Source of the DNA: Ignavibacteriota bacterium
GTDB taxonomy: Bacteria > Bacteroidota > Ignavibacteria > Tepidaquicellales > Tepidaquicellaceae
NCBI GenBank assembly: GCA_026390735.1
Contig: JAPLFJ010000006.1
Coordinates: 1-64,000, forward strand
Reading direction: 5' to 3'
Length of the DNA: 64,000 bases
In this document: positions 1 to 64,000 of the stretch, piece after piece
How positions within the stretch are numbered: position 1 is the stretch's first letter
Layout of the letters: the number at the start of each line of letters is the position of its first letter
Notes under the pieces: model-generated
What the model was told of the DNA's origin: nothing
Databases searched by the model: none
What the model saw: only the letters and a program-made list of their open reading frames with translations
Translations under genes and position numbers: made by a program

Positions 1-141
1 AAAATTACCGTTGTTATCAATTTGTTTCAGGCGGTACTGATATTTTCCCACAGAAAGTTTTTTATCTTCGAATGAATAGTTTGTCGGAAGGCTCGTTGTT
101 CCTTTGCCTGCGGCAAATCCGACTTTACTCCATTCGCTTTC
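1..141. repeat. 141-bp block identical to 2802-2942
   Basis: Positions 1-141 match 2802-2942 without a difference that I can see. Both copies lie in the same frame of neighbouring minus-strand genes and encode the stretch from ESEWSKVGF to NNGNF just before the sorting domain. The match stops abruptly at 141/2942, where the second gene lacks 39 bases. This looks like recent recombination or gene conversion between paralogous C-termini. Confidence 0.9.
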
Positions 142-2406
142 AACAGTTTTTCTTTCGATATCGAAACCTATATTATTAATTTCCGAAGATGTTTTCCAGT
201 TAAGTTTCACATCACGAAGATAAACCGAAGAAGAGAAAGAAGAAAATGTTACTGGTAAAGGTGAGTTACTTGTTGATGCAAAATAATATGTTGTTGCCGC
301 TAATGGATTAAAGAGACTTGTGTTTAATCCTGTACGGTTAATAACCGGTGATGAAGTTGTACCTGTTGGTGATGAATATGTTCCGGGTGCAGAACCAGTT
401 GCAGCAGATATATTAAGGTCGCTTATGTTTGAGATTCCCGGGATGCCGTCACCACGGATTGCCATACTAAGGTTTGAACAAACAAAACCATCAGCTAAAG
501 TAACAGTCCATCCTGAATTACTTCTTTGTATGAATGTTTTTCCGTTTTCTACGAATGAGCTTCCAAAAGTTGTCACTCCGCTTGCATCAGTATACGCAAC
601 AGAAATTGTACCTCCTGTAGTTGGTGTACCGCTTATTGTAAGATTTCTGTTGTTTGTGTTTACACCAACCGGATAAAGTCCTGTCTCAGAAGTAATAGCT
701 GTAGACCCAAACCATCTTTTAACAGTTCCTGTACCTGTTAAGAAATATGAACCTGTAACTGATTTACCCGGAGAAACTGTTGAGCTTCCCAAAGTTAATG
801 TCTGTCCGTTCAGGTCTATATTTTTAGAGAGGTTAAGATTACCAGTTATCGTCATATTTGAACTCAACGAAGGTGTTGCAGAAGATGAAAGATTCAGAAT
901 GTTGACTGTGGGTATTCCGCTCAGAGTACATTCGTTTCCCAGAGCCCAATTGTATATACCAACATTATCAGAAGAGACAGGTGCAGCGCCGCTGCTCCAG
1001 TTTCCTGCTGTTGACCATGTATTGCTTTCACTTCCTATCCAGGTATTGAATGCAGATGAAGAAACCCAGTTACTTGTCGAACCGCTTAATGCAAAATTAT
1101 TCAGCGTTCCATTTCTTGCGTTTGAAGACATATCGTAAAGAGTCGTTCCTTCATAATAGTCCATTCGGTAATATGCTGCAAGGCCTGTTTCATTTCCTGC
1201 GAGAGTGCACATCATATTATCACGGATTTCGGCAGCCGTTCTGCATACGGTCCATAAACGTACTTCATCAATTTTTCCCTTAAAATAATTATCGAGTTTA
1301 CCGATGCTGCTTTGCGGGTTATTGTAGGGAGTCATACCGGATGAACCAGTTGTAGAATATATATTTAAACCATTTACATAGATAGTATAAGTTGTGCCGT
1401 TAAAAGTGGCTGCAATATGATTCCAGGAGTTCAATGTGAGAGCACCATCGCCTGTTTCATAACTCTGCCATGAACCGTTGCTAAAGCCAAAATGAATTTT
1501 AGTACCGTGCTGGTAAACACAGGGAGGACGCATACTACCACCATCATTCGGATACCCCAGAATTCCGTGAAAATTTCCGTCGGAAGAAGTAGGATAGACC
1601 CACATTTCCTGAGTGAATGTTGTTCCTAAAACTACTCCGTTTGACAGTGAAACGTTGTCGTCTGTTCCATCGAAATCCAAAGCATTACGCGAGCCGGAAA
1701 AGCAATCAGATGTTTTCCATACAGGAGCGTTATACATTGTACCCGAATAATTATTACCACTGTTATCTGTTAAGGATGTACCTGAGCCGTCGCTCATTTT
1801 GTAATAAACTTTCAGATTAGCATTAGTGCCGATTTCCCTGTACATATTAGCTTTAATTTCTGCCTGAGTGCGCACTACATTCCAATAACGAACCTCATCA
1901 ATTTTACCTTTAAAATGTCCCTGATTAATACTTGTCCATGGTGCTTTTCCAATTGTAACTGTGTTTGAGTTTGAGATTGATAAAGAACCTGAAGCTTTAT
2001 TGATAACCTGTTCTCCATTAATATATCCGCACAAATATCCACCACTACTCCAAGTCATTGCTATATGATTCCAGACTCCTGAAATTAATGTTTTAGTACT
2101 ACTAGCATTGACGCTTGATCCCCAGCTCTCGAAGCATTCACACGTCAAAGTCAGGTTACCTTCGACTCCCATATTAAACCCCGGAACCGCACCATTGCTT
2201 TGTGATTTACCAAAAACTTTACCACCGTCTGTATCCTGGTACAAAACCCACGCTTCAACAGTAAAAGCAGAATAATTCAGTGATGAGCTGTTTTGAACAC
2301 TTATATAATCATCAATGCCGTCCAGTGATACAGCATATCCGCCAATCTGGGAATAAGCGCAGACGGGCAATAATAGGAAAAGTAAAGCGAGTAATTCTGT
2401 CTTCAT
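1..2406 (-). CDS. Secreted LamG-domain surface protein with C-terminal sorting domain (C-terminus outside window)
   Basis: Reading the minus strand from 2406 gives an open frame that runs off the window edge, so the last part is missing. It starts with a signal peptide (MKTELLALLFLLL, then a likely cut after AYS). Two LamG/concanavalin-like modules follow (each begins with an ALDFDG- or SLDGIDDY-like strand and contains WNHIA and GKIDEVR motifs), then a WIGSESNTWSTAGNWSS-like segment typical of large surface proteins, then LNWKTSSEINNIGFDIER, which normally precedes the sorting domain. In-frame ATGs also exist at 2418 and 2430; 2406 gives the cleanest signal peptide. It probably acts as an exported adhesin or carbohydrate-binding protein; the ligand is unknown. 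It lies 86 bases downstream of the next gene and is probably co-transcribed with it. Confidence 0.85.
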   Translation of the reverse strand, partial: MKTELLALLFLLLPVCAYSQIGGYAVSLDGIDDYISVQNSSSLNYSAFTVEAWVLYQDTDGGKVFGKSQSNGAVPGFNMGVEGNLTLTCECFESWGSSVNASSTKTLISGVWNHIAMTWSSGGYLCGYINGEQVINKASGSLSISNSNTVTIGKAPWTSINQGHFKGKIDEVRYWNVVRTQAEIKANMYREIGTNANLKVYYKMSDGSGTSLTDNSGNNYSGTMYNAPVWKTSDCFSGSRNALDFDGTDDNVSLSNGVVLGTTFTQEMWVYPTSSDGNFHGILGYPNDGGSMRPPCVYQHGTKIHFGFSNGSWQSYETGDGALTLNSWNHIAATFNGTTYTIYVNGLNIYSTTGSSGMTPYNNPQSSIGKLDNYFKGKIDEVRLWTVCRTAAEIRDNMMCTLAGNETGLAAYYRMDYYEGTTLYDMSSNARNGTLNNFALSGSTSNWVSSSAFNTWIGSESNTWSTAGNWSSGAAPVSSDNVGIYNWALGNECTLSGIPTVNILNLSSSATPSLSSNMTITGNLNLSKNIDLNGQTLTLGSSTVSPGKSVTGSYFLTGTGTVKRWFGSTAITSETGLYPVGVNTNNRNLTISGTPTTGGTISVAYTDASGVTTFGSSFVENGKTFIQRSNSGWTVTLADGFVCSNLSMAIRGDGIPGISNISDLNISAATGSAPGTYSSPTGTTSSPVINRTGLNTSLFNPLAATTYYFASTSNSPLPVTFSSFSSSVYLRDVKLNWKTSSEINNIGFDIERKTVESEWSKVGFAAGKGTTSLPTNYSFEDKKLSVGKYQYRLKQIDNNGNF

Positions 2407-2492
2407 ATTTACTTTCATTATAACTGACATAATTATAACATTATTTTAAATTATCAGAATAGAAATTCTACTCTGTAAATTCTTTACGAACA

Positions 2493-5093
2493 TTATTTAA
2501 GAAGCAGCATTTTTTTAGTCATCACATATTTATCTGCAATAATCCTGTAGAAATAGACTCCGCTGGAAAGATTGCTTCCATTGAACATTACAGTATAATA
2601 ATCAGCTTTTCTGAACTCATTATTAATAATTACACTCACTTCTTTGCCAGTGATATCATAAATTACTACAGATACTTTTGAATCGTTAGGCAGCTGAAAA
2701 TCTACCTTAGTAAACGGATTAAACGGATTCGGATAGTTCTGGCTCAGGTCATACTTAGCCGGTACTCCGACATTCACAGATCCACTTAAATTATGATATT
2801 CAAAATTACCGTTGTTATCAATTTGTTTCAGGCGGTACTGATATTTTCCCACAGAAAGTTTTTTATCTTCGAATGAATAGTTTGTCGGAAGGCTCGTTGT
2901 TCCTTTGCCTGCGGCAAATCCGACTTTACTCCATTCGCTTTCTTCCGAAGATGTTTTCCAGTTAAGAACAGCATCGCGGTTACTGACTGAATTTGTAAAG
3001 AATGCTAGTGAAACAGGGAGAGGATTATTAGATGAAGATAAAGGATGATTACTGATCGTACCGGACAAAGAGCCTGAAGATATTGTCAGCGAGTTGTTGT
3101 CTACAAGTATGCCCTGAATTTCACCTGCAGCATTCGATGCCAGGTCACAGCTCAGGAAATAATATCCACCGCCAGTACCTATTGACTGATTAAAACCAGA
3201 GAAGCTGATTGTATTTCCTGTACCCGGATCAGCCGCAACTGTACCGAGGAGACTGCTGATTTTTGCACCCGGATCAAATGTATTGTCCGCACTGTACCAC
3301 AATTTGAAATTTGATGCACCGCTGCGAACGCCGTTTAGTTTAATTACTGCTACTGTAAGAGATGCCCCTGAATTTGCCCCGGATAGCTGAAATCTTCCAA
3401 TGGGCTGATTAGGGTTACCTTTTACAATGATAGGCGTATAAGAACTTCCGCTAGTAAAAGTGCAGGTTACAGAAACTGTTGAAAAGCTGAACTGATCGCC
3501 GTAAGATGTACCACCAGTATTAGTGGCAAAAGCGCGCACATAATATGTAGTACCAGGTGCCAATCCTGTTATGTTAGCTGTAAACGCACCAATATTTGAT
3601 GTACTACCTTTGTTAATGAAAGATGCGTTACTTATAGTCGGGTTTGAACTGGTGCCATAGCATACACCATAGGCGATAGGATTAGGATTACCTAAATTTG
3701 TAATATTTCCATTCCCCGTAGCAGTGGTTAAAGTAACATTTGTAGCTGCTTGTGTAGTTACCGTAGGTGGCGGGGTTGCTGTTACCGTCCATCGAGCGTA
3801 CAACATCACATTATAAGCTCCAATTGTAAATGTTGAACCTGTAGCATACGGTGTACCGCTGCCGTCAGCTTTTGTATTCCAGCCCTGGAAAGTATATCCG
3901 GTTTTCACAAGACTACCGGAATTTGAGAGTACCGTTACAGTGGAACCTACTGCATAATTATTGCCATCAACAGGCACGCTGCCTCCGGTGCTGGAGTTGC
4001 CGTTATACGTTACAGTATAAGGTGATATAGCAAAGATGGCGTTTAGGTTTTGCGCCACAACAACATTTGCACTTGGGTTTAAGTAAGCAGATGGAACGGT
4101 TATCTGAATAGGTGCGCTCAAGACAGTCGAAGGAGTACCAGTAATTTCCAGTGTGAAGCTGGTTGATCCTGCATTGATATTTGACTTTGCCTTTGCGATA
4201 AGGCCGGTTGGCAAATTGGTTACCCAGCTGGAAAGTGTAGTACCCTGAGCAATTGTACTAAGTATAGTATGCTCAAGCAGTGTAACAACAACATCCTTGG
4301 AAGTAATCGAAACACCTGTCGCACCGATAATCGATACATTGGCGACTGTCGCTTTCGGATTCATAGCTGTCTGAATTTCAGCGGCTGAAGAGAAAGCAGA
4401 GTTCCAAATTTTTATTCCGTAAACTTTTCCGCTTTTTGCAGCTTCACCCGAATACCTATTATCATTATAAAAGAAACCGAATCTTGGTTTTCCGTTGACA
4501 AGCACCGGAGATCCATCGCTCCCGGCATTATAGTTTATTTCGGGCGTTGAAACAACTACACCATTTACGACAAAATATGCCTTAAACACTCCGTCGGTCG
4601 AACGGGTAACTACAAGATCAATTAACTGGTTGTTGCTAATAGTTGTAGTTCCGTTGCCGCTGGGATAGAATACTAACTTATTTCCACAAAAATAAAATCC
4701 ATTGTCGCTAACACAGTTTTGGTAATCAATAATCTTCCTATAACCAGGGCCGGTCGAGTCGAATGAAAACCGAAGACCGATTGAATAATTCGTACGGATA
4801 TCCGAATTTACATCAATATAGAAACCACCGCCTTCTTTCTGGTCTGATCTCCAAGTCCAATAGTCTCCGTTTGCGTCAGTTAGAAAAGCCGACTCAACAT
4901 TATTGCGTAAGTAAGAAGGATCTCCATTGCTGACTGGTGTGGGTCCCCAGGCTGTAAGAGTAGAACCATTGAGACGGTCAGTAAGGGTTCCCGCAAATTC
5001 ATATTCTGCAACAAGTGTCTGCGCCCCTGCGCTCTTCAAGAGTATTACGGTAAACAATACCGTGACTAAAATTAATAATAATGATTTTTTCAT
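2493..5093 (-). CDS. Large secreted multidomain surface protein with type IX-like sorting domain
   Basis: 866 residues. A signal peptide (residues 1-24) is followed by a LamG/concanavalin-like region (about 25-245), a region of unclear fold, one Listeria-Bacteroides (InlB B-type) repeat at about 355-435 (YTVTYNGNSSTGGSVP through GYTFQGWNTKADGSG to YARWT), a fibronectin III-like module at about 445-540 (GLAPGTTYYVRAFATN), and a C-terminal sorting domain beginning YDLSQNYPNPFNPF and ending KKMLLLK. These modules are typical of cell-surface adhesins exported by the Por/type IX route; the target is not evident. Next to the sorting domain the usual INNIGFDIER motif is missing because of a 39-bp in-frame deletion relative to the downstream paralogue. 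A sigma-54-like promoter lies about 130 bases upstream. Confidence 0.88.
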   Translation of the reverse strand: MKKSLLLILVTVLFTVILLKSAGAQTLVAEYEFAGTLTDRLNGSTLTAWGPTPVSNGDPSYLRNNVESAFLTDANGDYWTWRSDQKEGGGFYIDVNSDIRTNYSIGLRFSFDSTGPGYRKIIDYQNCVSDNGFYFCGNKLVFYPSGNGTTTISNNQLIDLVVTRSTDGVFKAYFVVNGVVVSTPEINYNAGSDGSPVLVNGKPRFGFFYNDNRYSGEAAKSGKVYGIKIWNSAFSSAAEIQTAMNPKATVANVSIIGATGVSITSKDVVVTLLEHTILSTIAQGTTLSSWVTNLPTGLIAKAKSNINAGSTSFTLEITGTPSTVLSAPIQITVPSAYLNPSANVVVAQNLNAIFAISPYTVTYNGNSSTGGSVPVDGNNYAVGSTVTVLSNSGSLVKTGYTFQGWNTKADGSGTPYATGSTFTIGAYNVMLYARWTVTATPPPTVTTQAATNVTLTTATGNGNITNLGNPNPIAYGVCYGTSSNPTISNASFINKGSTSNIGAFTANITGLAPGTTYYVRAFATNTGGTSYGDQFSFSTVSVTCTFTSGSSYTPIIVKGNPNQPIGRFQLSGANSGASLTVAVIKLNGVRSGASNFKLWYSADNTFDPGAKISSLLGTVAADPGTGNTISFSGFNQSIGTGGGYYFLSCDLASNAAGEIQGILVDNNSLTISSGSLSGTISNHPLSSSNNPLPVSLAFFTNSVSNRDAVLNWKTSSEESEWSKVGFAAGKGTTSLPTNYSFEDKKLSVGKYQYRLKQIDNNGNFEYHNLSGSVNVGVPAKYDLSQNYPNPFNPFTKVDFQLPNDSKVSVVIYDITGKEVSVIINNEFRKADYYTVMFNGSNLSSGVYFYRIIADKYVMTKKMLLLK

Positions 5094-5223
5094 TATTGAA
5101 GTTCTTATATATTTTGAAAATAATTTCTGTTTTTATATCTTAACTATACGGATATTGGTTTTTATATTTCAGATTTAAATACAACTAATTTGATAACTCT
5201 TGAATAAATCATACATTTTAACG

Positions 5224-5239
5224 TGCAAATTTCATGCCA
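5224..5239 (-). promoter_or_regulatory. Sigma-54 (-24/-12) promoter for the surface-protein genes
   Basis: The minus strand reads TGGCATGAAATTTGCA. Against the RpoN consensus TGGCACG-N4-TTGCW only one base differs (T for C), and the GG-to-GC spacing is correct. It faces the gene starting at 5093 and would give a leader of about 120 nt. Two palindromic sites lie about 50-85 bp upstream, as expected for a bacterial enhancer-binding protein. No other equally good match was noticed in the window. Confidence 0.72.
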
Positions 5240-5289
5240 GTTAAAATATGCTATATTTAGTTGTTTTTGAGGTGTTTACAATAATATTT

Positions 5290-5322
5290 TCTCATTTTGA
5301 GACAAATTTTCTCATTTTGAGA
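5290..5322. promoter_or_regulatory. Two tandem palindromic activator sites
   Basis: TCTCATTTTGAGA occurs at 5290-5302 and again at 5310-5322. Each is a perfect 5+3+5 dyad followed by CAA, and the copies are exactly 20 bp apart, i.e. two helical turns on the same face. The position upstream of the minus-strand sigma-54-like promoter suggests binding by an NtrC-family activator (inference). Confidence 0.65.
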
Positions 5323-5807
5323 CAAGATTTATACAACAGTCCATTATAAATTATAAATATCCATTTTGGTGGTTAATAAACGATTGATAGGGTATGCAAG
5401 AGCATGTTATTTGATTTAGACGACACATTTTTAAAGAAAAAGTGTAAATTACTGCCCTTTCCAGAAAAATATTGGGGATAATTCTTGTTTATCAATTTTG
5501 GTGTGAACAAGTTTGGGATGGTATTTTTTAATTTTTGTCCCACAGACTGAGTTGTAAGTTATTCAGGATATAAAATCAGAGATTTAAAAAAGGATACCTA
5601 CAAATATGCAACCACTAAGGGGTTGGAAAAAACTGAACTGTCACCGTCAAGAATGCAGGAACTACGAATATGTAACCCTTAAAAAAGGTCATTAAAATCA
5701 GGAAACAGAAAAAGTTTAGAAGGATTAATTTCTAAATTGTATAAGTAGCTTATATTTCTTATATTTATGGACATTTTAAAACATATAATATTCGGAGTAA
5801 AATTTTT
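5323..5807. other. Intergenic region without recognised genes
   Basis: Together with the promoter region this forms a 714-base gap. The ORFs are short and stop-rich, and I see no tRNA, riboswitch or strong hairpin. Its right end serves as the upstream region of the TPR lipoprotein gene, with AT-rich TATATTT-like stretches around 5750-5765 that could be its promoter. Confidence 0.5.
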
Positions 5808-6740
5808 ATGAAATCCTTAAAAGTATTTTTAGGACTGATTTTCTTTATTGGAGCAATATCAATTTATTTAGGGGGATGTTCTCCGGCAGAAACAACAACC
5901 GGTAAATTAGCTTACGGGCAAAAAGACTGGGAAAAAGCAGCATCAGAATTAGCAAAAGGTTTAGCAGTTGACAAGACAGATGCAGAAGCATGGTATATGC
6001 TAGGATATGCGCAGACAGAATTAGGTAAATTCACAGAAGCAGCAGTTTCTTTTAAAGAAGCTTCGACACGTTCAGCAGATTACGGCAATCTTATTAAGAA
6101 CTACTGGATTGACAAGTTTAATGCAGGTATAAACGATTTCAACAGCGGCGTAAAATCATTAGGCAAGAAAGAAACTGATAATGCGAATGCATACTTCGGA
6201 AAAGCCGTAAAGAATTTTACAGCAGCAACCGGAATAATCCCTGACAGTATTGCAGCACATCAGTTATTAGCAGACTCATACAACTACATGGGTCAGACCG
6301 ATAAGGCTTTAGAAATTTACCAGAATATTCTTGATAAATCGAAGAGCAAAGAAGATGCAATCCAGATTGGTAAACTCATGTATGCAGCAGGCATCAAAGC
6401 CAGGCAGGCAGAAGATTACGTAAAAGCATTTTCAATATTCAAGAGAGTATTAACTATTCCTTATATACCTAAAGACAATATTTATTACGAAAGTTCACAG
6501 TTTAACTGCGGATACTGTAATTACCAGCTGGCAGTGAAACTTGCTACAGACGGAAAAGCAAAAGCAGAATACGAACCATTCTTAAACGAAACAGTCAAGT
6601 ATATTGAGGGTGTAACATCAACATCCAAGAGCAAAGAACTGCTTAAGGATTCATACGAAATCTTAATCAATGCATACGATGCTTTAGGCAACAATGCAAA
6701 GAAAGAAGAAGCAGTACAGAAGAAAGCAGCTTTAAATTAA
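5808..6740 (+). CDS. TPR-repeat lipoprotein
   Basis: 310 residues. The N-terminus has a lipoprotein signal with lipobox LGGC at about residues 21-24, so the protein should be lipid-anchored. Tetratricopeptide repeats follow (for example KLAYGQKDWEKAASELAKGL, DAEAWYMLGYAQTELGKF and AAHQLLADSYNYMGQTDKAL), with helical repeats to the C-terminus. TPR lipoproteins usually scaffold envelope complexes; no partner can be named. The SppA gene starts four bases after the stop, indicating an operon. It is rich in GCA codons and acidic residues. Confidence 0.85.
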   Translation: MKSLKVFLGLIFFIGAISIYLGGCSPAETTTGKLAYGQKDWEKAASELAKGLAVDKTDAEAWYMLGYAQTELGKFTEAAVSFKEASTRSADYGNLIKNYWIDKFNAGINDFNSGVKSLGKKETDNANAYFGKAVKNFTAATGIIPDSIAAHQLLADSYNYMGQTDKALEIYQNILDKSKSKEDAIQIGKLMYAAGIKARQAEDYVKAFSIFKRVLTIPYIPKDNIYYESSQFNCGYCNYQLAVKLATDGKAKAEYEPFLNETVKYIEGVTSTSKSKELLKDSYEILINAYDALGNNAKKEEAVQKKAALN

Positions 6741-6744
6741 TAAC

Positions 6745-7695
6745 TTGAGCGACAGTAATCAAAATAAAAGCGGACGCTGGTTCTGGGGAATAATAATCGG
6801 CATTCTGGTTATGGCGATGCTGTTTGTAGGATTTTCCATAATCATATTTGCTACAGTACTTGTAAAGACAGGTGACAAAGGTTATGATTACGAAGAAGTA
6901 CGTTCGGGTAAAGGAAAGATTGCGATTGTAGAACTTGATTTTACAATCATCGATTCAAAACCGATAGTAAGACAGTTCAAGAAATACCGTGAAGACAAGA
7001 GCATTAAGGCAATTGTGTTACACGTAAACTCGCCGGGAGGCGGAGTTGCGGCTTCACAGGAAATGTATGAAGAAGTTAAGAAGACACGTGATGCAGGAAT
7101 ACCTGTAATAGTTTCATTCGGTTCTATAGCAGCAAGCGGAGGTTATTATGTTGCATGCGGCGGAAGTTTAATAGTTTCGAATCCGGGAACACTGACAGGA
7201 AGCATCGGAGTGATTATTTCACTTATGAATTTTAAAGAACTTACCGATAAACTCGGGATTAAGGACTTTACGATTAAGAGCGGTGAACTGAAAGATGCGG
7301 GTAATCCGATGAAAGAAATAAACGAAAAGGACAGAGCTTATTTTCAGGATATAGTAGACGACAGTTACGAACAGTTTCTTGATGTAGTTTCAAAAGAAAG
7401 AAAGATTGACAAAGAAGAAGTCCGCAGGATAGCGAGCGGCAGAGTATACACAGGCAGACAGGCCAAAGACATAAGGCTTGTTGATTCACTGGGTACTCTT
7501 GAAGATGCGATAAAAATAGCAGGTGTAATGGCAAAGATAGAAGGCGAGCCTGCGATAGTAAAAGAGAAAGGTAAACGGAATATATTTGATTATATCATAG
7601 AGAATATGACTAACAACGAGATAAAGGTTTTAAAAGAAGATGTATACAATGAATTTTTAAACAAACCGGTTTTGCAATATAAATTCGAAAGGTAA
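6745..7695 (+). CDS. sppA: Signal peptide peptidase SppA, S49 family
   Basis: 316 residues with a TTG start four bases after the previous gene. A single membrane segment (about 13-40) anchors a periplasmic S49 protease domain of the short SppA type. The nucleophile is probably Ser131 in AASGGYYVA and the general base Lys183 in KSGELKDAG; the 52-residue spacing matches that of the short Bacillus SppA. The SPGGG motif is at 96-100. The family degrades cleaved signal peptides and other membrane remnants. The HU gene begins one base after the stop, so these three genes are probably translated from one message. Confidence 0.92.
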   Translation: MSDSNQNKSGRWFWGIIIGILVMAMLFVGFSIIIFATVLVKTGDKGYDYEEVRSGKGKIAIVELDFTIIDSKPIVRQFKKYREDKSIKAIVLHVNSPGGGVAASQEMYEEVKKTRDAGIPVIVSFGSIAASGGYYVACGGSLIVSNPGTLTGSIGVIISLMNFKELTDKLGIKDFTIKSGELKDAGNPMKEINEKDRAYFQDIVDDSYEQFLDVVSKERKIDKEEVRRIASGRVYTGRQAKDIRLVDSLGTLEDAIKIAGVMAKIEGEPAIVKEKGKRNIFDYIIENMTNNEIKVLKEDVYNEFLNKPVLQYKFER

Positions 7696-7696
7696 A

Positions 7697-7990
7697 ATGG
7701 GAATGACAAGGGCACAAATAGCGGCACAAATTTCTGATGCTACCGGAATAAGTAAGAAGGAAGCAGAAATCGTGATTGAAGGATTTATCAGTGTAGTAAT
7801 TGACTGCCTGTGCAAGGATGAGACTATTGAGATAAGAGGATTCGGAACGTTTAAGAATGTAGTAAGAGAACCGATGAAGGCCCGTAACCCAAAGACCGGA
7901 GAGACACTTCAGCTTGGCAGGAGATTCATACCGAAGTTTAAAGTGTCAAAAGAATTCAAAACAGTAGTACAAGAAAATTTATCAAAATAA
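7697..7990 (+). CDS. HU/IHF-family DNA-binding protein
   Basis: 97 residues, the usual HU length. It has the expected KxxIxxxIxxxTGISKKEAEIVIEGF helix pair, the IEIRGFGTF turn, and a basic arm ending in RNPKTGETLQLGRRFIPKFKVSKEFK. Members are dimeric nucleoid proteins that bend DNA. It sits directly behind sppA and just ahead of a tiny ribosomal-type gene, so the group is probably highly expressed. HU versus IHF cannot be decided from sequence alone. Another HU-like gene lies at 40672-40947. Confidence 0.93.
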   Translation: MGMTRAQIAAQISDATGISKKEAEIVIEGFISVVIDCLCKDETIEIRGFGTFKNVVREPMKARNPKTGETLQLGRRFIPKFKVSKEFKTVVQENLSK

Positions 7991-8000
7991 TTAATTAACG

Positions 8001-8006
8001 AAAGGA
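8001..8006 (+). promoter_or_regulatory. Strong Shine-Dalgarno for the 31-residue gene
   Basis: AAAGGAG-like sequence lies about nine bases before the ATG at 8016. Most genes in this window have weak Shine-Dalgarno matches, so this stands out and supports that the tiny ORF is translated. Confidence 0.6.
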
Positions 8007-8015
8007 GCAAATTTA

Positions 8016-8111
8016 ATGCCTTGTGGAAAAAAGAGAAAAAGGGCTAAAATGTCTACTCATAAGAGGAAGAAAAGACTTAGAAAGAACAGACATAAGAAGA
8101 AAATAAGATAG
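8016..8111 (+). CDS. 31-residue basic AURKAIP1/COX24-type ribosomal protein
   Basis: The sequence reads MPCGKKRKRAKMSTHKRKKR and continues LRKNRHKKKIR: 31 residues, about 60% Lys/Arg. Bacteroidota encode a nearly invariant MPSGKKRKRHK-type peptide annotated as AURKAIP1/COX24-domain protein, related to mitochondrial mS38 and actinobacterial bS22, which sits in the small ribosomal subunit. The HKRKKRLRKNRHKKK core is the family hallmark. It follows HU by 25 bases with a good Shine-Dalgarno and is followed by a strong terminator. Position 3 is Cys where Ser is more common (from memory). Confidence 0.85.
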   Translation: MPCGKKRKRAKMSTHKRKKRLRKNRHKKKIR

Positions 8112-8136
8112 TCTAAAAGTTTTATTCTTAAATATA

Positions 8137-8164
8137 AAACCCTGGGTCTTACGGCTCAGGGTTT
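8137..8164. terminator. Bidirectional intrinsic terminator
   Basis: AAACCCTG (8137-8144) and CAGGGTTT (8157-8164) form a perfect 8-bp stem between two convergent transcripts, the HU/ribosomal-protein operon and glnS. Confidence 0.75.
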
Positions 8165-8228
8165 AAATATTTTGAACTCTTAATTAATATCGGTTTTTCA
8201 TTCCTGAAATTACTTCAAGAATTTAACA

Positions 8229-9905
8229 TTATTTCTTTTCTATCTTAGACCAGGAATCCTTTAAAGGTACGGTTCTGTTGAAGACAAGTTTATCATTTAT
8301 TGATAACGGGTCAACACAGAAGTATCCCTGTCTTACAAACTGGAACTTATCACCTATTTTTGCTTTTGCGAGTTCAGGTTCAATGTAACAGTTGCTTAAT
8401 ATATCCAAAGAATGAGGGTTCAGCAGTTCCTTAAAATCAAGTTCTTCATGTGATGATGGGTCTTCAATAGTGAACAATCTGTCGTACAATCTTATTTCAG
8501 CTTTAACTGCGTGCAGAGCAGATACCCAGTGTATTGTTCCTTTCACGCTTCTGGTACTTCCAGAACCGCTTTTTGTTTCAGGGTCGTGAGTACAGTGCAG
8601 TTCAACGATTTCACCAGCATCATTTTTTATTACTTCATTGCATTTAATTATATAGGCAGATTTCAGGCGTACTTCATTTCCAGGAGAAAGCCTGTGAAAC
8701 TTCTTATGCGGAACTTCCTGGAAATCATCCTGCTCAATGTAAATCTCTCTTGAAAAAGGAATGTTTCTTGAACCCATCGATTCGTCTTCGGGATTATTAA
8801 TTGTAGTAAGTTCTTCTGTTTGTCCTTCAGGATAGTTAGTTATGATTACTTTTACAGGATTCATAACTGCCATGACACGCGGTGCTTTCTTATTTAAATC
8901 TTCCCTAACACTGTGTTCAAGCAAGGCGACATCGGTCATTGCATCACGTTTAGCGACACCGACTTTATCTGCAAAGTTTCTGATTGATTCAGGAGTGTAT
9001 CCCCTTCTGCGAAGTCCGCATATAGTAGGCATACGCGGGTCATCCCATCCCGACACATACTTTTCCATTACGAGTTCGAGAAGTTTGCGTTTGCTCATAA
9101 CAGTATAAGTAAGGTTAAGGCGTGCAAACTCAATCTGTCTTGGAAGGTTTTCAAGATTAAGAGTTTTTAAGAACCAGTCGTACAACGGACGATGGACTTC
9201 AAACTCGAGAGTACACAATGAATGTGTTATTCCTTCAATCCAGTCGGACAACGGGTGAGCATAATCATACATAGGATAGATGCACCATTTATCACCTGTG
9301 TTGTGATGAGTAGCTTTCTTTATGCGATAAATCAAAGGGTCGCGCATATGCATATTAGGTGAAGCCATATCAATCTTTGCCCTTAAAGTAAGCGCACCAT
9401 CTTCATGCTTCCCTTCTCTCATTTCAGTGAAAAGTTTAAGGTTTTCATCGACAGAACGGTTCCTGTACGGCGAATTAATTCCCGGTTCAGTAGGAGTTCC
9501 TTTCTGGTTCTTTATCTCGCCTGCAGTGGAAGAATCGACGTAAGCATTTCCGTCTTTGATTAACTGAACGGCATAATCATAAAGTCTTTCGAAATATCCG
9601 GACGCATAGTACATTCTGTCATCCCAGTCGAAACCGAGCCATTTAACATCTTCGATAATGGAATCAACGTATTCAACATCTTCCTTTACGGGGTTTGTAT
9701 CGTCAAAACGGAGGTTACAGAGTCCCTGATAATCACGGGCGATACCGAAGTTCAGGCATATAGATTTAGCATGACCGATATGCAGGTAGCCGTTAGGTTC
9801 CGGCGGGAATCGTGTGTGCACTTTTCCATCGTTCTTGTTTTGCTTTAAATCCTCGTTTATAAACTCGCGAATAAAATTAGTCGGAGTATTTGTGTTTTCT
9901 TCCAT
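8229..9905 (-). CDS. glnS: Glutaminyl-tRNA synthetase
   Basis: 558 residues, close to the family norm. Class I motifs are intact: [13 protein letters not shown] with HIGH at 42-45, and VMSKRKL as the KMSKS loop near residue 270. The C-terminal anticodon-binding beta barrels are present ([23 protein letters not shown]). It charges tRNA-Gln directly with glutamine in the cytoplasm, so this lineage should not depend solely on the GatCAB route. It is followed downstream by the HU operon terminator and preceded by a toxin-antitoxin pair, with gltX next beyond it. Confidence 0.97.
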
Positions 9906-9932
9906 TTTTATGTTGGTATTTATTATTATGAA

Positions 9933-10241
9933 CTATAATATATCTTTGTAATTTCTTGCACCATGTATAATCCGATGAATCAATATTGACTTCTCGCCGA
10001 TTGAATAAAATATTAAATAGTTTTGTACTATTAAATATCTATAACCCAAATTCATTATATCTTCATCTCTAGGTATCCTTCCAAGTAAAGGATTATTTGA
10101 AAGTAGTTCAAAATTGATCTCAAACATATTTGCCAATTCGTTTGCCGCTTTTATATTGTCATCTCCAATATATGATACAATTTCAGAGAAATCTTCTTCT
10201 GCAATTCTAAGTAACCTGACCTGGTATTTATCTTTTGCCAT
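9933..10241 (-). CDS. RelE/ParE-family toxin
   Basis: 102 residues with the typical ParE/RelE pattern: an N-terminal YQVRLLRIAEEDFSEIVSYI strand-helix, a central NPLLGRIPRDE segment, and C-terminal YLIVQNYLIFYSI followed by RIIHGARNYKDIL. Such toxins either cleave mRNA on the ribosome (RelE) or poison gyrase (ParE); the sequence does not decide which. Its start overlaps the antitoxin gene by 14 bases, the usual translational coupling. It sits between glnS and gltX. Confidence 0.88.
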   Translation of the reverse strand: MAKDKYQVRLLRIAEEDFSEIVSYIGDDNIKAANELANMFEINFELLSNNPLLGRIPRDEDIMNLGYRYLIVQNYLIFYSIGEKSILIHRIIHGARNYKDIL

Positions 10242-10500
10242 TTATTGATTTCCTGATATTAGACATAACCTGCTTAAATGGTCTCCCTTTATCTCCAGCA
10301 GCCTTTTGGTTTTGCGCTACAGATAATTTTCCCAGTAAATCTAATTTCAAGCTCAATTTAGAATAATGTCCCATAGACATTACTACCAAATCTCCTTCAC
10401 CATTTTTGGTAATAAATATTGGTTCGTTGCAACTATGAGCTAATTCAGAAATCTCATTAGACTTATTTCTTAAATCCGATATTGGTTTTATTATTGGCAT
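10228..10500 (-). CDS. Phd/YefM-family antitoxin
   Basis: 90 residues. The N-terminal DNA-binding fold matches Phd/YefM (PIIKPISDLRNKSNEISELA, then PIFITKNGEGDLVVMSMGHY). The C-terminal half should wrap the RelE/ParE toxin encoded next. The antitoxin comes first and overlaps the toxin gene. A 20-bp perfect palindrome just upstream (10523-10542) is the likely operator through which the complex represses its own operon. Confidence 0.9.
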   Translation of the reverse strand: MPIIKPISDLRNKSNEISELAHSCNEPIFITKNGEGDLVVMSMGHYSKLSLKLDLLGKLSVAQNQKAAGDKGRPFKQVMSNIRKSINGKR

Positions 10501-10522
10501 ATAATTATATTTGTATCAATAT

Positions 10523-10542
10523 TATATCATAATTATGATATA
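10523..10542. promoter_or_regulatory. Palindromic operator of the toxin-antitoxin operon
   Basis: TATATCATAATTATGATATA is a perfect 20-bp palindrome centred about 32 bp upstream of the antitoxin ATG. Autoregulation by Phd/YefM dimers at such a palindrome is the rule for these modules. Confidence 0.75.
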
Positions 10543-10582
10543 TGCAATGAAAAAAGACGACTGAGGATATTTAATTTGATAC

Positions 10583-12040
10583 TTATTTCAATTTTTCCAG
10601 TATTGCGTTAATTCTGGTGATTGTCTTATCTCTGCCTATGATATCGAGTATTTCGAAGATACCAGGGCCACCGCTTACTCCTGATGTTGCAAGACGCAAT
10701 GGATGGATGACGTTTCCGTTACCGACATTCATCTCGGCAGCTGTTTCGTGAAGTATTTTTTCGAAATCTTCCTTAACAGGATTTTCATAAGTGCTTATTT
10801 TCTCAGAGTATTTACTGAGAATTGCGGGCGATTCTTCTTTCCATCTTTTCTTTAATGCTGCTTCTTCATAGGATGCTGGTTCCTCAAAGAAGTACGAGCC
10901 TTTTTCGTAGAATTCCTGTACGAAAGAAACTCTTTCCTTCATAGCATGAATAACTTTAAGTAAATATTCATCTGAGTATTCGTTTCCTGAATACTTTGAT
11001 GTCTTTAAATCATCTCTTAGCATTTGAATTAACTCAGTATCAGATTTTCTTCTGAGATGTTCTGCGTTTAGCCAGTTTAGTTTTTCGATGTCGAATACTG
11101 CACCGGATTTATTGACTCTGTCGAGCGAGAAACTTTTTATTAATTCATCAATGTAATAGAACTCTTTATCGTCTCCAGCAGTCCAACCGAGCAGCGCAAT
11201 AAAGTTAATTAGAGCTTCGCTGAGGAAACCTTTTTTCCTGTAATCTTCCACTGCAACATCACCCTGACGTTTGCTTAATTTTGAACGGTCAGGATTTAAG
11301 AGCAATGGTAAATGTGCAAACACAGGTACATCCCATCCGAATGCTTCGTAAAGGAGCACATGTTTAGGTGTTGACGGAAGCCATTCTTCACCACGGATAA
11401 CGTGTGTTATCTTCATAAGATGGTCATCAATTACATTTGCCAGATGGTAAGTCGGGTAGTTATCGGATTTAATTAATACCTGATCATCAACTACTTCGCC
11501 AGAAAATTCAACATCACCACGTACATCATCTTTAAACTTAATTGTGGATGAAGGGTCCACGTTTAATCTAACAACATGAGGCATTCCCTTTGCAATATTT
11601 GCAGAGACTTCCTCATCTGAAAGTTGAAGACAACGTTTATCGTATTTAGTCTGATTTAGCTTTTGCTTTTGCTGCTCTTCGCGGAGAGCAGTTAGCCTTT
11701 CTGCTGAGCAGAAACAATAGTATGCTTTCTTCTTTTGCAGAAGTATATCAACATGTGTTTTATAAATATCGAGTCTTTCTGATTGATAGTACGGACCGTA
11801 ATCACCACCCTTTTCAGGACCTTCATCGTAATCGAGTCCAGCCCATTTAAGAGTAGCGATAAGGTTTTCAACAGCACCTTCTACTTTACGAGCCTGGTCT
11901 GTATCTTCTATTCTTACAATAAACTTACCGCCTGTATGGCGTGCAAACAGGTAGTTGTATAATGCCGTGCGTAAATTTCCTATGTGAATATATCCCGTTG
12001 GAGACGGAGCATATCTGACTCTTATTTCTTTATTTATCAT
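10583..12040 (-). CDS. gltX: Glutamyl-tRNA synthetase
   Basis: 485 residues. Class I motifs: PSPTGYIHIGNLRTALYNY (HIGN at 19-22 in place of HIGH, as usual for GluRS) and KLSKRQGD near residue 253. The C-terminal helical anticodon-binding region is complete. It makes Glu-tRNA-Glu; because glnS is also present the enzyme is probably discriminating. It lies upstream of the toxin-antitoxin pair and downstream of rsmI on the same strand. The 76-base gap to rsmI contains a 9-nt CACAGAG repeat. Confidence 0.97.
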   Translation of the reverse strand: MINKEIRVRYAPSPTGYIHIGNLRTALYNYLFARHTGGKFIVRIEDTDQARKVEGAVENLIATLKWAGLDYDEGPEKGGDYGPYYQSERLDIYKTHVDILLQKKKAYYCFCSAERLTALREEQQKQKLNQTKYDKRCLQLSDEEVSANIAKGMPHVVRLNVDPSSTIKFKDDVRGDVEFSGEVVDDQVLIKSDNYPTYHLANVIDDHLMKITHVIRGEEWLPSTPKHVLLYEAFGWDVPVFAHLPLLLNPDRSKLSKRQGDVAVEDYRKKGFLSEALINFIALLGWTAGDDKEFYYIDELIKSFSLDRVNKSGAVFDIEKLNWLNAEHLRRKSDTELIQMLRDDLKTSKYSGNEYSDEYLLKVIHAMKERVSFVQEFYEKGSYFFEEPASYEEAALKKRWKEESPAILSKYSEKISTYENPVKEDFEKILHETAAEMNVGNGNVIHPLRLATSGVSGGPGIFEILDIIGRDKTITRINAILEKLK

Positions 12041-12071
12041 GTTTCTTTAATTTATCTTTTTAAATTAATTC

Positions 12072-12108
12072 ACCACAGAGCACACAGAGAACACAGAGAA
12101 CACAGAGC
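12072..12108. repeat. 9-nt tandem repeat, CACAGAG type
   Basis: Four units of CACAGAGnn follow one another between gltX and rsmI (CACAGAGCA, CACAGAGAA, CACAGAGAA, CACAGAGCG). Similar units occur at 27837-27871 and, on the other strand, at 45823-45852, always between genes. Confidence 0.8.
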
Positions 12109-12116
12109 GTCAGTAA

Positions 12117-12845
12117 TTATAAGGAATTATCGATGACTATTACAAACTCCCCTTTTTCTTTAATCTTTGATATATCCTTATTCATTGCATCAACTCTGTT
12201 TCTATAAGTAGTTTCGTGTATCTTTGTCATCTCGCGGGATACGGATATATTCTTCGCGGAAAAATACTTATTCAGTTCAGATATTGTTTTTTTAATCCTG
12301 AACTTTGATTCGTAGATAACGAGTGCCATTTTAATTTCTTTCAGTTTCAATAAAACATTTTCCCTTCCTTTGAGCGGAAGGAATCCCTGAAAGAAGAACT
12401 TCTTGTTATTGAATCCTGACATTACGAGCGAATGAATCAACGCATTTGCACCAGGAACAGGAATAACCTTTATATCATTTGATACGCAATGAGATATAAC
12501 GATTGACCCGGGGTCCGATATGGCAGGAGTACCCGAATCACTTACCAGAGCGATTGCTTTACCTGATTTCAGTTCATCGATGAGAATATCCATCTTTTTA
12601 CTTTCAACCTGCGCATAATAACTCATCATTTTATTCTGAACATTGTACTTTCTAAGCAATATTGCCGTCACCCTTGTATCCTCACAGGCGATTAAATCAA
12701 CATTCTTAAGAATGTAAAGTGCCCTCAGAGAGACATCTTCAAGGTTGCCAATCGGCGTTGAAACGACATAAAGAGCGCCCTTTTCAACGGCAAAATCAGG
12801 GAACTTCTCTTTAAATGTATTGTCAATATTCTGTATATCAATCAT
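12117..12845 (-). CDS. rsmI: 16S rRNA (cytidine-1402-2'-O)-methyltransferase RsmI
   Basis: 242 residues, tetrapyrrole-methylase fold. Signature blocks: LYVVSTPIGNLEDVSLRALYIL near the N-terminus, CEDTR, and VSDSGTPAISDPG. RsmI adds the 2'-O-methyl group at C1402 of 16S rRNA using SAM. The protein is somewhat shorter than the E. coli enzyme (286 residues) and lacks part of the C-terminal extension, which is common in Bacteroidota. It starts the gltX/glnS strand cluster and is divergent from nrfH. Confidence 0.94.
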   Translation of the reverse strand: MIDIQNIDNTFKEKFPDFAVEKGALYVVSTPIGNLEDVSLRALYILKNVDLIACEDTRVTAILLRKYNVQNKMMSYYAQVESKKMDILIDELKSGKAIALVSDSGTPAISDPGSIVISHCVSNDIKVIPVPGANALIHSLVMSGFNNKKFFFQGFLPLKGRENVLLKLKEIKMALVIYESKFRIKKTISELNKYFSAKNISVSREMTKIHETTYRNRVDAMNKDISKIKEKGEFVIVIDNSL

Positions 12846-12993
12846 CGATGAATTTATACATAGGAATATTTATATAAAATGTAAAAGAGAGGGATTTCAG
12901 CAAATTATGTTTTTACACAAATGTTTAAAAACTTTAATGTCGGTTTACAGTAAATTTTGCACAATCGTATAATAACCATTCATCTATTATACA

Positions 12994-13024
12994 TTTGATT
13001 TTATGCATAGTATAATTATATTTG
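12994..13024 (+). promoter_or_regulatory. Bacteroidota-type promoter of nrfHA
   Basis: TTTG at 12994-12997 and TATATTTG at 13017-13024 are separated by 19 bases, matching the -33 TTTG / -7 TAnnTTTG consensus of Bacteroidota primary sigma factor. The nrfH ATG follows 28 bases later. Confidence 0.65.
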
Positions 13025-13052
13025 TAACAGACTTTATTATCTGATTACAGCT

Positions 13053-13646
13053 ATGGAAAAACTCAAACAATTTGTAAAGATTATATCTCCTCCAGAGACA
13101 TGGAAGCTACCTGTGATATTAGCAATCGGTATTTTAACCGGATTACTATTTCTTGTATTTTATGTAGGAAACGCTACATCATATTTATCTGACAAACCAG
13201 AGACCTGTGTTAATTGCCACGTAATGTTTCCGCAGTACACTTCCTGGCAGCACAGTTCACACGCAAGGGTTGCAACCTGTAATGATTGCCATGTCCCTCA
13301 CGATAATGTTATAAGGAAGTACATGTTCAAAGCGAGTGACGGCTTAAGACATACAACTATGTTTACACTACGGTTGGAACCTCAGGTAATTAAGATAAAA
13401 GAAGCAGGAAGAAACGTAGTTCAGGAAAACTGCGAAAGATGTCACCAGGGATTACTTGGTTATATGCATTCTGCGCAAAAGAACAAAGGGTATATAGTAG
13501 CAGATGACAAGGATGTATGCTGGAATTGTCATCAGGAAGTACCTCACGGAAAGGTAAGCAGTTTATCTTCATTTCCGAATGCAAGGTTACCAAAACTTGA
13601 TTCAGTTTTACCGGAGTGGTTAACAAAAGCGTTAGAGAAGAAATAA
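13053..13646 (+). CDS. nrfH: Cytochrome c nitrite reductase small subunit NrfH
   Basis: 197 residues. One N-terminal membrane helix (about 18-42) is followed by four CxxCH haem sites: CVNCH 52-56, CNDCH 76-80, CERCH 127-131 and CWNCH 156-160. NrfH is a NapC/NirT-family quinol dehydrogenase that feeds electrons from menaquinol to NrfA at the periplasmic face of the membrane. It lies 26 bases ahead of nrfA in the standard nrfHA order. Confidence 0.97.
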   Translation: MEKLKQFVKIISPPETWKLPVILAIGILTGLLFLVFYVGNATSYLSDKPETCVNCHVMFPQYTSWQHSSHARVATCNDCHVPHDNVIRKYMFKASDGLRHTTMFTLRLEPQVIKIKEAGRNVVQENCERCHQGLLGYMHSAQKNKGYIVADDKDVCWNCHQEVPHGKVSSLSSFPNARLPKLDSVLPEWLTKALEKK

Positions 13647-13672
13647 TTTCAAATACTTAAAATATTTTAGCA

Positions 13673-15148
13673 ATGAAACTTTCAGAAAAGATTAAAGAAA
13701 GACCCTGGCTCGGCTGGGTTCTTTACGGAGCAACAGTAATAGTAGTATTTTTAATCGGTTTACTGGGAAGCACAATTATTGAAAGAAGAAGTGAATCGAA
13801 TCAGATTGTACAAAATGTAAAACCCATCAAAGATTGGGAGCCCAAAAATGAAGTCTGGGGTGAAAACTATCCAAGGGAATACGAAACCTATCTGGCCACA
13901 CAGGATACAGGTTTTGCGAGCAAGCACGGTGGTTCCGCTACAATAGACATGCTTGAACGTTATCCTGATTTAATAGTACTATGGGCTGGATATGCATTTT
14001 CAAAAGAGTATAAACAAAGCAGAGGACATTATATGGCAGTAAAGGATATCAGAACCACTTTACGTACTGATGTTCCGCAGCCAGCAACGTGCTGGACATG
14101 CAAAAGTCCAGATGTTCCAAGACTTATGGACCAGCTTGGGATTGCAGAATTTTACAAAAAGCCATGGAAGGACCTCGGTTCTGAAGTTGTGAATTCGATT
14201 GGTTGCCAGGATTGCCACGACAATAAAACAATGAACCTAAGAATATCAAGACCTGCTCTGGTTGAAGCATTTCAAAGGCAGGGAAAAGACATCACGAAAT
14301 CCACTCATCAGGAAATGCGATCTTTAGTCTGTGCTCAATGTCACGTTGAATATTATTTCAAAGGAAAAGAAGAGAAATATTTAACATTCCCATGGGATAA
14401 AGGATTTACAGTTGAAGACATGGAAAAGTATTACGACGAAGTGGAACACGTAGACTGGGTACACAAACTCAGCAAAGCACCGATGCTTAAAGCACAGCAC
14501 CCTGATTATGAATTAAATCAGATGGGAATACACAGTCAGAGAGGACTTGCATGTGCAGATTGCCATATGCCATATAAGAGTGAAGGCGGGGTGAAGTTTA
14601 CAGACCACCACGTACAGAGCCCTTTAAATAATATAGCAAACTCCTGCCAGGTGTGTCACAGAGAGAGCGAAAACATTTTAAGAAACAACGTTTACGACAG
14701 GCAGGACAAGATATTTGAACTCGGAAACTTAACAACAAAAACTCTTTCAAAGGCACATATTGAAGCCAAGATTGCATGGGATAATGGTGCAACAGAAGAG
14801 CAGATGAAACCAATACTAAAATTAATAAGACAGGCACAATGGAGATGGGATTTTGTTGGAGCTTCACACGGAGGTTCTTTCCACGCACCGCTTGAATGTG
14901 CAAGAATACTAGGTAATTCAATTTTGAAGGGACAGGAAGCTTTAAATCTGCTGACTGAAGTACTGATTAAGTTAAACGTAAAGATGCCTGTACAATTACC
15001 CGATATTTCTTCAAAAATAAAAGCGCAGATTTATATCGGATTAAATATGGATAGTTTGTATAAAGCAAAATCCGTATTTTTGAATGAGACAATTCCTCAA
15101 TGGAATAAAGCAGCTAAAGACAAAGGGTACACAATATCAGGTTATTAA
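13673..15148 (+). CDS. nrfA: Ammonia-forming cytochrome c nitrite reductase NrfA
   Basis: 491 residues. Five haem sites are visible: the active-site CWTCK (140-144) plus CQDCH 178-182, CAQCH 220-224, CADCH 294-298 and CQVCH 325-329. The Lys-ligated catalytic haem is diagnostic for NrfA. The N-terminal hydrophobic segment (about 13-33) may be an uncleaved anchor or a signal peptide. The enzyme reduces nitrite to ammonium with six electrons in the periplasm, so the organism can probably carry out respiratory nitrite ammonification. A terminator-like hairpin follows. Confidence 0.98.
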   Translation: MKLSEKIKERPWLGWVLYGATVIVVFLIGLLGSTIIERRSESNQIVQNVKPIKDWEPKNEVWGENYPREYETYLATQDTGFASKHGGSATIDMLERYPDLIVLWAGYAFSKEYKQSRGHYMAVKDIRTTLRTDVPQPATCWTCKSPDVPRLMDQLGIAEFYKKPWKDLGSEVVNSIGCQDCHDNKTMNLRISRPALVEAFQRQGKDITKSTHQEMRSLVCAQCHVEYYFKGKEEKYLTFPWDKGFTVEDMEKYYDEVEHVDWVHKLSKAPMLKAQHPDYELNQMGIHSQRGLACADCHMPYKSEGGVKFTDHHVQSPLNNIANSCQVCHRESENILRNNVYDRQDKIFELGNLTTKTLSKAHIEAKIAWDNGATEEQMKPILKLIRQAQWRWDFVGASHGGSFHAPLECARILGNSILKGQEALNLLTEVLIKLNVKMPVQLPDISSKIKAQIYIGLNMDSLYKAKSVFLNETIPQWNKAAKDKGYTISGY

Positions 15149-15172
15149 AACATCATTATTAAATTAAGCTCT

Positions 15173-15208
15173 CCCTCTTTGCAATGAGAGATTGCGAAGG
15201 GGGTTTTT
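15173..15208 (+). terminator. Intrinsic terminator after nrfA
   Basis: CCCTCTTTGCAA (15173-15184) pairs with TTGCGAAGGGGG (15192-15203) using two G-U wobbles, and five T residues follow. It should end or attenuate the nrfHA message before the next gene. Confidence 0.75.
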
Positions 15209-15230
15209 ATAAACATAAAATTATTCAAGA

Positions 15231-16289
15231 GTGAGAAGATTATTACTTATTATTTTTCTATTTACAGTTACTGTATCATACGCACAGGAAACTAAACCTA
15301 CAGGTAAATTTAACGGTGTATTATTCGGAGATTACTTTTATAAAGCCGACGGAGACTCTTCAGGAAGTACAGGACAGTATTCACCTTACGGGAAAGACGT
15401 ACAGGGATTTACGATAAGAAGGACAAGACTGCATTACGAACATTATTTCAATGATGACTTTACGGGAAATTTCGGTATAGAAGCAAACGACGTTACAAAA
15501 ATAGATTCAAAGATGAGTTTTATTATATACGATGCAAATTTTGAATGGAAAAATGTAGTAAAGAATTCGAGTATATTATTCGGATTGATGCCAACTCCAA
15601 TGTTTGTATGGGGAGCATCAGAGGTAATGTACGGATACAGAGGAGTGGAAAAGACATTTGCAGATAAGAACGGCTTAGGTACTGCAGTAGATATAGGTGT
15701 AGCATTAAAGGGAAAGTTTGACAAAGACGGGAATTCAGGATACATGGCATTGATAGGAAACGGCAAAGGATTGCGTCCTGAAGTTTCAAAGTATGTAAAA
15801 ATTTATGGACAGGCATACACCAAGATATTCAAGAACTTTGTAGCCGAAGGATATTTTGATTATCAGTCGGGAGCTAACGAGCAATACAGGTACACAGTTA
15901 AGAGTGTTATTGGCTATAAAGCAAAACATAATGAATTTACTTTTGAGCCTGCATTCCAGGTCAGGAACAATGCAATCGCAGGAACGGAAGCACAGAACCC
16001 GTTTGGTTTTTCAGTGCACTCAAAATATAATTTACTTCGCAAGACTGATATGAATGAAACAGAAGTGATAAATGTATTTGCGAGGTATGATTACTTTGAC
16101 CCGAACAGTAATAACGGGCAGGCAGGATACAAAGAGAATTTCTTCAGTGCAGGATTAGATTTTCTTCCATTCCCGAATTTTCATATAATACCGAATCTCT
16201 GGTTGACTTCTTACAAGGATAAGAGTCCGGCAAGAGTATTGAGACCATCAGATATAGTTGCAAGAATGACATTCTGGTTTATATATTAA
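15231..16289 (+). CDS. Outer-membrane porin-like protein
   Basis: 352 residues with a GTG start, chosen because it gives a clean signal peptide (RRLLLIIFLFTVTVSYAQ). The mature part shows alternating aromatic/polar beta-strand patterns, RRTRLHYEHYFNDDFTGNFGIE, and a C-terminal aromatic residue (MTFWFIY), as in 16-18-strand outer-membrane porins of the phosphate-selective O/P type. The substrate is unknown. It follows nrfA across a terminator and may still belong to the nitrite-respiration cluster. The rlmB start is 12 bases after its stop. Confidence 0.7.
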   Translation: MRRLLLIIFLFTVTVSYAQETKPTGKFNGVLFGDYFYKADGDSSGSTGQYSPYGKDVQGFTIRRTRLHYEHYFNDDFTGNFGIEANDVTKIDSKMSFIIYDANFEWKNVVKNSSILFGLMPTPMFVWGASEVMYGYRGVEKTFADKNGLGTAVDIGVALKGKFDKDGNSGYMALIGNGKGLRPEVSKYVKIYGQAYTKIFKNFVAEGYFDYQSGANEQYRYTVKSVIGYKAKHNEFTFEPAFQVRNNAIAGTEAQNPFGFSVHSKYNLLRKTDMNETEVINVFARYDYFDPNSNNGQAGYKENFFSAGLDFLPFPNFHIIPNLWLTSYKDKSPARVLRPSDIVARMTFWFIY

Positions 16290-16301
16290 ATAATATTTCA
16301 T

Positions 16302-17048
16302 ATGATAATAATAGGTAAAAACCCGATACTTGAGACACTCAGGTCAAATCCGAAGGATCTGACAAAGATAATATTTATGAAGAATATGAAGCCCGAACCG
16401 AGAATGAAAGAGATACTCGGACTTGCGAATGCGAACAACATCAGCATTATATCTCTGCACAAGAATGACTTTGAGAAATATTTTCAGAGCAAAGACAAGC
16501 GCGAAGGAATTTCGCAGGGAATGATTGGTTTTATGAAAGACTTTGAGTATACACCTTTGAAGGAATTAATCAGCATGACTGAGAAAGTGGACAATCCCCT
16601 GCTGATAATACTTGATGAGATAACAGACCCGCATAATTTCGGAGCGATAATACGTTCGGCTGTTTGTCTTGGGGCTAACGGTATAATTATTCCGCGTCAT
16701 AATTCTGCGGAAGTGAATCATACAGTGATAAAGACCTCTTCGGGAGCAGTGAATTACATTCCTATTGCGATGGAGACGAACCTGAACAATGTAATAAAGT
16801 TATTAAAGCAGAATGCATTTACAGTGATTGGGACAGACGCACAGGCAACGACAACTACGTTCGATGCAAAATTGAAGAAGGCAATTTGTCTGATAGTAGG
16901 AAGCGAAGGCAGCGGAATAAGATTATCGCTGAAGAACAACTGTGATGAACTGGTAAAAATACCAATGTCAGGCGGGTTTGATTCGCTGAATGCGTCGGTA
17001 TCGACGGCAGTGTTTTTGTATGAGATAATGAGACAGAAGAAATCGTAA
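16302..17048 (+). CDS. rlmB: 23S rRNA 2'-O-ribose methyltransferase of the TrmH/SpoU family, RlmB-like
   Basis: 248 residues. An N-terminal substrate-binding domain (IIIGKNPILETLRSNPKDLTKI) precedes the SpoU knot domain with motif 1 LDEITDPHNFGAIIRSA, motif 2 LIVGSEGSGI, and motif 3 IPMSGGFDSLNASVSTAV. RlmB methylates G2251 in the 23S peptidyl-transferase loop. The family name is secure; the exact target position is inferred from overall architecture. It lies 12 bases after the porin gene. Confidence 0.92.
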   Translation: MIIIGKNPILETLRSNPKDLTKIIFMKNMKPEPRMKEILGLANANNISIISLHKNDFEKYFQSKDKREGISQGMIGFMKDFEYTPLKELISMTEKVDNPLLIILDEITDPHNFGAIIRSAVCLGANGIIIPRHNSAEVNHTVIKTSSGAVNYIPIAMETNLNNVIKLLKQNAFTVIGTDAQATTTTFDAKLKKAICLIVGSEGSGIRLSLKNNCDELVKIPMSGGFDSLNASVSTAVFLYEIMRQKKS

Positions 17049-17076
17049 ATATCTTAGCAAACAATAAAGAAAAGTA

Positions 17077-17241
17077 TTATGTATCTTTATTGCCGGATTC
17101 TTCCTTTTCTTTATCTTCCATCTTTTCGAGAGGTTTCTCCACAAACTTTTTATGAAGCACTGTTACCGATGTTAAAAAAGTTACTATCATTATTACTACC
17201 GAGACAATGATAACCATTGCCCATATTCCGCTATCGTCCAT
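17077..17241 (-). CDS. 54-residue single-pass membrane protein
   Basis: The minus strand from 17241 reads MDDSGIWAMVIIVSVVIMIV and continues with TFLTSVTVLHKK, then a charged tail rich in Glu and Lys. There is one predicted membrane helix (about 6-29). The start codon lies three bases after the stop of the lipoprotein hydrolase gene, so translation is likely coupled. I do not recognise a family. Its size and charged cytoplasmic tail are typical of small accessory membrane proteins. Confidence 0.6.
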   Translation of the reverse strand: MDDSGIWAMVIIVSVVIMIVTFLTSVTVLHKKFVEKPLEKMEDKEKEESGNKDT

Positions 17242-17244
17242 ATA

Positions 17245-18045
17245 TTATAATGTTTTACTAAACCAGTTTGTGATTAACTTTAATATTTCGGGATACTGTA
17301 CGATTAAATCCTTGCCATGTTTATCATTTTCAAACTTAATAATCTCTCGAGGTTCCGTCAGGTAACTGTCATATATATTCTTTTCCTCCTCTAAGTAAGA
17401 ACCGTCTGAAGAACCGCAGATGAACATTATATTTTTAGTACGTGCAAACATTCTTGAGGAGCTCATCATTCTGTCATCGTATCCCGTGAATGCCTGGAAT
17501 GTCTCTTTACCTGCTGAGACAGCAACGACAGAAGAAACGCCTTTGAACATTTTAGCATAAATACCGAGTGAGCCGCCGATTGATGTTCCGACAATACCAA
17601 CTTTTCCTGAATCAATTCCCTTCTGCATATAAGCCCAGTTTAATACTGCATCAACATCTTTCGGTGCCTGTTCTCTGCTGGTTAATAATTCCATCTGATC
17701 AACCGATGCTTTACCGGATTCTCCATGGTTTCTTATGTCGTATGCAAGGACTTTATAGTTTTTGCTTAAGAGTGTATCTATAAAACTTTTATCCCATTGT
17801 TCCCTGGAAGAACGGAACTGGTGGATAAGAATGATTAGCGGCTGTTTTTTATCCTTATTATCCGAATAATAGTAATAATCCGCGACGAGCTTAATATTAT
17901 CCTCAGTTAAGAAATCAAGTTTATCTTTTTTAACTTCAACTTTTGGTTTCTGTTCAGGTTTCTGAACATCATTCTGTATGTTTTTATTGCATCCTGTAAT
18001 AATTAAAACCGATGCGATAATGACAGTATAAAATAAGTTTTTCAT
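17245..18045 (-). CDS. Alpha/beta-hydrolase lipoprotein
   Basis: 267 residues when started at 18045 (MKNLFYTVIIASVLIITGCNKN), which gives a lipobox ITGC. A longer frame to 18114 would begin inside the ilvE terminator and is rejected. The mature protein has the alpha/beta hydrolase core: LIILIHQFRSSREQW, YDIRNHGESG, nucleophile elbow GTSIGG and a C-terminal His in DKHGKDL. It is probably a membrane-anchored serine esterase or peptidase of the dienelactone-hydrolase-like kind; the substrate is unknown. A small membrane-protein gene follows after three bases. Confidence 0.85.
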   Translation of the reverse strand: MKNLFYTVIIASVLIITGCNKNIQNDVQKPEQKPKVEVKKDKLDFLTEDNIKLVADYYYYSDNKDKKQPLIILIHQFRSSREQWDKSFIDTLLSKNYKVLAYDIRNHGESGKASVDQMELLTSREQAPKDVDAVLNWAYMQKGIDSGKVGIVGTSIGGSLGIYAKMFKGVSSVVAVSAGKETFQAFTGYDDRMMSSSRMFARTKNIMFICGSSDGSYLEEEKNIYDSYLTEPREIIKFENDKHGKDLIVQYPEILKLITNWFSKTL

Positions 18046-18097
18046 TGTTATATAATTTAACTTTACAGCCTGTTTGGTACTTAAAGACGGTATTAAA

Positions 18098-18120
18098 AAA
18101 CCCGTGTTATGCACGGGTTT
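18098..18120 (-). terminator. Intrinsic terminator of ilvE operon
   Basis: AAACCCGTG (18098-18106) and CACGGGTTT (18112-18120) form a perfect 9-bp stem with a 5-nt loop. On the minus strand it is followed by a T run, as expected for an intrinsic terminator after ilvE. Confidence 0.85.
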
Positions 18121-18150
18121 AAAATAACTATAATATTTAATTACTTCTAT

Positions 18151-19221
18151 TTATAAATCAACGTGCTGATTCCACTTATGTGTATCTTCAACTTCGCCGT
18201 ACTGGATAGAAGTGATAGTATCGTAGAACTTCTGTGCTACAGGTCCGATTTTCATACCGTTGAATATCATTTCTTTTCCTTTGTATTCAAGCAGACCAAC
18301 AGGAGAAATAACTGCTGCAGTGCCTGTACCGAATACTTCTTTAACTCTTCCGTTTGCGTGTGCTTCAGCTACTTCATCGATTGAAATATTTCTTTCGGAA
18401 ACCTTCATACCGAATTCTTTTGCAAGAGTAAGAACTGTATTTCTTGTTACACCTGCGAGAACAGTACCTTTGCTTAAGGAAGGCGTGATAAGTTCATCAT
18501 CGATAACAAACATAATGTTCATAGCACCGACTTCATCGATATCTTTTCTGTTCACACCATCGAGCCATAACACCTGTGAGAAACCTCTTTTGTGTGCATC
18601 CATACCAGCCCAAAGAGAAGCAGCATAATTTGCAGCTGTCTTTGCTGCGCCGACTCCGCCCTGAACTGCTCTGACGTGGTCTGTGCTGACCATTATCTTA
18701 ACGGGGTTTAAACCTGCTGCATAATATGATGCAACGGGTGAAGTCATAACTATTAAATGATATTCGCTTGCTGCAGTAACTCCGAGGAAATGTCCACTTC
18801 CGAAAACGACAGGTCTGATGTAAAGAGATTGACCTTTTTTACGTGGAATAAACTTTGCATCAATTTTAACCAGTTCTCTGATACCTGCCAGCAATCTTTC
18901 TTCATCATAAGTAGGGATACAAACGATTTCAGCAGAACGGTTCAACCTATTAACATTCATATCAGGTCTGAATATATTTACACCGCCTTTTAAAGATTCA
19001 AAAGCTTTAAGACCTTCAAAGATTGACTGACCGTAATGGAAGACACAAAGACCCGGTTCAAAAGGTAAAAGTCCGTAAGGTTCGATGGCACCATCATCCC
19101 ATTTACCATCTTTATATCTTGAAATAAACACGTGGTCTGAGAAATGGACACCAAAACCCAATGTCTCATAATTTATATTTTCAAATCTTGATTTCTCTGT
19201 TTTTGTAACTTTAAAATTCAT
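18151..19221 (-). CDS. ilvE: Branched-chain amino acid aminotransferase
   Basis: 356 residues, fold-type IV PLP enzyme of the eukaryotic-like BCAT group. Recognisable blocks: GLLPFEPGLCVFHYGQSIFEGLKAF, YIRPVVFG, the PLP-lysine region GGVGAAKTAANYAASLW, VLWLDGVNRKDIDEVGAMNIMFV, and GTGTAAVISPVG. It transfers amino groups between Val, Leu, Ile and 2-oxoglutarate in the cytoplasm. It lies 36 bases downstream of an oxoacid:ferredoxin oxidoreductase whose alpha subunit resembles VorB, so the operon plausibly interconverts branched-chain amino acids and acyl-CoAs. A terminator follows. Confidence 0.95.
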   Translation of the reverse strand: MNFKVTKTEKSRFENINYETLGFGVHFSDHVFISRYKDGKWDDGAIEPYGLLPFEPGLCVFHYGQSIFEGLKAFESLKGGVNIFRPDMNVNRLNRSAEIVCIPTYDEERLLAGIRELVKIDAKFIPRKKGQSLYIRPVVFGSGHFLGVTAASEYHLIVMTSPVASYYAAGLNPVKIMVSTDHVRAVQGGVGAAKTAANYAASLWAGMDAHKRGFSQVLWLDGVNRKDIDEVGAMNIMFVIDDELITPSLSKGTVLAGVTRNTVLTLAKEFGMKVSERNISIDEVAEAHANGRVKEVFGTGTAAVISPVGLLEYKGKEMIFNGMKIGPVAQKFYDTITSIQYGEVEDTHKWNQHVDL

Positions 19222-19257
19222 AGTAAATCTCCTTTTCTTAAAAAGTTTTAGAAGAGT

Positions 19258-19806
19258 TTATTGTGCTTTTCTCATTAACTCGGCACCAACTTCGAGTGCT
19301 TGTCTGTTAATAGGCAATAAATTATGATATCTTTCGGGTAATACTTTTTTCAAAGCCTCCATAACACCTTCGATAGAAACAACAGGTTTCTTTTCGAGGA
19401 ATGCACCGAGAAGAATCATATTTGCAATTTTTATATTATGTAATTTATTTGCTTCGTCTGATGCGGGTATTGCATATACACCGATATCTTTTCTATCAGA
19501 AGCGTGCAAGATATTAGTAGATTCATAAACAATAATTCCACCCGGTTTTATTCTGCTTTCGAATTTCTCCATCGAAGGCTGATTTAATAAAATACCTGTA
19601 TCAAACCTTGATACTATAGGTGAACTAATCGTTGAATCAGATACGATTGTAATACAATTAGCAGTTCCGCCTCTCATTTCAGGACCGTATGAAGGCATCC
19701 ATGAAACGTTCTTACCCTCTACCATAGCGGCATACCCTAATGTTTGCCCCATTGAAAGAACGCCCTGTCCTCCAAATCCTGCGATGATAATTTCTTCGTT
19801 CAACAT
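19258..19806 (-). CDS. 2-oxoacid:ferredoxin oxidoreductase, gamma subunit
   Basis: 182 residues. The N-terminal IIIAGFGGQGVLSMGQTLGYAAM is the signature of the gamma domain of 2-oxoacid oxidoreductases, and VSWMPSYGPEMRGGTANC is the next conserved block. It should form part of the complex with the alpha and beta subunits encoded just upstream. The gap to the beta gene is 21 bases. Confidence 0.93.
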   Translation of the reverse strand: MLNEEIIIAGFGGQGVLSMGQTLGYAAMVEGKNVSWMPSYGPEMRGGTANCITIVSDSTISSPIVSRFDTGILLNQPSMEKFESRIKPGGIIVYESTNILHASDRKDIGVYAIPASDEANKLHNIKIANMILLGAFLEKKPVVSIEGVMEALKKVLPERYHNLLPINRQALEVGAELMRKAQ

Positions 19807-19827
19807 ATTATTTTATTCCCTTTCGGC

Positions 19828-20640
19828 TTATAAATTTATTAAATCTTCCTTTGAAGGAACCTTGATATCTCCCGGCGGATAATATTTCAGCATATCCGTA
19901 TCGATGAAATCATTCGATTGTAGAGGAGTCATTCTCCAGTTTGAAGGACAGTTGGAAACTATTTCAATGAAGCTTAGACCTTTTCCAAGTTTCTGATATT
20001 TAAAACCATTCATTATTGCCTTCTTAGCTTTTCTCACTGCGTTTGGTGTATGAACCGTTTGTCTTGTCACGTAAAATGCACCCGGCAATGGAGCTATTAA
20101 TTCCGATACTTTAAGCGGGTAGCCCATTGTATGAACATTACGGCCGTAAGGTGAAGTAGTAGTCTTCATTCCTTCAAGTGATGTTGGTGCCATTTGTCCG
20201 CTTGTCATTCCATACACACCGTTGTTAATAAATATAATCATAATATTTTCACCACGGTTAATGCAATGGATTGTTTCAGCAGTACCTATTGCAGCAAGGT
20301 CGCCATCTCCCTGATAAGTGAAAACATATTTATCGGGTAAACATCTTTTAATACCTGTTGCAGCAGCTGTAGCTCTTCCGTGTGCGGCTTCCTGCCAGTC
20401 GATGTGTAAATATTCATAAGCAAAAACTGAACATCCTACAGGTGCAACACCAATTACATCCTTTTGTATTCCGAGTTCCTGAATTACTTCACCGAGAATT
20501 TTGTGTGCAGTACTATGTCCGCAGCCCGGACAGTAATGCAGACGAGTATCGGTCATAACATTTGTCTTCTCGTAAACGAGGTCATAATTATCATCACCAT
20601 CAACGATGCACTGGGGTGTTAAAATTTCGTTATTTTCCAT
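19828..20640 (-). CDS. 2-oxoacid:ferredoxin oxidoreductase, beta (thiamine diphosphate) subunit
   Basis: 270 residues. The subunit carries YCPGCGHSTAHKI, GVAPVGCSVF, the TPP-binding GDGDLAAIGTAE through FINNGVYGMTSGQMAPTS, and KTTTSPYGR. Two Cys of the proximal Fe-S cluster are in CPGCG and one in PVGC. It binds thiamine diphosphate and decarboxylates the 2-oxoacid to acyl-CoA while reducing ferredoxin. Together with the VorB-like alpha subunit and ilvE nearby, branched-chain 2-oxoacids are the most likely substrate; 2-oxoglutarate (Kor) is the alternative. Confidence 0.94.
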   Translation of the reverse strand: MENNEILTPQCIVDGDDNYDLVYEKTNVMTDTRLHYCPGCGHSTAHKILGEVIQELGIQKDVIGVAPVGCSVFAYEYLHIDWQEAAHGRATAAATGIKRCLPDKYVFTYQGDGDLAAIGTAETIHCINRGENIMIIFINNGVYGMTSGQMAPTSLEGMKTTTSPYGRNVHTMGYPLKVSELIAPLPGAFYVTRQTVHTPNAVRKAKKAIMNGFKYQKLGKGLSFIEIVSNCPSNWRMTPLQSNDFIDTDMLKYYPPGDIKVPSKEDLINL

Positions 20641-20663
20641 ATCAATAAAATTTAATTTTTCTC

Positions 20664-21731
20664 TTAAAGTGTTTTAATAAATTTTTCTAAGTTCTCTTCC
20701 ACTTCTTCCGGACTTGGAATGATTCCACCCATTCTTCCATAATGTCCAACCTTAACTTTTCCATTAACTGCTAATCTTACATCTTCTACCATCTGTCCTG
20801 CGTTTAATTCTACTGTCATCATTCCTTTAACTTGATCGGCAAGTTTAAAAAGAACATCCGATGGATATGGCCATAAGGTTATTGGTCTTAATAGACCAAG
20901 TTTAATTCCCTTTTCTCTTGCGAGAATAACAACTTTATGACTGATTCTTGCCGATAATCCGTAAGCGACCAGTAAATATTCTGCATCTTTTGTTTCAATC
21001 TCTTCATACCTTACTTCATTCTTTTTAATTTCTTCGTATTTGGCATTAAGATGAATATTGACTATTTCCATCTTTTCTGGTTGAATAAAAAGTGTAGTAA
21101 TAATGTTTCTTTCTCTGTCTTCAGTCTTACCTGTTGTAGCCCATGGCTTTGCACTCTTAACAATTTCTCTCTTATGGAAAGTTACCTTTTCCATCATCTG
21201 CCCTATTGCACCGTCTGAAAGCATCATAACCGGAGTTCTGTATTTTTCAGCAAGTTCAAAACCAAGAAAAACAAAGTCAGCCATTTCCTGTACAGAATTT
21301 GGCGCTAAAACTAATAAATGATAATCTCCGTGACCACCGCCCTTCGTTGCCTGAAAATAGTCTCCCTGTGAAGGCTGGATTGTTCCAAGCCCCGGACCGC
21401 CGCGATTAACGTTCACAAGCAGACACGGTAATTCGGCAGCAGCGATGTATGATACACCTTCCTGCATTAATGACCAGCCGGGTGATGATGATGAAGTCCA
21501 GACTCTTGCGCCTGCACCCGCAGCACCATATACCATATTGATTGCTGCCACTTCACTTTCAGCCTGCAGAGCAATACCTGTTCTGTTCGGAACTTCTCTT
21601 GTTAAATATTCCAGCACTTCCGACTGCGGAGTGATAGGATATCCGAAGTAAGCATCCATACCGGCCTGAATAGCGGCTTCAGCCATCGCTTCATTACCCT
21701 TCATTAATCTGATATCTTCTTTCAATTCCAT
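20664..21731 (-). CDS. vorB: 2-oxoacid:ferredoxin oxidoreductase, alpha subunit (VorB-like)
   Basis: 355 residues. RLMKGNEAMAEAAIQAGMDAYFGYPITPQSEVLEY, LQAESEVAAINMVYGAAGAGARVWTSSSSPG, NVNRGGPGLGTIQPSQGDYFQATKGGGHGDYHLLVLAP and KYRTPVMMLSDGAIGQMMEKV follow the pattern I associate with 3-methyl-2-oxobutanoate dehydrogenase subunit VorB. Such complexes oxidise branched-chain 2-oxoacids to acyl-CoA with ferredoxin and can also run in reverse. The gene order is ferredoxin, alpha, beta, gamma, ilvE. Substrate assignment rests on similarity and neighbours, so the 2-oxoglutarate enzyme (KorA) remains possible. Confidence 0.85.
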   Translation of the reverse strand: MELKEDIRLMKGNEAMAEAAIQAGMDAYFGYPITPQSEVLEYLTREVPNRTGIALQAESEVAAINMVYGAAGAGARVWTSSSSPGWSLMQEGVSYIAAAELPCLLVNVNRGGPGLGTIQPSQGDYFQATKGGGHGDYHLLVLAPNSVQEMADFVFLGFELAEKYRTPVMMLSDGAIGQMMEKVTFHKREIVKSAKPWATTGKTEDRERNIITTLFIQPEKMEIVNIHLNAKYEEIKKNEVRYEEIETKDAEYLLVAYGLSARISHKVVILAREKGIKLGLLRPITLWPYPSDVLFKLADQVKGMMTVELNAGQMVEDVRLAVNGKVKVGHYGRMGGIIPSPEEVEENLEKFIKTL

Positions 21732-21783
21732 AAATTATTCCTCTTTAATAGAGTTATTCAAAGTTTTAATTTAAAATCGTTGT

Positions 21784-22140
21784 TTATAAATAATCCATTT
21801 TGGAAAGGTCTTCCAGGGATGGATTATCAATGGTTACATTAATTGATTCTTTAACGTTGGAGATAGTCGCAATCTGTTCTTTCTTTTTCCCGCTTGTTCT
21901 GTAAACTTTAATAACGCCATCAGGACAAACTATTGCACAGTTTAAGCAGCCAGTACAAACGTCGTCTATGACGACTGCATACCTGTAGCCTAAATTGTTA
22001 ATGTCTTTGGAAAGTGAGATTGCATCTTCTTTGCAGGCAACAGTACAGAGTTCACAACCTTTACATTTCTGAATATCAATAACTGTTTTGCCTTTGATCT
22101 TGCGAGGTTTCTTCGCCATTGTTTTAGTGTTATCACTCAT
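21784..22140 (-). CDS. 2x[4Fe-4S] ferredoxin subunit of the oxoacid oxidoreductase
   Basis: 118 residues from Met at 22140 (MSDNTKTMAKKPRK); an upstream in-frame ATG at 22200 is less likely because it adds a stretch unlike ferredoxin. Two clusters are visible: CKGCELCTVACKEDA and CTGCLNCAIVCPDGV. It is the electron-accepting delta subunit and the first gene of the oxidoreductase operon (52 bases before the alpha gene). The C-terminal 40 residues are an extension without a recognised motif. Confidence 0.88.
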   Translation of the reverse strand: MSDNTKTMAKKPRKIKGKTVIDIQKCKGCELCTVACKEDAISLSKDINNLGYRYAVVIDDVCTGCLNCAIVCPDGVIKVYRTSGKKKEQIATISNVKESINVTIDNPSLEDLSKMDYL

Positions 22141-22258
22141 ATCAATATAATTTGTTGATTTACGGGAAAGATATTTTCTAATAATTAGTAAATTATCCAA
22201 AATAAACTTAAAATTAAAGATAATTTTAAATACATATATACCGCCAGAAATTGAATTC

Positions 22259-23017
22259 CTACGGAAGGATAAAACTCATCTTTGCCGATGGAAAAGTACT
22301 AAAAGTGTTATAAATTTTTCTTCCTGTAAGAGAGTCATCGTAATACTGATTTTTATATCCGATATTTCCGTAGCAGTATACTCTGGTACCGGACGCCATT
22401 CCATTTGCACGGAGAGTTACAACATCAACGTAATGATTCCTGACAGAAGCAGTATCGTTTACATCGATAAGTAGTTCGTATTCCGTGAATGAATAGTTTG
22501 ATAATGGAGTTCCGACAGTTGAATCAGGAGAAAAGTAAAACCTTAAATAATACTGTCTGAGCTGATTAACGTTAAGTTTATAATTGAATGCTATCTGAGA
22601 TGCGGAAAGAGAATAACTTACGCCGGAAATTCTTGCAGAAGTTAATTTATACATATACACAGGATAATCCGTAGTATCGTCTTTTGTGACAGTTGCATAA
22701 ACAAGTTTATATTCTGAATATCCCGGTTTGGAGAAACTGACGATATACTTTCCCACAGGAAAACCTGCAAAAGACCATTTCCCGCTTGTGTCTGTGACCA
22801 TAGAATAAGATGTACCGGTTACGGCTATGTTGAAATCAGCATAATCGACAGTATCGGTACTGTTTAGATCAGTGCGTTCGGTTCTCGGATGGATTTTACT
22901 CTTCAAAGTGCCATATCCGGGAGCACTGGGAGAAACAGGGCTGTCTGATTTATTACAGGATGTCAATAATAATACAGAAAGAAGAAACGGGGCAAAAAAT
23001 ATAACTATACTTCTCAT
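22259..23017 (-). CDS. Lipoprotein with carboxypeptidase-regulatory-like domain
   Basis: 252 residues. Lipoprotein signal with lipobox LTSC at about 18-21, then a Ser/Pro-rich linker. Residues about 60-125 (VDYADFNIAVTGTSYSMVTDTSGKWSFAGFPVGKYIVSFSKPGYSEYK) match the carboxypeptidase regulatory-like / CNA-B-like beta sandwich that is common in Bacteroidota surface proteins. The rest is of unknown fold. Probably surface- or periplasm-exposed. It is separated from the ferredoxin gene by 118 bases and divergent from comEC. Confidence 0.72.
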   Translation of the reverse strand: MRSIVIFFAPFLLSVLLLTSCNKSDSPVSPSAPGYGTLKSKIHPRTERTDLNSTDTVDYADFNIAVTGTSYSMVTDTSGKWSFAGFPVGKYIVSFSKPGYSEYKLVYATVTKDDTTDYPVYMYKLTSARISGVSYSLSASQIAFNYKLNVNQLRQYYLRFYFSPDSTVGTPLSNYSFTEYELLIDVNDTASVRNHYVDVVTLRANGMASGTRVYCYGNIGYKNQYYDDSLTGRKIYNTFSTFPSAKMSFILP

Positions 23018-23166
23018 AGTAAGGAAATATTATTTTATAATACGATACTTAAATTTAATATTAATTTCTTTAGTTTTCAACGTATATTTCTCAGCTAAAA
23101 CAGCAATTTTAAATATGACTTGAAAAGTGCAGGAAATAATCTGAAGTTTAAGAATCTCATTCAAAG

Positions 23167-25524
23167 ATGCAAAAACTTGAAACTGCACCGGCATTAAAGA
23201 CTGTCATTTTATTAGCCATTGGTATTTTCATTGGCAAATATCCTGTACTGCCTTTTTATGTACCTCTGATAATTACAGGCCTGCTGGCAGTGTCTTATTT
23301 TCTGCTGAAAGAAAAGACCGAGTTCACAAAGCTGGCTTTGATATCAGTTGTGATTATTGCAGCAGGAATATTCAAAGGGCACTATGATTTTAATAATGAG
23401 GAAAAGAATTCGGCGTCTTATCTAAAGAAGAATGTGTCTGATGTTTATTTAGTTGGTGTAATAAATAACCTTCCTGAATATTCAAAGAACAGAGTTAGGT
23501 ACACAGTTGATGCAGAAGCCGTTATATCAAGAAGCGACACTCTGAAAATCAGTGGTAAGATACTGGTAGTCCTGAAGCAAACGAAAGAAATTGGTGTAAA
23601 AGATACACTCCCCTCTCTTGAAGCAGGCGACAAGGTAGTGATGTTCGGTGATTTAAAAGATGCGCCTGACGAAACGAATCCGGGTGACTTCAATTACCGG
23701 AATTACCTCGCATTAAACGATGTGCATAAAATATTCAGGGTTAATTTCTATAACGACGTGGAAATAGTATCGAGGAATAACCTGAACTACTTCGATCAGA
23801 ACGTAGTTTATCCTGCGAGGAAGTATGCGATACAGAACATTGCTGAGAATGTCGGAGGTGACGAAGGTGCATTCCTGAACGGACTCGTAACAGGATACAG
23901 GGCGGACTTTTCCAAAGAACTTAAGGACGATTTTGTGAAAGCAGGTGTAATGCACCTGATTGCTGTTTCGGGGCTGAATGTTGCATACATTATTATATTC
24001 CTTTCTATTACTTTTTCACTGCTGAGGATTCCTTTGAATGTAAAGATATACCTGATAATAATTGCTCTTATATTTTACTGTTTCTTCACGGGAGCAGCGG
24101 CATCCATCGTGAGAGCTGTGATAATGGGTTCACTGATGATACTGAATTACAGGGTACAGAGAAAGATAAATTTTCTTAACGTAATTGGTCTTTCCGCATT
24201 GGTAATATTACTGATAGATGCGCGTCAACTGTTCGATGCGGGGTTTATACTTTCGTACAGTGCAGTGCTTTCAATCGTAATAATATTTGAAAGAATAAAT
24301 GATATATCGGGCAGAAGGTTCGATGAATGGGTTAAAGACTGGAGGAAGATATTTTATTACGGATACATAACACTGCTGACATCAGTAGCAGCACAGGTAG
24401 GTGTACTTCCTATTACAATAAAATACTTTGAGAAAGTTTCTTTGGTCGGTATCTTTACAAACATTATAGCAATTCCGTTATCTAACTTTTCACTGGCAAT
24501 CGGGTTTATACAAATACTTGCAGGAATATTTTCTGATTATTTATGTTCGGTCGTTGCAGAAGTAAACTATGTACTTCTGCACTTACAGATTATGTTTATT
24601 AAATGGGCTGCAGACCTGAATTATTCCTACTTTGAAGTTTTTGGTATGAGTGCAGGGCTTTTAATTCTGTACTATGCTGTTCTCGGATTGCTGATATGGG
24701 GTAACAAGAAGAACCTGATGTTCCGGTTATCTGCCTCTGCAATACTTGTACTGATGTATATAGTTTTCACGAGTTACGACACAAAGGAATTACAGGTAAC
24801 TTACCTGAGTATAGGAAATGCAGACTGCACGCACATCGAAACACCTGACGGAAGTAACATACTGATTGATGCAGGTACAGAAAATCAGTTTAACAACAGC
24901 ACATCTGCACGGATTGTCCCCTACCTGAAAAGGAAGAATGTAAAAGAGATTGATTTGCTTATACTAACAGGTGAGACGGGAAAGAACTACAAAGCACTAT
25001 TAAACATATTACAAAACTTTGATGTGAAGAGAATAATAATGAAAGACGTTAATGGCATAAAGAATACAACAGACAGGATAGTAGTTGAGAAAAAGATTAC
25101 CGTTGAGAACATAAGCGAGTTGAAAGAAATAAACGGATTCGGAAACGTGAAGATATATTTCATGAATGCCGATACATCGAAATCAGCAGTAAAGGTAGAA
25201 TACGGGAAGAACAATTTTCTGTTCACAGGTAAAGCCGAGGAAGATGATGAACTGGATTTGCTGAAGATATACGGCGACGGATTGAAATCGGATGTACTGA
25301 AAGTTGCGAGGTACGGCAGTGACAAAGCAACATCGATGGAATTTGTAATGAAAGTGAAACCGCTGATAAGTATAATAAGTACGGCTGCAATGAAAGACAG
25401 AGACCTGCCGTCGAAGTACGTGATAAGACGGCTTGAACTTTCAAATTCAAGGGTTTACAGGACAGATGATGTGGGAGCGGTGGTAGTCAGGAGTGACGGA
25501 GAGAGGCTGTTTGTGGATAGTTGA
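23167..25524 (+). CDS. comEC: ComEC/Rec2-family DNA channel protein with degenerate metallo-beta-lactamase domain
   Basis: 785 residues. N-terminal membrane helices and an OB-like DUF4131 region (about 1-200) precede the Competence domain (about 220-490; FLNGLVTGYRADFSKELKDDFVKAGVMHLIAVSGLNVAYI is the hallmark). The C-terminal part (about 535-785) aligns with the ComEC metallo-beta-lactamase-like domain (YLSIGNADCTHIETPDGSNILIDAGT). The expected HxHxDH metal motif is absent: the position reads ILTGETGKNYKALLNIL. ComEC carries single-stranded DNA across the inner membrane; the loss suggests transport without nuclease activity. No other competence genes are in this window. Confidence 0.9.
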   Translation: MQKLETAPALKTVILLAIGIFIGKYPVLPFYVPLIITGLLAVSYFLLKEKTEFTKLALISVVIIAAGIFKGHYDFNNEEKNSASYLKKNVSDVYLVGVINNLPEYSKNRVRYTVDAEAVISRSDTLKISGKILVVLKQTKEIGVKDTLPSLEAGDKVVMFGDLKDAPDETNPGDFNYRNYLALNDVHKIFRVNFYNDVEIVSRNNLNYFDQNVVYPARKYAIQNIAENVGGDEGAFLNGLVTGYRADFSKELKDDFVKAGVMHLIAVSGLNVAYIIIFLSITFSLLRIPLNVKIYLIIIALIFYCFFTGAAASIVRAVIMGSLMILNYRVQRKINFLNVIGLSALVILLIDARQLFDAGFILSYSAVLSIVIIFERINDISGRRFDEWVKDWRKIFYYGYITLLTSVAAQVGVLPITIKYFEKVSLVGIFTNIIAIPLSNFSLAIGFIQILAGIFSDYLCSVVAEVNYVLLHLQIMFIKWAADLNYSYFEVFGMSAGLLILYYAVLGLLIWGNKKNLMFRLSASAILVLMYIVFTSYDTKELQVTYLSIGNADCTHIETPDGSNILIDAGTENQFNNSTSARIVPYLKRKNVKEIDLLILTGETGKNYKALLNILQNFDVKRIIMKDVNGIKNTTDRIVVEKKITVENISELKEINGFGNVKIYFMNADTSKSAVKVEYGKNNFLFTGKAEEDDELDLLKIYGDGLKSDVLKVARYGSDKATSMEFVMKVKPLISIISTAAMKDRDLPSKYVIRRLELSNSRVYRTDDVGAVVVRSDGERLFVDS

Positions 25525-25592
25525 TCCGCCCATCAAGACGGCGAACGCAAAGAACGCGTAGTTGTTCGTTGTTCGTTGATTTATCAAGATTA

Positions 25593-25709
25593 AAGATTCC
25601 ACCACTAAGACACTAAGAACACTAGGTTTGGAAAGAATTATTCATCAACGAGAAATGCGAATATACAATTAGTTTTTCTGAGAGTACTAAGTGACTTAGT
25701 GGTAATCTT
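25593..25709. repeat. Inverted repeat of the ACCACTAAG family
   Basis: AAGATT-CC-ACCACTAAG (25593-25609) faces CTTAGTGGT-AATCTT (25695-25709), with further partial pairing inside, so the 117-bp unit has imperfect inverted ends like a miniature mobile element. A related ACCACCAAAACACTAAG motif occurs at 27971-27990. Confidence 0.65.
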
Positions 25710-25731
25710 CTTTTCTGAGTATTTTTAATGA

Positions 25732-25796
25732 AATCGTACGATTGAATTTTAATATTAAATTTTTTAAAGGATTTAATTATATTGGGGTAATTAAAT
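25732..25796 (+). promoter_or_regulatory. Two dyads upstream of the Acg-like gene
   Basis: AATCGTACGATT (25732-25743) is a perfect 12-bp palindrome. ATTTAATTA (25771-25779) and TAATTAAAT (25788-25796) form a perfect 9-bp inverted repeat with an 8-nt loop just before the Shine-Dalgarno AAGGAG. They may be an operator and an mRNA hairpin (inference). Confidence 0.45.
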
Positions 25797-25816
25797 TTAT
25801 AAGGAGATTTTAAAAA

Positions 25817-26851
25817 ATGCGCAATAATCTTGTAGCGTGGGCAGTTTCCGAAGACCATTTCCCGTCGTTCGGAAGTATAAAGGAAAAGTTTAAATTTTTC
25901 GTAAGGTATGCAATCCTCGCGCCTTCCGGTCACAACACACAGCCATGGTCGTTTGAAGTACACGACGAATCATTAAACCTGATTGCTGACAGAACAAGAG
26001 CATTACCCGTAATTGACCCGGATGACAGAGAGTTGATTATAAGCTGCGGAGCTGCAATGACAAACCTAATTGTTGCGATGAAGTATTTCGGGTTTGAGCC
26101 TGAGATAACTTACTTCCCTGTTGAGAATGATAACGATTTACTGGCATCGGTCAAGATTAAAACAAGAGATTACCAGCCAAACGATGAAGACAAAATGTTC
26201 TTCAAATCTATTTTAAAAAGAAGAACTAACAGACTGCCCTTTGCAGACGACTTAATTGACGGAATAACAAAGCAAAAACTTATCGCAATAACTGCAGAAG
26301 ATAAAGACGTAAGGTTCGCAATAGTAGAAGATGCTGACAAGAAGGAAGAGATTACAAAGTTAATAGAAATAGCTGACAGGGCACAGTCACAGAACAAGAG
26401 TTTCTGCAGAGAACTTGCTCAGTGGGTGCATCCTAACCGTTCAAACAGCAAAGACGGTATTCCGGGATACGCATTCGGAATGGGTGATTTGATTTCGTAC
26501 GGAAGTCCATTCTTTATCGGCAACCTTAACTGGGGCGACATTCAGGCAGGACGCGACAGGAACCTTGTGAAGGGTTCACCATTTCTTGCTTACATGGAAA
26601 CCAAGAAAGACAAACCGTATGAATGGTTAAGAACAGGAATGGCACTTGAAAGAATACTCCTTAAGGCAGCGTATGAAGGAATAGCGGCATCGTATCTGAA
26701 TCAACCGCTTGAAGTTCCGGAATTGTTTGAGAAATTTAAATTACTTGTAGACTCGCCTAACTATCCACAGATGATTTTAAGAATGGGATACGGCAAGGAA
26801 GTGAAGTCAACACCGAGACGCGATGTTGAAGACGTAATAAAGATGAATTAA
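25817..26851 (+). CDS. Acg-family nitroreductase-like flavoprotein
   Basis: 344 residues. It resembles the Acg (Rv2032) family: FVRYAILAPSGHNTQPWSFEV at the N-terminus, the tandem half-nitroreductase layout with RRTNRLPFADD in the middle, and ERILLKAAYEGIAASYLNQPLE near the C-terminus. Acg proteins bind FMN but seem unable to act as ordinary nitroreductases; they are thought to sequester flavin under stress. A good Shine-Dalgarno and two dyads lie upstream, and its stop overlaps the next start by one base (TAATG), so the two genes are coupled. Confidence 0.85.
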   Translation: MRNNLVAWAVSEDHFPSFGSIKEKFKFFVRYAILAPSGHNTQPWSFEVHDESLNLIADRTRALPVIDPDDRELIISCGAAMTNLIVAMKYFGFEPEITYFPVENDNDLLASVKIKTRDYQPNDEDKMFFKSILKRRTNRLPFADDLIDGITKQKLIAITAEDKDVRFAIVEDADKKEEITKLIEIADRAQSQNKSFCRELAQWVHPNRSNSKDGIPGYAFGMGDLISYGSPFFIGNLNWGDIQAGRDRNLVKGSPFLAYMETKKDKPYEWLRTGMALERILLKAAYEGIAASYLNQPLEVPELFEKFKLLVDSPNYPQMILRMGYGKEVKSTPRRDVEDVIKMN

Positions 26852-27297
26852 TGAGATTAGCACCGGCATCCTTTGAATCGGCAGTTTACGTAATGATTCA
26901 GTTTGCCAGTATAATAGTAATATTTTTAAACGTAAGTATAGTACCACAAAATTTATATCTGGTTTTCGGAATAGCCCTCTTTCTACTGATTGGAATGAGG
27001 GCTGTTTTCGTTATGAAGTTTGATTTCAACATAGCCCCCGACGTAGTAAAAGGCGCACAGTTACGGGCTGAAGGGCCTTACAAATTTATACGCCATCCGA
27101 TGTACACATCCGTACTGGGATTAACTTTAATGTATGTGATAGACAGTTTCACGGTATTCAACCTGATGATGTTTGTGATACTGCTTATAGATTTGCTTAT
27201 GAAACTTAATTACGAAGAGAAGTTACTCGGAAAGAGATTTCCGGAATACAGCGAATACAAAAAACGTACGAAGAGAATCATACCTTACATTTTTTAA
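26851..27297 (+). CDS. Isoprenylcysteine carboxyl methyltransferase-like membrane protein
   Basis: 148 residues with about four membrane helices. The C-terminal half has the ICMT/PEMT-type SAM motif: AEGPYKFIRHPMYTSVLGL then NYEEKLLGKRFPEYSEYKKRTKRIIPYIF. In bacteria such proteins methylate small substrates or phospholipids; the exact substrate is unknown. Its ATG overlaps the stop of the Acg-like gene. Confidence 0.85.
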   Translation: MRLAPASFESAVYVMIQFASIIVIFLNVSIVPQNLYLVFGIALFLLIGMRAVFVMKFDFNIAPDVVKGAQLRAEGPYKFIRHPMYTSVLGLTLMYVIDSFTVFNLMMFVILLIDLLMKLNYEEKLLGKRFPEYSEYKKRTKRIIPYIF

Positions 27298-27368
27298 TCA
27301 TAGTTTATTGCATTTGGAATTTTCAAAGAAAAATGTATGTTTATACATATAAATTGAAGGGAGATGAA

Positions 27369-27818
27369 ATGCCGAACTCAGCACATTTACATTTAATACT
27401 TAATCACTTTCCTATGATAGGATTGATGATGGTTGTACTTGTATTAATTTATGCAGTTATTATTAACAACGATAAGATTAAGAAACTGGGAATGTTTCTG
27501 CTTGTGCTTATCGGACTTATCACGATACCTGTGTTTATGACGGGTGATAAGGCTGCGAGTATTGTAAAAGGAAATGACGGAGTGATGGAAGAGAACATAG
27601 AACCTCACGAAGACTTTGCAAAGATTAGTATGATTGCGATGGAAGTTACTGCAGGGATTTCGTTAATTGCACTGGTATTATTCAGGAAAGAAAAGGCAGT
27701 GCCTGTGTGGTTCGGGCTTGTGTTGCTGCTGCTGATAATAGGGGTGAATCTGATGATGGTTTATACTGGACATCTGGGGGGAAGGATTTCTCACGATACT
27801 ATAATGAAGCACTTCTGA
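27369..27818 (+). CDS. DUF2231-like four-helix membrane protein
   Basis: 149 residues from ATG 27369, chosen because GGGAG lies seven bases upstream; an in-frame ATG at 27333 would add 12 residues. SAHLHLILNHFPMIGLMMVV places conserved His residues in the first helix, as in DUF2231-type proteins thought to bind haem or quinone. A second His appears in EPHEDF, and the last helix ends YTGHLGG. Function is unproven. A 190-base gap with 9-nt repeats follows. Confidence 0.65.
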   Translation: MPNSAHLHLILNHFPMIGLMMVVLVLIYAVIINNDKIKKLGMFLLVLIGLITIPVFMTGDKAASIVKGNDGVMEENIEPHEDFAKISMIAMEVTAGISLIALVLFRKEKAVPVWFGLVLLLLIIGVNLMMVYTGHLGGRISHDTIMKHF

Positions 27819-28006
27819 TTTTTGGAGTAGGTTCACGGAGAACGCGGAGGTTTCACGGAGAACACAGAGAAGAGATGGAAGAATGGAACGCGGATAGATA
27901 CGGATTTAACGGATTGACTCGGATAGTTAATAGATTTAAAAGATTAAAGATTTATTTATTAGATAATATTTACCACCAAAACACTAAGCACTAAGAAGAG
28001 ATATTG
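27819..28006. repeat. Intergenic repeat cluster (CACGGAG, ACGCGGAT and CACTAAG types)
   Basis: Between the DUF2231-like gene and rluD lie GTTCACGGAGAACGCGGAG-like 9-nt units (about 27830-27872), a GGAACGCGGATAGATACGG to GGATTTAACGGATT segment (about 27893-27925), and ACCACCAAAACACTAAG (27971-27987). Each type recurs or has relatives elsewhere in the window. No gene is apparent. Confidence 0.65.
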
Positions 28007-29005
28007 TTATTTCTTTGGTTTGATGGGTTTCAAGATGTTGAGAATGTTTTGCATATCAGGCGGGAGTTGTGATTCGAAGAAGAGTTTTTCTTTAGTACGC
28101 GGATGAACGAAGCCGAGGACTTTTGCGTGCAGTGCCTGACGCGGCATCAGTTCGAGCAGATTATTTATCTGTGAACGAAGATTGTTCGTTAGGTTTATAG
28201 AGTGCGGTACCCTGCCGCCGTAGGTCTCGTCACCGAAGACGGGATGTCCAGAGTTTGAAAGATGTACCCTTATCTGATGAGTCCTGCCTGTTTTTAATTT
28301 CAGTTTTATAAGACTAAGATAATCGTATTCTTCGAGAACAGTGAACATTGTGATTGCAACCTTGCCGCCTTCTTCATCATCTTTCAGCACGGCTACTTTT
28401 TTCCTGTCTCGTTTATCACGTGCGAGACGCGATTCAATAATCCCCTCTTTCTTTTTCAGGTGTCCCCAGATGATTGACTGGTATTCCCTGTCGATATCGT
28501 GCTTCATAAACAGGTCGGAAAGTTTACTGTGCGTCACTTCATCTTTAGCTATAACAAGCAGACCCGATGTATCTTTATCAAGGCGATGAACAATGCCTGC
28601 CCTTTCGAAGCCGTTCATACTGGAAAGCGTTTCGCGTTTACTGTCAGCATAATACATAATAGCATTCACGAGTGTACCCGAATAGTTTTTGTATGCGGGG
28701 TGCGTGACCATACCAGCAGGTTTATTCACAATCATAAGGAAGTCATCTTCATAAACAATATCGAGCGGAATGTTTTCTGGAAGAATATCCTGTTTATCTG
28801 GAACTGGAAGTTCTATTTCGATTTCGTCATAAGGTTTCAGAATGTAATTCGACTTAACAAAGTTACCATTAACCATAACATTGCCGCGGTTGATTGCCTT
28901 CTGCACCTTTGTGCGTGTGGCATTTTCAACAAAAACAGTAATATACTTATCGAGCCTTTGTTTATCCTTAATATTCGGTACTGACAGTTTATAATTCTTT
29001 TCCAT
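28007..29005 (-). CDS. rluD: RluA/RluD-family 23S rRNA pseudouridine synthase
   Basis: 332 residues. An S4 RNA-binding domain at the N-terminus (RLDKYITVFVENATRTKVQKAINRGNVMVNG) precedes the catalytic domain with HRLDKDTSGLLVIAKDE (catalytic Asp in RLDKD), KLKTGRTHQIRVHLS and GHPVFGDETYGG. RluD makes pseudouridines 1911, 1915 and 1917 in helix 69; other RluA members have similar architecture, so the name is by best fit. Confidence 0.92.
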   Translation of the reverse strand: MEKNYKLSVPNIKDKQRLDKYITVFVENATRTKVQKAINRGNVMVNGNFVKSNYILKPYDEIEIELPVPDKQDILPENIPLDIVYEDDFLMIVNKPAGMVTHPAYKNYSGTLVNAIMYYADSKRETLSSMNGFERAGIVHRLDKDTSGLLVIAKDEVTHSKLSDLFMKHDIDREYQSIIWGHLKKKEGIIESRLARDKRDRKKVAVLKDDEEGGKVAITMFTVLEEYDYLSLIKLKLKTGRTHQIRVHLSNSGHPVFGDETYGGRVPHSINLTNNLRSQINNLLELMPRQALHAKVLGFVHPRTKEKLFFESQLPPDMQNILNILKPIKPKK

Positions 29006-29093
29006 TGATTAAAATATCTGTAAAAAGGGATTTAATGTTAAGGAATTGTAAACAATACAAGTCCTGAAAAATAAAACGAAACTTTCGTATAAA

Positions 29094-29112
29094 AGATACG
29101 AATATTAACTAA
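29094..29112. promoter_or_regulatory. Inverted repeat upstream of the 120-residue secreted gene
   Basis: TTCGTAT-AAAAG-ATACGAA is a perfect 7-bp dyad 45 bases upstream of the ATG at 29157. It could be a repressor site for either that gene or the divergent rluD-type gene. Confidence 0.45.
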
Positions 29113-29156
29113 GTAGTTCAATTAGAAAACAACAACAAAGAATAAAGGAAAACACT

Positions 29157-29519
29157 ATGAAAAACTTCAAAACTAAGATAATAGCGATGATTGCAGTAGC
29201 AATCATATTCTCGGCGGGAATAGTAAAAGCCGGAAACAACGAACCTCTGAAAATTTCAGATTTAAACGTACAAATCTACAAAGAGCTTGCTGAAGTGTTA
29301 AAGACACCAACCTGGCTGAACTTCCAGGACAAGAACATAGCAGGTGAAACAAGTGTAACAATCACCATAGAAAGCAACGGAAAGATTGTACTTAAATCGA
29401 TTAACGGAGAAAGCAATTTCCTGAACCATATGGTTTCACACAAGATTGAATCGCTCAATCTCTGGACAGACCCGAAATTTGCAGGAAGTGACTTCACATA
29501 CAAGATAATATCAAAATAA
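29157..29519 (+). CDS. Small secreted protein of unknown function
   Basis: 120 residues. Signal peptide with cut after VKAG or AIIFSAGIVKA (about residue 25). The mature domain (about 30-120) contains GETSVTITIESNGKIVLKSINGES, a strand pattern reminiscent of the TonB C-terminal or similar small alpha/beta domains, but I cannot assign a family. Good upstream AAAGG and a strong terminator downstream make it a monocistronic unit. Confidence 0.75.
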   Translation: MKNFKTKIIAMIAVAIIFSAGIVKAGNNEPLKISDLNVQIYKELAEVLKTPTWLNFQDKNIAGETSVTITIESNGKIVLKSINGESNFLNHMVSHKIESLNLWTDPKFAGSDFTYKIISK

Positions 29520-29554
29520 GATTAGCATTTTTTCATCTCTTTGAAAAGAGAAAG

Positions 29555-29586
29555 CGCCGGTTCTAGTCAAGCCGGCGTTTTTTATT
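29555..29586 (+). terminator. Intrinsic terminator
   Basis: CGCCGG (29555-29560) pairs with CCGGCG (29572-29577), with additional flanking pairing, and a run of six T follows. It ends the small secreted-protein gene. Confidence 0.85.
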
Positions 29587-29607
29587 TCCGTAAGGACACT
29601 TTTTCAC

Positions 29608-29638
29608 TTGTTTTTCAAAAGATATTTTAGTATATTTG
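29608..29638 (+). promoter_or_regulatory. Promoter of 11-nt array locus A
   Basis: TTG (29608-29610) and TATATTTG (29631-29638) are exactly 20 bases apart. The same TTG-N20-TATATTT arrangement precedes the arrays at 35.5 and 60.5 kb, which argues that the loci are transcribed rightward. Confidence 0.6.
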
Positions 29639-29960
29639 TACTTAGTTATCTGAATAGGTATTTGCCTATAAACACCGTTGAGCATACCAATGAAATTCAG
29701 ATAATACCGAAAATCAACCTTTCAAAAAAAGAATCAGGAAAATGGCGCAGTAGTGGCGCACACGTGACGCAGTTTTGGCGCAGATGTTTGCTTAGAGCTG
29801 ACTTTGAGCACGCTGAGAGCATGCTGAAATGACACAGAATAGTACTGATTTTTATGCTAAAATACTCATCCCCTCTATCCCAAGCCTGTATAATATATAG
29901 ACAATTTTATAATAGTGTAATTACTTTTTTGGCTATTATTGTAATTATTCCTGTTAAGAT
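29639..29960 (+). ncRNA. Putative transcribed 11-nt array locus A
   Basis: The leader forms a long hairpin: TTATCTGAAT (29647-29656 region) is the exact complement of ATTCAGATAA about 35 nt later. An A-rich block (29724-29743) leads into eight in-phase 11-nt units, 29740-29827. The first four follow NNNTGRCGCAS; units six to eight begin GAGC. After the array, TGACACAGAATA and CCTGTTAAGA blocks are shared with locus B. No ORF spans it and the period is not a multiple of three. Function unknown. Confidence 0.5.
29740..29827 (+). repeat. 11-nt periodic array, locus A
   Basis: Units in order include AAATGGCGCAG, TAGTGGCGCAC, ACGTGACGCAG and TTTTGGCGCAG, then ATGTTTGCTTA, GAGCTGACTTT, GAGCACGCTGA and GAGCATGCTGA. 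Eight units stay in the same 11-nt phase. Confidence 0.8.
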
Positions 29961-29976
29961 TAATTCAACAGACAGC

Positions 29977-30075
29977 AGTACACATGGTATACACAGGCAA
30001 TACACTCTATATAGGGAATTAATACACTCCATATAGACTTTTAATACAGACTAAATACACACGGTATAGAGAAAT
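29977..30075 (+). repeat. Nine-unit 11-nt array, ATACAC type
   Basis: Nine consecutive 11-nt units begin with (A/T)ATA(C/G) or close to it; six carry TACAC or TACAG (for example TATACACAGGC, AATACACTCTA, AATACACTCCA, AATACACACGG). Alternate units pair into a visible 22-bp repeat. The array lies between locus A and the IS110 left region and could belong to either. Confidence 0.75.
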
Positions 30076-30084
30076 CTGATTTTT

Positions 30085-30400
30085 CAGGAGATATCTGGGT
30101 ATAAACGTACAACTCCTGCGGAGTGTGGAGCAGGAATACTGGAACAAGCTGGAAGCTTGTTTTACTTTCAAAAGCAATTTTGGTTCAAATCCTGAAAGAT
30201 ATAAATACACAAACTCTAATGGGAAAATGACCAGGGTCGGGATCTTGAATTACAAGAACTTATTGTGTTGGTGCCTTCCCAAGCAGGAGAGGCTGTGTGA
30301 AAACACCCAAAAAGGATGTCGGTATATTGGAAAAAGGTCTCACTTCCATTAGCGGTGCATAAATACTAATTTCAAGTATTTAAAAATTGGCATCTCAAAA
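30085..30400 (+). ncRNA. Structured left-end region of IS110 element, candidate bridge RNA
   Basis: This non-coding stretch precedes the transposase. It contains several hairpins: TCCTGC/GCAGGA (30114-30119 and 30130-30135), AACAAGC/GCTTGTT (30143-30149 and 30155-30161), TCTTG/CAAGA (30243-30257) and GTGT-GAAA-ACAC (30295-30306). IS110-group elements transcribe a bridge RNA from the segment upstream of the recombinase gene, whose two loops base-pair with target and donor DNA. I cannot fix the ends or loops without a covariance model. Confidence 0.45.
30361..30381 (+). promoter_or_regulatory. Hairpin before the transposase start
   Basis: AAATACT and AGTATTT form a perfect 7-bp stem with a 7-nt loop, 37 bases before the transposase ATG. 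It could end the candidate bridge RNA or limit transposase translation. Confidence 0.4.
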
Positions 30401-30417
30401 ATGAAAGGAGACCTAAA

Positions 30418-31449
30418 ATGTGTACGGAAAAGATAAGTACAAAAAGTGTTAAAATCAATAACGATAAATATGAGTATTATATTGCAATTGATTATTCACA
30501 AAGAAATATGGCAATAGCCACAATAAGAAATGATGGTAACAAACCCAGAGTTATAGATGTAGATTCAGACATAGATCATCTGAAAGCCTACTTAATTAGC
30601 TTAAAGGGAAGAAAGATAGTGACAATAGAAGAAACCACATCAACTCATTGGTTGTATGTAGAATTGTTTGAATACGCAGAGAAGATATTAGTATGCGACC
30701 CCTACAGAAATAGTTTATTAAGTGATGGACCGAAGACAGATAAGCTGGATGCTTCAAACCTTTGCAAACTATTAAGAAGCGGTCTATTAAAAGAAGTCTA
30801 TCACAGCTTAGACAAGAAGTATGAATTAAGACAACTTGTAAGTGAATATGAGCAATTAGTGAAGTTTGGTGTAAGGGTGAAGAATGAGAAATCTGCAATA
30901 TACAGAAGTATGGGAAAATCCTACCAGAAGAAAGAAGATATAGGAGACGATACACTTGCTTGGATAATAACCCAAAAAGACAAAAGGATAGACTTATACG
31001 AGAAGCAAAAGAAGGAATACGATAAAATGTTTTCCAAAAAAATAAGCCATGACACGGAATTAAAACATCTAAAGGACGTAACAGGCATAGGCACCATAGG
31101 AGCAGTAAAGATATTAGCAACAGTAATAGATGCAAAACGATTTAAGAATGAAGGTAATTATTTAAGCTATTGCGGCCTTGTAAAATATCAAAAGATGAGC
31201 GGCGGCAGAAATTATGGACAGAAGAAAACAAGATACAGCCGAAGGTTAAAGTCAGTATATAAAACAGCAGCAATGTCAGTCATCAATGGTAATAGTCCAT
31301 TAAGAGAATATTACGATTCATTGTTAAAAAGAGGGCTGTCAGAAGAAAATGCACGAAATCAATTATCAAGACGCATAGCAATAATAACATATGGAATATT
31401 AAAGACGGGTACGAAATACAACCCATATAAATGGAGAGAATCAAAGTAG
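30418..31449 (+). CDS. IS110-family transposase (DEDD recombinase)
   Basis: 343 residues, full length. The N-terminal RuvC-like domain has the DEDD set: Asp25 (AIDYS), Glu71 (TIEET), Asp108 and Asp111 (KTDKLDA). The C-terminal Transposase_20 domain carries LKDVTGIGTIGAVKIL and the candidate catalytic Ser261 in KMSGGRNYG. IS110 recombinases insert without terminal inverted repeats, guided by a bridge RNA. AAAGGAG lies upstream. The reading frame is intact, so the element could be active. It is flanked by long non-coding stretches on both sides. Confidence 0.95.
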   Translation: MCTEKISTKSVKINNDKYEYYIAIDYSQRNMAIATIRNDGNKPRVIDVDSDIDHLKAYLISLKGRKIVTIEETTSTHWLYVELFEYAEKILVCDPYRNSLLSDGPKTDKLDASNLCKLLRSGLLKEVYHSLDKKYELRQLVSEYEQLVKFGVRVKNEKSAIYRSMGKSYQKKEDIGDDTLAWIITQKDKRIDLYEKQKKEYDKMFSKKISHDTELKHLKDVTGIGTIGAVKILATVIDAKRFKNEGNYLSYCGLVKYQKMSGGRNYGQKKTRYSRRLKSVYKTAAMSVINGNSPLREYYDSLLKRGLSEENARNQLSRRIAIITYGILKTGTKYNPYKWRESK

Positions 31450-31993
31450 ACAGAAAACAAGACTAAATATAAAAGCACAACTAATTTGGTTAGAGTCCCT
31501 GAAAAGACTACCAATAGTTTAAAAGAAAAGAGCAGATGGATGATGTGGTAAAAAAGATAATGAGAAAGTTTATTCAAAAGAATATTATAAATTGTTTTAA
31601 AAAGTTGTTTTAAAGAAATGGAGAGAGAGTTCAACGGGGATGATGCAGCTCAACAAAATATAGGGCAATCCTTATTTTGTCGATGACATGCCAATTTGTC
31701 GGTTAACCCTCTCCGGTTTTATTCTAAAATTTACCGTAGCCCAAGTATCTACATGTTAGATCAGAGAGCTCAAATAGACGCATAGAAAAAACAATAAAAC
31801 AAACAGACATCGAGTAAAGAAAGAACGGCAACTAAAACAATAATAAACTTTTGTTCTTTTAAACAGGTATAAGTTCTACTAAGGAAGTTCGACCAAATGT
31901 CAGAACGGAGTATTAACTTTCGTTAAGGGTATAGTGTTTTCTCTTGACATTTTTTTCCATAGACATCCCCTTCTTTTTGTCATTCCCTTCTTT
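31450..31993. other. Non-coding region right of the transposase
   Basis: No convincing ORF. It holds an ACAAAATA/TATTTTGT hairpin (31653-31680) and a TTGGT-AGTC/GACT-CCAA imperfect hairpin at about 31482-31510. It probably includes the right end of the IS110 element and old intergenic DNA. GTCATTCCC units begin at its right edge. Confidence 0.45.
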
Positions 31994-32104
31994 TTGTCAT
32001 TCCCTGATGTTCTTACAGGGAATCCATAAACATCAAAGAATGGATTACCCAAAAAGTATTATCATTCAATATAGATTCCCGATAAGATCGCTCGGGAATG
32101 ACAA
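31994..32104. repeat. MITE-like GTCATTCCC/GGGAATGAC element, copy 1
   Basis: TTGTCATTCCC at 31994-32004 faces GGGAATGACAA at 32094-32104. Inside are ATTCCCTG/CAGGGAAT and ATTCCCGA/TCGGGAAT hairpins. A second, diverged copy of similar length lies at 33618-33726 in the same position relative to a paralogous gene. Confidence 0.75.
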
Positions 32105-32216
32105 GGTTGGGTAGGTGACTCCGAAGGAATTGTAGTTGAGAAGAATGATTCCATATCCCTCAAAAATGTGTATTATCTGAAATCCCAAAACATTAAATTA
32201 CAGCACAACCAATTGT

Positions 32217-33560
32217 ATGAAAAGAATATCATTACTCATATTGTTCCTGTTGTTTTTTGCCACGGCATTCCAGTCGGATAAGTTAATAACTCAGGGCTGG
32301 TATCAGCAGTTCTTTCCGAATTTGAACGGAAGCAGTATTACGAGCATTACTTTTCTTGATAGTCTTACGGGATATGCAGTGACAAACACAAACTCTACCT
32401 TGCAAGCTTATATCTTGAAGACTACTAATGGAGGTGATAATTGGAATATTAATTATACTTACACCCAAACAAATTCTAATTGGAATTTTGTGAAAATTGG
32501 ATTTGTAGATTCAAATACTGGTTATGCATTTGGTTGGACTGAAATGTTTAGAACAACAAATGGAGGTGCAAACTGGGAAGTCATCATAAATAATTTGTAT
32601 GCAAATGACATTGCAATAATAAATAAGGATACAATGTTAGCAGTAAAAAACAGTGGTTTTAACGGTGGTGTTTACCGCTCTACAAACGGCGGTTACAACT
32701 GGCAGGCAATGGGGCCGACAGGAGGAAGCGGTCAGCCATCTACTATTTACATGTACAACAAAAACATGGGATTCTGTCTTGGCGGTGAAATGCGTAAAAC
32801 CACAAACGGAGGTGTTAACTGGTTTGCAATACCCGGTGAAACATACACAAGTATAATGTTCGTTGATAGTTTGACGGGTTGGAAGTGTTATGACAGTATT
32901 AAGAAAACAACAAATGGCGGTTTAAATTGGTTTTCGCAACAAACTCCAAATGTCAGTCAAGGTTTTTGGGGTCCTTCAAGTTTCTCTGCCATTAACAAAG
33001 ATACCGTTTGGATGGTGGGTGCTTTAAGTAATTACACGAACCCCGTTAATCCAATATATAAAACTACAAATGGCGGTTTAAACTGGGGATATCAGAATGC
33101 CGATTCTACTCATATAGTAGGTCTTTTCGGGTTTATTCAGTTTGTAAATGACAAAGTAGGTTGGGCGAAGTCAGGTGGCCAAACTTACGAATTGCATACT
33201 GTAACAGGCGGTAACGTCACTACATTCTTCACAGGCATCAAACTCGTGCCAAGCATAGTGCCCGAAAAGTATTCCCTCGGACAAAACTATCCGAACCCGT
33301 TTAACCCAACGACAAACATTCCGTTCGAACTCAAAGAGCCTTCGCACGTAACTCTGAAAGTATTCGACGCCCGCGGTCGCGAAGTGAAAGAACTCGTCAA
33401 CGGACGCTGGGGCACAGGAAAGTTCATCGCCGATTTCAACGTCCACCTCGGCGGATCTGCGACCATCGCCACAGGAATCTACTTCTATCAGATTATAGTA
33501 TCGGGCGAATCCACTCACCAGATTTTTACGGAGACGCGAAAGATGATGTTTTTAAAGTGA
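32217..33560 (+). CDS. Secreted Ycf48/BNR-like repeat protein with sorting domain, paralogue 1
   Basis: 447 residues. Signal peptide (MKRISLLILFLLFFATAFQ). The body is built of Ycf48/BNR-like blades, each with a TTNGG(xN)W motif (for example KTTNGGDNWNI, RTTNGGANWEV, STNGGYNWQA), giving a predicted beta-propeller. The C-terminal sorting domain begins YSLGQNYPNPFNPTTNIPFEL and ends KMMFLK, so export by a type IX-like system is likely. A GC-rich insert (VHLGGSATI) interrupts the sorting domain compared with its paralogue at 33843. Function of the propeller is unknown. Confidence 0.87.
   Translation: MKRISLLILFLLFFATAFQSDKLITQGWYQQFFPNLNGSSITSITFLDSLTGYAVTNTNSTLQAYILKTTNGGDNWNINYTYTQTNSNWNFVKIGFVDSNTGYAFGWTEMFRTTNGGANWEVIINNLYANDIAIINKDTMLAVKNSGFNGGVYRSTNGGYNWQAMGPTGGSGQPSTIYMYNKNMGFCLGGEMRKTTNGGVNWFAIPGETYTSIMFVDSLTGWKCYDSIKKTTNGGLNWFSQQTPNVSQGFWGPSSFSAINKDTVWMVGALSNYTNPVNPIYKTTNGGLNWGYQNADSTHIVGLFGFIQFVNDKVGWAKSGGQTYELHTVTGGNVTTFFTGIKLVPSIVPEKYSLGQNYPNPFNPTTNIPFELKEPSHVTLKVFDARGREVKELVNGRWGTGKFIADFNVHLGGSATIATGIYFYQIIVSGESTHQIFTETRKMMFLK
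33436..33470. repeat. In-frame GC-rich palindromic insert in a sorting domain
   Basis: CCACCTCGGCGGATC lies where the neighbouring paralogue (about 35031-35048) has only a short ASQF coding stretch. A nearly identical CCCGCCTCGGCGGGTC interrupts the sorting domain at about 59512-59527. Both stay in frame. Confidence 0.7.
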
Positions 33561-33617
33561 CAAAGTAACAGAGTGACAAAGTGACAAGGTATTAGAGCGA
33601 GTAAGATACTCCTTAAT

Positions 33618-33726
33618 TTGTCATTCCCTCATGTTTTAAGAGGGAATCCATAAACATAAAGATTGGACGACCCATATAGTATCACCTGTAATGTGGATTC
33701 CCGATAAGTTCGTTCGGGAATGACAA
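33618..33726. repeat. MITE-like GTCATTCCC/GGGAATGAC element, copy 2
   Basis: TTGTCATTCCC at 33618-33628 faces GGGAATGACAA at 33716-33726. It corresponds to 31994-32104, and the following about 115 bases up to the start codon are also duplicated (AATGTGTATTATCTGAAATC is identical). Confidence 0.75.
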
Positions 33727-33842
33727 GATTGGGTAGGTGACTCCGAAGGAATGTTGCGGATAAGAAGAATAATCCCATATCCCCCAAAAATGTGTATTAT
33801 CTGAAATCCCAAAACATTAAATTACATCACACCAGAAGAAAA

Positions 33843-35138
33843 ATGAAAAGAATATCTTATATAATCATTTTACAACTGCTACTTACTTTTAATTATTGTA
33901 ACAGTCAGTGGTATCAAATCAACTTACCAGTTGCAGGTAGTGTTTACAAAATGCAGTTTACAAATACCAGTACCGGCTGGGCAACTGTTAAACAGACCAA
34001 CAATCACTATACTCTCATTAAAACTACAAATTCCGGCTTAAACTGGTTTTCGATTTATTCTGATTCTGCAAAGGTCATTACATTTCAATTTATCAATGAT
34101 ACGCTTGGTTATGCAATGGGTAAATATGAGGGATTTTATTTGATGTCTAAAACTTTGAACGGCGGAAATAACTGGACTACAATGCAGAGTTCATATTCTG
34201 ACGTTTATAGCGGCTTTTATATGGTAAATGCGGATACGGGATGGGTAAACGCGTTTGCACTTCCGACTCAAATTACATTAAGAACAACAAACGGATTTCA
34301 AACGCTCGAACAAATATCAAGCGGCGCCGGCGGTTCGTCTGCGACTTTATTTTTCTTCAAAGAAAAGTACAACGGAGAATATTGCGGTTACTTACTCGGA
34401 GCAGGCTTGTTTTGGAAAACAACAAACAGTGGTTTTACTTGGCAGCAAATTAGTACGGGTTCCTCTGATAATGTGAACAGCTTCAGTTTTGTAAATAAGG
34501 ATACAGGTTGGGTAGTGATAGGTGCTTTCACAAACAATAATAAAATACTAAAAACAAATAATGGCTGTTTAAGCTGGTCTACTCAATTTTTGGCAACATT
34601 AGGTAATGCACTCAATATATTCGCTTTAACTAAAAATAGAATATGGTGCGGTGCAACTTCCAATTTGGTTTTTACAAGCACAAATTCCGGTATCACGTGG
34701 GGGACACAAGCAAGCGCCATACATGCCAATGCTTGGATATACATGGTTGATTCATTATTAGGGTTTACCTGGTCGGGTAATGATTTTTATATGGCAAGGA
34801 CTACTAACGGCGGAGGGGCAATAACCGGCTTAAATCAATCCAGTACAGAAGTACCGGAAGAATATTCCCTCGGACAAAACTATCCGAACCCGTTTAACCC
34901 AACGACAAACATTCCGTTCGAACTCAAAGAGCCGTCGCACGTAACGCTGAAAGTATTCGACGCCCGCGGACGCGAAGTGAAAGAACTCGTCAACGGACGC
35001 TGGGGTAAGGGAAAGTTCATTGCCGATTTCGACGCTTCGCAATTCGCCACAGGAATCTACTTCTATCAGATAATAGTCTCGGGCGAAACCACTCACCAGA
35101 CTTTTGCGGAGACGAGGAAGATGATGGTTTTAAAGTGA
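33843..35138 (+). CDS. Secreted Ycf48/BNR-like repeat protein with sorting domain, paralogue 2
   Basis: 431 residues from ATG 33843 (MKRISYIIILQLLLTFNYCNS signal peptide); an upstream in-frame ATG at 33792 lies in the duplicated leader and is rejected. Propeller blades again carry KTTNSGLNWF, KTTNSGFTWQ and related motifs, but the blades have diverged strongly from paralogue 1, while the C-terminal sorting domain is almost identical at DNA level for about 150 bp (from YSLGQNYPNPFNP onward). This contrast points to gene conversion or selection for the export tag. It ends KMMVLK. Confidence 0.87.
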   Translation: MKRISYIIILQLLLTFNYCNSQWYQINLPVAGSVYKMQFTNTSTGWATVKQTNNHYTLIKTTNSGLNWFSIYSDSAKVITFQFINDTLGYAMGKYEGFYLMSKTLNGGNNWTTMQSSYSDVYSGFYMVNADTGWVNAFALPTQITLRTTNGFQTLEQISSGAGGSSATLFFFKEKYNGEYCGYLLGAGLFWKTTNSGFTWQQISTGSSDNVNSFSFVNKDTGWVVIGAFTNNNKILKTNNGCLSWSTQFLATLGNALNIFALTKNRIWCGATSNLVFTSTNSGITWGTQASAIHANAWIYMVDSLLGFTWSGNDFYMARTTNGGGAITGLNQSSTEVPEEYSLGQNYPNPFNPTTNIPFELKEPSHVTLKVFDARGREVKELVNGRWGKGKFIADFDASQFATGIYFYQIIVSGETTHQTFAETRKMMVLK

Positions 35139-35460
35139 CAATTTCAAATTTTAAAGTTTAAATTTCAAATTTCAAATTTACATTTAAAATTTCAAATTTG
35201 AAGAACGAACGCCAGCCCATTTCACGATGCATTCCTGAGCCAATAATAAAGCAATCTTTTTAATCCCGTAGGGATTATATATTGGTAGAAAAGATATGCC
35301 CCACAAACCCAATCCCGTTTAATAATTATGATTAATATGAAATCCCTATGGGATTTCTAATTCACTTATAATACATAAACCTAATACCATCTTTCATCAT
35401 TAAAATATTCACTCCTGGTTGAAGATCCGCAGTGACGGAAGTGGTACGTTTTTACTAAAA
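35139..35460. repeat. Intergenic repeats: AAATTTCAAATTT tract and two REP-like hairpins
   Basis: 35145-35200 is made of overlapping AAATTTCAAATTT units. AATCCC-GTA-GGGATT (35262-35276) and AAATCCC-TAT-GGGATTT (35340-35356) are short perfect hairpins of the CCCGTAGGG type that recurs between genes in this phylum. No gene is visible. Confidence 0.6.
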
Positions 35461-35476
35461 AATATTCTTTCCCCTA

Positions 35477-35507
35477 TTGACATTTAATAAAATATTTAGT
35501 ATATTTA
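35477..35507 (+). promoter_or_regulatory. Promoter of 11-nt array locus C
   Basis: TTG (35477-35479, within TTGACATTTA) and TATATTTA (35500-35507) are 20 bases apart, the same arrangement as at loci A and B; locus B also has TTGACATTTA. Confidence 0.55.
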
Positions 35508-35800
35508 TGTTTATTGTGTGAAGTGGATTCAATAATCTGCCGCTTTGCTAAATATAAATTGTTTTTTCCTTTAGAATAGCCTAATTCTATGAAAAAACAA
35601 CAAATAGGGCATTTATCCACTTCAAACACACTTCAAACACACTTCAAACGCACTTTTCCTTCGTTTCTCTTTCGGTTCACTGTCGTGTTCCTTATAGTCT
35701 CTATATATTCAACCCGTACAAAACTACCACCAAATCATTCATGGTCGTCTATAAGAGCAATGACCTTTATATTAAATTCAAACTCAACGCATCCTTATTC
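35508..35800 (+). ncRNA. Putative transcribed 11-nt array locus C
   Basis: A leader of 110 nt after the -7 element contains GAAGTGGAT (35519-35527), the exact complement of ATCCACTTC at the start of the array, and a TAGAAT/ATTCTA hairpin. The array of seven units follows, then CTATATATTCAA and GTACAAAACT blocks that resemble locus B. It lies about 140 bases before ispF, so a 5' UTR role for ispF is an alternative. Function unknown. Confidence 0.45.
35618..35694 (+). repeat. 11-nt periodic array, locus C
   Basis: CACTTCAAACA occurs twice, then CACTTCAAACG and CACTTTTCCTT, and in the same phase CGTTTCTCTTT, CGGTTCACTGT and CGTGTTCCTTA: seven units with C at position 1, T mostly at positions 4-5. 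Confidence 0.8.
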
Positions 35801-35836
35801 GATTGTTTTAATACTATAAAAATTTTAATTTAATGT

Positions 35837-36316
35837 ATGACAGATTTTAATTTCAGAATAGGTTACGGTTACGATGTTCACAGACTCGCAGAGGGCAGAA
35901 AGCTGATTCTCGGAGGCGTGGAAATTCCTCACAGCAAAGGTCTTGAAGGTCATTCCGATGCCGACGTACTGCTCCACGCAATATGCGATGCAATTCTCGG
36001 AGCGGCTGGTTTTCAGGATATAGGACATCAGTTCCCGAATACCGACCCTGCCTTCAAAGACATCTCAAGTTTAAAATTGCTTAAGCACGTCTATGATTTA
36101 ATATCAAAGGATGGATGGAAAGTCGGCAACGTTGATTCTATGATTATACTCGAAGAACCTAAGATTGCAAAGTACATTCCCGCGATGAAGAAGAATATCT
36201 CAGAGATTATCGGATGCGAACATATATCAATTAAAGCCACTACATCCGAAGGTCTCGGATTCGTTGGCGAAAAGAAGGGCTGCTCTGCAAATGCCGTTAC
36301 TATACTTCACAAATAA
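35837..36316 (+). CDS. ispF: 2-C-methyl-D-erythritol 2,4-cyclodiphosphate synthase
   Basis: 159 residues, normal length. Zinc ligands are Asp13, His15 (GYGYDVHRL) and His47 (DADVLLHAICDA); other hallmarks are GLEGHSDAD, DIGHQFPNTD and the C-terminal KATTSEGLGFVGEKKG. It forms the cyclodiphosphate in the MEP pathway of isoprenoid synthesis. Its stop overlaps the PAP2 start by one base. Confidence 0.97.
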   Translation: MTDFNFRIGYGYDVHRLAEGRKLILGGVEIPHSKGLEGHSDADVLLHAICDAILGAAGFQDIGHQFPNTDPAFKDISSLKLLKHVYDLISKDGWKVGNVDSMIILEEPKIAKYIPAMKKNISEIIGCEHISIKATTSEGLGFVGEKKGCSANAVTILHK

Positions 36317-36873
36317 TGGTTGATTTCTTATACAATATAGACGTTCAGGCCTTTTACTTTATAAACAAGACTCTGGCAAATCCCGCAACCGATTTCTTTA
36401 TGCCATTCATTACGGAAATAAATCACTGGAAAATCTTCTACGTTATTATGTTCCTGTATCTTATGATTGGCGGAGGCAGAAAAGGTTGGATTGTCGGTAT
36501 ATCTCTTTTAGTCTTAATAGCAGCAACTGACCAGCTTAGCAGTAATTTAATAAAACATGCAGTTGAAAGAATAAGACCGTGCAATGTTCTGCCCGGTGTG
36601 CATTTGCTCGTAGGCTGTACTCAGTCGTTGTCATTCCCTTCGTCGCATGCTGTAAACAATTTTGCCGGCGCAGTATTTCTTTCGCACTTCTACCCTAAGT
36701 TTAAAATCTCTTTCTATATTGGAGCCTTCCTGATGGCCATTTCGAGAGTTTTTGTTGGAGTGCATTATCCTTCAGACGTTCTTGCAGGAATATTAATTGG
36801 AATTATCGCAGGGCTTTTCTTTGTTTATGTATGGGACACCATTAATAAAAAACTTAAAATACTCAAGAATTAA
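36316..36873 (+). CDS. PAP2-family membrane phosphatase
   Basis: 185 residues with five to six membrane helices. The three PAP2 motifs are present: KHAVERIRPCN (KxxxxxxRP), PSSHAVNNF and SRVFVGVHYPSDVLAG. Likely substrates are undecaprenyl or phosphatidylglycerol phosphates in the cytoplasmic membrane. It lies between ispF and lnt with no spacing, so it is part of a lipid-related operon. Confidence 0.93.
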   Translation: MVDFLYNIDVQAFYFINKTLANPATDFFMPFITEINHWKIFYVIMFLYLMIGGGRKGWIVGISLLVLIAATDQLSSNLIKHAVERIRPCNVLPGVHLLVGCTQSLSFPSSHAVNNFAGAVFLSHFYPKFKISFYIGAFLMAISRVFVGVHYPSDVLAGILIGIIAGLFFVYVWDTINKKLKILKN

Positions 36874-38568
36874 TTGAAGCTTAAAAGAACCTTACTGTAT
36901 ATACTTTCGGGACTATGCCTTGCTTTCGCATTCCCGCCAATCAACATCTATACTCTGTATTTTCCGGGTATCGTACTGCTGATTCATTTCATACATTCAT
37001 CCGAAAACTTTAAACAGGCGTTTACTAAGTCATATTTTGCATTGCTTTCTTTCGAACTTGTTACTGTTTCGTGGATAAGTCTGAGCGGACTAAGAGAAGG
37101 TGCAGATAAGTTTATGATACTCGGCGGGTTCTTTGAAATGGTTATACATAGTGCTCTCTTAACATTACCTTTAATAATATATTTCTACACAAGAAAATCA
37201 ATTACAGGATACTTTAAAACAAAGAATCCTGCACTGGGAAATATTATCTCATTATTCACACTTCCTTTTATCTGGGTAACAGTAGAATATCTCTATGCCC
37301 TGCCTGAAGTGAGTTTCCCATGGCTTACAGCAGGAAACGCTTTTTCATCTGCATTACACAAAATTCAGTTTATAGAAATTACGGGCGTGTACGGTATTTC
37401 ATTCTGGATTATGACAATTAGCTGCTTTGTTTATATCATATTCGAAAAATCAATTAACCATAAAGATTCTTTCGGAAAACTTATTCGAAGGAAAGATGTA
37501 ATAGTTCTTTTAGCAGTTGTTTTCGTCCTGTATTTTATTCCTGACTTATATACCATTATAACTTCGCCCGCAAAGAAATACACGAATTATGTTTCTGAGG
37601 GAAAAGTTAAAGTTAACATTATTCAGCCAAATGTTAACCCCTGGAAGAAATGGGGAGCGAAACAAATAGACCTCGTGAATGATTATATAGACTTAATTAA
37701 ACTTTCCGATACTGCAAACCCAAAACCTGATTTAATGATACTGCCTGAAACGGCAGTGCCATTCTATCTTCTTGATAGTTATTACAGTGATAAATATGAC
37801 CTTATTAAATCCGCGGTAGAAGAAACCAAAACCCCTTTATTGATTGGGATTCCCGACCAGGTATATTATAATGACAGTATCAAAGCAAAATCCGATTCGA
37901 AAGAGAATAAAGGGTCAGGGAAAAAGTACGATACGTTTAATTCAGCAGTGTTAATCCAGCCCGGAGAAGAGAAAGTATCGCACCAGAAGTACGCAAAAAT
38001 GAGACTGGTAATCGCAAGCGAAAGGATGCCTTATCAGGAAAGAATTGCAATTCTTAGAGATTTAATACGCTGGTCGGTAGGCATAAGTTCTTTCCAGATT
38101 GGATGGGACACAACAATATTCAAACTTAAAGATAAATATAAATTCTGTACCGCTATCTGTTACGAGACAGTGTACCCGGAATTCTTTGCAGCATTTTCTG
38201 AAAAGGGTTCTACATTCAATGTTATTATCACAAACGACGGATGGTGGGGAAAACTTTTCGGCACTTATCAGCACAATCAGTTTGCAATACTCCGTGCGAT
38301 AGAAAACAGAAGATGGATTGCCAGATGCGCCAACACAGGGATTTCAGGTACTATAGACCCTTACGGGAACATGTACAACCAGTCCCCTATCAATGAGAAG
38401 TTTATTATATCGGATTATGTTGGTATAAACACAGAGGTAACTTTTTATACAAGGCATCCGTATTTGTTTCCGAATATATTATTACTTATATCGTGTGTTA
38501 TAATATTAGGAGCAGTAGTTTTGCGGATTGCTAAAAAACGAGAAGATTGGGTTTCTTCGGGTTCATAA
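36874..38568 (+). CDS. lnt: Apolipoprotein N-acyltransferase
   Basis: 564 residues, TTG start directly after the PAP2 stop. N-terminal membrane helices precede a carbon-nitrogen hydrolase domain: the nucleophilic triad is Glu in LPETAVPFY, Lys in HQKYAKMRLV or nearby, and Cys in TAICYETVYPEF. A final membrane helix closes the protein. Lnt adds the third acyl chain to lipoproteins at the periplasmic face. The family is usually about 510 residues; extra length lies in loops. Its last 38 bases overlap the 3' end of the convergent HU-SPOR gene. Confidence 0.93.
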   Translation: MKLKRTLLYILSGLCLAFAFPPINIYTLYFPGIVLLIHFIHSSENFKQAFTKSYFALLSFELVTVSWISLSGLREGADKFMILGGFFEMVIHSALLTLPLIIYFYTRKSITGYFKTKNPALGNIISLFTLPFIWVTVEYLYALPEVSFPWLTAGNAFSSALHKIQFIEITGVYGISFWIMTISCFVYIIFEKSINHKDSFGKLIRRKDVIVLLAVVFVLYFIPDLYTIITSPAKKYTNYVSEGKVKVNIIQPNVNPWKKWGAKQIDLVNDYIDLIKLSDTANPKPDLMILPETAVPFYLLDSYYSDKYDLIKSAVEETKTPLLIGIPDQVYYNDSIKAKSDSKENKGSGKKYDTFNSAVLIQPGEEKVSHQKYAKMRLVIASERMPYQERIAILRDLIRWSVGISSFQIGWDTTIFKLKDKYKFCTAICYETVYPEFFAAFSEKGSTFNVIITNDGWWGKLFGTYQHNQFAILRAIENRRWIARCANTGISGTIDPYGNMYNQSPINEKFIISDYVGINTEVTFYTRHPYLFPNILLLISCVIILGAVVLRIAKKREDWVSSGS

Positions 38569-40672
38569 CCTGAATAAAATTTAATACGACCTTATGCTTT
38601 TCGTAATAGTCCATGGCTTCTTCAATACTCTTGAAAGGACCGACTAAGACCCTGTATTCAAGACCGTTATCAATCTTTGTAGTACCTTCGACAATACAAT
38701 TCAGGTTATTCGATTTCAACTTTAGTTCAAGTTCACTCGCAGCGGACAAGTCATCAAACACTTTATTCTGAATGTATATCCTTTTTCCCAGTTGCCTGTA
38801 AATAACTCCGTAAAGATTTTTGACTTCAAAACTCTCTGTCTGACCTGATTCATCCTCGGCTGATAAATTTGCAGTATCCTTTTTTTCTATCGAATCACTT
38901 GATTTCTTCAGCATTGTACGAACTGAGTCACTCTTTCTGACACCGATTGTATCAGCAGTCTGATTGCCAGGAGATTTTGTGAACATGGTTTTATATACGT
39001 AAAAACCGAAGGCTGCCAGCAGAAACACGAAGAAGAAATAGAGGAATCCCTTAAAGAATTTTCCCTGCGTGTTTTTCTCTTCAGGTTCAACAGTAAATTG
39101 CGGCTTGAACTGTTGTTCGCTGTTCCTGAATATATCATCATAGGATTTTACTTCTTCTTCGGGTTTAAGATGCTCGATTATTCCGTCTGATTTCATATCC
39201 TGCAAAGCATCGGACAACGATTTAGGTTCAACATGCTCTTTCTCCGGTATCGGATCATGTATAATTATCTCAGGAAAGGTTTCATGTTTTTCAGGCTCTT
39301 GCTTTTCGACCTTGGAATCATCAATGAGTTTACCGAATATCTTCATTTCCTGACTCATTGGAGAACTTAACTCGGTTTTCTTTAGTTCTTCCTTCTTTTG
39401 TGAGAGCTCTTCTAATTCCCTGATACGATTTTCAAGTTCAGAAAACAATTCATTAGAGTCGTCCCCTGCTTTAGGAATTTCTTTAACTTCCGGTTCCTGG
39501 GGAATCTCAGGTTTATCATCAAAACCAAATAAGTCTTCAAAATTAGGAAAGTCAGTCTTATCCTGAGTTTCTTTTGTTTCGGATTCCTTTGGAATCTCAG
39601 GTTTATCAAAAGAACCAAAAAGGTCTTCAAATTTCGGGAAGTCAGTTTCACCCTGAGTTTCTTTTGTTTCAGGTTCCTCTTTTATTTCAGGCTTGGTTTC
39701 AGAATCAAAAAGGTCTTCAAACTTCGGGATTTCAGTTCTGTCAGTATCAGGAACAATAATCTCTTCGTGCCTTGTATCGGCATTAGCGTTATGCACATTC
39801 AGTTCTTTAATAATCTCTTCACGTCGTACTAAAATATCAAAGATTTCTTCTTTGATATTATCTATATTCATATCATCCTTAAGACTAACACGGATACCCG
39901 GTGTAAATGTATACTTTACCTCTTCTATTATTTTATTGTTTTCTGCAATCTGCTCTTCAGGGTTTTCCGTAAACTCGGTTAAAGGTATTCCCTCAGGTAA
40001 GATTATATCGACTGGATTATCAGCGAATACAGTCTGCTGACTGATGACACTCGCAACTACTTCTTCATTAAATATGCTTTCTTCGGGTTTTGAATCTGAT
40101 ATATTTTCTTCTTCGGCAACAGGATTTATGTCCGTGAATATACTCTGCTCCGTTTTCGACTCCATAATAACGTCTGCAGGTGTTACCTCTTCTTCTGCTG
40201 CTGTCTCTTCTGTAAAAGATTCCTGTTCTGTTTCTTCTTCTTTAACGAAAACCTCTTTAGTTATTAAACCTGTAGCAGGGCTTTCTTCTTCCTTTATTTC
40301 TTCTCCTGAAGAATCAAACTCAAAGTATAAATATTCTTCGTTATCAGCTTCCGGAATAATCTCTTTTACCTTAAGTATGGCTTTATGCTTTACATTCAGG
40401 GTGTTTACAACAATCGGCTCAAGATCCGAAAAGTTTTTATTGATTGCGTCTGCAAAGTTTTTTGCGGGTGAAAAGACAACGTACCTTTGTCTGACACCAT
40501 TAATAGTTTTAGTGTTAACATTAAATTTACCGAATTCAGGTATGTTTATTTTCTTACCCTTCTTAAATGCAGAAACCATCGATTCGAATATCCTGTCGAC
40601 GAATACTCCTGCCTCGATTTCTTCAACCCCGAATTGCTCAGATATCCTCTTTATGAGTTCAAATCTTATCAT
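38531..40672 (-). CDS. HU-like/SPOR-domain membrane protein
   Basis: 713 residues. The N-terminus (about 1-95) resembles the HU-like (CCDC81-type) domain (FELIKRISEQFGVEEIEAGVFVDRIFES, IPEFGKFNV). A long acidic low-complexity region follows, including three copies of an about 33-residue FPKFEDLFG-type repeat. One membrane helix (about 550-572) precedes a C-terminal SPOR domain (about 635-705; RVLVGPFKSIEEAMDYY) that binds denuded septal peptidoglycan. It may link the nucleoid or cytoplasm to the division site. It is the last gene of the four-gene operon and converges on lnt with a 38-bp overlap. Confidence 0.82.
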   Translation of the reverse strand: MIRFELIKRISEQFGVEEIEAGVFVDRIFESMVSAFKKGKKINIPEFGKFNVNTKTINGVRQRYVVFSPAKNFADAINKNFSDLEPIVVNTLNVKHKAILKVKEIIPEADNEEYLYFEFDSSGEEIKEEESPATGLITKEVFVKEEETEQESFTEETAAEEEVTPADVIMESKTEQSIFTDINPVAEEENISDSKPEESIFNEEVVASVISQQTVFADNPVDIILPEGIPLTEFTENPEEQIAENNKIIEEVKYTFTPGIRVSLKDDMNIDNIKEEIFDILVRREEIIKELNVHNANADTRHEEIIVPDTDRTEIPKFEDLFDSETKPEIKEEPETKETQGETDFPKFEDLFGSFDKPEIPKESETKETQDKTDFPNFEDLFGFDDKPEIPQEPEVKEIPKAGDDSNELFSELENRIRELEELSQKKEELKKTELSSPMSQEMKIFGKLIDDSKVEKQEPEKHETFPEIIIHDPIPEKEHVEPKSLSDALQDMKSDGIIEHLKPEEEVKSYDDIFRNSEQQFKPQFTVEPEEKNTQGKFFKGFLYFFFVFLLAAFGFYVYKTMFTKSPGNQTADTIGVRKSDSVRTMLKKSSDSIEKKDTANLSAEDESGQTESFEVKNLYGVIYRQLGKRIYIQNKVFDDLSAASELELKLKSNNLNCIVEGTTKIDNGLEYRVLVGPFKSIEEAMDYYEKHKVVLNFIQVMNPKKPNLLVF
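39470..39740. repeat. Three-copy tandem repeat inside the HU-SPOR gene
   Basis: Units of about 100 bp encode FPKFEDLFGSFDKPEIPKE-like blocks separated by ETKETQ. The copies are close in DNA sequence, so copy number may vary between strains. Confidence 0.7.
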
Positions 40673-40947
40673 CAGTCTTTAAGCCTGTCGATTAATTCCT
40701 TTGAGGGTTTATAAATCAGTTTATCTTTAGGTGGTAAAAGTATTTCTGCCTGCTTTCTGACATCAGGTACAGTCTGCATTTTTCTGTGTACCACTTCAAA
40801 CTCTCCAAGTTCCAGTATGCTGAGTTTTCTGTCTGTAAGCACGATACGCTTAATTTCATCAAAAACAAAATTAAATATATTGCTGCTGAGTTCTTTATTG
40901 AAAGAACTCCGTACCCTGACCTTATTTACAAGACTATTTTTATTCAA
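40672..40947 (-). CDS. HU-family DNA-binding protein
   Basis: 91 residues with the HU pattern: KNSLVNKVRVRSSFNKELSSNIFNFVFDEIKRIV, LELGEFEVVHRK, and a C-terminal basic arm (MQTVPDVRKQAEILLPPKDKLIYKPSKELIDRL). It overlaps both neighbours by ATGA-type junctions (four bases each), so translation is coupled. It probably pairs functionally with the HU-like domain of the next protein. Confidence 0.85.
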   Translation of the reverse strand: MNKNSLVNKVRVRSSFNKELSSNIFNFVFDEIKRIVLTDRKLSILELGEFEVVHRKMQTVPDVRKQAEILLPPKDKLIYKPSKELIDRLKD

Positions 40948-41441
40948 GACAGTATGTTCGAAATTTTATTCACTAATTCTTCTAAATATATTTTGTCAAT
41001 TTCATCAAAAAACGCATATTCGGCACTGTCAACATCCAGAACACCTATGGCTTTTCCATCGTACAGAACAGGAATTACTATTTCAGACTTTGATTTGCTG
41101 TCGCAGAATATATGCCCCGGAAAATTATTTACATCATCCACGATTATTGTCTCTTTATCTCTGAAAGAAGTACCACAAACACCTTTGCCAATCTCAATTC
41201 GTGTGCAGGCTAAACTTCCCTGAAAAGGACCAAGTACAAGATTATTTTTATCCTTATCGTATAGATAAAACCCTACCCATAAATAATAGTCAAATGTGCT
41301 TTTTAATAAGGACGTAACGTTGGCAAGGTTTGCGATTACATTGTTTTCATTTTCAAGCAATGCATCCACTTGTTTTAAGACTGTGGTATATCTTTCCTTT
41401 TTCGATAATAGTTTCAGGTTGTTAATATCTACTTCTATCAT
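40944..41441 (-). CDS. msrC: GAF-domain free methionine-R-sulfoxide reductase
   Basis: 165 residues forming a single GAF domain. The three conserved Cys of fRMsr are at 79, 89 and 113 (LACTRIEIGKGVCGTS, IFCDSKSKSEIVIP); the spacings of 10 and 24 equal those of the E. coli enzyme. It reduces free Met-R-sulfoxide in the cytoplasm. It sits in an operon with SPOR and HU proteins, overlapping both neighbours by four bases. Confidence 0.92.
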   Translation of the reverse strand: MIEVDINNLKLLSKKERYTTVLKQVDALLENENNVIANLANVTSLLKSTFDYYLWVGFYLYDKDKNNLVLGPFQGSLACTRIEIGKGVCGTSFRDKETIIVDDVNNFPGHIFCDSKSKSEIVIPVLYDGKAIGVLDVDSAEYAFFDEIDKIYLEELVNKISNILS

Positions 41442-43333
41442 TCAATTCTGATTGTTTTCTCTTTAGCCTCTTCAGGAGTGGCAAAAACCCCTGCTCTCAC
41501 CCTGTAGAATATTCCTTTTTCCTTTAAATCGACTTCGTATACTTTTCCTTTAACTTTGCTTTTTTCAAGAAGCCGCAACTTCTCGTCTGCTTTTGACTTC
41601 TCTTTGTAAGAACCAATTTGAACATAATATCCGTCAGGTTCAGAGAAGAGCACAAACTGTTTCTTATCACTTATAAACCCAAGATTCTTTGTTGTCAGTT
41701 CCGGGGCTTTCTTTTGCGGTTCTTCTTTCTTTGTTTCTTCTTTTTTAACTTCTTCTGTTTTTGTTTCTGCAACTTCTGTTTCAGGTTCTTTTTGAGAGGC
41801 AGTATCTTTCGTTATCGCCTTTACTGTATCAGTATTCTTTAATGCGTTCGAATCAATTTTCACTTCAGTCGGAACATTCACAATCTGATTATCCTGAGTC
41901 TTAAAAAACTTAAGCACGGAAAGCAGAATAATGGCACCCATTAAACCGATTAATATTATGAAGAATACCGGACTCCTTAAAAAACTTTTCTTTTCCTGCG
42001 GGGCCTGCGTGAATGGTTTTCTTGCAGGTGAATTATCAGGTACTGGTTCCTTGTCTTTAAAGTTTGTCATCGCATCAAAATTAATCCCGCCCATATCCCC
42101 TGAAAGATCTACTTCTTTTTCAGTGGTTATTTCTTTATTGTTAAAATTTGTCATCGCATCAAAATTCATTCCACCCATATCGCCTGAATGCTCTTCCTGC
42201 GCTTCATTCACCGACTGTATCTCGTTATGCAGTAATTTTACGTCATCTGAAATAACAGGTTTATCAGGAAAAGACAACTCTTCTTCCGGCAGAGGAATTT
42301 CTTCGCTCTGATCTAAATTTGTAAACATCGATTTCAAATCAAATGACGGAATGATTATTTCGTCTGAATTGTTCATTTCCGGAACCTTTGGAGAAACGGA
42401 TTCTGTTTTCTCTTCTTCTTTCTTTTCAAACAACGATGAAAAGTCAGGAGTCTTAATGCCTTCTGATTTATTTGTATCCTGAAACGGTGTAATAACAGGT
42501 TCAGGTTTTTTAGTATCAAACAACGAATCGAATTCATCAAGGGAGAACCCTATACTTGTATCCTCTTTCACAGGTGCTATTATCTCAGGTGTTGGTTCAT
42601 GTTTAGGTTCTTCGTGAACAATAATCTCTTTAACCTCAGGCTTTATATCAGGTGTTTTAAACAAATCGGAATAATGCTTATTGATTTCTTCCTTTAAATC
42701 CTGTTTAAGGCTTATCGCTTTTACGAAATCCTGAAGTGCTTTATCTTTATCGTTAAGTATGTCGTAATAAATACTTCCTCTGTTGAAATAGACATTAGCG
42801 CTTGAAGGGTTTAACTCTATCGATTTTGTATAATCATTAATTGCTTCTTCAAACTTTTCAAGGCTTATATTGATGTTTGCACGGTTGTTATAAGCTTCAG
42901 CAAATTCACTGTTTAATCTTATCGCCTGTGAGGCATGGTAAAGTGCGTCTATGTAGTTTCCTGTTTTTCTGTAGCATACGGCCAGACTGTTCTGTATCTC
43001 GGGATTATTCTGATTCAGTAATAATATTTTCTTATAATCTTCGGCGGCTCTTTGCCAGTCAGATATTTTAAGGTATATCTTTCCGCGTTTGCTGTATAAA
43101 CCAATAATTTCGTCTATTGTATCCACACCACTTTTCAGTTTTACGATTGAATAAGTGAGGTCATTAATTGCTGATTCGTAATCTCCAATCGCATAATGAC
43201 AACCTGACCTTATTTCATAAACACTTCGGTTATCAGGAAATTTATCGAGCAATTCGTCGCAATATGCTATCGCACCTTTGAAATTACCGTTTCCAATTTC
43301 GGTTATTACCTTGTCAAAAATACTATTATTCAA
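41438..43333 (-). CDS. TPR and SPOR-domain membrane protein
   Basis: 631 residues. TPR repeats occupy about 1-215 (for example AIAYCDELLDKFPDNRSVYEIRSG, AEAYNNRANINISLEKFEEAI, ANVYFNRGSIYYD). An acidic linker contains two copies of SGDMGGxNFDAMTNF. A membrane helix (about 455-475; FFIILIGLMGAIILLSVLKF) is followed by a low-complexity Lys/Glu stretch and a C-terminal SPOR domain (YYVQIGSYKEKSKADEKLRLLE to YRVRAGVFATPEEAKE). It is the first gene of the operon and resembles the last one in layout; both probably localise to the division septum. Confidence 0.85.
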   Translation of the reverse strand: MNNSIFDKVITEIGNGNFKGAIAYCDELLDKFPDNRSVYEIRSGCHYAIGDYESAINDLTYSIVKLKSGVDTIDEIIGLYSKRGKIYLKISDWQRAAEDYKKILLLNQNNPEIQNSLAVCYRKTGNYIDALYHASQAIRLNSEFAEAYNNRANINISLEKFEEAINDYTKSIELNPSSANVYFNRGSIYYDILNDKDKALQDFVKAISLKQDLKEEINKHYSDLFKTPDIKPEVKEIIVHEEPKHEPTPEIIAPVKEDTSIGFSLDEFDSLFDTKKPEPVITPFQDTNKSEGIKTPDFSSLFEKKEEEKTESVSPKVPEMNNSDEIIIPSFDLKSMFTNLDQSEEIPLPEEELSFPDKPVISDDVKLLHNEIQSVNEAQEEHSGDMGGMNFDAMTNFNNKEITTEKEVDLSGDMGGINFDAMTNFKDKEPVPDNSPARKPFTQAPQEKKSFLRSPVFFIILIGLMGAIILLSVLKFFKTQDNQIVNVPTEVKIDSNALKNTDTVKAITKDTASQKEPETEVAETKTEEVKKEETKKEEPQKKAPELTTKNLGFISDKKQFVLFSEPDGYYVQIGSYKEKSKADEKLRLLEKSKVKGKVYEVDLKEKGIFYRVRAGVFATPEEAKEKTIRIE

Positions 43334-43484
43334 TTTACTGTTAAATTAGACATCTGTTAAAAATTACAGAATACAAACTTAAAGTAAAAGATAGTTTTTT
43401 ATATTCAAAATAATAAGAAACCTGTCTAAATGAGTTATTTAAATCGCATAATATTCATATTTTATGCTTTTCACAAAAGAATAA

Positions 43485-44801
43485 ATGTCAGACAGAAGAA
43501 CAATATTCAATTTAGCGTTACCGGCTGTACTTCAAACCGTTGTCAGGTCTCTGTTTATAATTGTCGATGCTTTCTGGGTCGGTAAAATGGGTGCAATATC
43601 CCTGGCGGCTCTCACTACTGCAACATTCCTCGTCTGGGGGTTTCTTGCTCTGGGTGAGATGATAGCAACGGGAACAAACTCTCTTGTTGCCCAGTCAACA
43701 GGAGCAGGTAACCATGAACTTACTAAAAGAATATCAACTTTCAATTTAGTAAATACATTCTTTTACACGGTTGTTCTCAGTCTTGTTTTAATTCCCATTA
43801 TTCCGCTTCTCTATTCTTTAATGAATGTTTCAGGAGAACAGGCAAGATTGAGCAACGAATATTTAGTAACTCTGCTGATAGGATTCCCGGGAATGACACT
43901 TCTTTCAACCGCTACTTCAATTTTCAGAGGAGCTGGCGACACAAAGACTCCGATGTATTTATTAATCTTTGCAGTAGTACTGAATTTTTTCCTCGCACCA
44001 TTGTTTATGTTCGGATTATGGTTCGTGCCTGCATTCGGAATGACAGGCGCAGCACTGTCAACACTCACTGCCTATTCGATAGCATTCGTGATTTCATACT
44101 TCATTATGAAGAAAAGAGATTTGATATGTAAACTGTCAAAGTACAAAATCAATAAGCCTGTTATTCTGGAGACGTTCCGTATAGGATTTCCAATCGCGTT
44201 AAACGGAGTCGGGTTTTCCTTAATCTATGTTTTTGTTTCAAGGTTTGTAGCAGATTACGGCACAGTAGCATTTGCAGCACTCGGAATCGGACATCGTTCA
44301 GAGTCTCTTGCTTATCAGATTACAGTTGGGTTTTCACTGGCAAGTTCAATACTGGTAGGTCAAAACATCGGAGCAGGTAATCCCGAACGTGCAGCAAAAC
44401 TCGCGTGGAAAATTCTGGGATTTGCGTCTCTGGTAATGTTCGGATATGGTTTACTCCTTTTTATTTTCAGTGCAGATGTTGCAAGGATTTTCATCAACGA
44501 TGCGGATGTAATCAATGCTGCGTCGGTTTACAATAAGATTGCAGCATCAGTTTTAATATTCTCTGCTGCTGAAGTTATACTCAGCGGTGCTTTTTCAGGT
44601 GCGGGAGATTCACTTCCGCCTGCAATTGTCGGACTGCCAATGAACGCATTACGCATACCTCTTACGGCTTTATTCTCGATGTTATGGGGGCTCAATGGAA
44701 TATGGATTGCAATATGCTCAACAGTTATACTGAAAGGTATAATCATCACCATCTGGTTTAGACTTGGGAGATGGAAAACAAGAAAACTCGTTCTTAAATA
44801 A
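43485..44801 (+). CDS. MATE-family efflux transporter
   Basis: 438 residues with 12 predicted membrane helices in two pseudo-repeats, NorM/DinF style. The N-terminal IFNLALPAVLQTVVRSLFIIVDAFWVGKMGAISLAAL and the internal IFRGAGDTKTPMYL and GAFSGAGDSLPPAIVGLP are family signatures. It probably exports cationic drugs or metabolites by Na+ or H+ antiport. It converges on the ROK gene with a two-base gap. Confidence 0.93.
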   Translation: MSDRRTIFNLALPAVLQTVVRSLFIIVDAFWVGKMGAISLAALTTATFLVWGFLALGEMIATGTNSLVAQSTGAGNHELTKRISTFNLVNTFFYTVVLSLVLIPIIPLLYSLMNVSGEQARLSNEYLVTLLIGFPGMTLLSTATSIFRGAGDTKTPMYLLIFAVVLNFFLAPLFMFGLWFVPAFGMTGAALSTLTAYSIAFVISYFIMKKRDLICKLSKYKINKPVILETFRIGFPIALNGVGFSLIYVFVSRFVADYGTVAFAALGIGHRSESLAYQITVGFSLASSILVGQNIGAGNPERAAKLAWKILGFASLVMFGYGLLLFIFSADVARIFINDADVINAASVYNKIAASVLIFSAAEVILSGAFSGAGDSLPPAIVGLPMNALRIPLTALFSMLWGLNGIWIAICSTVILKGIIITIWFRLGRWKTRKLVLK

Positions 44802-44803
44802 TA

Positions 44804-45760
44804 TTACTTATTCATTTCATTCCAGCAGAGTGCTGCCGCTCCAAGCATTGCTGCAGTATTTTCTTTTAATCCTGAAGGTAATACTTTAACCGTTCCTTTA
44901 AAATTGTTAAGCATATTTTCTTCCATATGTTTTTTCGTCGACTCAAAAATATACTTACCTGAATTTGCAAGTCCGCCGAAAAGGAATATTGCCTCAGGAC
45001 TCGAAAATGCCGTAGCATTTGCGAGTGCCTTACCTAAAATTTCTCCTGTGTATTCAAAAGCTTCAAGCGCTGATTTATCTCCCTCGACTGCAGCATCATA
45101 AATTGATTTGGAATCTATCTTATCTTTGTCTGCGTATCTTAACGACGATTCATCAGTTCTCTCCTTCAGTAATTTTATAACTGTCTTAACTATTCCTGTT
45201 GCAGAAGCATAAGTTTCAAGACATCCCTTTCTCCCGCATCCGCATTGCCTTCCGCCATCTATTACGATAGTATGTCCAAGTTCACCCGCAAAACCCGTTG
45301 AGCCATATAACAATTGACCGCCGCAGAATATTCCGCTTCCAAGCCCTGTTCCGAGTGTTACGATTATAAAATCATTCATATCCTTCGCATTACCAAAGAC
45401 CTTCTCGCCAATTGCAGCAGCATTAGCATCGTTCGTTAAGTAAGCAGGCAGCCCTGTTTTTGCTCGTACCATTTCGGAGAAAAGTATCTTCCCTTTCCAT
45501 CTTAAGTTTGGAGCATTATCAATAGAACCCGTGTAATAGTTACCGTTAGGGGCACCAATTCCATATCCTTTTATGCTGACATCTTTCAATGCTCCTGCAA
45601 CCGCGTTAACTTCAATCAGTAATGCATCTAAATAATCTTCAAACAATTCAAAGTCCGAAGTCTTTATCGACCCCTTACCAAGAATATTGCCTTCCGAATC
45701 GACAAACCCAAACGGAGAATTTGTACCTCCAACATCTACTCCAACTATTACTTCTTTCAT
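44804..45760 (-). CDS. ROK-family sugar kinase (glucokinase-like)
   Basis: 318 residues. ATP-binding DVGGTNSPFGFVD near the N-terminus, catalytic Asp in YLTNDANAAAIGEKV, GTGLGSGIFCGGQLLYG, and the ROK zinc site with GELGHTIV plus CGCGRKGCLETYAS (Cys-x-Cys-x4-Cys). It phosphorylates glucose or another hexose in the cytoplasm. The neighbouring FucP-like sugar permease supports a sugar-uptake role. Confidence 0.93.
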   Translation of the reverse strand: MKEVIVGVDVGGTNSPFGFVDSEGNILGKGSIKTSDFELFEDYLDALLIEVNAVAGALKDVSIKGYGIGAPNGNYYTGSIDNAPNLRWKGKILFSEMVRAKTGLPAYLTNDANAAAIGEKVFGNAKDMNDFIIVTLGTGLGSGIFCGGQLLYGSTGFAGELGHTIVIDGGRQCGCGRKGCLETYASATGIVKTVIKLLKERTDESSLRYADKDKIDSKSIYDAAVEGDKSALEAFEYTGEILGKALANATAFSSPEAIFLFGGLANSGKYIFESTKKHMEENMLNNFKGTVKVLPSGLKENTAAMLGAAALCWNEMNK

Positions 45761-45822
45761 ATAAATTTATAATTCTATTTTTAATATTACTCTAATACCT
45801 TTTGCTCTTTGCCTAAAATTTC

Positions 45823-45852
45823 TCTGTGCGCTCTGTGTGCTCTGTGGTAAAG
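45823..45852. repeat. CACAGAG-type 9-nt repeat (reverse orientation)
   Basis: CTCTGTGCG, CTCTGTGTG and CTCTGTGGT are successive 9-nt units, the reverse complement of those at 12072-12108. Confidence 0.75.
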
Positions 45853-45859
45853 TTTCTTT

Positions 45860-47230
45860 CTAAGCTTTCACTCTCTTCTTATACCCGTACAATCCATAGA
45901 ATATTAAATACGCATACCCGAACAACGGAACAAACAACGAATACTGCACACCAATAATATCAGCAAACAGTCCCTGCATCAGCGGAAGTATAGCACCACC
46001 AACAATCATCATCACGAGCAGTGACGAGCCCTGAGATGTGTATTTATCCAGTCCGTCAATTGCCAGCGTGAATATATTCGACCACATTATCGAGTTAAAC
46101 AATCCGATTGCGAGTATAGACCACATAGCAACTTTGCCGTTAGTAAACAATCCTATCAGCAGTAATATTATTGAAGAGAAACTGAATATGGTTAATGTTC
46201 TTGCTGGTAACGATTTACCAAGTATAAATACTAAATAGTTTACCGCCATAAATAAAAGGTAGTACCAGACATTTGTAATATCTGCTTTCGTTATAAGGAA
46301 TATCACCACGAACAATGCCAGACCAACCACAAACATTATAGAATACTTTTTTGCCGCTTTCATTTCGCTCAGAGAAATAGAACCAAGGAACCTTCCTATC
46401 ATCGCACCTCCCCAGTAATAAGCCACATATTTACTCGCCTCAACTTCTGTGAACCCTCCAATACTCGGTAATCCAAGAAATGCAATCAGATTACTTCCTA
46501 TAGAAACTTCTGCGCCAACGTAAAAGAATATTGCAAACATTCCCCAGAACAAGTTAGAATGCTTTAATGCTATCGGTTTTCTTTCAATCTTTTCTCCGCC
46601 CGTGAATAACGGCAGGTGCGCAAACTTCATTATTACTGCAAGCAGTAAAAACATCACACCGAATATTATGTATGGAGTTTTAACAGAATTAGCTCCGGGA
46701 TTTACATCAGTTAAAAAGAATTTGAATATCAGGTATCCTCCGATTACAGGGCCAATGGTAGTACCGAAAGAATTAAACCCCTGTGCAAGGTTTAAACGGC
46801 TTGATGCAGTCTCGGGCTTTCCGAGCATTGCAACATAAGGGTTTGCAGCAATCTGCAGAAGTGTTAATCCGAAACCTATGCAGGCAAGTGCTGAAAGAAA
46901 AAATGTGAATGAATGATACTGTGCTGACGGATAAAACAGAAAACATCCTGTTGCAGATAACAGCAGTCCGATTATGATTCCGTTCTTATAGCCAATCTTT
47001 GCAATCGGGTCACCTGTTGTTAAGGATAATACAAAGTACAAAAGCGAAACCACGAAGTATGCACCGAAGAAAGCAAACTGTACCATGTTTGCCTGAAAAT
47101 GCGAGAGTTCAAAAACCCCCTTTAAGAATGGTATTAAAATATCGTTTATACTTGTGATAAATCCCCACATAAAGAATAGCATCGTGAGTGTTGCGAGCGA
47201 AGATGTGTAACTCCTGTTTTGTTCTGTCAT
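45860..47230 (-). CDS. FucP/GluP-family sugar MFS transporter
   Basis: 456 residues with 12 membrane helices. TMLFFMWGFITSINDILIPFLKGVFELSHFQANMVQFAFFGAYF is the characteristic N-terminus of the fucose/glucose/galactose H+ symporters, and AANPYVAMLGKPETASSRLNLAQGFNSFGTTIGP is the second family block. It imports hexoses. The ROK kinase gene lies directly downstream in the same orientation, so import and phosphorylation are likely linked. Confidence 0.94.
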   Translation of the reverse strand: MTEQNRSYTSSLATLTMLFFMWGFITSINDILIPFLKGVFELSHFQANMVQFAFFGAYFVVSLLYFVLSLTTGDPIAKIGYKNGIIIGLLLSATGCFLFYPSAQYHSFTFFLSALACIGFGLTLLQIAANPYVAMLGKPETASSRLNLAQGFNSFGTTIGPVIGGYLIFKFFLTDVNPGANSVKTPYIIFGVMFLLLAVIMKFAHLPLFTGGEKIERKPIALKHSNLFWGMFAIFFYVGAEVSIGSNLIAFLGLPSIGGFTEVEASKYVAYYWGGAMIGRFLGSISLSEMKAAKKYSIMFVVGLALFVVIFLITKADITNVWYYLLFMAVNYLVFILGKSLPARTLTIFSFSSIILLLIGLFTNGKVAMWSILAIGLFNSIMWSNIFTLAIDGLDKYTSQGSSLLVMMIVGGAILPLMQGLFADIIGVQYSLFVPLFGYAYLIFYGLYGYKKRVKA

Positions 47231-47299
47231 AATTCCCTTATAATATTGTTAACTTCAATTTCAGAATTTCAAAGCTATAAGTAAATGTAAAAAATCTTT

Positions 47300-47860
47300 C
47301 TACAACCCAAACAAATGCTCAACCAGTATCTTTGCACCTATACCTATCAGTATTAATCCGCCCACTACCTCCATCACCCTGCCCAGTTTCATTCCGAGCT
47401 TCTTCCCTATCCAGATTCCAAGAAAACTCAATCCGGCAGTTATTAAACCAATCATAATACTCGGATACCATATATTAACATCAAGCATCGCCAGCGTAAA
47501 ACCTACCACAAGTGCATCGATGCTTGTAGCAACACTAAGAATAATCAGGTTCTTTCCCTTTGATGGATTTTCTTTCTGTGATTCTTCTTTCTTAAAACTC
47601 TCGTGAATCATTTTAATCCCGATGTATGCAAGCAGACTAAAAGCAATCCAGTGATCAATCGATTCCACGTATACCTGCAGTGTGCTCCCAAGAAACCATC
47701 CTGCAACAGGCATCAGAAACTGAAACAGTCCAAAATGGAATGCAAGTCTTACAGTCGAACGGAAATCCTTCATCGAAGCAAGTGTTCCCGCACCAACAGA
47801 TACTGCAAAGGCATCCATCGCCAGCCCAACGGCAATCAGAATTATTTCAAGCAGTGACAT
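47300..47860 (-). CDS. mntP: Manganese efflux pump MntP
   Basis: 186 residues with six membrane helices. Family motifs: GLAMDAFAVSVGAG in the first repeat and SVATSIDALVVGFTLA in the second, each with an acidic residue for metal binding. Exports Mn2+. I looked for a yybP-ykoY-type Mn2+ riboswitch upstream and did not see one. Confidence 0.93.
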   Translation of the reverse strand: MSLLEIILIAVGLAMDAFAVSVGAGTLASMKDFRSTVRLAFHFGLFQFLMPVAGWFLGSTLQVYVESIDHWIAFSLLAYIGIKMIHESFKKEESQKENPSKGKNLIILSVATSIDALVVGFTLAMLDVNIWYPSIMIGLITAGLSFLGIWIGKKLGMKLGRVMEVVGGLILIGIGAKILVEHLFGL

Positions 47861-48116
47861 TTATCCCGGTTCCCTTTATTACATAACAGAACAAAATAAT
47901 ATATTTGTGTTAGATGTTTTTGTTTAATATTTCATTTGTAATTTCTTTCCATCTCTTAGACTTAAAAGTCTCTTAATCAGCGGTCATCAGTCAAAATCGT
48001 CTTTTATCAGTGTGCAGCTTTTTCATCTCTGTTTTGCTTTGAACTTAAATTTTTTCATAAGGTATGATTATTAAAAAAGCACACAACCTTTCGATTGTGT
48101 GCTTTAATAAATTCTA
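47861..48116. other. Intergenic region with terminator
   Basis: Upstream region of mntP; contains one clear hairpin at its right end (see the terminator at 48078) and AGACTT/AAGTCT dyad at about 47960-47974. No ORF supported. Confidence 0.4.
48078..48107 (-). terminator. Intrinsic terminator of the DHS-like gene
   Basis: AAAGCACACAA and TTGTGTGCTTT form an 11-bp perfect stem with an 8-nt loop just after the gene at 48117; on the minus strand Ts follow. Confidence 0.85.
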
Positions 48117-49154
48117 TTAAAACTTTACTGATTTGTTAGGAAACATTTTCTGGAATTCCCTCTTCTTTCTGTTCTTCCAGTTTCCTTTGTGGTATGCATA
48201 ACCTGAAACCAGCGGCATTGCAAGTGTTGCTTCTGCATAAACCATCTGCTCGTAAGTTGTATCAACTTTACCCCACGAACTTGCTTCTTTAAGAGTCGAA
48301 CCCGAAAGTGCTCCGTCTCTTTCGTCCGCAACAGTAATCTGAATCGCATACTTGTGCATAGGTACTTCTTTACCAAGAATGTCTGCAGCAACTACTACGT
48401 CCTGGGTAAAATTCTTAGGCACACCGCCCGCAACCATATACAATCCCGTTTCGAAAGCTTCAAGCTTTATCTTCGTCAGTTCAAGAAAATCTTTCGCTGA
48501 GTCAAGCGATACGTGCGAATCAGGATTATGAAACTGATGATGTACAAAACCGAAACCTGCCGAACAGTCTGAGAATGCTGGTACAAAAATCGGTACGTTA
48601 TTTTCATACGCAGCTAAAACCACGGAATTCTTGTTCTTGCCGTACTTCGCAAGATACTCACCCATATGCCATATAAATTCACGTGAAGAATACGGACGAT
48701 GTTCAAGCGCATCACAAATTTTGCCCACGGTAAAATCACAGTCGCGTAATTCTTCTTCATCGATGTATGTATCATAAATCCTGTCTATCATCAAATCACG
48801 TAATTCATTATCATCAACAAACTGTGTGCCCATATAATGTTTATAGCCAAGTCCTTCAAAGAAATCCTGGTCAACCATTATTGCACCCGTCGATACAATC
48901 GCATCAACCATATTATTTCTCACCATATCAACAACTACATCCTTCAGTCCAGCCGAAAACAGCGAACCCGCAAGAGTTAATATCACCGAACAATTCTTAT
49001 CCTCCAGCATCATATCATAATATTTCGACGCGCGGTATAAATTCCTCGCCTGAAATGCCATGTTTTTATAAGATTCAACCAAAGGCACAACGTCAAACGC
49101 CTTTATATCAATGTGCTGAATCTGTTCTCTTAAAAAATCTTTCTTTTCTGCCAT
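48117..49154 (-). CDS. Deoxyhypusine synthase-like protein
   Basis: 345 residues. It aligns with deoxyhypusine synthase through LAGSLFSAGLKDVVVDMV, DAIVSTGAIM, PIFVPAFSDCSAGFG and the Lys-containing EASSWGKVD block; Lys296 corresponds to the human Lys329 that carries the butylamine group. Bacteria lack eIF5A, so these homologues probably make homospermidine or another polyamine from spermidine/putrescine and NAD; the true substrate is not settled. A strong terminator follows. Confidence 0.85.
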   Translation of the reverse strand: MAEKKDFLREQIQHIDIKAFDVVPLVESYKNMAFQARNLYRASKYYDMMLEDKNCSVILTLAGSLFSAGLKDVVVDMVRNNMVDAIVSTGAIMVDQDFFEGLGYKHYMGTQFVDDNELRDLMIDRIYDTYIDEEELRDCDFTVGKICDALEHRPYSSREFIWHMGEYLAKYGKNKNSVVLAAYENNVPIFVPAFSDCSAGFGFVHHQFHNPDSHVSLDSAKDFLELTKIKLEAFETGLYMVAGGVPKNFTQDVVVAADILGKEVPMHKYAIQITVADERDGALSGSTLKEASSWGKVDTTYEQMVYAEATLAMPLVSGYAYHKGNWKNRKKREFQKMFPNKSVKF

Positions 49155-49347
49155 ATTATTGTTTAAATTTAATTAATATTCGTGTGTGATAAACAGCACT
49201 CAATTTATCCAAATTAAAGGAAAAACTCAAATAACTAATTCTGCCGAAATGCGAGAACAAAATTTCTTATTAAGCCCTGTTTTATGTTATTTACTTTGTG
49301 TTCTAAGAGTACTTTGAAGTAAAATCATTTATTTAAAGGAAAACAGT

Positions 49348-49723
49348 TTAATTCATCTTCTCAATAAATACTTTGTAAATCGCCTCCTCCGGTGTTTCAG
49401 TCCCGAATGATAGTTTCTCATCAGATAATATTTCTGTCGTTTTCCCGTTATTGTCAAAATACATTGATGTCTCAGTTATTAATTTCTCTTCATTAATAAA
49501 CACTTTGTACTTTGCAATGCAGTAATCCCATTCCTCCGAATTTATGTACATAAACTTAATACGTATCTCCCCCCGCATTTCCGTCCCGAGAAATAGTACG
49601 CGAATCATAATAGTAATTTGCATTATCACTTGTTCCCACGTAAACCCATCTGCTGTCCTGAGAGTAAGCATTGGTAATGAAATAATAAATTGCAGTAAGA
49701 ATATACTTAAAATACTTTAACAT
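49348..49723 (-). pseudogene. Frameshifted small secreted protein (surface-adhesin E-like)
   Basis: From ATG 49723 the frame gives a signal peptide and SQDSRWVYVGTSDNANYYYDS followed by RTISRDGNAGG, then stops. Skipping one base in the C6 run at 49569-49574 (G6 on the coding strand) continues into EIRIKFMYINSEEWDYCIAKY and on to EKMN at 49348. Together these make one about 124-residue protein with the WVYVGTS-DS-SI pattern of surface-adhesin E-like domains. The shift is either a disabling mutation, a phase-variable homopolymer, or a sequencing error. Confidence 0.75.
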
Positions 49724-49796
49724 AGATTAATATGCTTTGTCCGGTATCAATTTGTTTCGAAAAAATACGGATTATACAGAATAAATTCTATACCAC

Positions 49797-52655
49797 CTAT
49801 CTTCTGCAAAGAGATTTGAAGTCACAGTATTCGCAGTTCTTTTCGTCTTCCGTCTGTACAAAAGTCTTTGAAGAGTCGTACATTTCCTCGATAATTTTTC
49901 TGATTCCCTTGCCGAATATCTCAAGTTCATCTTTCTTAAACGGTTCCGCCCTCATATATTTTATTCCGTCCCTTATTTCTTTCAAAGGATACAAGCCAGC
50001 CTGGTATGCCTCGCCGCCGTCCCTAAGATAAAGCAGGTACGAATAGAATAATGTCTGAAGGTTTGCCTTTAGTTTTGTATCCACGAATAATTCTTTCCAG
50101 AATTTATCAGGTTCTTTGCTGTCGAACTTTTTTAATCCCGCATCACCAGTCTTGTAATCTATAACAATCTTAATTCCCTTCTCATCATCAACCCTGTCAA
50201 CCTTACCTCCGATGTTCAACTTACATTCTTTTCCCGCTATATTAACAGTTATTTCTTTCTCTATCCAGTCTTCAAGTCCAGATATATGAAAACTCCCTCT
50301 TTTCTTTTCTTCAAGAAGCAATCTTCTTACAAGTTTCTGAATAACTGATTTATAAAGTACATTCCTTCCCTTTTCCTTAAAGTTCAGGGATTTTAATTCT
50401 TTTGAAGATTTTATAAACTTATCAAACACTTCATCAAAATTATTGTCAACCACTTCAATTAATCCGTCCACAGTTTTACTGTTAACATCCTTCCCTTCGT
50501 ATGGAGTGTATAATTCCTGCATCACGCCGTGAAACACGGTCCCGAAGGTTCCTGCACTGAAAACTTCTTCCACTTCATCACCCGCTTCTAGTTTCAGAAC
50601 TTTCTTCAGATAAAACTGAAGACTGCATCCTATATAGTTGTTGATATCACTCGGAGAAATCCTCTTAATATCTTTGAGCATAAACTCTACCAGCGTATCA
50701 TCCTTTTTTACTTCAATCAGTGTGTCTTTAGATGTTTTAACAGTTGGTGATACAATCCTGCCCGTATATTTAATGTTTAGGTTCTTTTCCTTCAGTTCGT
50801 TTTCGATCTGAAGTATGTATCGGCTCTTTTCTTTCACCTCATTTCCAACCTCTGTATCGTAGAAAAGGAATACATTCTTTGCTTTCTGAATGAGACTATA
50901 AAAATAATAAGCCGTGATGTTATCATTATCTTCAAAAGTCGGAAGACCGAAAGCCTTCCTCAGCGAATATGGTATATAGCTTAAACTCACTGCACCCTTC
51001 GGCATCTTCGCCTCGTTCATAGAAAGTATAAACACGTTCTCGAAGTCAAGGTTTCTTGTTTCCAGCAATCCCATCACCTGCAGCCCTTTCAACGGCTCAC
51101 CAGTAAGCACAACACCCGCATTATTCAGAATCTGCATAAGCATATTCCAGAAAGTTATCTGGTTCATCTCAATCCCGTCTATCTCCATTGCATCAGTCAG
51201 CCTGTTCAGTTGTGTTGAAAAGTTGTACAGATATTCCAGTTGAAACATTTTATAATTTGATTCAGCCTCACTGCTCTTTTCAATCCTTACCGCCAGCAGG
51301 TTTATTATATCATTCAGATATTTAATAATCTCACCCACTTCGCTAACAGAAGAAAATATACTTTGAAGCAGTTGTTTTGAATATCCTTCCGGCAGACGGT
51401 CAATAAGTGCATTAGACATATTAACGTACACAACATTATCTTTTCTTATTGAATTAGCCAGCTGGAATATTTCTTTCACTGAAGCAAACTTTATGTACGG
51501 ATGCATCAGTAATCTCAAAACATCTTTATGGTAGAATTTCAGAACACCCTTCTCGGATATTTTATTAATCTGAAGTTTATGAACGATACTTATAAAATTA
51601 TACAACGGGGTAGTCTTCAGAGGCAATCCCATAGTAGCGTTTATATTGTTTGCCTCTTCCGGTAGAGCATACAAGACAGGAAGTAATGTGTTCGAATCGG
51701 GTAAGAGAACCAATGTCTTTTCAGGGGTGGTATTATTTGTCTTCATAAAATTGCTCAGCTCATTACCAAACGTCTTAACCATTCCTGCGTTTAAAGGAGA
51801 ACCTATAACATTTATATTCTTTTCAGAATTGAGGAGTGATTCATCTGACTTAATTACTTCCCCCCCCAGCGTTTTCATATTTCTTCTTAAGAAACTCCCC
51901 GCCTCCTGTCTTTCATCATCCAGATAATATTCATCAGCATCCCAGAGAATCTCTGCAAGCCCTTTATCTTTAAGCGTTTTAAAGATTGTGTGTTCGCATT
52001 TATTTACAGAATTAAACCCCGCAAAATAAATCTTGCCGTATCCTTTAAACAGTTCTTTATTATTTATCTTTTCTGCAATTTCTCTTATTGCCAGACCTTC
52101 ATAAGCAATCCCCTGTTGTACAAGACTTTCTTTAAAATCAGAATAAATATCAAAAAGTCTGTCCCAGATTTTCAGGAAGTTATCTTTGTACTTATTCTCT
52201 GTCTTAATGTTAAGCAGACTGTCCCAGAAAGCTTTTGCCTCTTCTCTTATTTCGGCAGGAAAACCCGATTCAATTTCCTTCTCGTCTTTTATATGCCTGA
52301 ATATCAGCCGTGCATCGACCATATACTTATCAATATCGTCAAAATCTTTAAGCAGCATCTCTCCCCAGCTGTAAAACTGATCGAATGATTCCTCATTAAA
52401 GTACTTCTTATAGGATTTATACAGTTCAAAAAGAAGAGTAAGATTATCACCAAGATTAAAATCAGAGTACTTTGCGATGAAATCGTTAATACTGAATACT
52501 GTTGGTGACCATACAGGTTTTTCTATCATACCTGAAAGACTTTTCTTAAAGTACAAACCTGCTCTGCGAGACGGGAAGACAACCATAACTTCGCCGAGTG
52601 TCTCTTTATGTGTATTGAATATTTTAAGGGCTGTTTTTTCTATGAAGTCAGACAT
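49797..52655 (-). CDS. addB: AddB-like subunit of helicase-nuclease
   Basis: 952 residues. N-terminal AddB/RecC-like inactive helicase region (EVMVVFPSRRAGLYFKKSLSG, without a Walker A), then a C-terminal PD-(D/E)xK nuclease (LNIGGKVDRVDDEKGIKIVIDYKTG; Asp and Lys in the active site). Four Cys for an AddB iron-sulphur staple are visible: one in NNYIGCSLQFYLKKVL and three in CEYCDFKSLCRR at the end. With the 1065-residue AddA-like partner it should resect double-strand breaks for RecA. Overlaps that gene by eight bases. Confidence 0.88.
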   Translation of the reverse strand: MSDFIEKTALKIFNTHKETLGEVMVVFPSRRAGLYFKKSLSGMIEKPVWSPTVFSINDFIAKYSDFNLGDNLTLLFELYKSYKKYFNEESFDQFYSWGEMLLKDFDDIDKYMVDARLIFRHIKDEKEIESGFPAEIREEAKAFWDSLLNIKTENKYKDNFLKIWDRLFDIYSDFKESLVQQGIAYEGLAIREIAEKINNKELFKGYGKIYFAGFNSVNKCEHTIFKTLKDKGLAEILWDADEYYLDDERQEAGSFLRRNMKTLGGEVIKSDESLLNSEKNINVIGSPLNAGMVKTFGNELSNFMKTNNTTPEKTLVLLPDSNTLLPVLYALPEEANNINATMGLPLKTTPLYNFISIVHKLQINKISEKGVLKFYHKDVLRLLMHPYIKFASVKEIFQLANSIRKDNVVYVNMSNALIDRLPEGYSKQLLQSIFSSVSEVGEIIKYLNDIINLLAVRIEKSSEAESNYKMFQLEYLYNFSTQLNRLTDAMEIDGIEMNQITFWNMLMQILNNAGVVLTGEPLKGLQVMGLLETRNLDFENVFILSMNEAKMPKGAVSLSYIPYSLRKAFGLPTFEDNDNITAYYFYSLIQKAKNVFLFYDTEVGNEVKEKSRYILQIENELKEKNLNIKYTGRIVSPTVKTSKDTLIEVKKDDTLVEFMLKDIKRISPSDINNYIGCSLQFYLKKVLKLEAGDEVEEVFSAGTFGTVFHGVMQELYTPYEGKDVNSKTVDGLIEVVDNNFDEVFDKFIKSSKELKSLNFKEKGRNVLYKSVIQKLVRRLLLEEKKRGSFHISGLEDWIEKEITVNIAGKECKLNIGGKVDRVDDEKGIKIVIDYKTGDAGLKKFDSKEPDKFWKELFVDTKLKANLQTLFYSYLLYLRDGGEAYQAGLYPLKEIRDGIKYMRAEPFKKDELEIFGKGIRKIIEEMYDSSKTFVQTEDEKNCEYCDFKSLCRR

Positions 52656-55600
52656 CCTGTTCTCCTTTATTCAGATTTTTTACTGTTACGGTTATTTCGT
52701 CTTTGTAATCATTAATGTACAATATGTATTTATCAACTTTCGTGTATCCCATTTGCCCGAGTATTGCGCCGTATTCATCAAGTTGCTCACAATGGTCTTT
52801 TTCTTCCTTGCCTGTCTTATAATCTATAAGCACTGCAGAATCATCTTTCAGCATAACCCTGTCAGGCCGCAGTACTTTCCCATCTTTTGTTAAAATATCA
52901 GATTCGGGTTTGACTTCCCATTTATCTTCAAACCATTCTTTTGTTTCCCTGTTGTTAATTACTGCAATCAGAAGTTTTCTGTAATCTTCTTTCTCTGTCT
53001 GATTTATAATCCCCTCTATCAATCCTTTACTTAAAGCGCTCTCAATATCGCCTGCTTTGATTATGTATGACAGCAGTTTATGAACCACTACACCTTTATC
53101 AGTTTTAACTTTCATCTTTTCGTTTTCAAATACCTTCAGTTTTTTGTAAGAAGGTCTTATGATAATCTTTTTATAGTAAGGAGTGGAGTTAAAGTTTTCC
53201 ATAGTTTCCAGCCCACCACTTTCAGGCTCATCATCAGGGGCCTTATTTCTTATGCCAATCTCTAATCTGTTATCTTTTATAAACTCTCCGTACTCGTCAG
53301 TGACTGCATCTTTAATAACGTTAGCAATGGAAGCGTTTCTTCCTGCAGGAACGTTAACATAAAGTCTTTCTTTTGGTCTCGTGAAAGAAACATAAAGAAG
53401 GTTAACGTTATCAAGTCGTGTCATCTTTGAAGCCTCGGAATAATCCTTTGCAAAATAAGATTCTGCAGCACTCTGTGTTGCATTAATATAATATGCAGAG
53501 GCTTTATTAAAAGGCGGCTGGTCTGTTGACGTCCATATCTTTTCCTTTTTGCCGTCGAGTTCCAGTCCCCAGTTTGCATAAGGAATTATAACCACCTTGC
53601 TCTCAAGCCCCTTTGACTTATGAATTGTCATAACGCGGACTGAGTTTGCTTCTTCCGGGAGGTTAATAGATATTTCACCCTTCTTTTCTTCCCAGTACTC
53701 GAGGAAGGATGCCGCATCCGATTCTTTTTCGGAGTTATACTTAAACACTTCATCGATAAATTTTATAAGATAAGGGTCAGCTTCCTTATTAAGTTTAAAT
53801 ATTCCTATTATGTGTTCGACAAGTTCATAAGATGTAAGGTTGTTCAGCACAGGAAGCCTTTTAGGTTTCTCATTTTCTTTAAAGAACTCATCGGGCATTA
53901 ATCCGAGAAACAGTTTACCATCATAATCTTTAGAGTCAAAGAACAAATTTTTCAGAGCTATATCTTTATTCTCAATCTTTGCATAGTTGTACAGCATTTC
54001 AGTTCTTGCAAGCATGTCTGTGCTGTCTGTAATAAACCGTAATGCACCGAGAATAAGATTAACTTTCGGTGAATTCTTAACCAGCAAGGAAAGAGATGAC
54101 ACAACATCATAACCTTCTTCTGTAATAACCTGTGATACTTCCCTGCTGTTATCAGCCGTTCTAACAAGCACCAGTATATCCTTTGGTTTATACCCGTCTT
54201 TTTTCAGCTCATATAAAATCTCCTTAACTCTTTGGTTAGAGAATTCATTCGTAGATATTTCACTGTCTTTAGCGTAATCGAAAAAGTTTATGTTTATATA
54301 CCCTGAGTTTTTACTGCCGTTATTCTTCTGGCACAGCAGATTTTCCTCGTATGATTTAGCAAGGTATTCGTTCTCGCCTTCGTGTTTTTCACTGTTAACA
54401 ATATTATTCTTAAACCTGAGGAAGAACCGGTTATTAAAATCTACAATCTCTTTATGAGACCTGTAGTTTACGCTGAGTGTATCTTTTTGTATCATATCCT
54501 GGAACCCTGCAAGGTCGCGTTCAACGCCTTCAAGAAGCAAACGCATATCGCCATTACGCCATCTGTAAATAGACTGCTTGACGTCACCAACGATAAGCGA
54601 AGTATTATTCTCGCTAAGGGAGTTTACTATTAAAGGTTTGATGTTATTCCACTGAAACTCAGATGTATCCTGAAATTCATCGAGCATAAAGTGTTTCAGT
54701 TTTACGCCAACCTTTTCATAAATGAAGGGAGAGATATCATCACTTATCAGAATGCGGAGAAAGTTATTGATGTCTGTCGAAAGTATTGTACGGTTATCTT
54801 TTCTGTAAGTGTTTAACAGACTCAGCAAATCAGAGAATACTCCGATGTTATATATTGTCCTGAAAACAACGTCCGAAGTAATATATGCTTTAACATTCGA
54901 ATCGTAATACCCCACTAATTCCGCGAATAACCTGTCAACGGTATCTGCATAAGAAGACTTTGACTTAAAAATGCTGTTACCTTCATCAATACGTTTTCTT
55001 AGAGTTTTATAGGGCTCCGCAAAATCACCTTTGCTGATTTTAATGCAGTAATTAATGATGCTTGTGGAGTTTCCTCCCACCAGGTCTTTAGTATCAACTT
55101 TATTCAGGTCTATAATATCCGTTATTTCATTCGCGTATTTCGTCATTTTTGACTCGAAGGAGTACTTCACCTTCCTTATTTCATCAATAAGCACTTTTGT
55201 CTGTTCTTTGCTTTCATATACATCGTCTTCCTTCATCTTAATCTTTCTCTGCCAGAACTGTTCGTTGAATATTTCTTTTCCGATTGTATTAATATCTTTA
55301 TCTATATTCCACGTGTACCCTTCGTCAAGTTTATACATTATATAATCTTCGATGTACTTTGTGAGGAATTCATCAGTCCCGATAGTATCCAGCAGTTGAT
55401 TAGTCAGTTCATCAAGGACGGCCGCCGAATCGAGTTCAAGGTTGAAACCTACAGGCAGTCCGAGTTCTTTAGCAAAAGATTTAATAATCCTTATACAAAA
55501 ACTATCGATAGTACTTATGTTAAAGTTGGAATAATCGTGAAGTATACTGCACAGGACATCAGCCGCAGTTTTCCTGAGGTTAAAATTCTTTGTCGGAACG

Positions 55601-55845
55601 CCTCTTGCTTTCAGGTCAGAAACAATCTCTTCGCCAAGTTTCTGCTCTCCACCACCGGATAGTTTCACAAGATACTCAATCACCCTTGTTTTCATTTCTT
55701 CGGTTGCCTTATTCGTGAAAGTGATAGCCAGAATATTCCTGTAATTTCCGGGATTTGTAAACGCAAGGTTTAAATACTCTTTTACGAGTGTACGTGTCTT
55801 CCCCGAACCCGCCGAAGCCTGATATATCAATAAATTTTTACTCAT
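52648..55845 (-). CDS. addA: AddA-like UvrD-family helicase-nuclease
   Basis: 1065 residues. Walker A ASAGSGKT (10-17), motif II DEFQDTSEFQW, motif III/IV region VGDVKQSIYRWRNGD, motif V VMTIHKSKGLESKVV, motif VI LLYVSFTRPKERLYV, and a C-terminal RecB-type nuclease (RPDRVMLKDDSAVLIDYKTG). It is the motor subunit of an AddAB-type recombination enzyme. It starts the two-gene operon. Confidence 0.93.
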   Translation of the reverse strand: MSKNLLIYQASAGSGKTRTLVKEYLNLAFTNPGNYRNILAITFTNKATEEMKTRVIEYLVKLSGGGEQKLGEEIVSDLKARGVPTKNFNLRKTAADVLCSILHDYSNFNISTIDSFCIRIIKSFAKELGLPVGFNLELDSAAVLDELTNQLLDTIGTDEFLTKYIEDYIMYKLDEGYTWNIDKDINTIGKEIFNEQFWQRKIKMKEDDVYESKEQTKVLIDEIRKVKYSFESKMTKYANEITDIIDLNKVDTKDLVGGNSTSIINYCIKISKGDFAEPYKTLRKRIDEGNSIFKSKSSYADTVDRLFAELVGYYDSNVKAYITSDVVFRTIYNIGVFSDLLSLLNTYRKDNRTILSTDINNFLRILISDDISPFIYEKVGVKLKHFMLDEFQDTSEFQWNNIKPLIVNSLSENNTSLIVGDVKQSIYRWRNGDMRLLLEGVERDLAGFQDMIQKDTLSVNYRSHKEIVDFNNRFFLRFKNNIVNSEKHEGENEYLAKSYEENLLCQKNNGSKNSGYININFFDYAKDSEISTNEFSNQRVKEILYELKKDGYKPKDILVLVRTADNSREVSQVITEEGYDVVSSLSLLVKNSPKVNLILGALRFITDSTDMLARTEMLYNYAKIENKDIALKNLFFDSKDYDGKLFLGLMPDEFFKENEKPKRLPVLNNLTSYELVEHIIGIFKLNKEADPYLIKFIDEVFKYNSEKESDAASFLEYWEEKKGEISINLPEEANSVRVMTIHKSKGLESKVVIIPYANWGLELDGKKEKIWTSTDQPPFNKASAYYINATQSAAESYFAKDYSEASKMTRLDNVNLLYVSFTRPKERLYVNVPAGRNASIANVIKDAVTDEYGEFIKDNRLEIGIRNKAPDDEPESGGLETMENFNSTPYYKKIIIRPSYKKLKVFENEKMKVKTDKGVVVHKLLSYIIKAGDIESALSKGLIEGIINQTEKEDYRKLLIAVINNRETKEWFEDKWEVKPESDILTKDGKVLRPDRVMLKDDSAVLIDYKTGKEEKDHCEQLDEYGAILGQMGYTKVDKYILYINDYKDEITVTVKNLNKGEQDV

Positions 55846-56032
55846 GTTGTTTTTTAATCTTGTACAAACTTACATAATATATTCAAGAAAATATTATCAT
55901 TTCGTGAGAATTTATTGGGAAACATATTTTTACAGACCTGTTTTAAATATTTGTAAAAATATATTGATAATTAATACTGTATTTTATATGTTATTTTCTA
56001 AAGGTGATATTTTCATAAATTAAAACAATGAA

Positions 56033-57910
56033 ATGAAAAAACTATTTACTTCTCTCGTATTACTATTACTGGTAATATTTCAGAATTCTTTTTCACAGAG
56101 TTTTCAAAGTGGAATGAATCTTCAAGGTCAGGAAGTTAAGCCAAGAGTCGTTAACGTTTCTGAATTACCGCAGTCGGTAATGCTATTGGAACAAAACTAT
56201 ACTCAGGAAAGAGGCAAACTGCCTGCTGACAGGAACACAGGTGACATGAAATCTTTAATAAGGGCACAAGAAGATAAAGCCACAAACGGTCCATCGCTAA
56301 GCATAAAAGGTTATGCAGGTCCGAATAAAAACGGATGGCAGCCTGCTGATGCAGACATTGCAACAGGAATGTTACATGTAATGGTTGTGACAAATGAACA
56401 ATTTCATATTTACGGCAGGAATAATTCTTTACCGCTAATTACCAGTAACACATTACAGAGTTTTTTCGGCAGACCAGGAAAGAATGTGTTTGACCCAAAA
56501 GTAGTTTATGACCCATGGAGAAACAGATGGATAATGCTGGCTTTTGAAAGAGACGGATTGTTTGCATATTACTGGCTTGCAGTATCACAAACGAGTGACC
56601 CTACAGGTTCATGGTGGACATACCAGTTCAACGCTCACATAGACGCATCCACTACAACAACAAACTGGGCAGATTATCCCGGATTAGGTATCACATCTTA
56701 TGATTCGCCATCGGATTCAACTTCGATAATTATTACATCGAATCAATATAATCAGGCAGATGCATTTCAATATGCAAAAATCAGGGTTCTGAAAGCAAAA
56801 CAGGTTTACGCAGGTCAGTCAGCCGGCTATTGGGATTTCTGGAATATGACAGATGCAAATGCAGGTAAGTCATTTACAGTAAAACCCGCGGTTCAGTGGT
56901 GGACAACTGCTTACGGGACAGCATATTTAGCCAATACTTATGGAGGTTCAAACAATTATTATACCATCTGGAGAATAGACAAACCATTATGGTGGTCAGC
57001 AACGGGCGGTATAACTTTAACAAGACAGTCCACAATTACAGTAAATGCATATTCTGTTCCAACGAGTGTTAAGCAACCCGGAAGCGTTATAGTAGATGCC
57101 GGCGACTGCAGGACACAGGATATAATATTAACCAAAGGAACAAATTCAAGTAACGTTGCAAAGTTATTCATGTATACTGCGGTTCCTTCAAAATATGCAT
57201 GGACAGTAAATGATACTAACAGCGTAATCTCATACTGCAAACTTAACGTAACAGATAACACAGTTGATGCACAGCAATTGTTCGGCAGCACGGGTCTCTG
57301 GTTCACATATCCGAAAGTAGCCCCTAAATATAAAACACCTTATAATTCAGATACAGTATTCATTTCATACATATCAGGCGGAGCCTCTGTTTATAATGAA
57401 TCAAGAGTAATAGCTCACGACAGAGCAACAGGAATCGGCCCATCGTATTTAATACAGGCAGGTGGCACAGCACACTACGGTTCATTCAGATTCGGCGATT
57501 ATTCGGGTGCCTGTATAGACCCATTGCAGAATGGGAATGTATGGGTTGTTTCGATGAGAAATAACAATTCAAACTGGGGAACGGGAATCGGATACGTAAG
57601 CACAACAGCAATTTCAGGGATATCTCAGGAAAACGAATTCATACCAAGCAAATACACACTGAGCCAGAACTACCCTAACCCATTTAACCCGACTACAATA
57701 ATATCATTCGGATTACCAAAGTCAGAAAATGTATCATTAAGAATTTACAATTCACTCGGAAAAGAAGTTGCAACTTTAATGAATACAAACTTAGAAGCAG
57801 GTAACTATAAAGTTGACTTTGACGCGACTAATCTTACAAGCGGAATTTATTTCTACAAATTAACCGCAGGTTCGAATACTCTTTCAAAGAAAATGTTATT
57901 AATAAAATAA
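56033..57910 (+). CDS. Large secreted protein with C-terminal sorting domain
   Basis: 625 residues. Signal peptide (KKLFTSLVLLLLVIFQNSFSQ). The body (about 90-540) has VFDPKVVYDPWRNRWIMLAFERD, DPTGSWWTYQFNA and YPGLGITSYD segments that recur in a family of Bacteroidota surface proteins of unknown function, with many Trp and Tyr. C-terminal sorting domain starts YTLSQNYPNPFNPTTIISFG and ends KKMLLIK. It is monocistronic and followed by a terminator. Probably surface-attached; activity unknown. Confidence 0.87.
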   Translation: MKKLFTSLVLLLLVIFQNSFSQSFQSGMNLQGQEVKPRVVNVSELPQSVMLLEQNYTQERGKLPADRNTGDMKSLIRAQEDKATNGPSLSIKGYAGPNKNGWQPADADIATGMLHVMVVTNEQFHIYGRNNSLPLITSNTLQSFFGRPGKNVFDPKVVYDPWRNRWIMLAFERDGLFAYYWLAVSQTSDPTGSWWTYQFNAHIDASTTTTNWADYPGLGITSYDSPSDSTSIIITSNQYNQADAFQYAKIRVLKAKQVYAGQSAGYWDFWNMTDANAGKSFTVKPAVQWWTTAYGTAYLANTYGGSNNYYTIWRIDKPLWWSATGGITLTRQSTITVNAYSVPTSVKQPGSVIVDAGDCRTQDIILTKGTNSSNVAKLFMYTAVPSKYAWTVNDTNSVISYCKLNVTDNTVDAQQLFGSTGLWFTYPKVAPKYKTPYNSDTVFISYISGGASVYNESRVIAHDRATGIGPSYLIQAGGTAHYGSFRFGDYSGACIDPLQNGNVWVVSMRNNNSNWGTGIGYVSTTAISGISQENEFIPSKYTLSQNYPNPFNPTTIISFGLPKSENVSLRIYNSLGKEVATLMNTNLEAGNYKVDFDATNLTSGIYFYKLTAGSNTLSKKMLLIK

Positions 57911-57920
57911 GGATTACATA

Positions 57921-57951
57921 CAGGCGTTCCCGGTTTATGCGGGAACGCCTG
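57921..57951 (+). terminator. Intrinsic terminator
   Basis: CAGGCGTTCCCG and CGGGAACGCCTG form a 12-bp perfect stem with a 7-nt loop after the 625-residue gene. Few Ts follow, so efficiency is uncertain. Confidence 0.8.
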
Positions 57952-57977
57952 TTATTTAAAAAGTTTAAATATTAAGA

Positions 57978-58292
57978 ATGAAGAGATTTGCGTTATACAG
58001 TTTAGTATTGCTGACAGCAATCGGAATAGTTTTCATTTCGATGAGGTTTGTATCATCAAAAGATATAAGCGGCAAATACACTGGAAAAGATACTATACAG
58101 CAAGGTTGCAGTAAAACCGAGGTAACTCCAAACAGTACCGACAAATGCGGTAAATGCTGTTGTAAGAAGAGTTGTGATAAGAGTTCAAAAGAAGAAAAGA
58201 AAGATGAAGAAGTTCCAATCGGAAAGAATCCAAACCTTAACAATCCTGACACAACAAAAAGTAATATAACCCCGCAGGAAGTAAAACAGTAA
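57978..58292 (+). CDS. Small Cys/Lys-rich exported or membrane-anchored protein
   Basis: 104 residues. An N-terminal hydrophobic segment (about 4-24) may be a signal anchor. A central CGKCCCKKSCDKSSKEEKK cluster places five Cys in ten residues between charged stretches; the tail is low-complexity. I do not recognise a family. The cluster could bind metal or form disulphides. It is six bases ahead of the next sorted protein, so the two are probably co-expressed. Confidence 0.65.
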   Translation: MKRFALYSLVLLTAIGIVFISMRFVSSKDISGKYTGKDTIQQGCSKTEVTPNSTDKCGKCCCKKSCDKSSKEEKKDEEVPIGKNPNLNNPDTTKSNITPQEVKQ

Positions 58293-58298
58293 AGTCTT

Positions 58299-59609
58299 AT
58301 GACACGAATATTAACAGTGGTATCAGCAATTATGTTTTTTGCTATACCACTGTTTTCACAAAATACCTGGACTAAACAAACATCAGGTTACAGCGAGAAT
58401 TTCAGGAAAGTAGTTTTCAGTGATTCTTTGTACGGATGGATAGCCGGAGATTCGGGACTGATAGTAAATACTACAAACGGAGGAAACAACTGGGTTACTC
58501 AAAAGAGAAATCCAAATGACTACATAATAGATATCTCTTTTCTCAACAGATTATACGGATGGTGCATCGCCTGGATGATTTCGGGCAGCAATATGCAGTC
58601 AATAATATACTCAACAACAAACGGAGGGAATAACTGGACAACGACAGTGTATCCGGATTCCACAACATTACTTAACACGGTTTATTTTTTAAATTCATCT
58701 ACGGGTTTTTTAGGAACCACATACAGTTCAACAAAATCAATCTTAAAAACTACCAACGGAGGGAACAACTGGTATCCTGCAAACGTTGATACAAACTTTG
58801 CGGCATCTTTTCCGGTAAAGACATTCAAATTCATTGATTCCAACACAGGAATTGCGGCAGGCGGATACCTTGATGTATGCGGAGTCGTATGGAAAACAAC
58901 TGACGGTGGAATCAGCTGGACGTCAGGAATGGTTGGAAGCGAGCCATATAACTCAATAGCATTCCCGAATACAAACACTGTAGTAATAGCAGGAGGAGAT
59001 TATGAATACGGAGTAAGCATAAACTACTCTACAAACAGAGGAGTGAACTGGAATACTTACTTTACGGGATACTTTGGAATAGGCTATTCCCTGTCATTCA
59101 GGACCGCAACTGAAGGATGGATTGCGACAGGTTTTTCCCAGATGTTTCTGAAGTCAACAAATTCAGGATTGAGCTGGGTTAATGAGGACACACCAGACAG
59201 CACAGCAATATACTCACTTACTTTTCCAAATCAAAGAACTGGATGGGCTGTGGGCGACAATGGTGCAATATTAAAATTCAGCGGTGACCCGATAGGAATA
59301 ATAAATACTGAAGGAAAAGTACCTGATTCATATTCGCTAAGCCAGAACTATCCAAACCCGTTTAATCCGTCTACAGTTATCCGTTATCAGTTGTCCGTTG
59401 TCAGTTATGTATTGCTAAAGGTTTATGATTTGCAGGGACAGGAGGTGAAGACTCTTGTAAAAGAGAGGTTGAATGCAGGAACGTATGAGGTGAAGTTTGA
59501 TGCCCGCCTCGGCGGGTCTTCGAGTGAGTTGACGAGCGGAGTGTATTTTTACAGTTTGAGTGCAAACGGGAAAGTGATACAAACACGTAAGATGGTAGTC
59601 CTGAAATAG
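58299..59609 (+). CDS. Secreted Ycf48/BNR-like protein with sorting domain
   Basis: 436 residues. Signal peptide, then beta-propeller blades with NTTNGGNNWVT, STTNGGNNWTT, KTTNGGNNWYP, KTTDGGISWTS and GWAVGDNGAILK motifs, as in the two paralogues near 33 kb. The C-terminal sorting domain begins YSLSQNYPNPFNPSTVIRYQL and ends KMVVLK. It contains an in-frame GC-rich insert coding for ARLGGSSSEL. Exported by a type IX-like system, function unknown. Confidence 0.87.
   Translation: MTRILTVVSAIMFFAIPLFSQNTWTKQTSGYSENFRKVVFSDSLYGWIAGDSGLIVNTTNGGNNWVTQKRNPNDYIIDISFLNRLYGWCIAWMISGSNMQSIIYSTTNGGNNWTTTVYPDSTTLLNTVYFLNSSTGFLGTTYSSTKSILKTTNGGNNWYPANVDTNFAASFPVKTFKFIDSNTGIAAGGYLDVCGVVWKTTDGGISWTSGMVGSEPYNSIAFPNTNTVVIAGGDYEYGVSINYSTNRGVNWNTYFTGYFGIGYSLSFRTATEGWIATGFSQMFLKSTNSGLSWVNEDTPDSTAIYSLTFPNQRTGWAVGDNGAILKFSGDPIGIINTEGKVPDSYSLSQNYPNPFNPSTVIRYQLSVVSYVLLKVYDLQGQEVKTLVKERLNAGTYEVKFDARLGGSSSELTSGVYFYSLSANGKVIQTRKMVVLK
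59508..59530. repeat. In-frame GC-rich palindromic insert, second example
   Basis: CCCGCCTCGGCGGGTC is a strong hairpin-forming element inside the sorting-domain codons and matches the element at 33436-33470 (13 of 15 bases over its core). Confidence 0.7.
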
Positions 59610-59624
59610 TTTCCGATTTAAGGT

Positions 59625-60383
59625 CTAATCGTCATACTTTATTATATTTTTGGTGTAGTCTTTCTTTTTATCTTCGGGAATAAAATCAACAAGTTCTTCG
59701 AAGAAAGTGTCAGTCCATTCGTACTTATTCTTCAGGTCATTATACTTAACAGCAGCAACCATAAGATAAGCTTTCTCTGCTAAGTACTTAACCTGTTCAG
59801 CTCTGTAATACTGACGGAATCTTAAAGAAGTATATACATCACCGCTATCCTGTTCAATCGTTTGAAAATCAGTACCCGAGTAAAAACTTTTCCTCCTTAT
59901 AAAACCATCATCAACTTCATCAAAATATCTGTCAAGAATAAATACACAGAATACATCATAAGGCGGTTCAAGATGCTTGGGGATTGCACGTTCGAGTTTA
60001 AAATCGAATGTAATGTAAGAATCTTCAATAACAATGTTCTTAACAGAACTTTTGTCAAAGCTGACAGGAGTAATTCCAATGCCGGAAAGTAAACGTTCAT
60101 AAGCGACAAAGTCTTTATTACGAATCATAAGTTTAGTGTTGTCGTTCAAACCTTCAACATCAAGAGTTTTCCAGAATTCTCTGAGTTTAGGACAGCGGCG
60201 AAGTTCGTGATTAAGTCTTTGCCTTCTCGAGAAAACTTTTCGCATAGTTTTCACTTTTTCGCTCTTAGTATTATACCTGCTTGGCACGGGAGAAATATAC
60301 GGTTTACCATATCTTAAGCGGGAAATAAAATTTCCGAATTTACCTCTTAGTTTTCCAAAGGAGCTTTTATCAAAATACGCCAT
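59625..60383 (-). CDS. Conserved hypothetical protein
   Basis: 252 residues, no signal peptide and no membrane helix. The N-terminal 60 residues are rich in Arg/Lys (FGKLRGKFGNFISRLRYGKPYISPVPSRY, then RKVFSRRQRLNHELRRCPKLREFW) and loosely recall DUF6266-like proteins of Bacteroidota; the rest appears to be a beta-rich domain. The compact start and good coding character support a real gene. The role is unknown. It is convergent with the sorted-protein gene and followed on its upstream side by array locus B. Confidence 0.7.
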   Translation of the reverse strand: MAYFDKSSFGKLRGKFGNFISRLRYGKPYISPVPSRYNTKSEKVKTMRKVFSRRQRLNHELRRCPKLREFWKTLDVEGLNDNTKLMIRNKDFVAYERLLSGIGITPVSFDKSSVKNIVIEDSYITFDFKLERAIPKHLEPPYDVFCVFILDRYFDEVDDGFIRRKSFYSGTDFQTIEQDSGDVYTSLRFRQYYRAEQVKYLAEKAYLMVAAVKYNDLKNKYEWTDTFFEELVDFIPEDKKKDYTKNIIKYDD

Positions 60384-60480
60384 ACAAAGAATAAGGTTGA
60401 TTTGCGATAAAATATAAAATTATAAGGAACAAATGAATGGAATAAAATGAATACGGCAATAATTATTTCAGAGAAAAGGC

Positions 60481-60511
60481 TTGACATTTACAAGATGTTT
60501 TATTATATTTG
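60481..60511 (+). promoter_or_regulatory. Promoter of 11-nt array locus B
   Basis: TTG (60481-60483, TTGACATTTA) and TATATTTG (60504-60511) are 20 bases apart, the same as at loci A and C. Confidence 0.6.
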
Positions 60512-60880
60512 TAATACATTACATTAGGGAACCTAAAACACAATTCAAGAGTATAATAAGTGAACAGTCCCTGATTTTTGACCAAAAACCTGCATTTCTA
60601 AAAAAAGAATCAAGAAAATAGCGTGTTAGTGACGTGAAACTAGCGTGAATCTGACGTGAATTTCGCGTGAGATTAATTGTATATTCTCCTTAGATCTTAC
60701 TGAGAGCTGGTAGTAAGCACCGACAAAGTGACGACAGAATACCATATAATTGCTATAATATTTCAAGGGTATTTGTACAAAATTTATCCCTACACTAGTG
60801 AAAATTTCCAAAGACTTCGTGTTGTAATCCTGCTATTCCTGTCCCAACAAAATTATCCTGTTAAGACGTATCAAAATCCG
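60512..60880 (+). ncRNA. Putative transcribed 11-nt array locus B
   Basis: The leader holds a UUAGGGA/UCCCUGA stem (one G-U) around a 36-nt loop, an A-rich block at 60600-60619 that differs from locus A by one base in twenty, then five units following NNNTRRCGTGA. After the array GAGCTGG, TGACGACAGAATA, TGCTATAATA and CCTGTTAAGA blocks are shared with locus A. No ORF. Function unknown. Confidence 0.5.
60616..60670 (+). repeat. 11-nt periodic array, locus B
   Basis: Five in-phase units: AAATAGCGTGT, TAGTGACGTGA, AACTAGCGTGA, ATCTGACGTGA, ATTTCGCGTGA. Weaker in-phase units continue (GATTAATTGTA, TATTCTCCTTA, and AAGTGACGACA at 60726-60736). Confidence 0.85.
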
Positions 60881-60930
60881 GAAAGAATACAACTCCCCGC
60901 CGAAAGAATAAGGTATTATTAAATAAATAT

Positions 60931-60999
60931 GTCGTCCCGCTGGGACTTTGAAATATTACAATGCTTTTTGCTATTGTTATGTCGTCCCGCTGGGACTTT
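60931..60999. repeat. Direct repeat of a REP-like hairpin
   Basis: GTCGTCCCGCTGGGACTTT occurs at 60931-60949 and 60981-60999, 50 bp apart. Each contains the perfect hairpin GTCCC-GCT-GGGAC. Confidence 0.85.
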
Positions 61000-61033
61000 C
61001 GAGTGTTTTTTAATTATTTCTATTATACTTATT

Positions 61034-61106
61034 GCATTCCACTCTATCTCAAGCAGGATGCTTGTGTTACCCTCTAATGGCATTCCACTCTATCTCAAGC
61101 AGGATG
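61034..61106. repeat. 27-bp direct repeat pair
   Basis: GCATTCCACTCTATCTCAAG with its next seven bases occurs at 61034-61060 and again at 61080-61106, 46 bp apart. It lies in the gap between array locus B and the DsbD-alpha-like gene. Confidence 0.85.
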
Positions 61107-61249
61107 TCCCGATAAAGAGAATCGGGATTCAAATAACGAACTTGAGTTACTCTCTGCTATCAATACATTTTTGGTTGTTGATTTGAATTACATTATGGAA
61201 CTAAAATTTTTATATTCAGTATTAATATTATACTAAATTATTAAAAAAG

Positions 61250-61687
61250 ATGAAGAAAAGAATTTTAGCGGTAGTTTTACTTATCAGCTTCTTTGCTGTT
61301 TTTTCAATAAGTAGTGAAGCATCAGCACAGTCTGGGTCCCCGACTTTAAAAGTAACAGCAACAAAATCAGTAAAACCGGGCGCGACAGGAACATTAACTA
61401 TAAAGTTCAAGCACGGCAGCAAAGTTAAGATTCCTCAGGAACCTACGATTGAAGTATCAATCACAGGCGACGGAATAACCGGAAGCGGATCACCAATATT
61501 AAAAGCCGATGAAGACGGTTACATTAAAAACTCAACTATTAAGTATAAATTCAAAGTAAGCAGTAATGCAACGAGCGGTTCGACGATACAGATAACAGGA
61601 ACGGTAAAGTTCGGATACTGCAGCACAGAAACGGGAACCTGCAAGATGGGCAGTCAGTCTTTTACTACTTCGGTAAAAGTTAAGTAA
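61250..61687 (+). CDS. Small periplasmic protein, DsbD-alpha-like
   Basis: 145 residues. Signal peptide with cut near ASAQS (about 28). The mature beta-rich domain ends with FGYCSTETGTCKMGSQSF, where the two Cys and the YC-xxxx-C spacing resemble the N-terminal domain of DsbD (thiol:disulphide interchange). It could pass electrons to periplasmic partners; no CcdA/DsbD membrane partner is in the window. Assignment is tentative. Confidence 0.65.
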   Translation: MKKRILAVVLLISFFAVFSISSEASAQSGSPTLKVTATKSVKPGATGTLTIKFKHGSKVKIPQEPTIEVSITGDGITGSGSPILKADEDGYIKNSTIKYKFKVSSNATSGSTIQITGTVKFGYCSTETGTCKMGSQSFTTSVKVK

Positions 61688-61702
61688 GTTACAGAACATT
61701 TA

Positions 61703-62482
61703 ATGTTAAATGCGACTTACTTCATATCCGATGTTCATCTTGGGATGAAGAACTATCCATACAAGAAAGAACAGGAAGATATGGTTATTAGTTTTTTTGA
61801 CAGACTAATCGAAGACAAAGCGAAAGAATTATACATAGTCGGAGATTTTTTTGATTCCTGGATAGAATACAGACAGGTAGTACCTAAAGGGTTTTACAGA
61901 ATATTCTCAAAGTTATACGACTTAGTAAATGCGAACGTGAAGATTACATACCTCGCCGGGAATCATGATTTCTGGCGGGGTACTTATTTATACGATGAAT
62001 TCGGAATTGAGATGATGAATACACATATAGAGAGAACTATTGATGGTAAAAAGTTTTTCATACATCACGGAGACGGACTTGCGTACAATGACACGGGTTA
62101 CAAAATAATGAAAAAGATACTGAGAAACAGAGTATCACAGTTTCTTTATTCGTGGATACATCCCGACTTTGGATTATGGCTTGCAAAGAGTACTTCATCA
62201 AAATCACGTGATTATACTTCACAGAAGGACTATTCTGCAAAAGACGGTTTAAAAGATGCTGCAATTGCAAAGATAAATGAGGGATATGACTTTGTGATAA
62301 TGGGACACAGGCACCGTCCTTTGTTTCTGAATGAAGGAAGCGGAGTTTATATAAATTTAGGTGACTGGATGAAGACGTTCAGTTACGGTGTATTTTCGGA
62401 AGGAATTTTCTATTTTAAGAAATATTATGATTTAGAGAATCATAAAATAATTGATGAATTAATAGCCGAAACAAAGGCATAA
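61703..62482 (+). CDS. lpxH: UDP-2,3-diacylglucosamine diphosphatase LpxH
   Basis: 259 residues, calcineurin-like phosphoesterase. Metal-binding motifs are complete: SDVHLG, GDFFDSW, GNHDFW, HHGDGL and GHRHRP. LpxH makes lipid X in lipid A synthesis at the membrane surface. The following PBP gene starts one base after its stop, so the two envelope genes are coupled. Confidence 0.94.
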   Translation: MLNATYFISDVHLGMKNYPYKKEQEDMVISFFDRLIEDKAKELYIVGDFFDSWIEYRQVVPKGFYRIFSKLYDLVNANVKITYLAGNHDFWRGTYLYDEFGIEMMNTHIERTIDGKKFFIHHGDGLAYNDTGYKIMKKILRNRVSQFLYSWIHPDFGLWLAKSTSSKSRDYTSQKDYSAKDGLKDAAIAKINEGYDFVIMGHRHRPLFLNEGSGVYINLGDWMKTFSYGVFSEGIFYFKKYYDLENHKIIDELIAETKA

Positions 62483-62483
62483 T

Positions 62484-64000
62484 ATGTTTGGTAAATCGAA
62501 GAAGAAAAAAGAAGAAGAATTAAATAAGTTTTTTGCGGACAAGAGTTACCGCAAGAAAGTTTCGAGAAAGAATAAGACTGAAAAGTTATCATTCGGGTTT
62601 ATTCTTACTATTATGATTTTCGTATTTCTGATAGTTACGGGATACCTTGTGTATCTGTCACAATCACTCCCGTCACTATCCGAACTGGAAAATCCGAAAA
62701 TTGAAGAAGCAACCAAGATATATTCTGATAACGGAGAACTTATTGACAAGTTTTTCTTAAAGAACAGAACAAAGGTAAAATATACTGATATTCCCAAGGA
62801 TATGATAAATGCACTGGTGGCAACGGAAGACAGAAAGTTCTTCAGTCACTGGGGTGTTGATTTACAAAGAATAGGACAGGCACTTATAAAGAATTTAATT
62901 ACCTTCCGTAAGAAGGAAGGTGCCTCAACAATCACACAGCAGTTAGCAGGAAATCTTTATCTCAACAGAAAAGAGATGACTTATAACCGTAAGCTGCGTG
63001 AAGCTATGACTGCCGTTCAGATTGAAAGAACTTACACTAAAGAAGAAATCCTAACCTATTATCTCAACACTGTTTATTTTGGCAAGGGCGCTTATGGTAT
63101 TGAAGCAGCAGCAAACACATTTTTCAGCAAGAGTTCAAAAGAGCTGAACCTTGATGAATGTGCGATACTTGTTGCAACTTTAAAATCACCGACGAATTAC
63201 GACCCGACAGAACAGCCTGAGAATTCAAAGAACAGAAGAAACCTTGTTCTTAATGCGATGTTCGAAGAGAGTTATATTACTAAGGATGTGTATGAATCTT
63301 CGATTGCAGCACCGATAAGAGTTTCATTGAATCAGCAGGAAATAAGCACAGATTCAAGAGCGCCTGAATTCACTGAATACGTAAGACAGTTGCTTCAGGA
63401 TAAAGCTGAGAAATACGGATTTGATTTATACAGGGACGGGTTAAAAGTTTACACAACACTCGATACACGTTTTCAGAAACATGCAAACGATGCAGTTACA
63501 GAACAGCTGAAAGGTTACCAAAAGGCTTTTAACGGAAGCTGGAACTGGAAGAATAACAAGGACATACTGGAAAGTAATCTTGATAAGTTTATAAAATATT
63601 CGGAAGCATACAAGAAAGCTACTACCGAACCCGACAAGAAGAAGGTATATGACTCTATGAAGAACAACAAAGTTATCATAGATTCAGTTAAGATAATAAG
63701 CACAACAGTTCAGGTAGGGTTTGTTGTGATGAATCCAAAGACCGGAGAAATAAAGGCAATGGTCGGTTCGAACCCGAACACAAGGACGAAGTACGGATTA
63801 AATCACGTAACGCAGGTAAAGAGACAGCCTGGTTCATCGTTTAAGCCATTTGTTTATGCAGTAGCAGTTAACAATGGTTATTCCCCTGGTTATCAGATTT
63901 CAAACGAACCATTGAGCATTAACATGGGTGGCAAGATGTGGAGTCCAAAGGGAGGCGGCACGGGTGGTATGGTTTCGATGAGACTTGCGATAGAAAAATC
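62484..64000 (+). CDS. Class A penicillin-binding protein 1A (partial, runs off window)
   Basis: Starts ATG 62484 (MFGKSKKKKEEELNKF), one base after lpxH. A membrane helix (about 35-60) precedes the glycosyltransferase-51 domain with ATEDRKFFSHWGVD, KKEGASTITQQLAGN, RKLREAMTAVQIE and LNTVYFGKGAYGIEAAA. The transpeptidase domain begins about residue 330 and its SxxK motif is in KRQPGSSFKPFVYA. It polymerises and crosslinks peptidoglycan in the periplasm. The C-terminus lies outside the window. Confidence 0.95.
   Translation, partial: MFGKSKKKKEEELNKFFADKSYRKKVSRKNKTEKLSFGFILTIMIFVFLIVTGYLVYLSQSLPSLSELENPKIEEATKIYSDNGELIDKFFLKNRTKVKYTDIPKDMINALVATEDRKFFSHWGVDLQRIGQALIKNLITFRKKEGASTITQQLAGNLYLNRKEMTYNRKLREAMTAVQIERTYTKEEILTYYLNTVYFGKGAYGIEAAANTFFSKSSKELNLDECAILVATLKSPTNYDPTEQPENSKNRRNLVLNAMFEESYITKDVYESSIAAPIRVSLNQQEISTDSRAPEFTEYVRQLLQDKAEKYGFDLYRDGLKVYTTLDTRFQKHANDAVTEQLKGYQKAFNGSWNWKNNKDILESNLDKFIKYSEAYKKATTEPDKKKVYDSMKNNKVIIDSVKIISTTVQVGFVVMNPKTGEIKAMVGSNPNTRTKYGLNHVTQVKRQPGSSFKPFVYAVAVNNGYSPGYQISNEPLSINMGGKMWSPKGGGTGGMVSMRLAIEK

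What the first reader, a model, noticed from the sequence alone, without database searches (positions are those of the whole stretch)
29608..60880. Family of three transcribed loci with locus-specific 11-nt arrays
Loci near 29.6, 35.5 and 60.5 kb have the same order: TTG, exactly 20 bases, TATATTT(G/A), then 101, 110 and 104 bases, then a train of 11-nt units (8, 7 and 5 clear units in one phase). Units agree within a locus but differ between loci (TGRCGCAS, CACTTCAAAC, TRRCGTGA cores). A and B share a 20-base block before the train and several short blocks after it. The fixed spacing and conserved outer parts with a variable core suggest a real element, with an array that could specify a target or a bound protein. 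The period equals about one helical turn. Not a CRISPR, and I know no described family with these traits.
Basis: partly seen in the sequence, partly recalled or inferred. Interest (0 to 1): 0.9.

Follow-up and report, generated by a model that had tools for sequence, protein, structure and literature searches.

The report
Bacterial proteins with private repeat arrays
The odd 11-letter repeat trains are real: they belong to a large, unstudied bacterial protein family in which most gene copies tested in this genome carry a repeat train beside them, usually of their own kind, which suggests that each protein recognises its own private address on the chromosome.

Summary
In detail: the trains at 29.7, 35.6 and 60.6 kb are the window's three best lag-11 signals. 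The 29.7 and 60.6 kb loci belong to a promoter-hairpin-motif-array family (7 copies here, 6 in a congener). The divergent 252-aa gene beside the 60.6 kb locus belongs to a paralogous family (at least 24 genes in this genome) with no shared Pfam, NCBIfam or PDB-sequence match. Of 21 paralogs examined, 17 have an upstream 11-nt array (15 at the stricter threshold), mostly with their own core. Across the class 35 of 61 such genes have one, against 1 of 135 neighbouring genes. Array similarity follows protein similarity (Mantel r 0.62, 0 of 2000). Of 22 orphan arrays, including 29.7 kb, 9 match one paralog's array better than all 200 permutations. The basic N-terminal domain is shared with DUF6266 proteins elsewhere in the phylum, whose genes also tend to have upstream arrays of 10 or 11 nt, about one B-DNA turn. 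Best reading: sequence-specific nucleic-acid-binding proteins, each with its own iterated site. Binding itself is untested.

The parts
29608..29638 (+). locus A promoter: TTG, 20 bases, TATATTTG
   Evidence: sequence; TTG-N20 spacing the same in the 11 copies measured
29646..29704 (+). locus A 5' hairpin; closing stem 29646-29655 with 29695-29704
   Evidence: folding; stem covaries across 13 leaders, 0 of 20000 permutations
29706..29743 (+). locus A constant block ACCGAAAATCAACCTTTCAAAAAAAGAATCAGGAAAAT
   Evidence: alignments
29743..29786 (+). locus A first array, 4 units TGRCGCANNNN; core type of the paralog on contig 28
   Evidence: best match C28, 0 of 200 permutations
29787..29831 (+). locus A second 11-nt array (core around TGAGAGC), one base out of phase with the first
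35477..35507 (+). locus B promoter: TTG, 20 bases, TATATTTA
   Evidence: same layout at its relative L295
35516..35528 (+). locus B 5' segment that pairs with the start of its own array in the predicted fold
   Evidence: fold; single locus, no covariation test
35618..35694 (+). locus B array, 7 units (CACTTCAAACR x3, then weaker)
   Evidence: copy of the same type at L295:10269
60481..60511 (+). locus C promoter: TTG, 20 bases, TATATTTG
60523..60575 (+). locus C 5' hairpin; closing stem 60523-60530 with 60568-60575
60581..60619 (+). locus C constant block
60619..60673 (+). locus C array, 5 units TNRCGTGNNNN (last unit TCGCGTG)
   Evidence: ortholog in G004:C136 keeps the CGTG core in four of its five units
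59625..60383 (-). 252-aa protein of the array-linked family, divergent from locus C

Best explanation
The arrays are iterated binding sites of a family of sequence-specific, probably non-enzymatic, nucleic-acid-binding proteins (the 252-aa protein of this window and its paralogs, distant relatives of DUF6266). Most paralogs have an array beside the gene, usually of their own core type, and some types have further copies elsewhere. Proposed working: the basic N-terminal beta-sheet domain reads the 6-7 bp core of each unit; units one helical turn apart (10 or 11 bp) put the protomers on one face of the DNA, where they bind cooperatively, helped by the beta-sandwich C-terminal domain. Beside the gene the site would serve self-regulation. 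At loci A, B and C the array lies 104-110 bp downstream of a promoter inside an RNA leader (structured at A and C), where bound protein would act as a roadblock or switch for that RNA. Shown here: the gene-array linkage, its spread, the differing cores, the matching orphan arrays, the covarying leader of A and C, the basic domain. Inferred: binding, that the ligand is DNA rather than RNA, cooperativity, regulation.
For: Linkage: 35 of 61 family genes have lag-11 of 22/33 or more in 300 nt upstream, against 1 of 135 other genes in the same loci; lag 11 is the top lag (ties included) in 37 of 61 against 9 of 135. In G000 15 of 21 paralogs reach 22/33 and 17 reach 20/33 (no control was run for 20). 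Specificity: protein and array distances correlate, r 0.62, 0 of 2000 permutations; the orthologous pairs in G004 that I looked at keep the core. Trans sites: 9 of 22 orphan arrays match one gene-linked array better than 200 of 200 permuted versions, a tenth better than 199; these point to 8 of the 20 gene-linked arrays compared. Protein: residues 1-62 carry mean net charge +8.5, never below +4 in 94 sequences, with no position there that is D/E in 60 % or H in 50 %; C-terminal part mean -4.1; AF2 model pLDDT 89 with N-terminal beta strands, helices and a C-terminal sandwich. Period: genes of DUF6266 or DUF6266-like proteins outside the class have arrays of 11 or 10 nt; these lags are top in 28.2 of 38 (ties shared) against 3.5 of 21 neighbouring genes, which fits the 10.5-bp turn of B-DNA (recalled). 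In a subfamily of 23, arrays where present lie before a promoter-like block with TACAGTG in 20 of 23, so they are probably not in that gene's mRNA.
Against: No binding data of any kind. 26 of 61 class genes, and 6 of 21 own paralogs, stay below 22/33. Of 18 orphan contexts printed (10, 8) five (L271, L302, L313, L318, L320) lie between convergent open reading frames, where an operator of a neighbouring gene is not expected. At loci A, B and C the array is downstream of a promoter, as an RNA element would be. Arrays are strand-asymmetric (G 0.145, C 0.27 on the gene strand), which could also suit an RNA. No known DNA-binding fold was recognised in the N-terminal domain. 13 of 22 orphan arrays did not beat every permutation. 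Below 40 % protein identity array and protein distances hardly correlate (0.04-0.10). Array similarity between close homologs could partly be shared ancestry of flanking DNA.
Confidence: 0.58

Rival explanations
1. The ligand is RNA: arrays are transcribed as small structured RNAs and the paralogous protein coats the 11-nt units, forming a ribonucleoprotein; 11 nt would match an A-form turn (recalled).
For: Loci A and C lie in a leader with a covarying 5' stem and fixed promoter-to-array spacing, 103-107 in 12 of 13 copies and 116 in the other; locus B and its relative L295 have 110 and 108. Five of 18 orphan contexts are between convergent reading frames. Strand asymmetry of the arrays.
Against: Outside that clade no promoter enrichment was found: 53 arrays, mean score 6.40 divergent, 6.17 same strand, 6.31 shuffled. 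Period 10 occurs as well as 11 in DUF6266 loci. A and C are transcribed with the G-rich strand, B with the C-rich strand (sequence).
Confidence: 0.22
2. Gene plus array is a mobile or selfish cassette comparable to RAYT transposases with REP sequences: the protein acts on its own repeats and orphan arrays are protein-less descendants.
For: Many paralogs scattered in one genome; orphan arrays resemble one paralog's array, at least once including spacer letters (C1 type at L319); tandem gene copies (L283; L151).
Against: No histidine position shared by half of 94 sequences; acidic positions at 60 % or more only at 139 and 252, in the C-terminal part; the nearly invariant residues are G, W, P, F and N. 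Loci A and C have orthologs in the same gene order in G004. No match in the plasmid or phage records for the two proteins tried.
Confidence: 0.1
3. Arrays are partition, anchoring or nucleoid-organising sites, like plasmid parC iterons bound by ParR.
For: Direct repeats of one helical turn near the gene of a protein with a basic domain; sites also away from such genes.
Against: Many different cores in one genome is more than a partition system needs; no ribbon-helix-helix protein or filament partner was recognised.
Confidence: 0.06
4. The trains are slippage products or chance periodicities without function.
For: Tandem repeats arise easily in AT-rich intergenic DNA; lag 7 is also raised upstream of family genes (10 of 61 against 6 of 135).
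Against: Mostly only the core repeats while the spacers differ; lag 11 is singled out; linked to one gene family; orthologs keep the core.
Confidence: 0.02

Closest known systems
DUF6266 (Pfam PF19781)
   Same: N-terminal part, mostly 55-90 residues, recognised by the family profile (E down to 3.7e-12); length mostly about 215 aa; upstream arrays of 10 or 11 nt in many.
   Different: The Ignavibacteria-class proteins are not hit by the Pfam model at E <= 1 (0 of 33); DUF6266 has no function in Pfam and no paper in the held library.
OmpR/PhoB-type response regulators and their boxes
   Same: 7-bp direct repeats with 4-bp spacer, as for PhoP (PMC4832192, start of abstract in the listing).
   Different: Protein has no receiver or winged-helix match; cores differ between paralogs; arrays of four and more units.
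ParR and the parC iterons of plasmid R1
   Same: [quoted passage not shown] a 22-bp fragment holds two iterons (PMC4949242, passages).
   Different: No ribbon-helix-helix match in Pfam; chromosomal contigs; many paralogs and cores.
RAYT transposases and REP sequences (recalled)
   Same: Paralog-specific short repeats near the gene and elsewhere.
   Different: No conserved histidines for an HUH motif; units are direct repeats of one helical turn, not palindromes.
Type III toxin-antitoxin loci such as ToxIN (recalled)
   Same: Tandem repeat array upstream of a small protein gene.
   Different: Repeat unit 10-11 nt instead of tens (recalled); no ToxN-family match; at A/C-type loci the array is transcribed away from the gene.

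Membership tests
DUF6266 (PF19781) | match to the Pfam model over its cut-off, homologs outside the class | tested here: met
   6 of 6 proteins scanned, 55 to 331 bits against cut-off 23.4; the other members of the 38 were found by the model or by the family's own profile and not all scanned
DUF6266 (PF19781) | match to the Pfam model, array-linked proteins of this class | tested here: not met
   0 of 33 at E <= 1; related mainly at the N-terminus by their own profile
OmpR/PhoB response regulators | receiver domain and winged-helix effector domain | tested here: not met
   no such Pfam match in 33 members
OmpR/PhoB response regulators | direct repeats of about 7 bp with 4-bp spacers | tested here: met
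   arrays at A and C
ParR/parC | ribbon-helix-helix DNA-binding fold | tested here: inconclusive
   not among the Foldseek or VIA rows; absence from those lists excludes nothing
ParR/parC | filament partner ParM in the operon | not tested
   neighbours only partly annotated; no actin-like gene among the 20 proteins scanned
RAYT/REP | HUH histidines and catalytic tyrosine | tested here: not met
   no position with H in half or more of 94 sequences; the tyrosine was not examined separately
Type III toxin-antitoxin | ToxN-family endoribonuclease | tested here: not met
   no ToxN match in Pfam or NCBIfam; only single-member chance-level rows, one of them antitoxin CcdA at E 0.13
CRISPR | repeats of 20 nt or more with unrelated spacers | tested here: not met
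   units are 11 nt with 6-7 nt cores
Known structured RNA family | match in Rfam 15 | tested here: not met
   0 at gathering score in the window; three matches far below gathering in 29.5-36 kb; the 60.5 kb locus was searched at gathering score only

The most novel reading that the evidence does not exclude
A phylum-wide recognition system: DUF6266-like proteins with a new nucleic-acid-binding domain, diversified within one genome into a dozen or more orthogonal protein-site pairs, each protein reading its own core repeated once per helical turn, with trans sites that include structured RNAs whose promoter-to-array distance is held fixed.
Probability: 0.4. Interest if true: 0.93.

Novelty: categorically new. 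Interest (0 to 1): 0.85.

Why it matters
If true, a domain of unknown function found in several bacterial families of one phylum gains a testable job, and one genome offers a dozen or more natural protein-site pairs from which a recognition code could be read. It also explains unusual 10- and 11-nt trains in intergenic DNA that annotation passes over. If binding turns out to be plain self-repression, the class would drop to a new variant of operator-binding regulators, but the fold, the number of private specificities and the orphan sites would still be unexplained.

Tried and rejected
Coding potential: by eye, one frame through block and array is open in some copies but broken by stops in others, so the array is not a conserved gene (sequences). 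Rfam: nothing at gathering score. The automatic structure of model R1 missed the 5' stem and placed its 7 pairs in the array, so R1 served as a sequence model. R1 in 391 genomes found G000 (7 places) and G004 (6), plus one hit in G388 at E 6e-4 that reads like coding sequence without an array and was set aside. Exact pattern scans of genome and viral contigs gave the G004 contig and four other stretches; the two of these that I looked at have no array. Empty-site comparison for locus A: G002 has the same upstream gene and no element by eye, but is too diverged to show borders. Locus B has no counterpart in the 600 bases before ispF in G004 or in the four other genomes printed. Array core in gene orientation: a global consensus is weak, and most of the orientation signal is base composition (same orientation 4.63, column-permuted 4.56, opposite 4.36). 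Promoter search around non-clade arrays: no enrichment. I had matched orphan L310 with paralog C56 by eye; the test does not bear it out (41 of 200). Family libraries: single-member rows only, the best DUF5643 at E 1.3e-4 in 1 of 33 (Pfam), a nameless PHROG at 0.0078 in 2 of 33, NCBIfam 0.029 in 1 of 33; PDB sequences none at E <= 10. Structure: the full-length model matches generic Ig/FnIII sandwiches, Z 6.1 or less, no known DNA-binding domain listed; the N-terminal model has Z 3.0 or less. Papers: searches listed nothing on this family; some searches were for comparison.

Rows dropped before counts: one search used 61 of 61 genes. One search used the 58 arrays scoring 22 or more out of 94 upstream regions (61 + 21 + 12). 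In one search the 22 orphans were chosen by me: low-complexity or short-period peaks and second peaks beside family genes were left out, and one further peak (L306:18990) too; A, C37 and C39 had been found by homology, not by the scan; no correction for multiple tests. The stretches of G000 read for orphans (1.26 Mb including the window, about 31 % of the genome) were chosen partly because they hold family genes, so the proportion of orphans is biased. In one search, 3 of 22 new DUF6266 loci gave no usable start, identical proteins were counted once, and one earlier locus had too short an upstream. One search tried 5 loci: four gave a start, three had enough upstream sequence; the other loci were not examined, most repeating genes already sampled.
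Full report
What is in the window. The lag-11 scan of the 64 kb gives three places at 27 of 44 or more: 29785, 35618 and 60616. Each train follows a TTG-20-TATATTT(G/A) promoter-like sequence by 104 to 110 bases. The window lies in contig 42 of a 4.02-Mb genome. Its relative G004 appears to be the metagenome bin LaPlata-15m-a_bin-535, titled uncultured Ignavibacteriae bacterium: its contig 456 and record CAIUQV010000456.1 have the same length (4501) and the motif at the same place. Names of higher groups used here are inferred from that title.

The RNA-like family of loci A and C. BLAST and a profile found 7 copies in this genome and 6 in G004 (contigs 456, 224, 136, 339, 225 and, weak at 44.6 bits, 293): 13 leaders in all. 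No other convincing member was found in 391 genomes of the class, with filters that lose weak matches. The promoter spacing is 20 in the 11 copies measured; the distance from the -10 box to the first unit is 103-107 in 12 of 13 and 116 in the last, although the bases in between differ greatly. These variable stretches can form a hairpin whose closing stem changes on both sides: energies between own arms average -13.2 kcal/mol, between arms of different copies -8.4, and none of 20000 permutations reaches the native mean. The permutation treats copies as independent, and at least two pairs are orthologs, so the number overstates; C293 does not form the stem with these arms. Then follow a constant block (ACCGAAAANCAACCTTTCAAAAAAAGAATCARGAAAAT at its most typical) and 4-5 units near TRRCGYRNNNN, then a second, looser 11-nt train in several copies. 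Loci A and C have orthologs in the same gene order in G004 (contigs 224 and 136) that keep their core; the pair C55 and G004:C225 is judged by leader, core and linked protein only.

The protein beside locus C. The gene at 59625-60383 (minus strand) codes for 252 aa. Paralogs stand in the same divergent place beside the copies on contigs 28, 51 and 55. The search with one paralog found 21 matches in this genome and 14 in G004; reading of further contigs added three full-length genes (C29 at 52.2 kb, C16 at 127.2 kb, C56 at 145.3 kb), so at least 24. The profile of 33 members hits 52 of 391 class genomes, with at most seven candidates scored per genome, so copy numbers are lower bounds. No family of Pfam, NCBIfam or PHROGs is shared by the members; the best single row is DUF5643 at E 1.3e-4 in 1 of 33, and no PDB sequence matches.

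The arrays go with the protein family. Looking upstream of the 21 paralogs, 17 show a lag-11 array at 20 of 33 or more, 15 at 22 or more, most with a core of their own; on one strand or the other: ACCGCA (C1), CCATCGG (C32), GTGAATGCGGG (C58a), AACCCGT (C9), ATAATGCA (C35), TATATCGCA (C43), GTACACTA (C55a). Some share a core (C1 and C68; C46 and C58b are similar). In 60 loci from 36 genomes of the class, 35 of 61 family genes reach 22 of 33, against 1 of 135 other genes in the same loci. Among other lags from 5 to 30, lag 22, its double, has 14 against 0, and lag 7 has 10 against 6 of 135. Array distance follows protein distance (r 0.62; 0 of 2000), but below about 40 % protein identity arrays are as different as unrelated ones, which is what private specificities would give, and also what drift would give.

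Orphan arrays. In 1.26 Mb of the genome, lag 11 gives 30 peaks at 29 of 44, gene-linked ones included. Of 22 arrays without a family gene nearby, 9 resemble one gene-linked array more than any of 200 column-permuted versions: A, C37 and C39 with C28; L271 with C35; L312 with C32; L315 with the C29 gene at 52 kb; L318 with C58a; L319 with C1; L320 with C43. L302 with C29 was equalled by 1 of 200. Others resemble each other, such as locus B with L295:10269 (9.06 of 11), which also has TTG-N20-TATATTAT and 108 bases before its array; no protein partner of this type was identified. At least one matching pair (C1 with L319) shares spacer letters too, so descent from a common copy explains part of the likeness.

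The protein. AF2 gives a confident model (pLDDT 89, pTM 0.81): N-terminal beta strands 12-32, helices 42-88, a beta sandwich within 110-235 of general Ig/FnIII type (Z at most 6.1). The N-terminal domain modelled alone has no clear match. In 94 sequences residues 1-62 have mean net charge +8.5, minimum +4, against -4.1 for 105-235; G10, G14 and G17 are invariant, and no position of this domain is acidic in 60 % or histidine in 50 %. This fits a nucleic-acid-binding, non-enzymatic protein; it does not prove it.

Beyond the class. In 395 genomes of the phylum, 45 have a match, 21 of them outside the class; there the profile recognises mostly the first 55-90 residues (one match spans 155) of proteins mostly about 215 aa long; six of six scanned are DUF6266, PF19781. 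Of 38 distinct DUF6266 or DUF6266-like genes with enough upstream sequence, lag 11 is top in 21.7 and lag 10 in 6.5 (ties shared), and 15 and 6 reach 20 of 30; among 21 neighbouring genes 1.5 and 2.0 are top and 1 and 0 reach 20. For the first 35, letter shuffles reached 20 in 1 of 350 at each of the two lags, and had lag 10 or 11 on top in 54 of 350. Close relatives from one family are over-represented, and several of these have weak or no arrays.

DNA or RNA. For DNA: both 10 and 11 occur, close to the B-DNA turn; in a subfamily of 23 genes arrays, where present, precede a block with TACAGTG (20 of 23) and a TAnnATTG-like box some 20 bases on, then a purine-rich site and the start codon (calling it a promoter is inference); no promoter enrichment around 53 arrays outside the A/C clade; A/C and B transcribe opposite-looking strands. 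For RNA: the structured leaders of A and C, the convergent places of five of 18 orphans printed, the strand asymmetry. I put DNA at about 0.58 and RNA at about 0.22; the mended counts did not change these odds.

Novelty. The held papers contain neither DUF6266 nor PF19781; most subscription literature is not in that library. I rate the system categorically new because every known system seriously compared fails on a defining feature or stays inconclusive, and DUF6266 itself has no known function; plain self-regulation, if shown, would lower that to a new variant of a known kind.

Noticed in passing
window 30418-31449 (+): IS110-family transposase (PF02371, PF01548) about 0.6 kb downstream of locus A; such elements carry a bridge RNA in the non-coding DNA before the gene (recalled).
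   Followed up: no
window 29899-29945 and the same place in most of 11 A/C-type copies: A second conserved stretch (about AGATATTAT...TTTTGTAACTA), by eye in the alignment, lies some 100-150 bases after the first array; meaning unknown.
   Followed up: partly
window 31960-32150 and 33600-33760: Two similar stretches with GTCATTCCC-type repeats each precede one of two similar tandem genes (32217-33560, 33792-35138) that look by eye like proteins with a C-terminal sorting end.
   Followed up: no
window 60928-61106: Two direct repeats in the intergenic DNA after locus C: TATGTCGTCCCGCTGGGACTTT twice and GCATTCCACTCTATCTCAAGCAGGATG twice.
   Followed up: no
window 39494-39737: 90-base tandem repeat, 2.7 copies, inside a long open reading frame.
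   Followed up: no
upstream of the genes in L224 to L266 (23 of them): TACAGTG stands before 20 of 23 genes of one array-linked subfamily; it may be a -35 box of a special sigma factor or a second regulator's site.
   Followed up: no
L287:10305, L299:5042, L313:4919; L296:14097, L306:12777: Two further orphan array types (around TTGGTCTCTNA and AGTATCATTTC) with several copies and no protein partner identified.
   Followed up: partly

What the first reader, a model, noticed from the sequence alone, without database searches (positions are those of the whole stretch)
29977..30075. A second, nine-unit 11-nt array (ATACAC type) directly left of the IS110 element
Nine successive 11-nt units, most starting AATACAC or TATACAC, form a 22-bp super-repeat where alternate units resemble each other. 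It is about 150 bases after locus A's array and just before the likely IS110 left region. It may be an extension of locus A, or binding sites for the recombinase or a host factor.
Basis: seen in the sequence. Interest (0 to 1): 0.65.

Follow-up and report, generated by a model that had tools for sequence, protein, structure and literature searches.

The report
Orphan 11-nt array linked to DUF6266-like proteins
The repeat is real, has nothing to do with the neighbouring jumping gene, and belongs to an apparently undescribed genome-wide class of 11-base tandem arrays that sit in front of a large family of uncharacterised bacterial proteins and also occur as stand-alone copies.

Summary
The array at 29977-30075 is real: identity peaks at lags 11/22/33/44; 0 of 300 shuffles reach it. 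It is not part of the IS110 element: four other copies in this genome begin at the base matching window 30317, 240 bp to the right, and none carries the array.
It belongs to a genome-wide class. In 462 kb, period 11 is the outlier (9 arrays); two relatives have none in 400 kb each. The class goes with a protein family of 40 paralogues here and 0 in three same-genus genomes. Strong arrays lie upstream of 20/39 of these genes, downstream of 0/40, and in 7/89 other long intergenic regions. The link recurs in distant Bacteroidota homologues (20/29), some of them DUF6266 proper.
The ATACAC unit type recurs at four other loci here, one of them gene-linked. A paralogous locus A copy has two to three such units at the same offset; the G004 orthologue lacks them.
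Mechanism, inferred: repeated protein-binding sites, probably read in transcribed RNA (leader arrays plus orphan decoys); DNA operators are a close rival.

The parts
29977..30075 (+). the finding: ATACAC/ATAG-type 11-nt array with 22-bp super-repeat (orphan array)
   Evidence: same unit type at four other loci in G000
29608..29638 (+). promoter-like TTGTTT-17-TATATTTG of locus A (conserved in the family copies)
   Evidence: by sequence only
29645..29705 (+). 5' stem-loop of the putative locus A transcript (GTTATCTGAAT / ATTCAGATAAT)
   Evidence: double-sided changes in 4 of 6 pairs across 9 copies, hand-aligned
29719..29742 (+). conserved A-rich linker CTTTCAAAAAAAGAATCAGGAAAA
   Evidence: 7 true copies in G000; G004
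29743..29863 (+). locus A 11-nt array: four TGGCGCANNNN units, then NNNACTNAGAG-type units to about 29863
   Evidence: lag-11 identity 0.68 then 0.46 pooled over 12 copies; background 0.26-0.29
30317..31970 (+). IS110-family insertion sequence (bystander); ORF 30418-31449
   Evidence: boundaries from other copies; NF033542 E 7.6e-42
59625..60383 (-). array-linked protein of the DUF6266-like family, 252 aa, divergent from array C42b
60619..60740 (+). second locus-A-family copy in the window: TRGCGTGNNNN array; array start about 235 bp upstream of the protein start
35477..35710 (+). third array locus in the window: promoter-like TTGACA-17-TATATTTA, leader, array CACTTCAAACA from 35618

Best explanation
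The ATACAC array is a second, orphan array lying downstream of locus A on the same strand. It belongs to a class of 11-nt tandem arrays that form modules with a paralogous family of small basic proteins related to DUF6266. Each array works as a row of binding sites, one per 11 nt, for such a protein. My leading mechanism is at RNA level: arrays in the leaders of the protein genes allow autoregulation, and orphan array RNAs such as locus A (promoter, 5' stem, A-rich linker, array, then the ATACAC array) act in trans as decoys or partners. Shown: the class, its linkage to the gene family, co-occurrence, the promoter/stem/array architecture by sequence, independence from IS110. Inferred: transcription, protein binding, decoy action. 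Class membership is about 0.85 likely; the RNA-level mechanism about 0.4.
For: Array-protein linkage: best upstream period is 11/22 in 29/40 paralogues (4/40 downstream); strong arrays (score 0.60 or more) 20/39 upstream, 0/40 downstream, 0/37 in gene bodies, 15/1500 random 600-mers, 7/89 other long intergenic regions, Fisher p 1.4e-7. Replicated in G004 (11/12) and in another genus, G008, and in 20/29 distant homologues against 1/29 downstream. Co-occurrence: protein and locus A family in G000 and G004, none in G001-G003; 9 period-11 arrays in 462 kb of G000, none in 400 kb each of G028 and G029, where no family protein was found. ATACAC-type units recur at C50, C37, C46 and C55 of G000 and at two loci of G004; at C55 and G004:C243 they lie 175-180 bp before a family gene; none in G001-G003. 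RNA level: promoter-like sequence and a 5' stem with compensatory changes in 9 of 12 locus A copies, kept in orphan copies without a protein gene beside them; the ATACAC array has the same strand as the promoter or gene in the five cases where this can be judged.
Against: No transcript or binding data. The reversed control of the ATACAC pattern also gave 4 matches in G000, so that pattern is only moderately specific. Unit similarity does not track protein similarity overall (Mantel rho 0.08, 791/5000 permutations), so one-to-one specificity is unproven. Some orphan arrays (L091, L093) lie between convergent genes with no visible leader. DUF6266 genes proper show weaker arrays and also a 10-nt period, which suits DNA helical phasing. 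The 5' stem counts are hand-aligned. The match of the ATACAC array to the C46 array is weak (27; shuffle maximum 28).
Confidence: 0.45

Rival explanations
1. DNA-level: the 11-bp direct repeats are double-stranded operator- or centromere-like sites, one per helical turn on one DNA face, bound cooperatively by the DUF6266-like protein for autorepression or chromosome organisation. Orphan arrays are trans sites.
For: Spacing of 11 bp, and 10 bp at some DUF6266 genes, is about one helical turn. Arrays lie upstream of the genes. Several orphans lie between convergent genes without a visible leader. Plasmid R1 ParR needs at least two 11-bp repeats and pB171 ParR binds 10-bp repeats (PMC9426499).
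Against: Orphan locus A copies keep a promoter and a covarying 5' stem, which pure DNA sites would not need. Arrays in that family lie downstream of their own promoter.
Confidence: 0.33
2. By-product: the arrays are minisatellites produced by replication slippage in weakly constrained intergenic DNA, with period 11 favoured by the geometry of the enzyme involved.
For: Unit number varies by whole units (an 11-nt gap between C39 and C42a). Unit sequences change quickly and do not track the protein. The ATACAC array is absent from the orthologue.
Against: Strong positional bias to one gene family, none downstream. Absence in sampled relatives without the protein. Array and leader conserved between G000 and G004 while the sequence beyond is not alignable.
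Confidence: 0.15
3. A guide-RNA array of CRISPR or TIGR type, perhaps serving the IS110-like protein, which has weak similarity to Tas.
For: Weak NCBIfam hit to the Tas endonuclease, 47 bits against a cut-off of 100. Units have a conserved and a variable part.
Against: TIGR arrays have 8-12-nt repeats separated by 9-nt spacers and give 36-nt guides (PMC12045711), which an 11-nt period cannot hold. The variable part is 4-5 nt, too short for a guide. No other IS110 left end has the array.
Confidence: 0.03
4. The array belongs to the IS110 element (recombinase binding sites or part of its left end).
For: Proximity only.
Against: Four other left ends start at 30317-equivalent positions and have unrelated flanks.
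Confidence: 0.01

Closest known systems
ParR/parC of plasmids R1 and pB171 (ParMRC partition)
   Same: 10- or 11-bp direct repeats bound by a small protein; sites differ between families (PMC9426499)
   Different: No ParM or ParR homologue recognised; chromosomal, tens of loci, orphan arrays with a structured leader; the protein shows no Pfam, NCBIfam or PDB relation to ParR
CsrA/RsmA with CsrB/RsmZ decoy RNAs (from general knowledge)
   Same: Would work alike: a protein binds sites in mRNA leaders and repeated sites in decoy RNAs titrate it
   Different: No GGA hairpin repeats, strict 11-nt tandem spacing, locus-specific unit sequences, unrelated protein
DUF6266 (PF19781)
   Same: Some distant Bacteroidota homologues found with the same profile are over the DUF6266 cut-off and have upstream 10/11-nt arrays
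   Different: The window protein and its paralogues do not reach it; none of 30 matched it at E 0.1 and the whole own genome gave no match at E 1e-10
TAACTGA heptamer repeats of Beggiatoaceae, Cyanobacteria and some Bacteroidetes (PMC4679880)
   Different: 7-nt period and one shared sequence; no linked protein family reported
TIGR arrays
   Same: Tandem arrays beside genes; a weak Tas-like signal in the neighbouring IS110 protein
   Different: 36-nt units with 9-nt spacers against an 11-nt period

Membership tests
11-nt array / DUF6266-like module (class defined here) | 11-nt tandem period with several units | tested here: met
11-nt array / DUF6266-like module (class defined here) | linked to a gene of the protein family | tested here: not met
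   no family gene beside 29977-30075, so an orphan array; the family copy in the window is at 59625-60383
11-nt array / DUF6266-like module (class defined here) | unit type shared with gene-linked arrays | tested here: met
   TACAC units in 11-nt phase at C55 and G004:C243 before family genes; weak to C46
DUF6266 (PF19781), for the associated protein | score over the Pfam cut-off | tested here: not met
   (no match at E 0.1 in 30 paralogues); some distant homologues meet it
IS110 element part | array present at the left end of other copies | tested here: not met
TIGR array | alternating 8-12-nt repeats with 9-nt spacers, beside a Tas gene | tested here: not met
   11-nt period, 4-5 nt variable part; Tas model 47 of 100 bits
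ParR/parC partition site | bound by ParR and linked to a ParM-type motor gene | tested here: inconclusive
   no Pfam ParR/ParM hit in the protein family; neighbouring genes vary; binding not testable here
Rfam family | match at gathering score | tested here: not met

The most novel reading that the evidence does not exclude
A phylum-wide, undescribed regulatory or ribonucleoprotein system of Bacteroidota: paralogous DUF6266-like proteins, each with a private array of 11-nt sites in front of its gene, plus a network of orphan array RNAs that connect the paralogues in trans, some (as here) carrying two unit types.
Probability: 0.4. Interest if true: 0.9.

Novelty: categorically new. Interest (0 to 1): 0.75.

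Why it matters
It gives a protein family of unknown function (DUF6266 and relatives, up to 40 copies in one genome) a first testable lead: a characteristic nucleic-acid partner. It also explains scattered 11-nt arrays as one class with many sequence-divergent members, and predicts a network of cognate orphan arrays. If confirmed it would be a new kind of repeat-reading protein system.

Tried and rejected
IS110 ownership. Rfam families. TIGR/CRISPR-like guide array. Coding repeat: no conserved ORF across copies. Phage or plasmid origin: no tblastn match for one family protein each in phages and plasmids and no array pattern in viral contigs. Defence models: no PADLOC match. A strict pattern scan of GTDB genomes found only the LaPlata Ignavibacteriae bin. 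Overall array-protein co-diversification was not significant. RNAalifold on the whole locus A alignment gave no convincing array fold.

Full report
1. The observation. The nine 11-nt units at 29977-30075 are there. Identity peaks at lags 11, 22, 33 and 44, and the joint score is not reached in 300 dinucleotide shuffles of the 820-bp region over any stretch or any period from 7 to 30. The excess of the 22-bp super-repeat is the largest among 34 arrays compared.

2. Not the IS110. The genome (69 contigs, 4.0 Mb) has four other left ends of this IS110. They match the window only from 30317 on, and their flanks are unrelated and lack the array. The right end is near 31970. The element (ORF 30418-31449, NF033542) is a bystander 240 bp away.

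3. Locus A is a dispersed family. Locus A (29608-29863) has seven true copies in this genome and five in G004, a member of the same genus that is the uncultured Ignavibacteriae bin LaPlata-15m-a_bin-535. Each copy has a promoter-like TTG..TATATTTG, a leader, a conserved linker CTTTCAAAAAAAGAATCARGAAAA and an 11-nt array. The pooled lag-11 identity is 0.68 for units 1-4 and 0.46 for units 5-10, and it falls to near background after about 110 nt. A 5' stem in the leader shows double-sided changes in 4 of 6 pairs over nine of twelve copies (hand-aligned arms, so this leans towards the structure).

4. Where the ATACAC array comes from. The IS110-free orthologue of locus A in G004:C224 has the same upstream genes but no such array; alignable similarity ends at 29826. 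The paralogous copy C39 has GCAATACACTCCGAATAGGGAATT at the same offset (+253 against +254; 2/300 shuffles reach the score). So the array is probably an expansion of a short tail shared by at least two locus A copies.

5. A genome-wide class. Scanning 462 kb of the genome for tandem periods 7-30 shows period 11 as the outlier, with completely different unit sequences. Half of the locus A copies have a divergent gene for a protein of about 252 aa with its start about 210 bp from the array start, and other arrays precede homologous genes. A profile of this family finds 40 paralogues in G000, 22 in G004 and none in the other three same-genus genomes.

6. The key test. For the 40 paralogues, the best tandem period in the 600 bp upstream is 11 or 22 in 29. 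A strong array (0.60 or more) is upstream in 20/39, downstream in 0/40, in gene bodies 0/37, in random 600-mers 15/1500, and upstream of other genes with at least 250 bp of ORF-free sequence in 7/89, a control that may include two family genes. In G004 it is the best period in 11/12, and another genus (G008) also shows it. A deeper profile finds homologues in 44 of 395 Bacteroidota genomes. For 29 fetched, the best period is 11/22 upstream in 20 and downstream in 1 (several are orthologues, so not all independent). Of four distant homologues checked against Pfam, three are over the DUF6266 cut-off and one is unassigned. DUF6266 genes proper show weaker arrays, some with period 10, some none. 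Two genomes in which no family protein was found have no period-11 array in 400 kb each.

7. The unit type of the finding. The pattern TACAC-N6-TACAC-N6-TACAC with one mismatch occurs at six places (five loci: C42, C50, C37, C46, C55) in G000, at two loci in G004 and nowhere in G001-G003; the reversed control has four matches in G000, so it is only moderately specific. At C55 and G004:C243 such arrays lie 175-180 bp before family genes, and at C37 the orphan array keeps a leader that resembles, by eye, the one before gene C58b. The finding is therefore an orphan array of a unit type also used in gene leaders.

8. Mechanism. What is shown is a class of phased arrays tied by position to a family of basic proteins. 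That the protein binds the array is inferred from linkage, co-occurrence and the known logic of phased direct repeats. RNA level is favoured because orphan copies keep a promoter, a covarying stem and the strand. DNA level is favoured by the 10-11-nt (one turn) spacing and by orphans between convergent genes. I put RNA at about 0.4, DNA at about 0.33 and slippage by-product at 0.15. Array units do not co-vary with protein similarity overall, so private specificity is a hypothesis.

9. Comparison with the known. No Rfam match was found for the array and no convincing Pfam, PHROGs, PADLOC, NCBIfam or PDB match for the protein; the link to DUF6266 is through distant homologues. ParR/parC sites with 11- and 10-bp repeats (PMC9426499) and Csr decoy RNAs are the closest in working, not in kinship. 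No paper mentioning DUF6266 is in the held library, and searches for 11-nt or 11-bp repeats gave no description of this class. The library is limited, so the claim of novelty is limited by that.

Noticed in passing
window 35477-35710: Third 11-nt array locus (CACTTCAAACA units) with its own promoter-like sequence, just upstream of an ispF-like gene at 35837; relatives at G000:C58 and G004:C433 and C575.
   Followed up: partly
window 30317-31970: IS110 right flanks in several copies share a palindromic target (CATCCCCGC..GGCGGGGATC) while left flanks are unrelated; target choice and guide RNA not studied.
   Followed up: partly
L087:9868-14367: A Cas9-like gene (1499 aa) lies beside the TGCGGT array and its family gene on contig C1.
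   Followed up: no
L092:6150-6239 and L087:15045-15143: An orphan TGCGGT array and a gene-linked one share much of their order of unit variants, as if arrays were copied whole.
   Followed up: no
L086:4526, L097:15006, upstream of the C65 family gene: Strict alternation of two 11-nt unit variants (22-nt super-repeat) also in other arrays.
   Followed up: partly
window 30144-30170 and 30273-30304: Short dispersed repeats (AACAAGCTGGAAGCTTG..., GGTGCCTTCCCAAGCAGGAGAGG...) with several genomic copies lie between the array and the IS110.
   Followed up: no
window 32217-35138: Two neighbouring homologous BNR/YCF48-like proteins with a C-terminal secretion tail, 39% identical.
   Followed up: no
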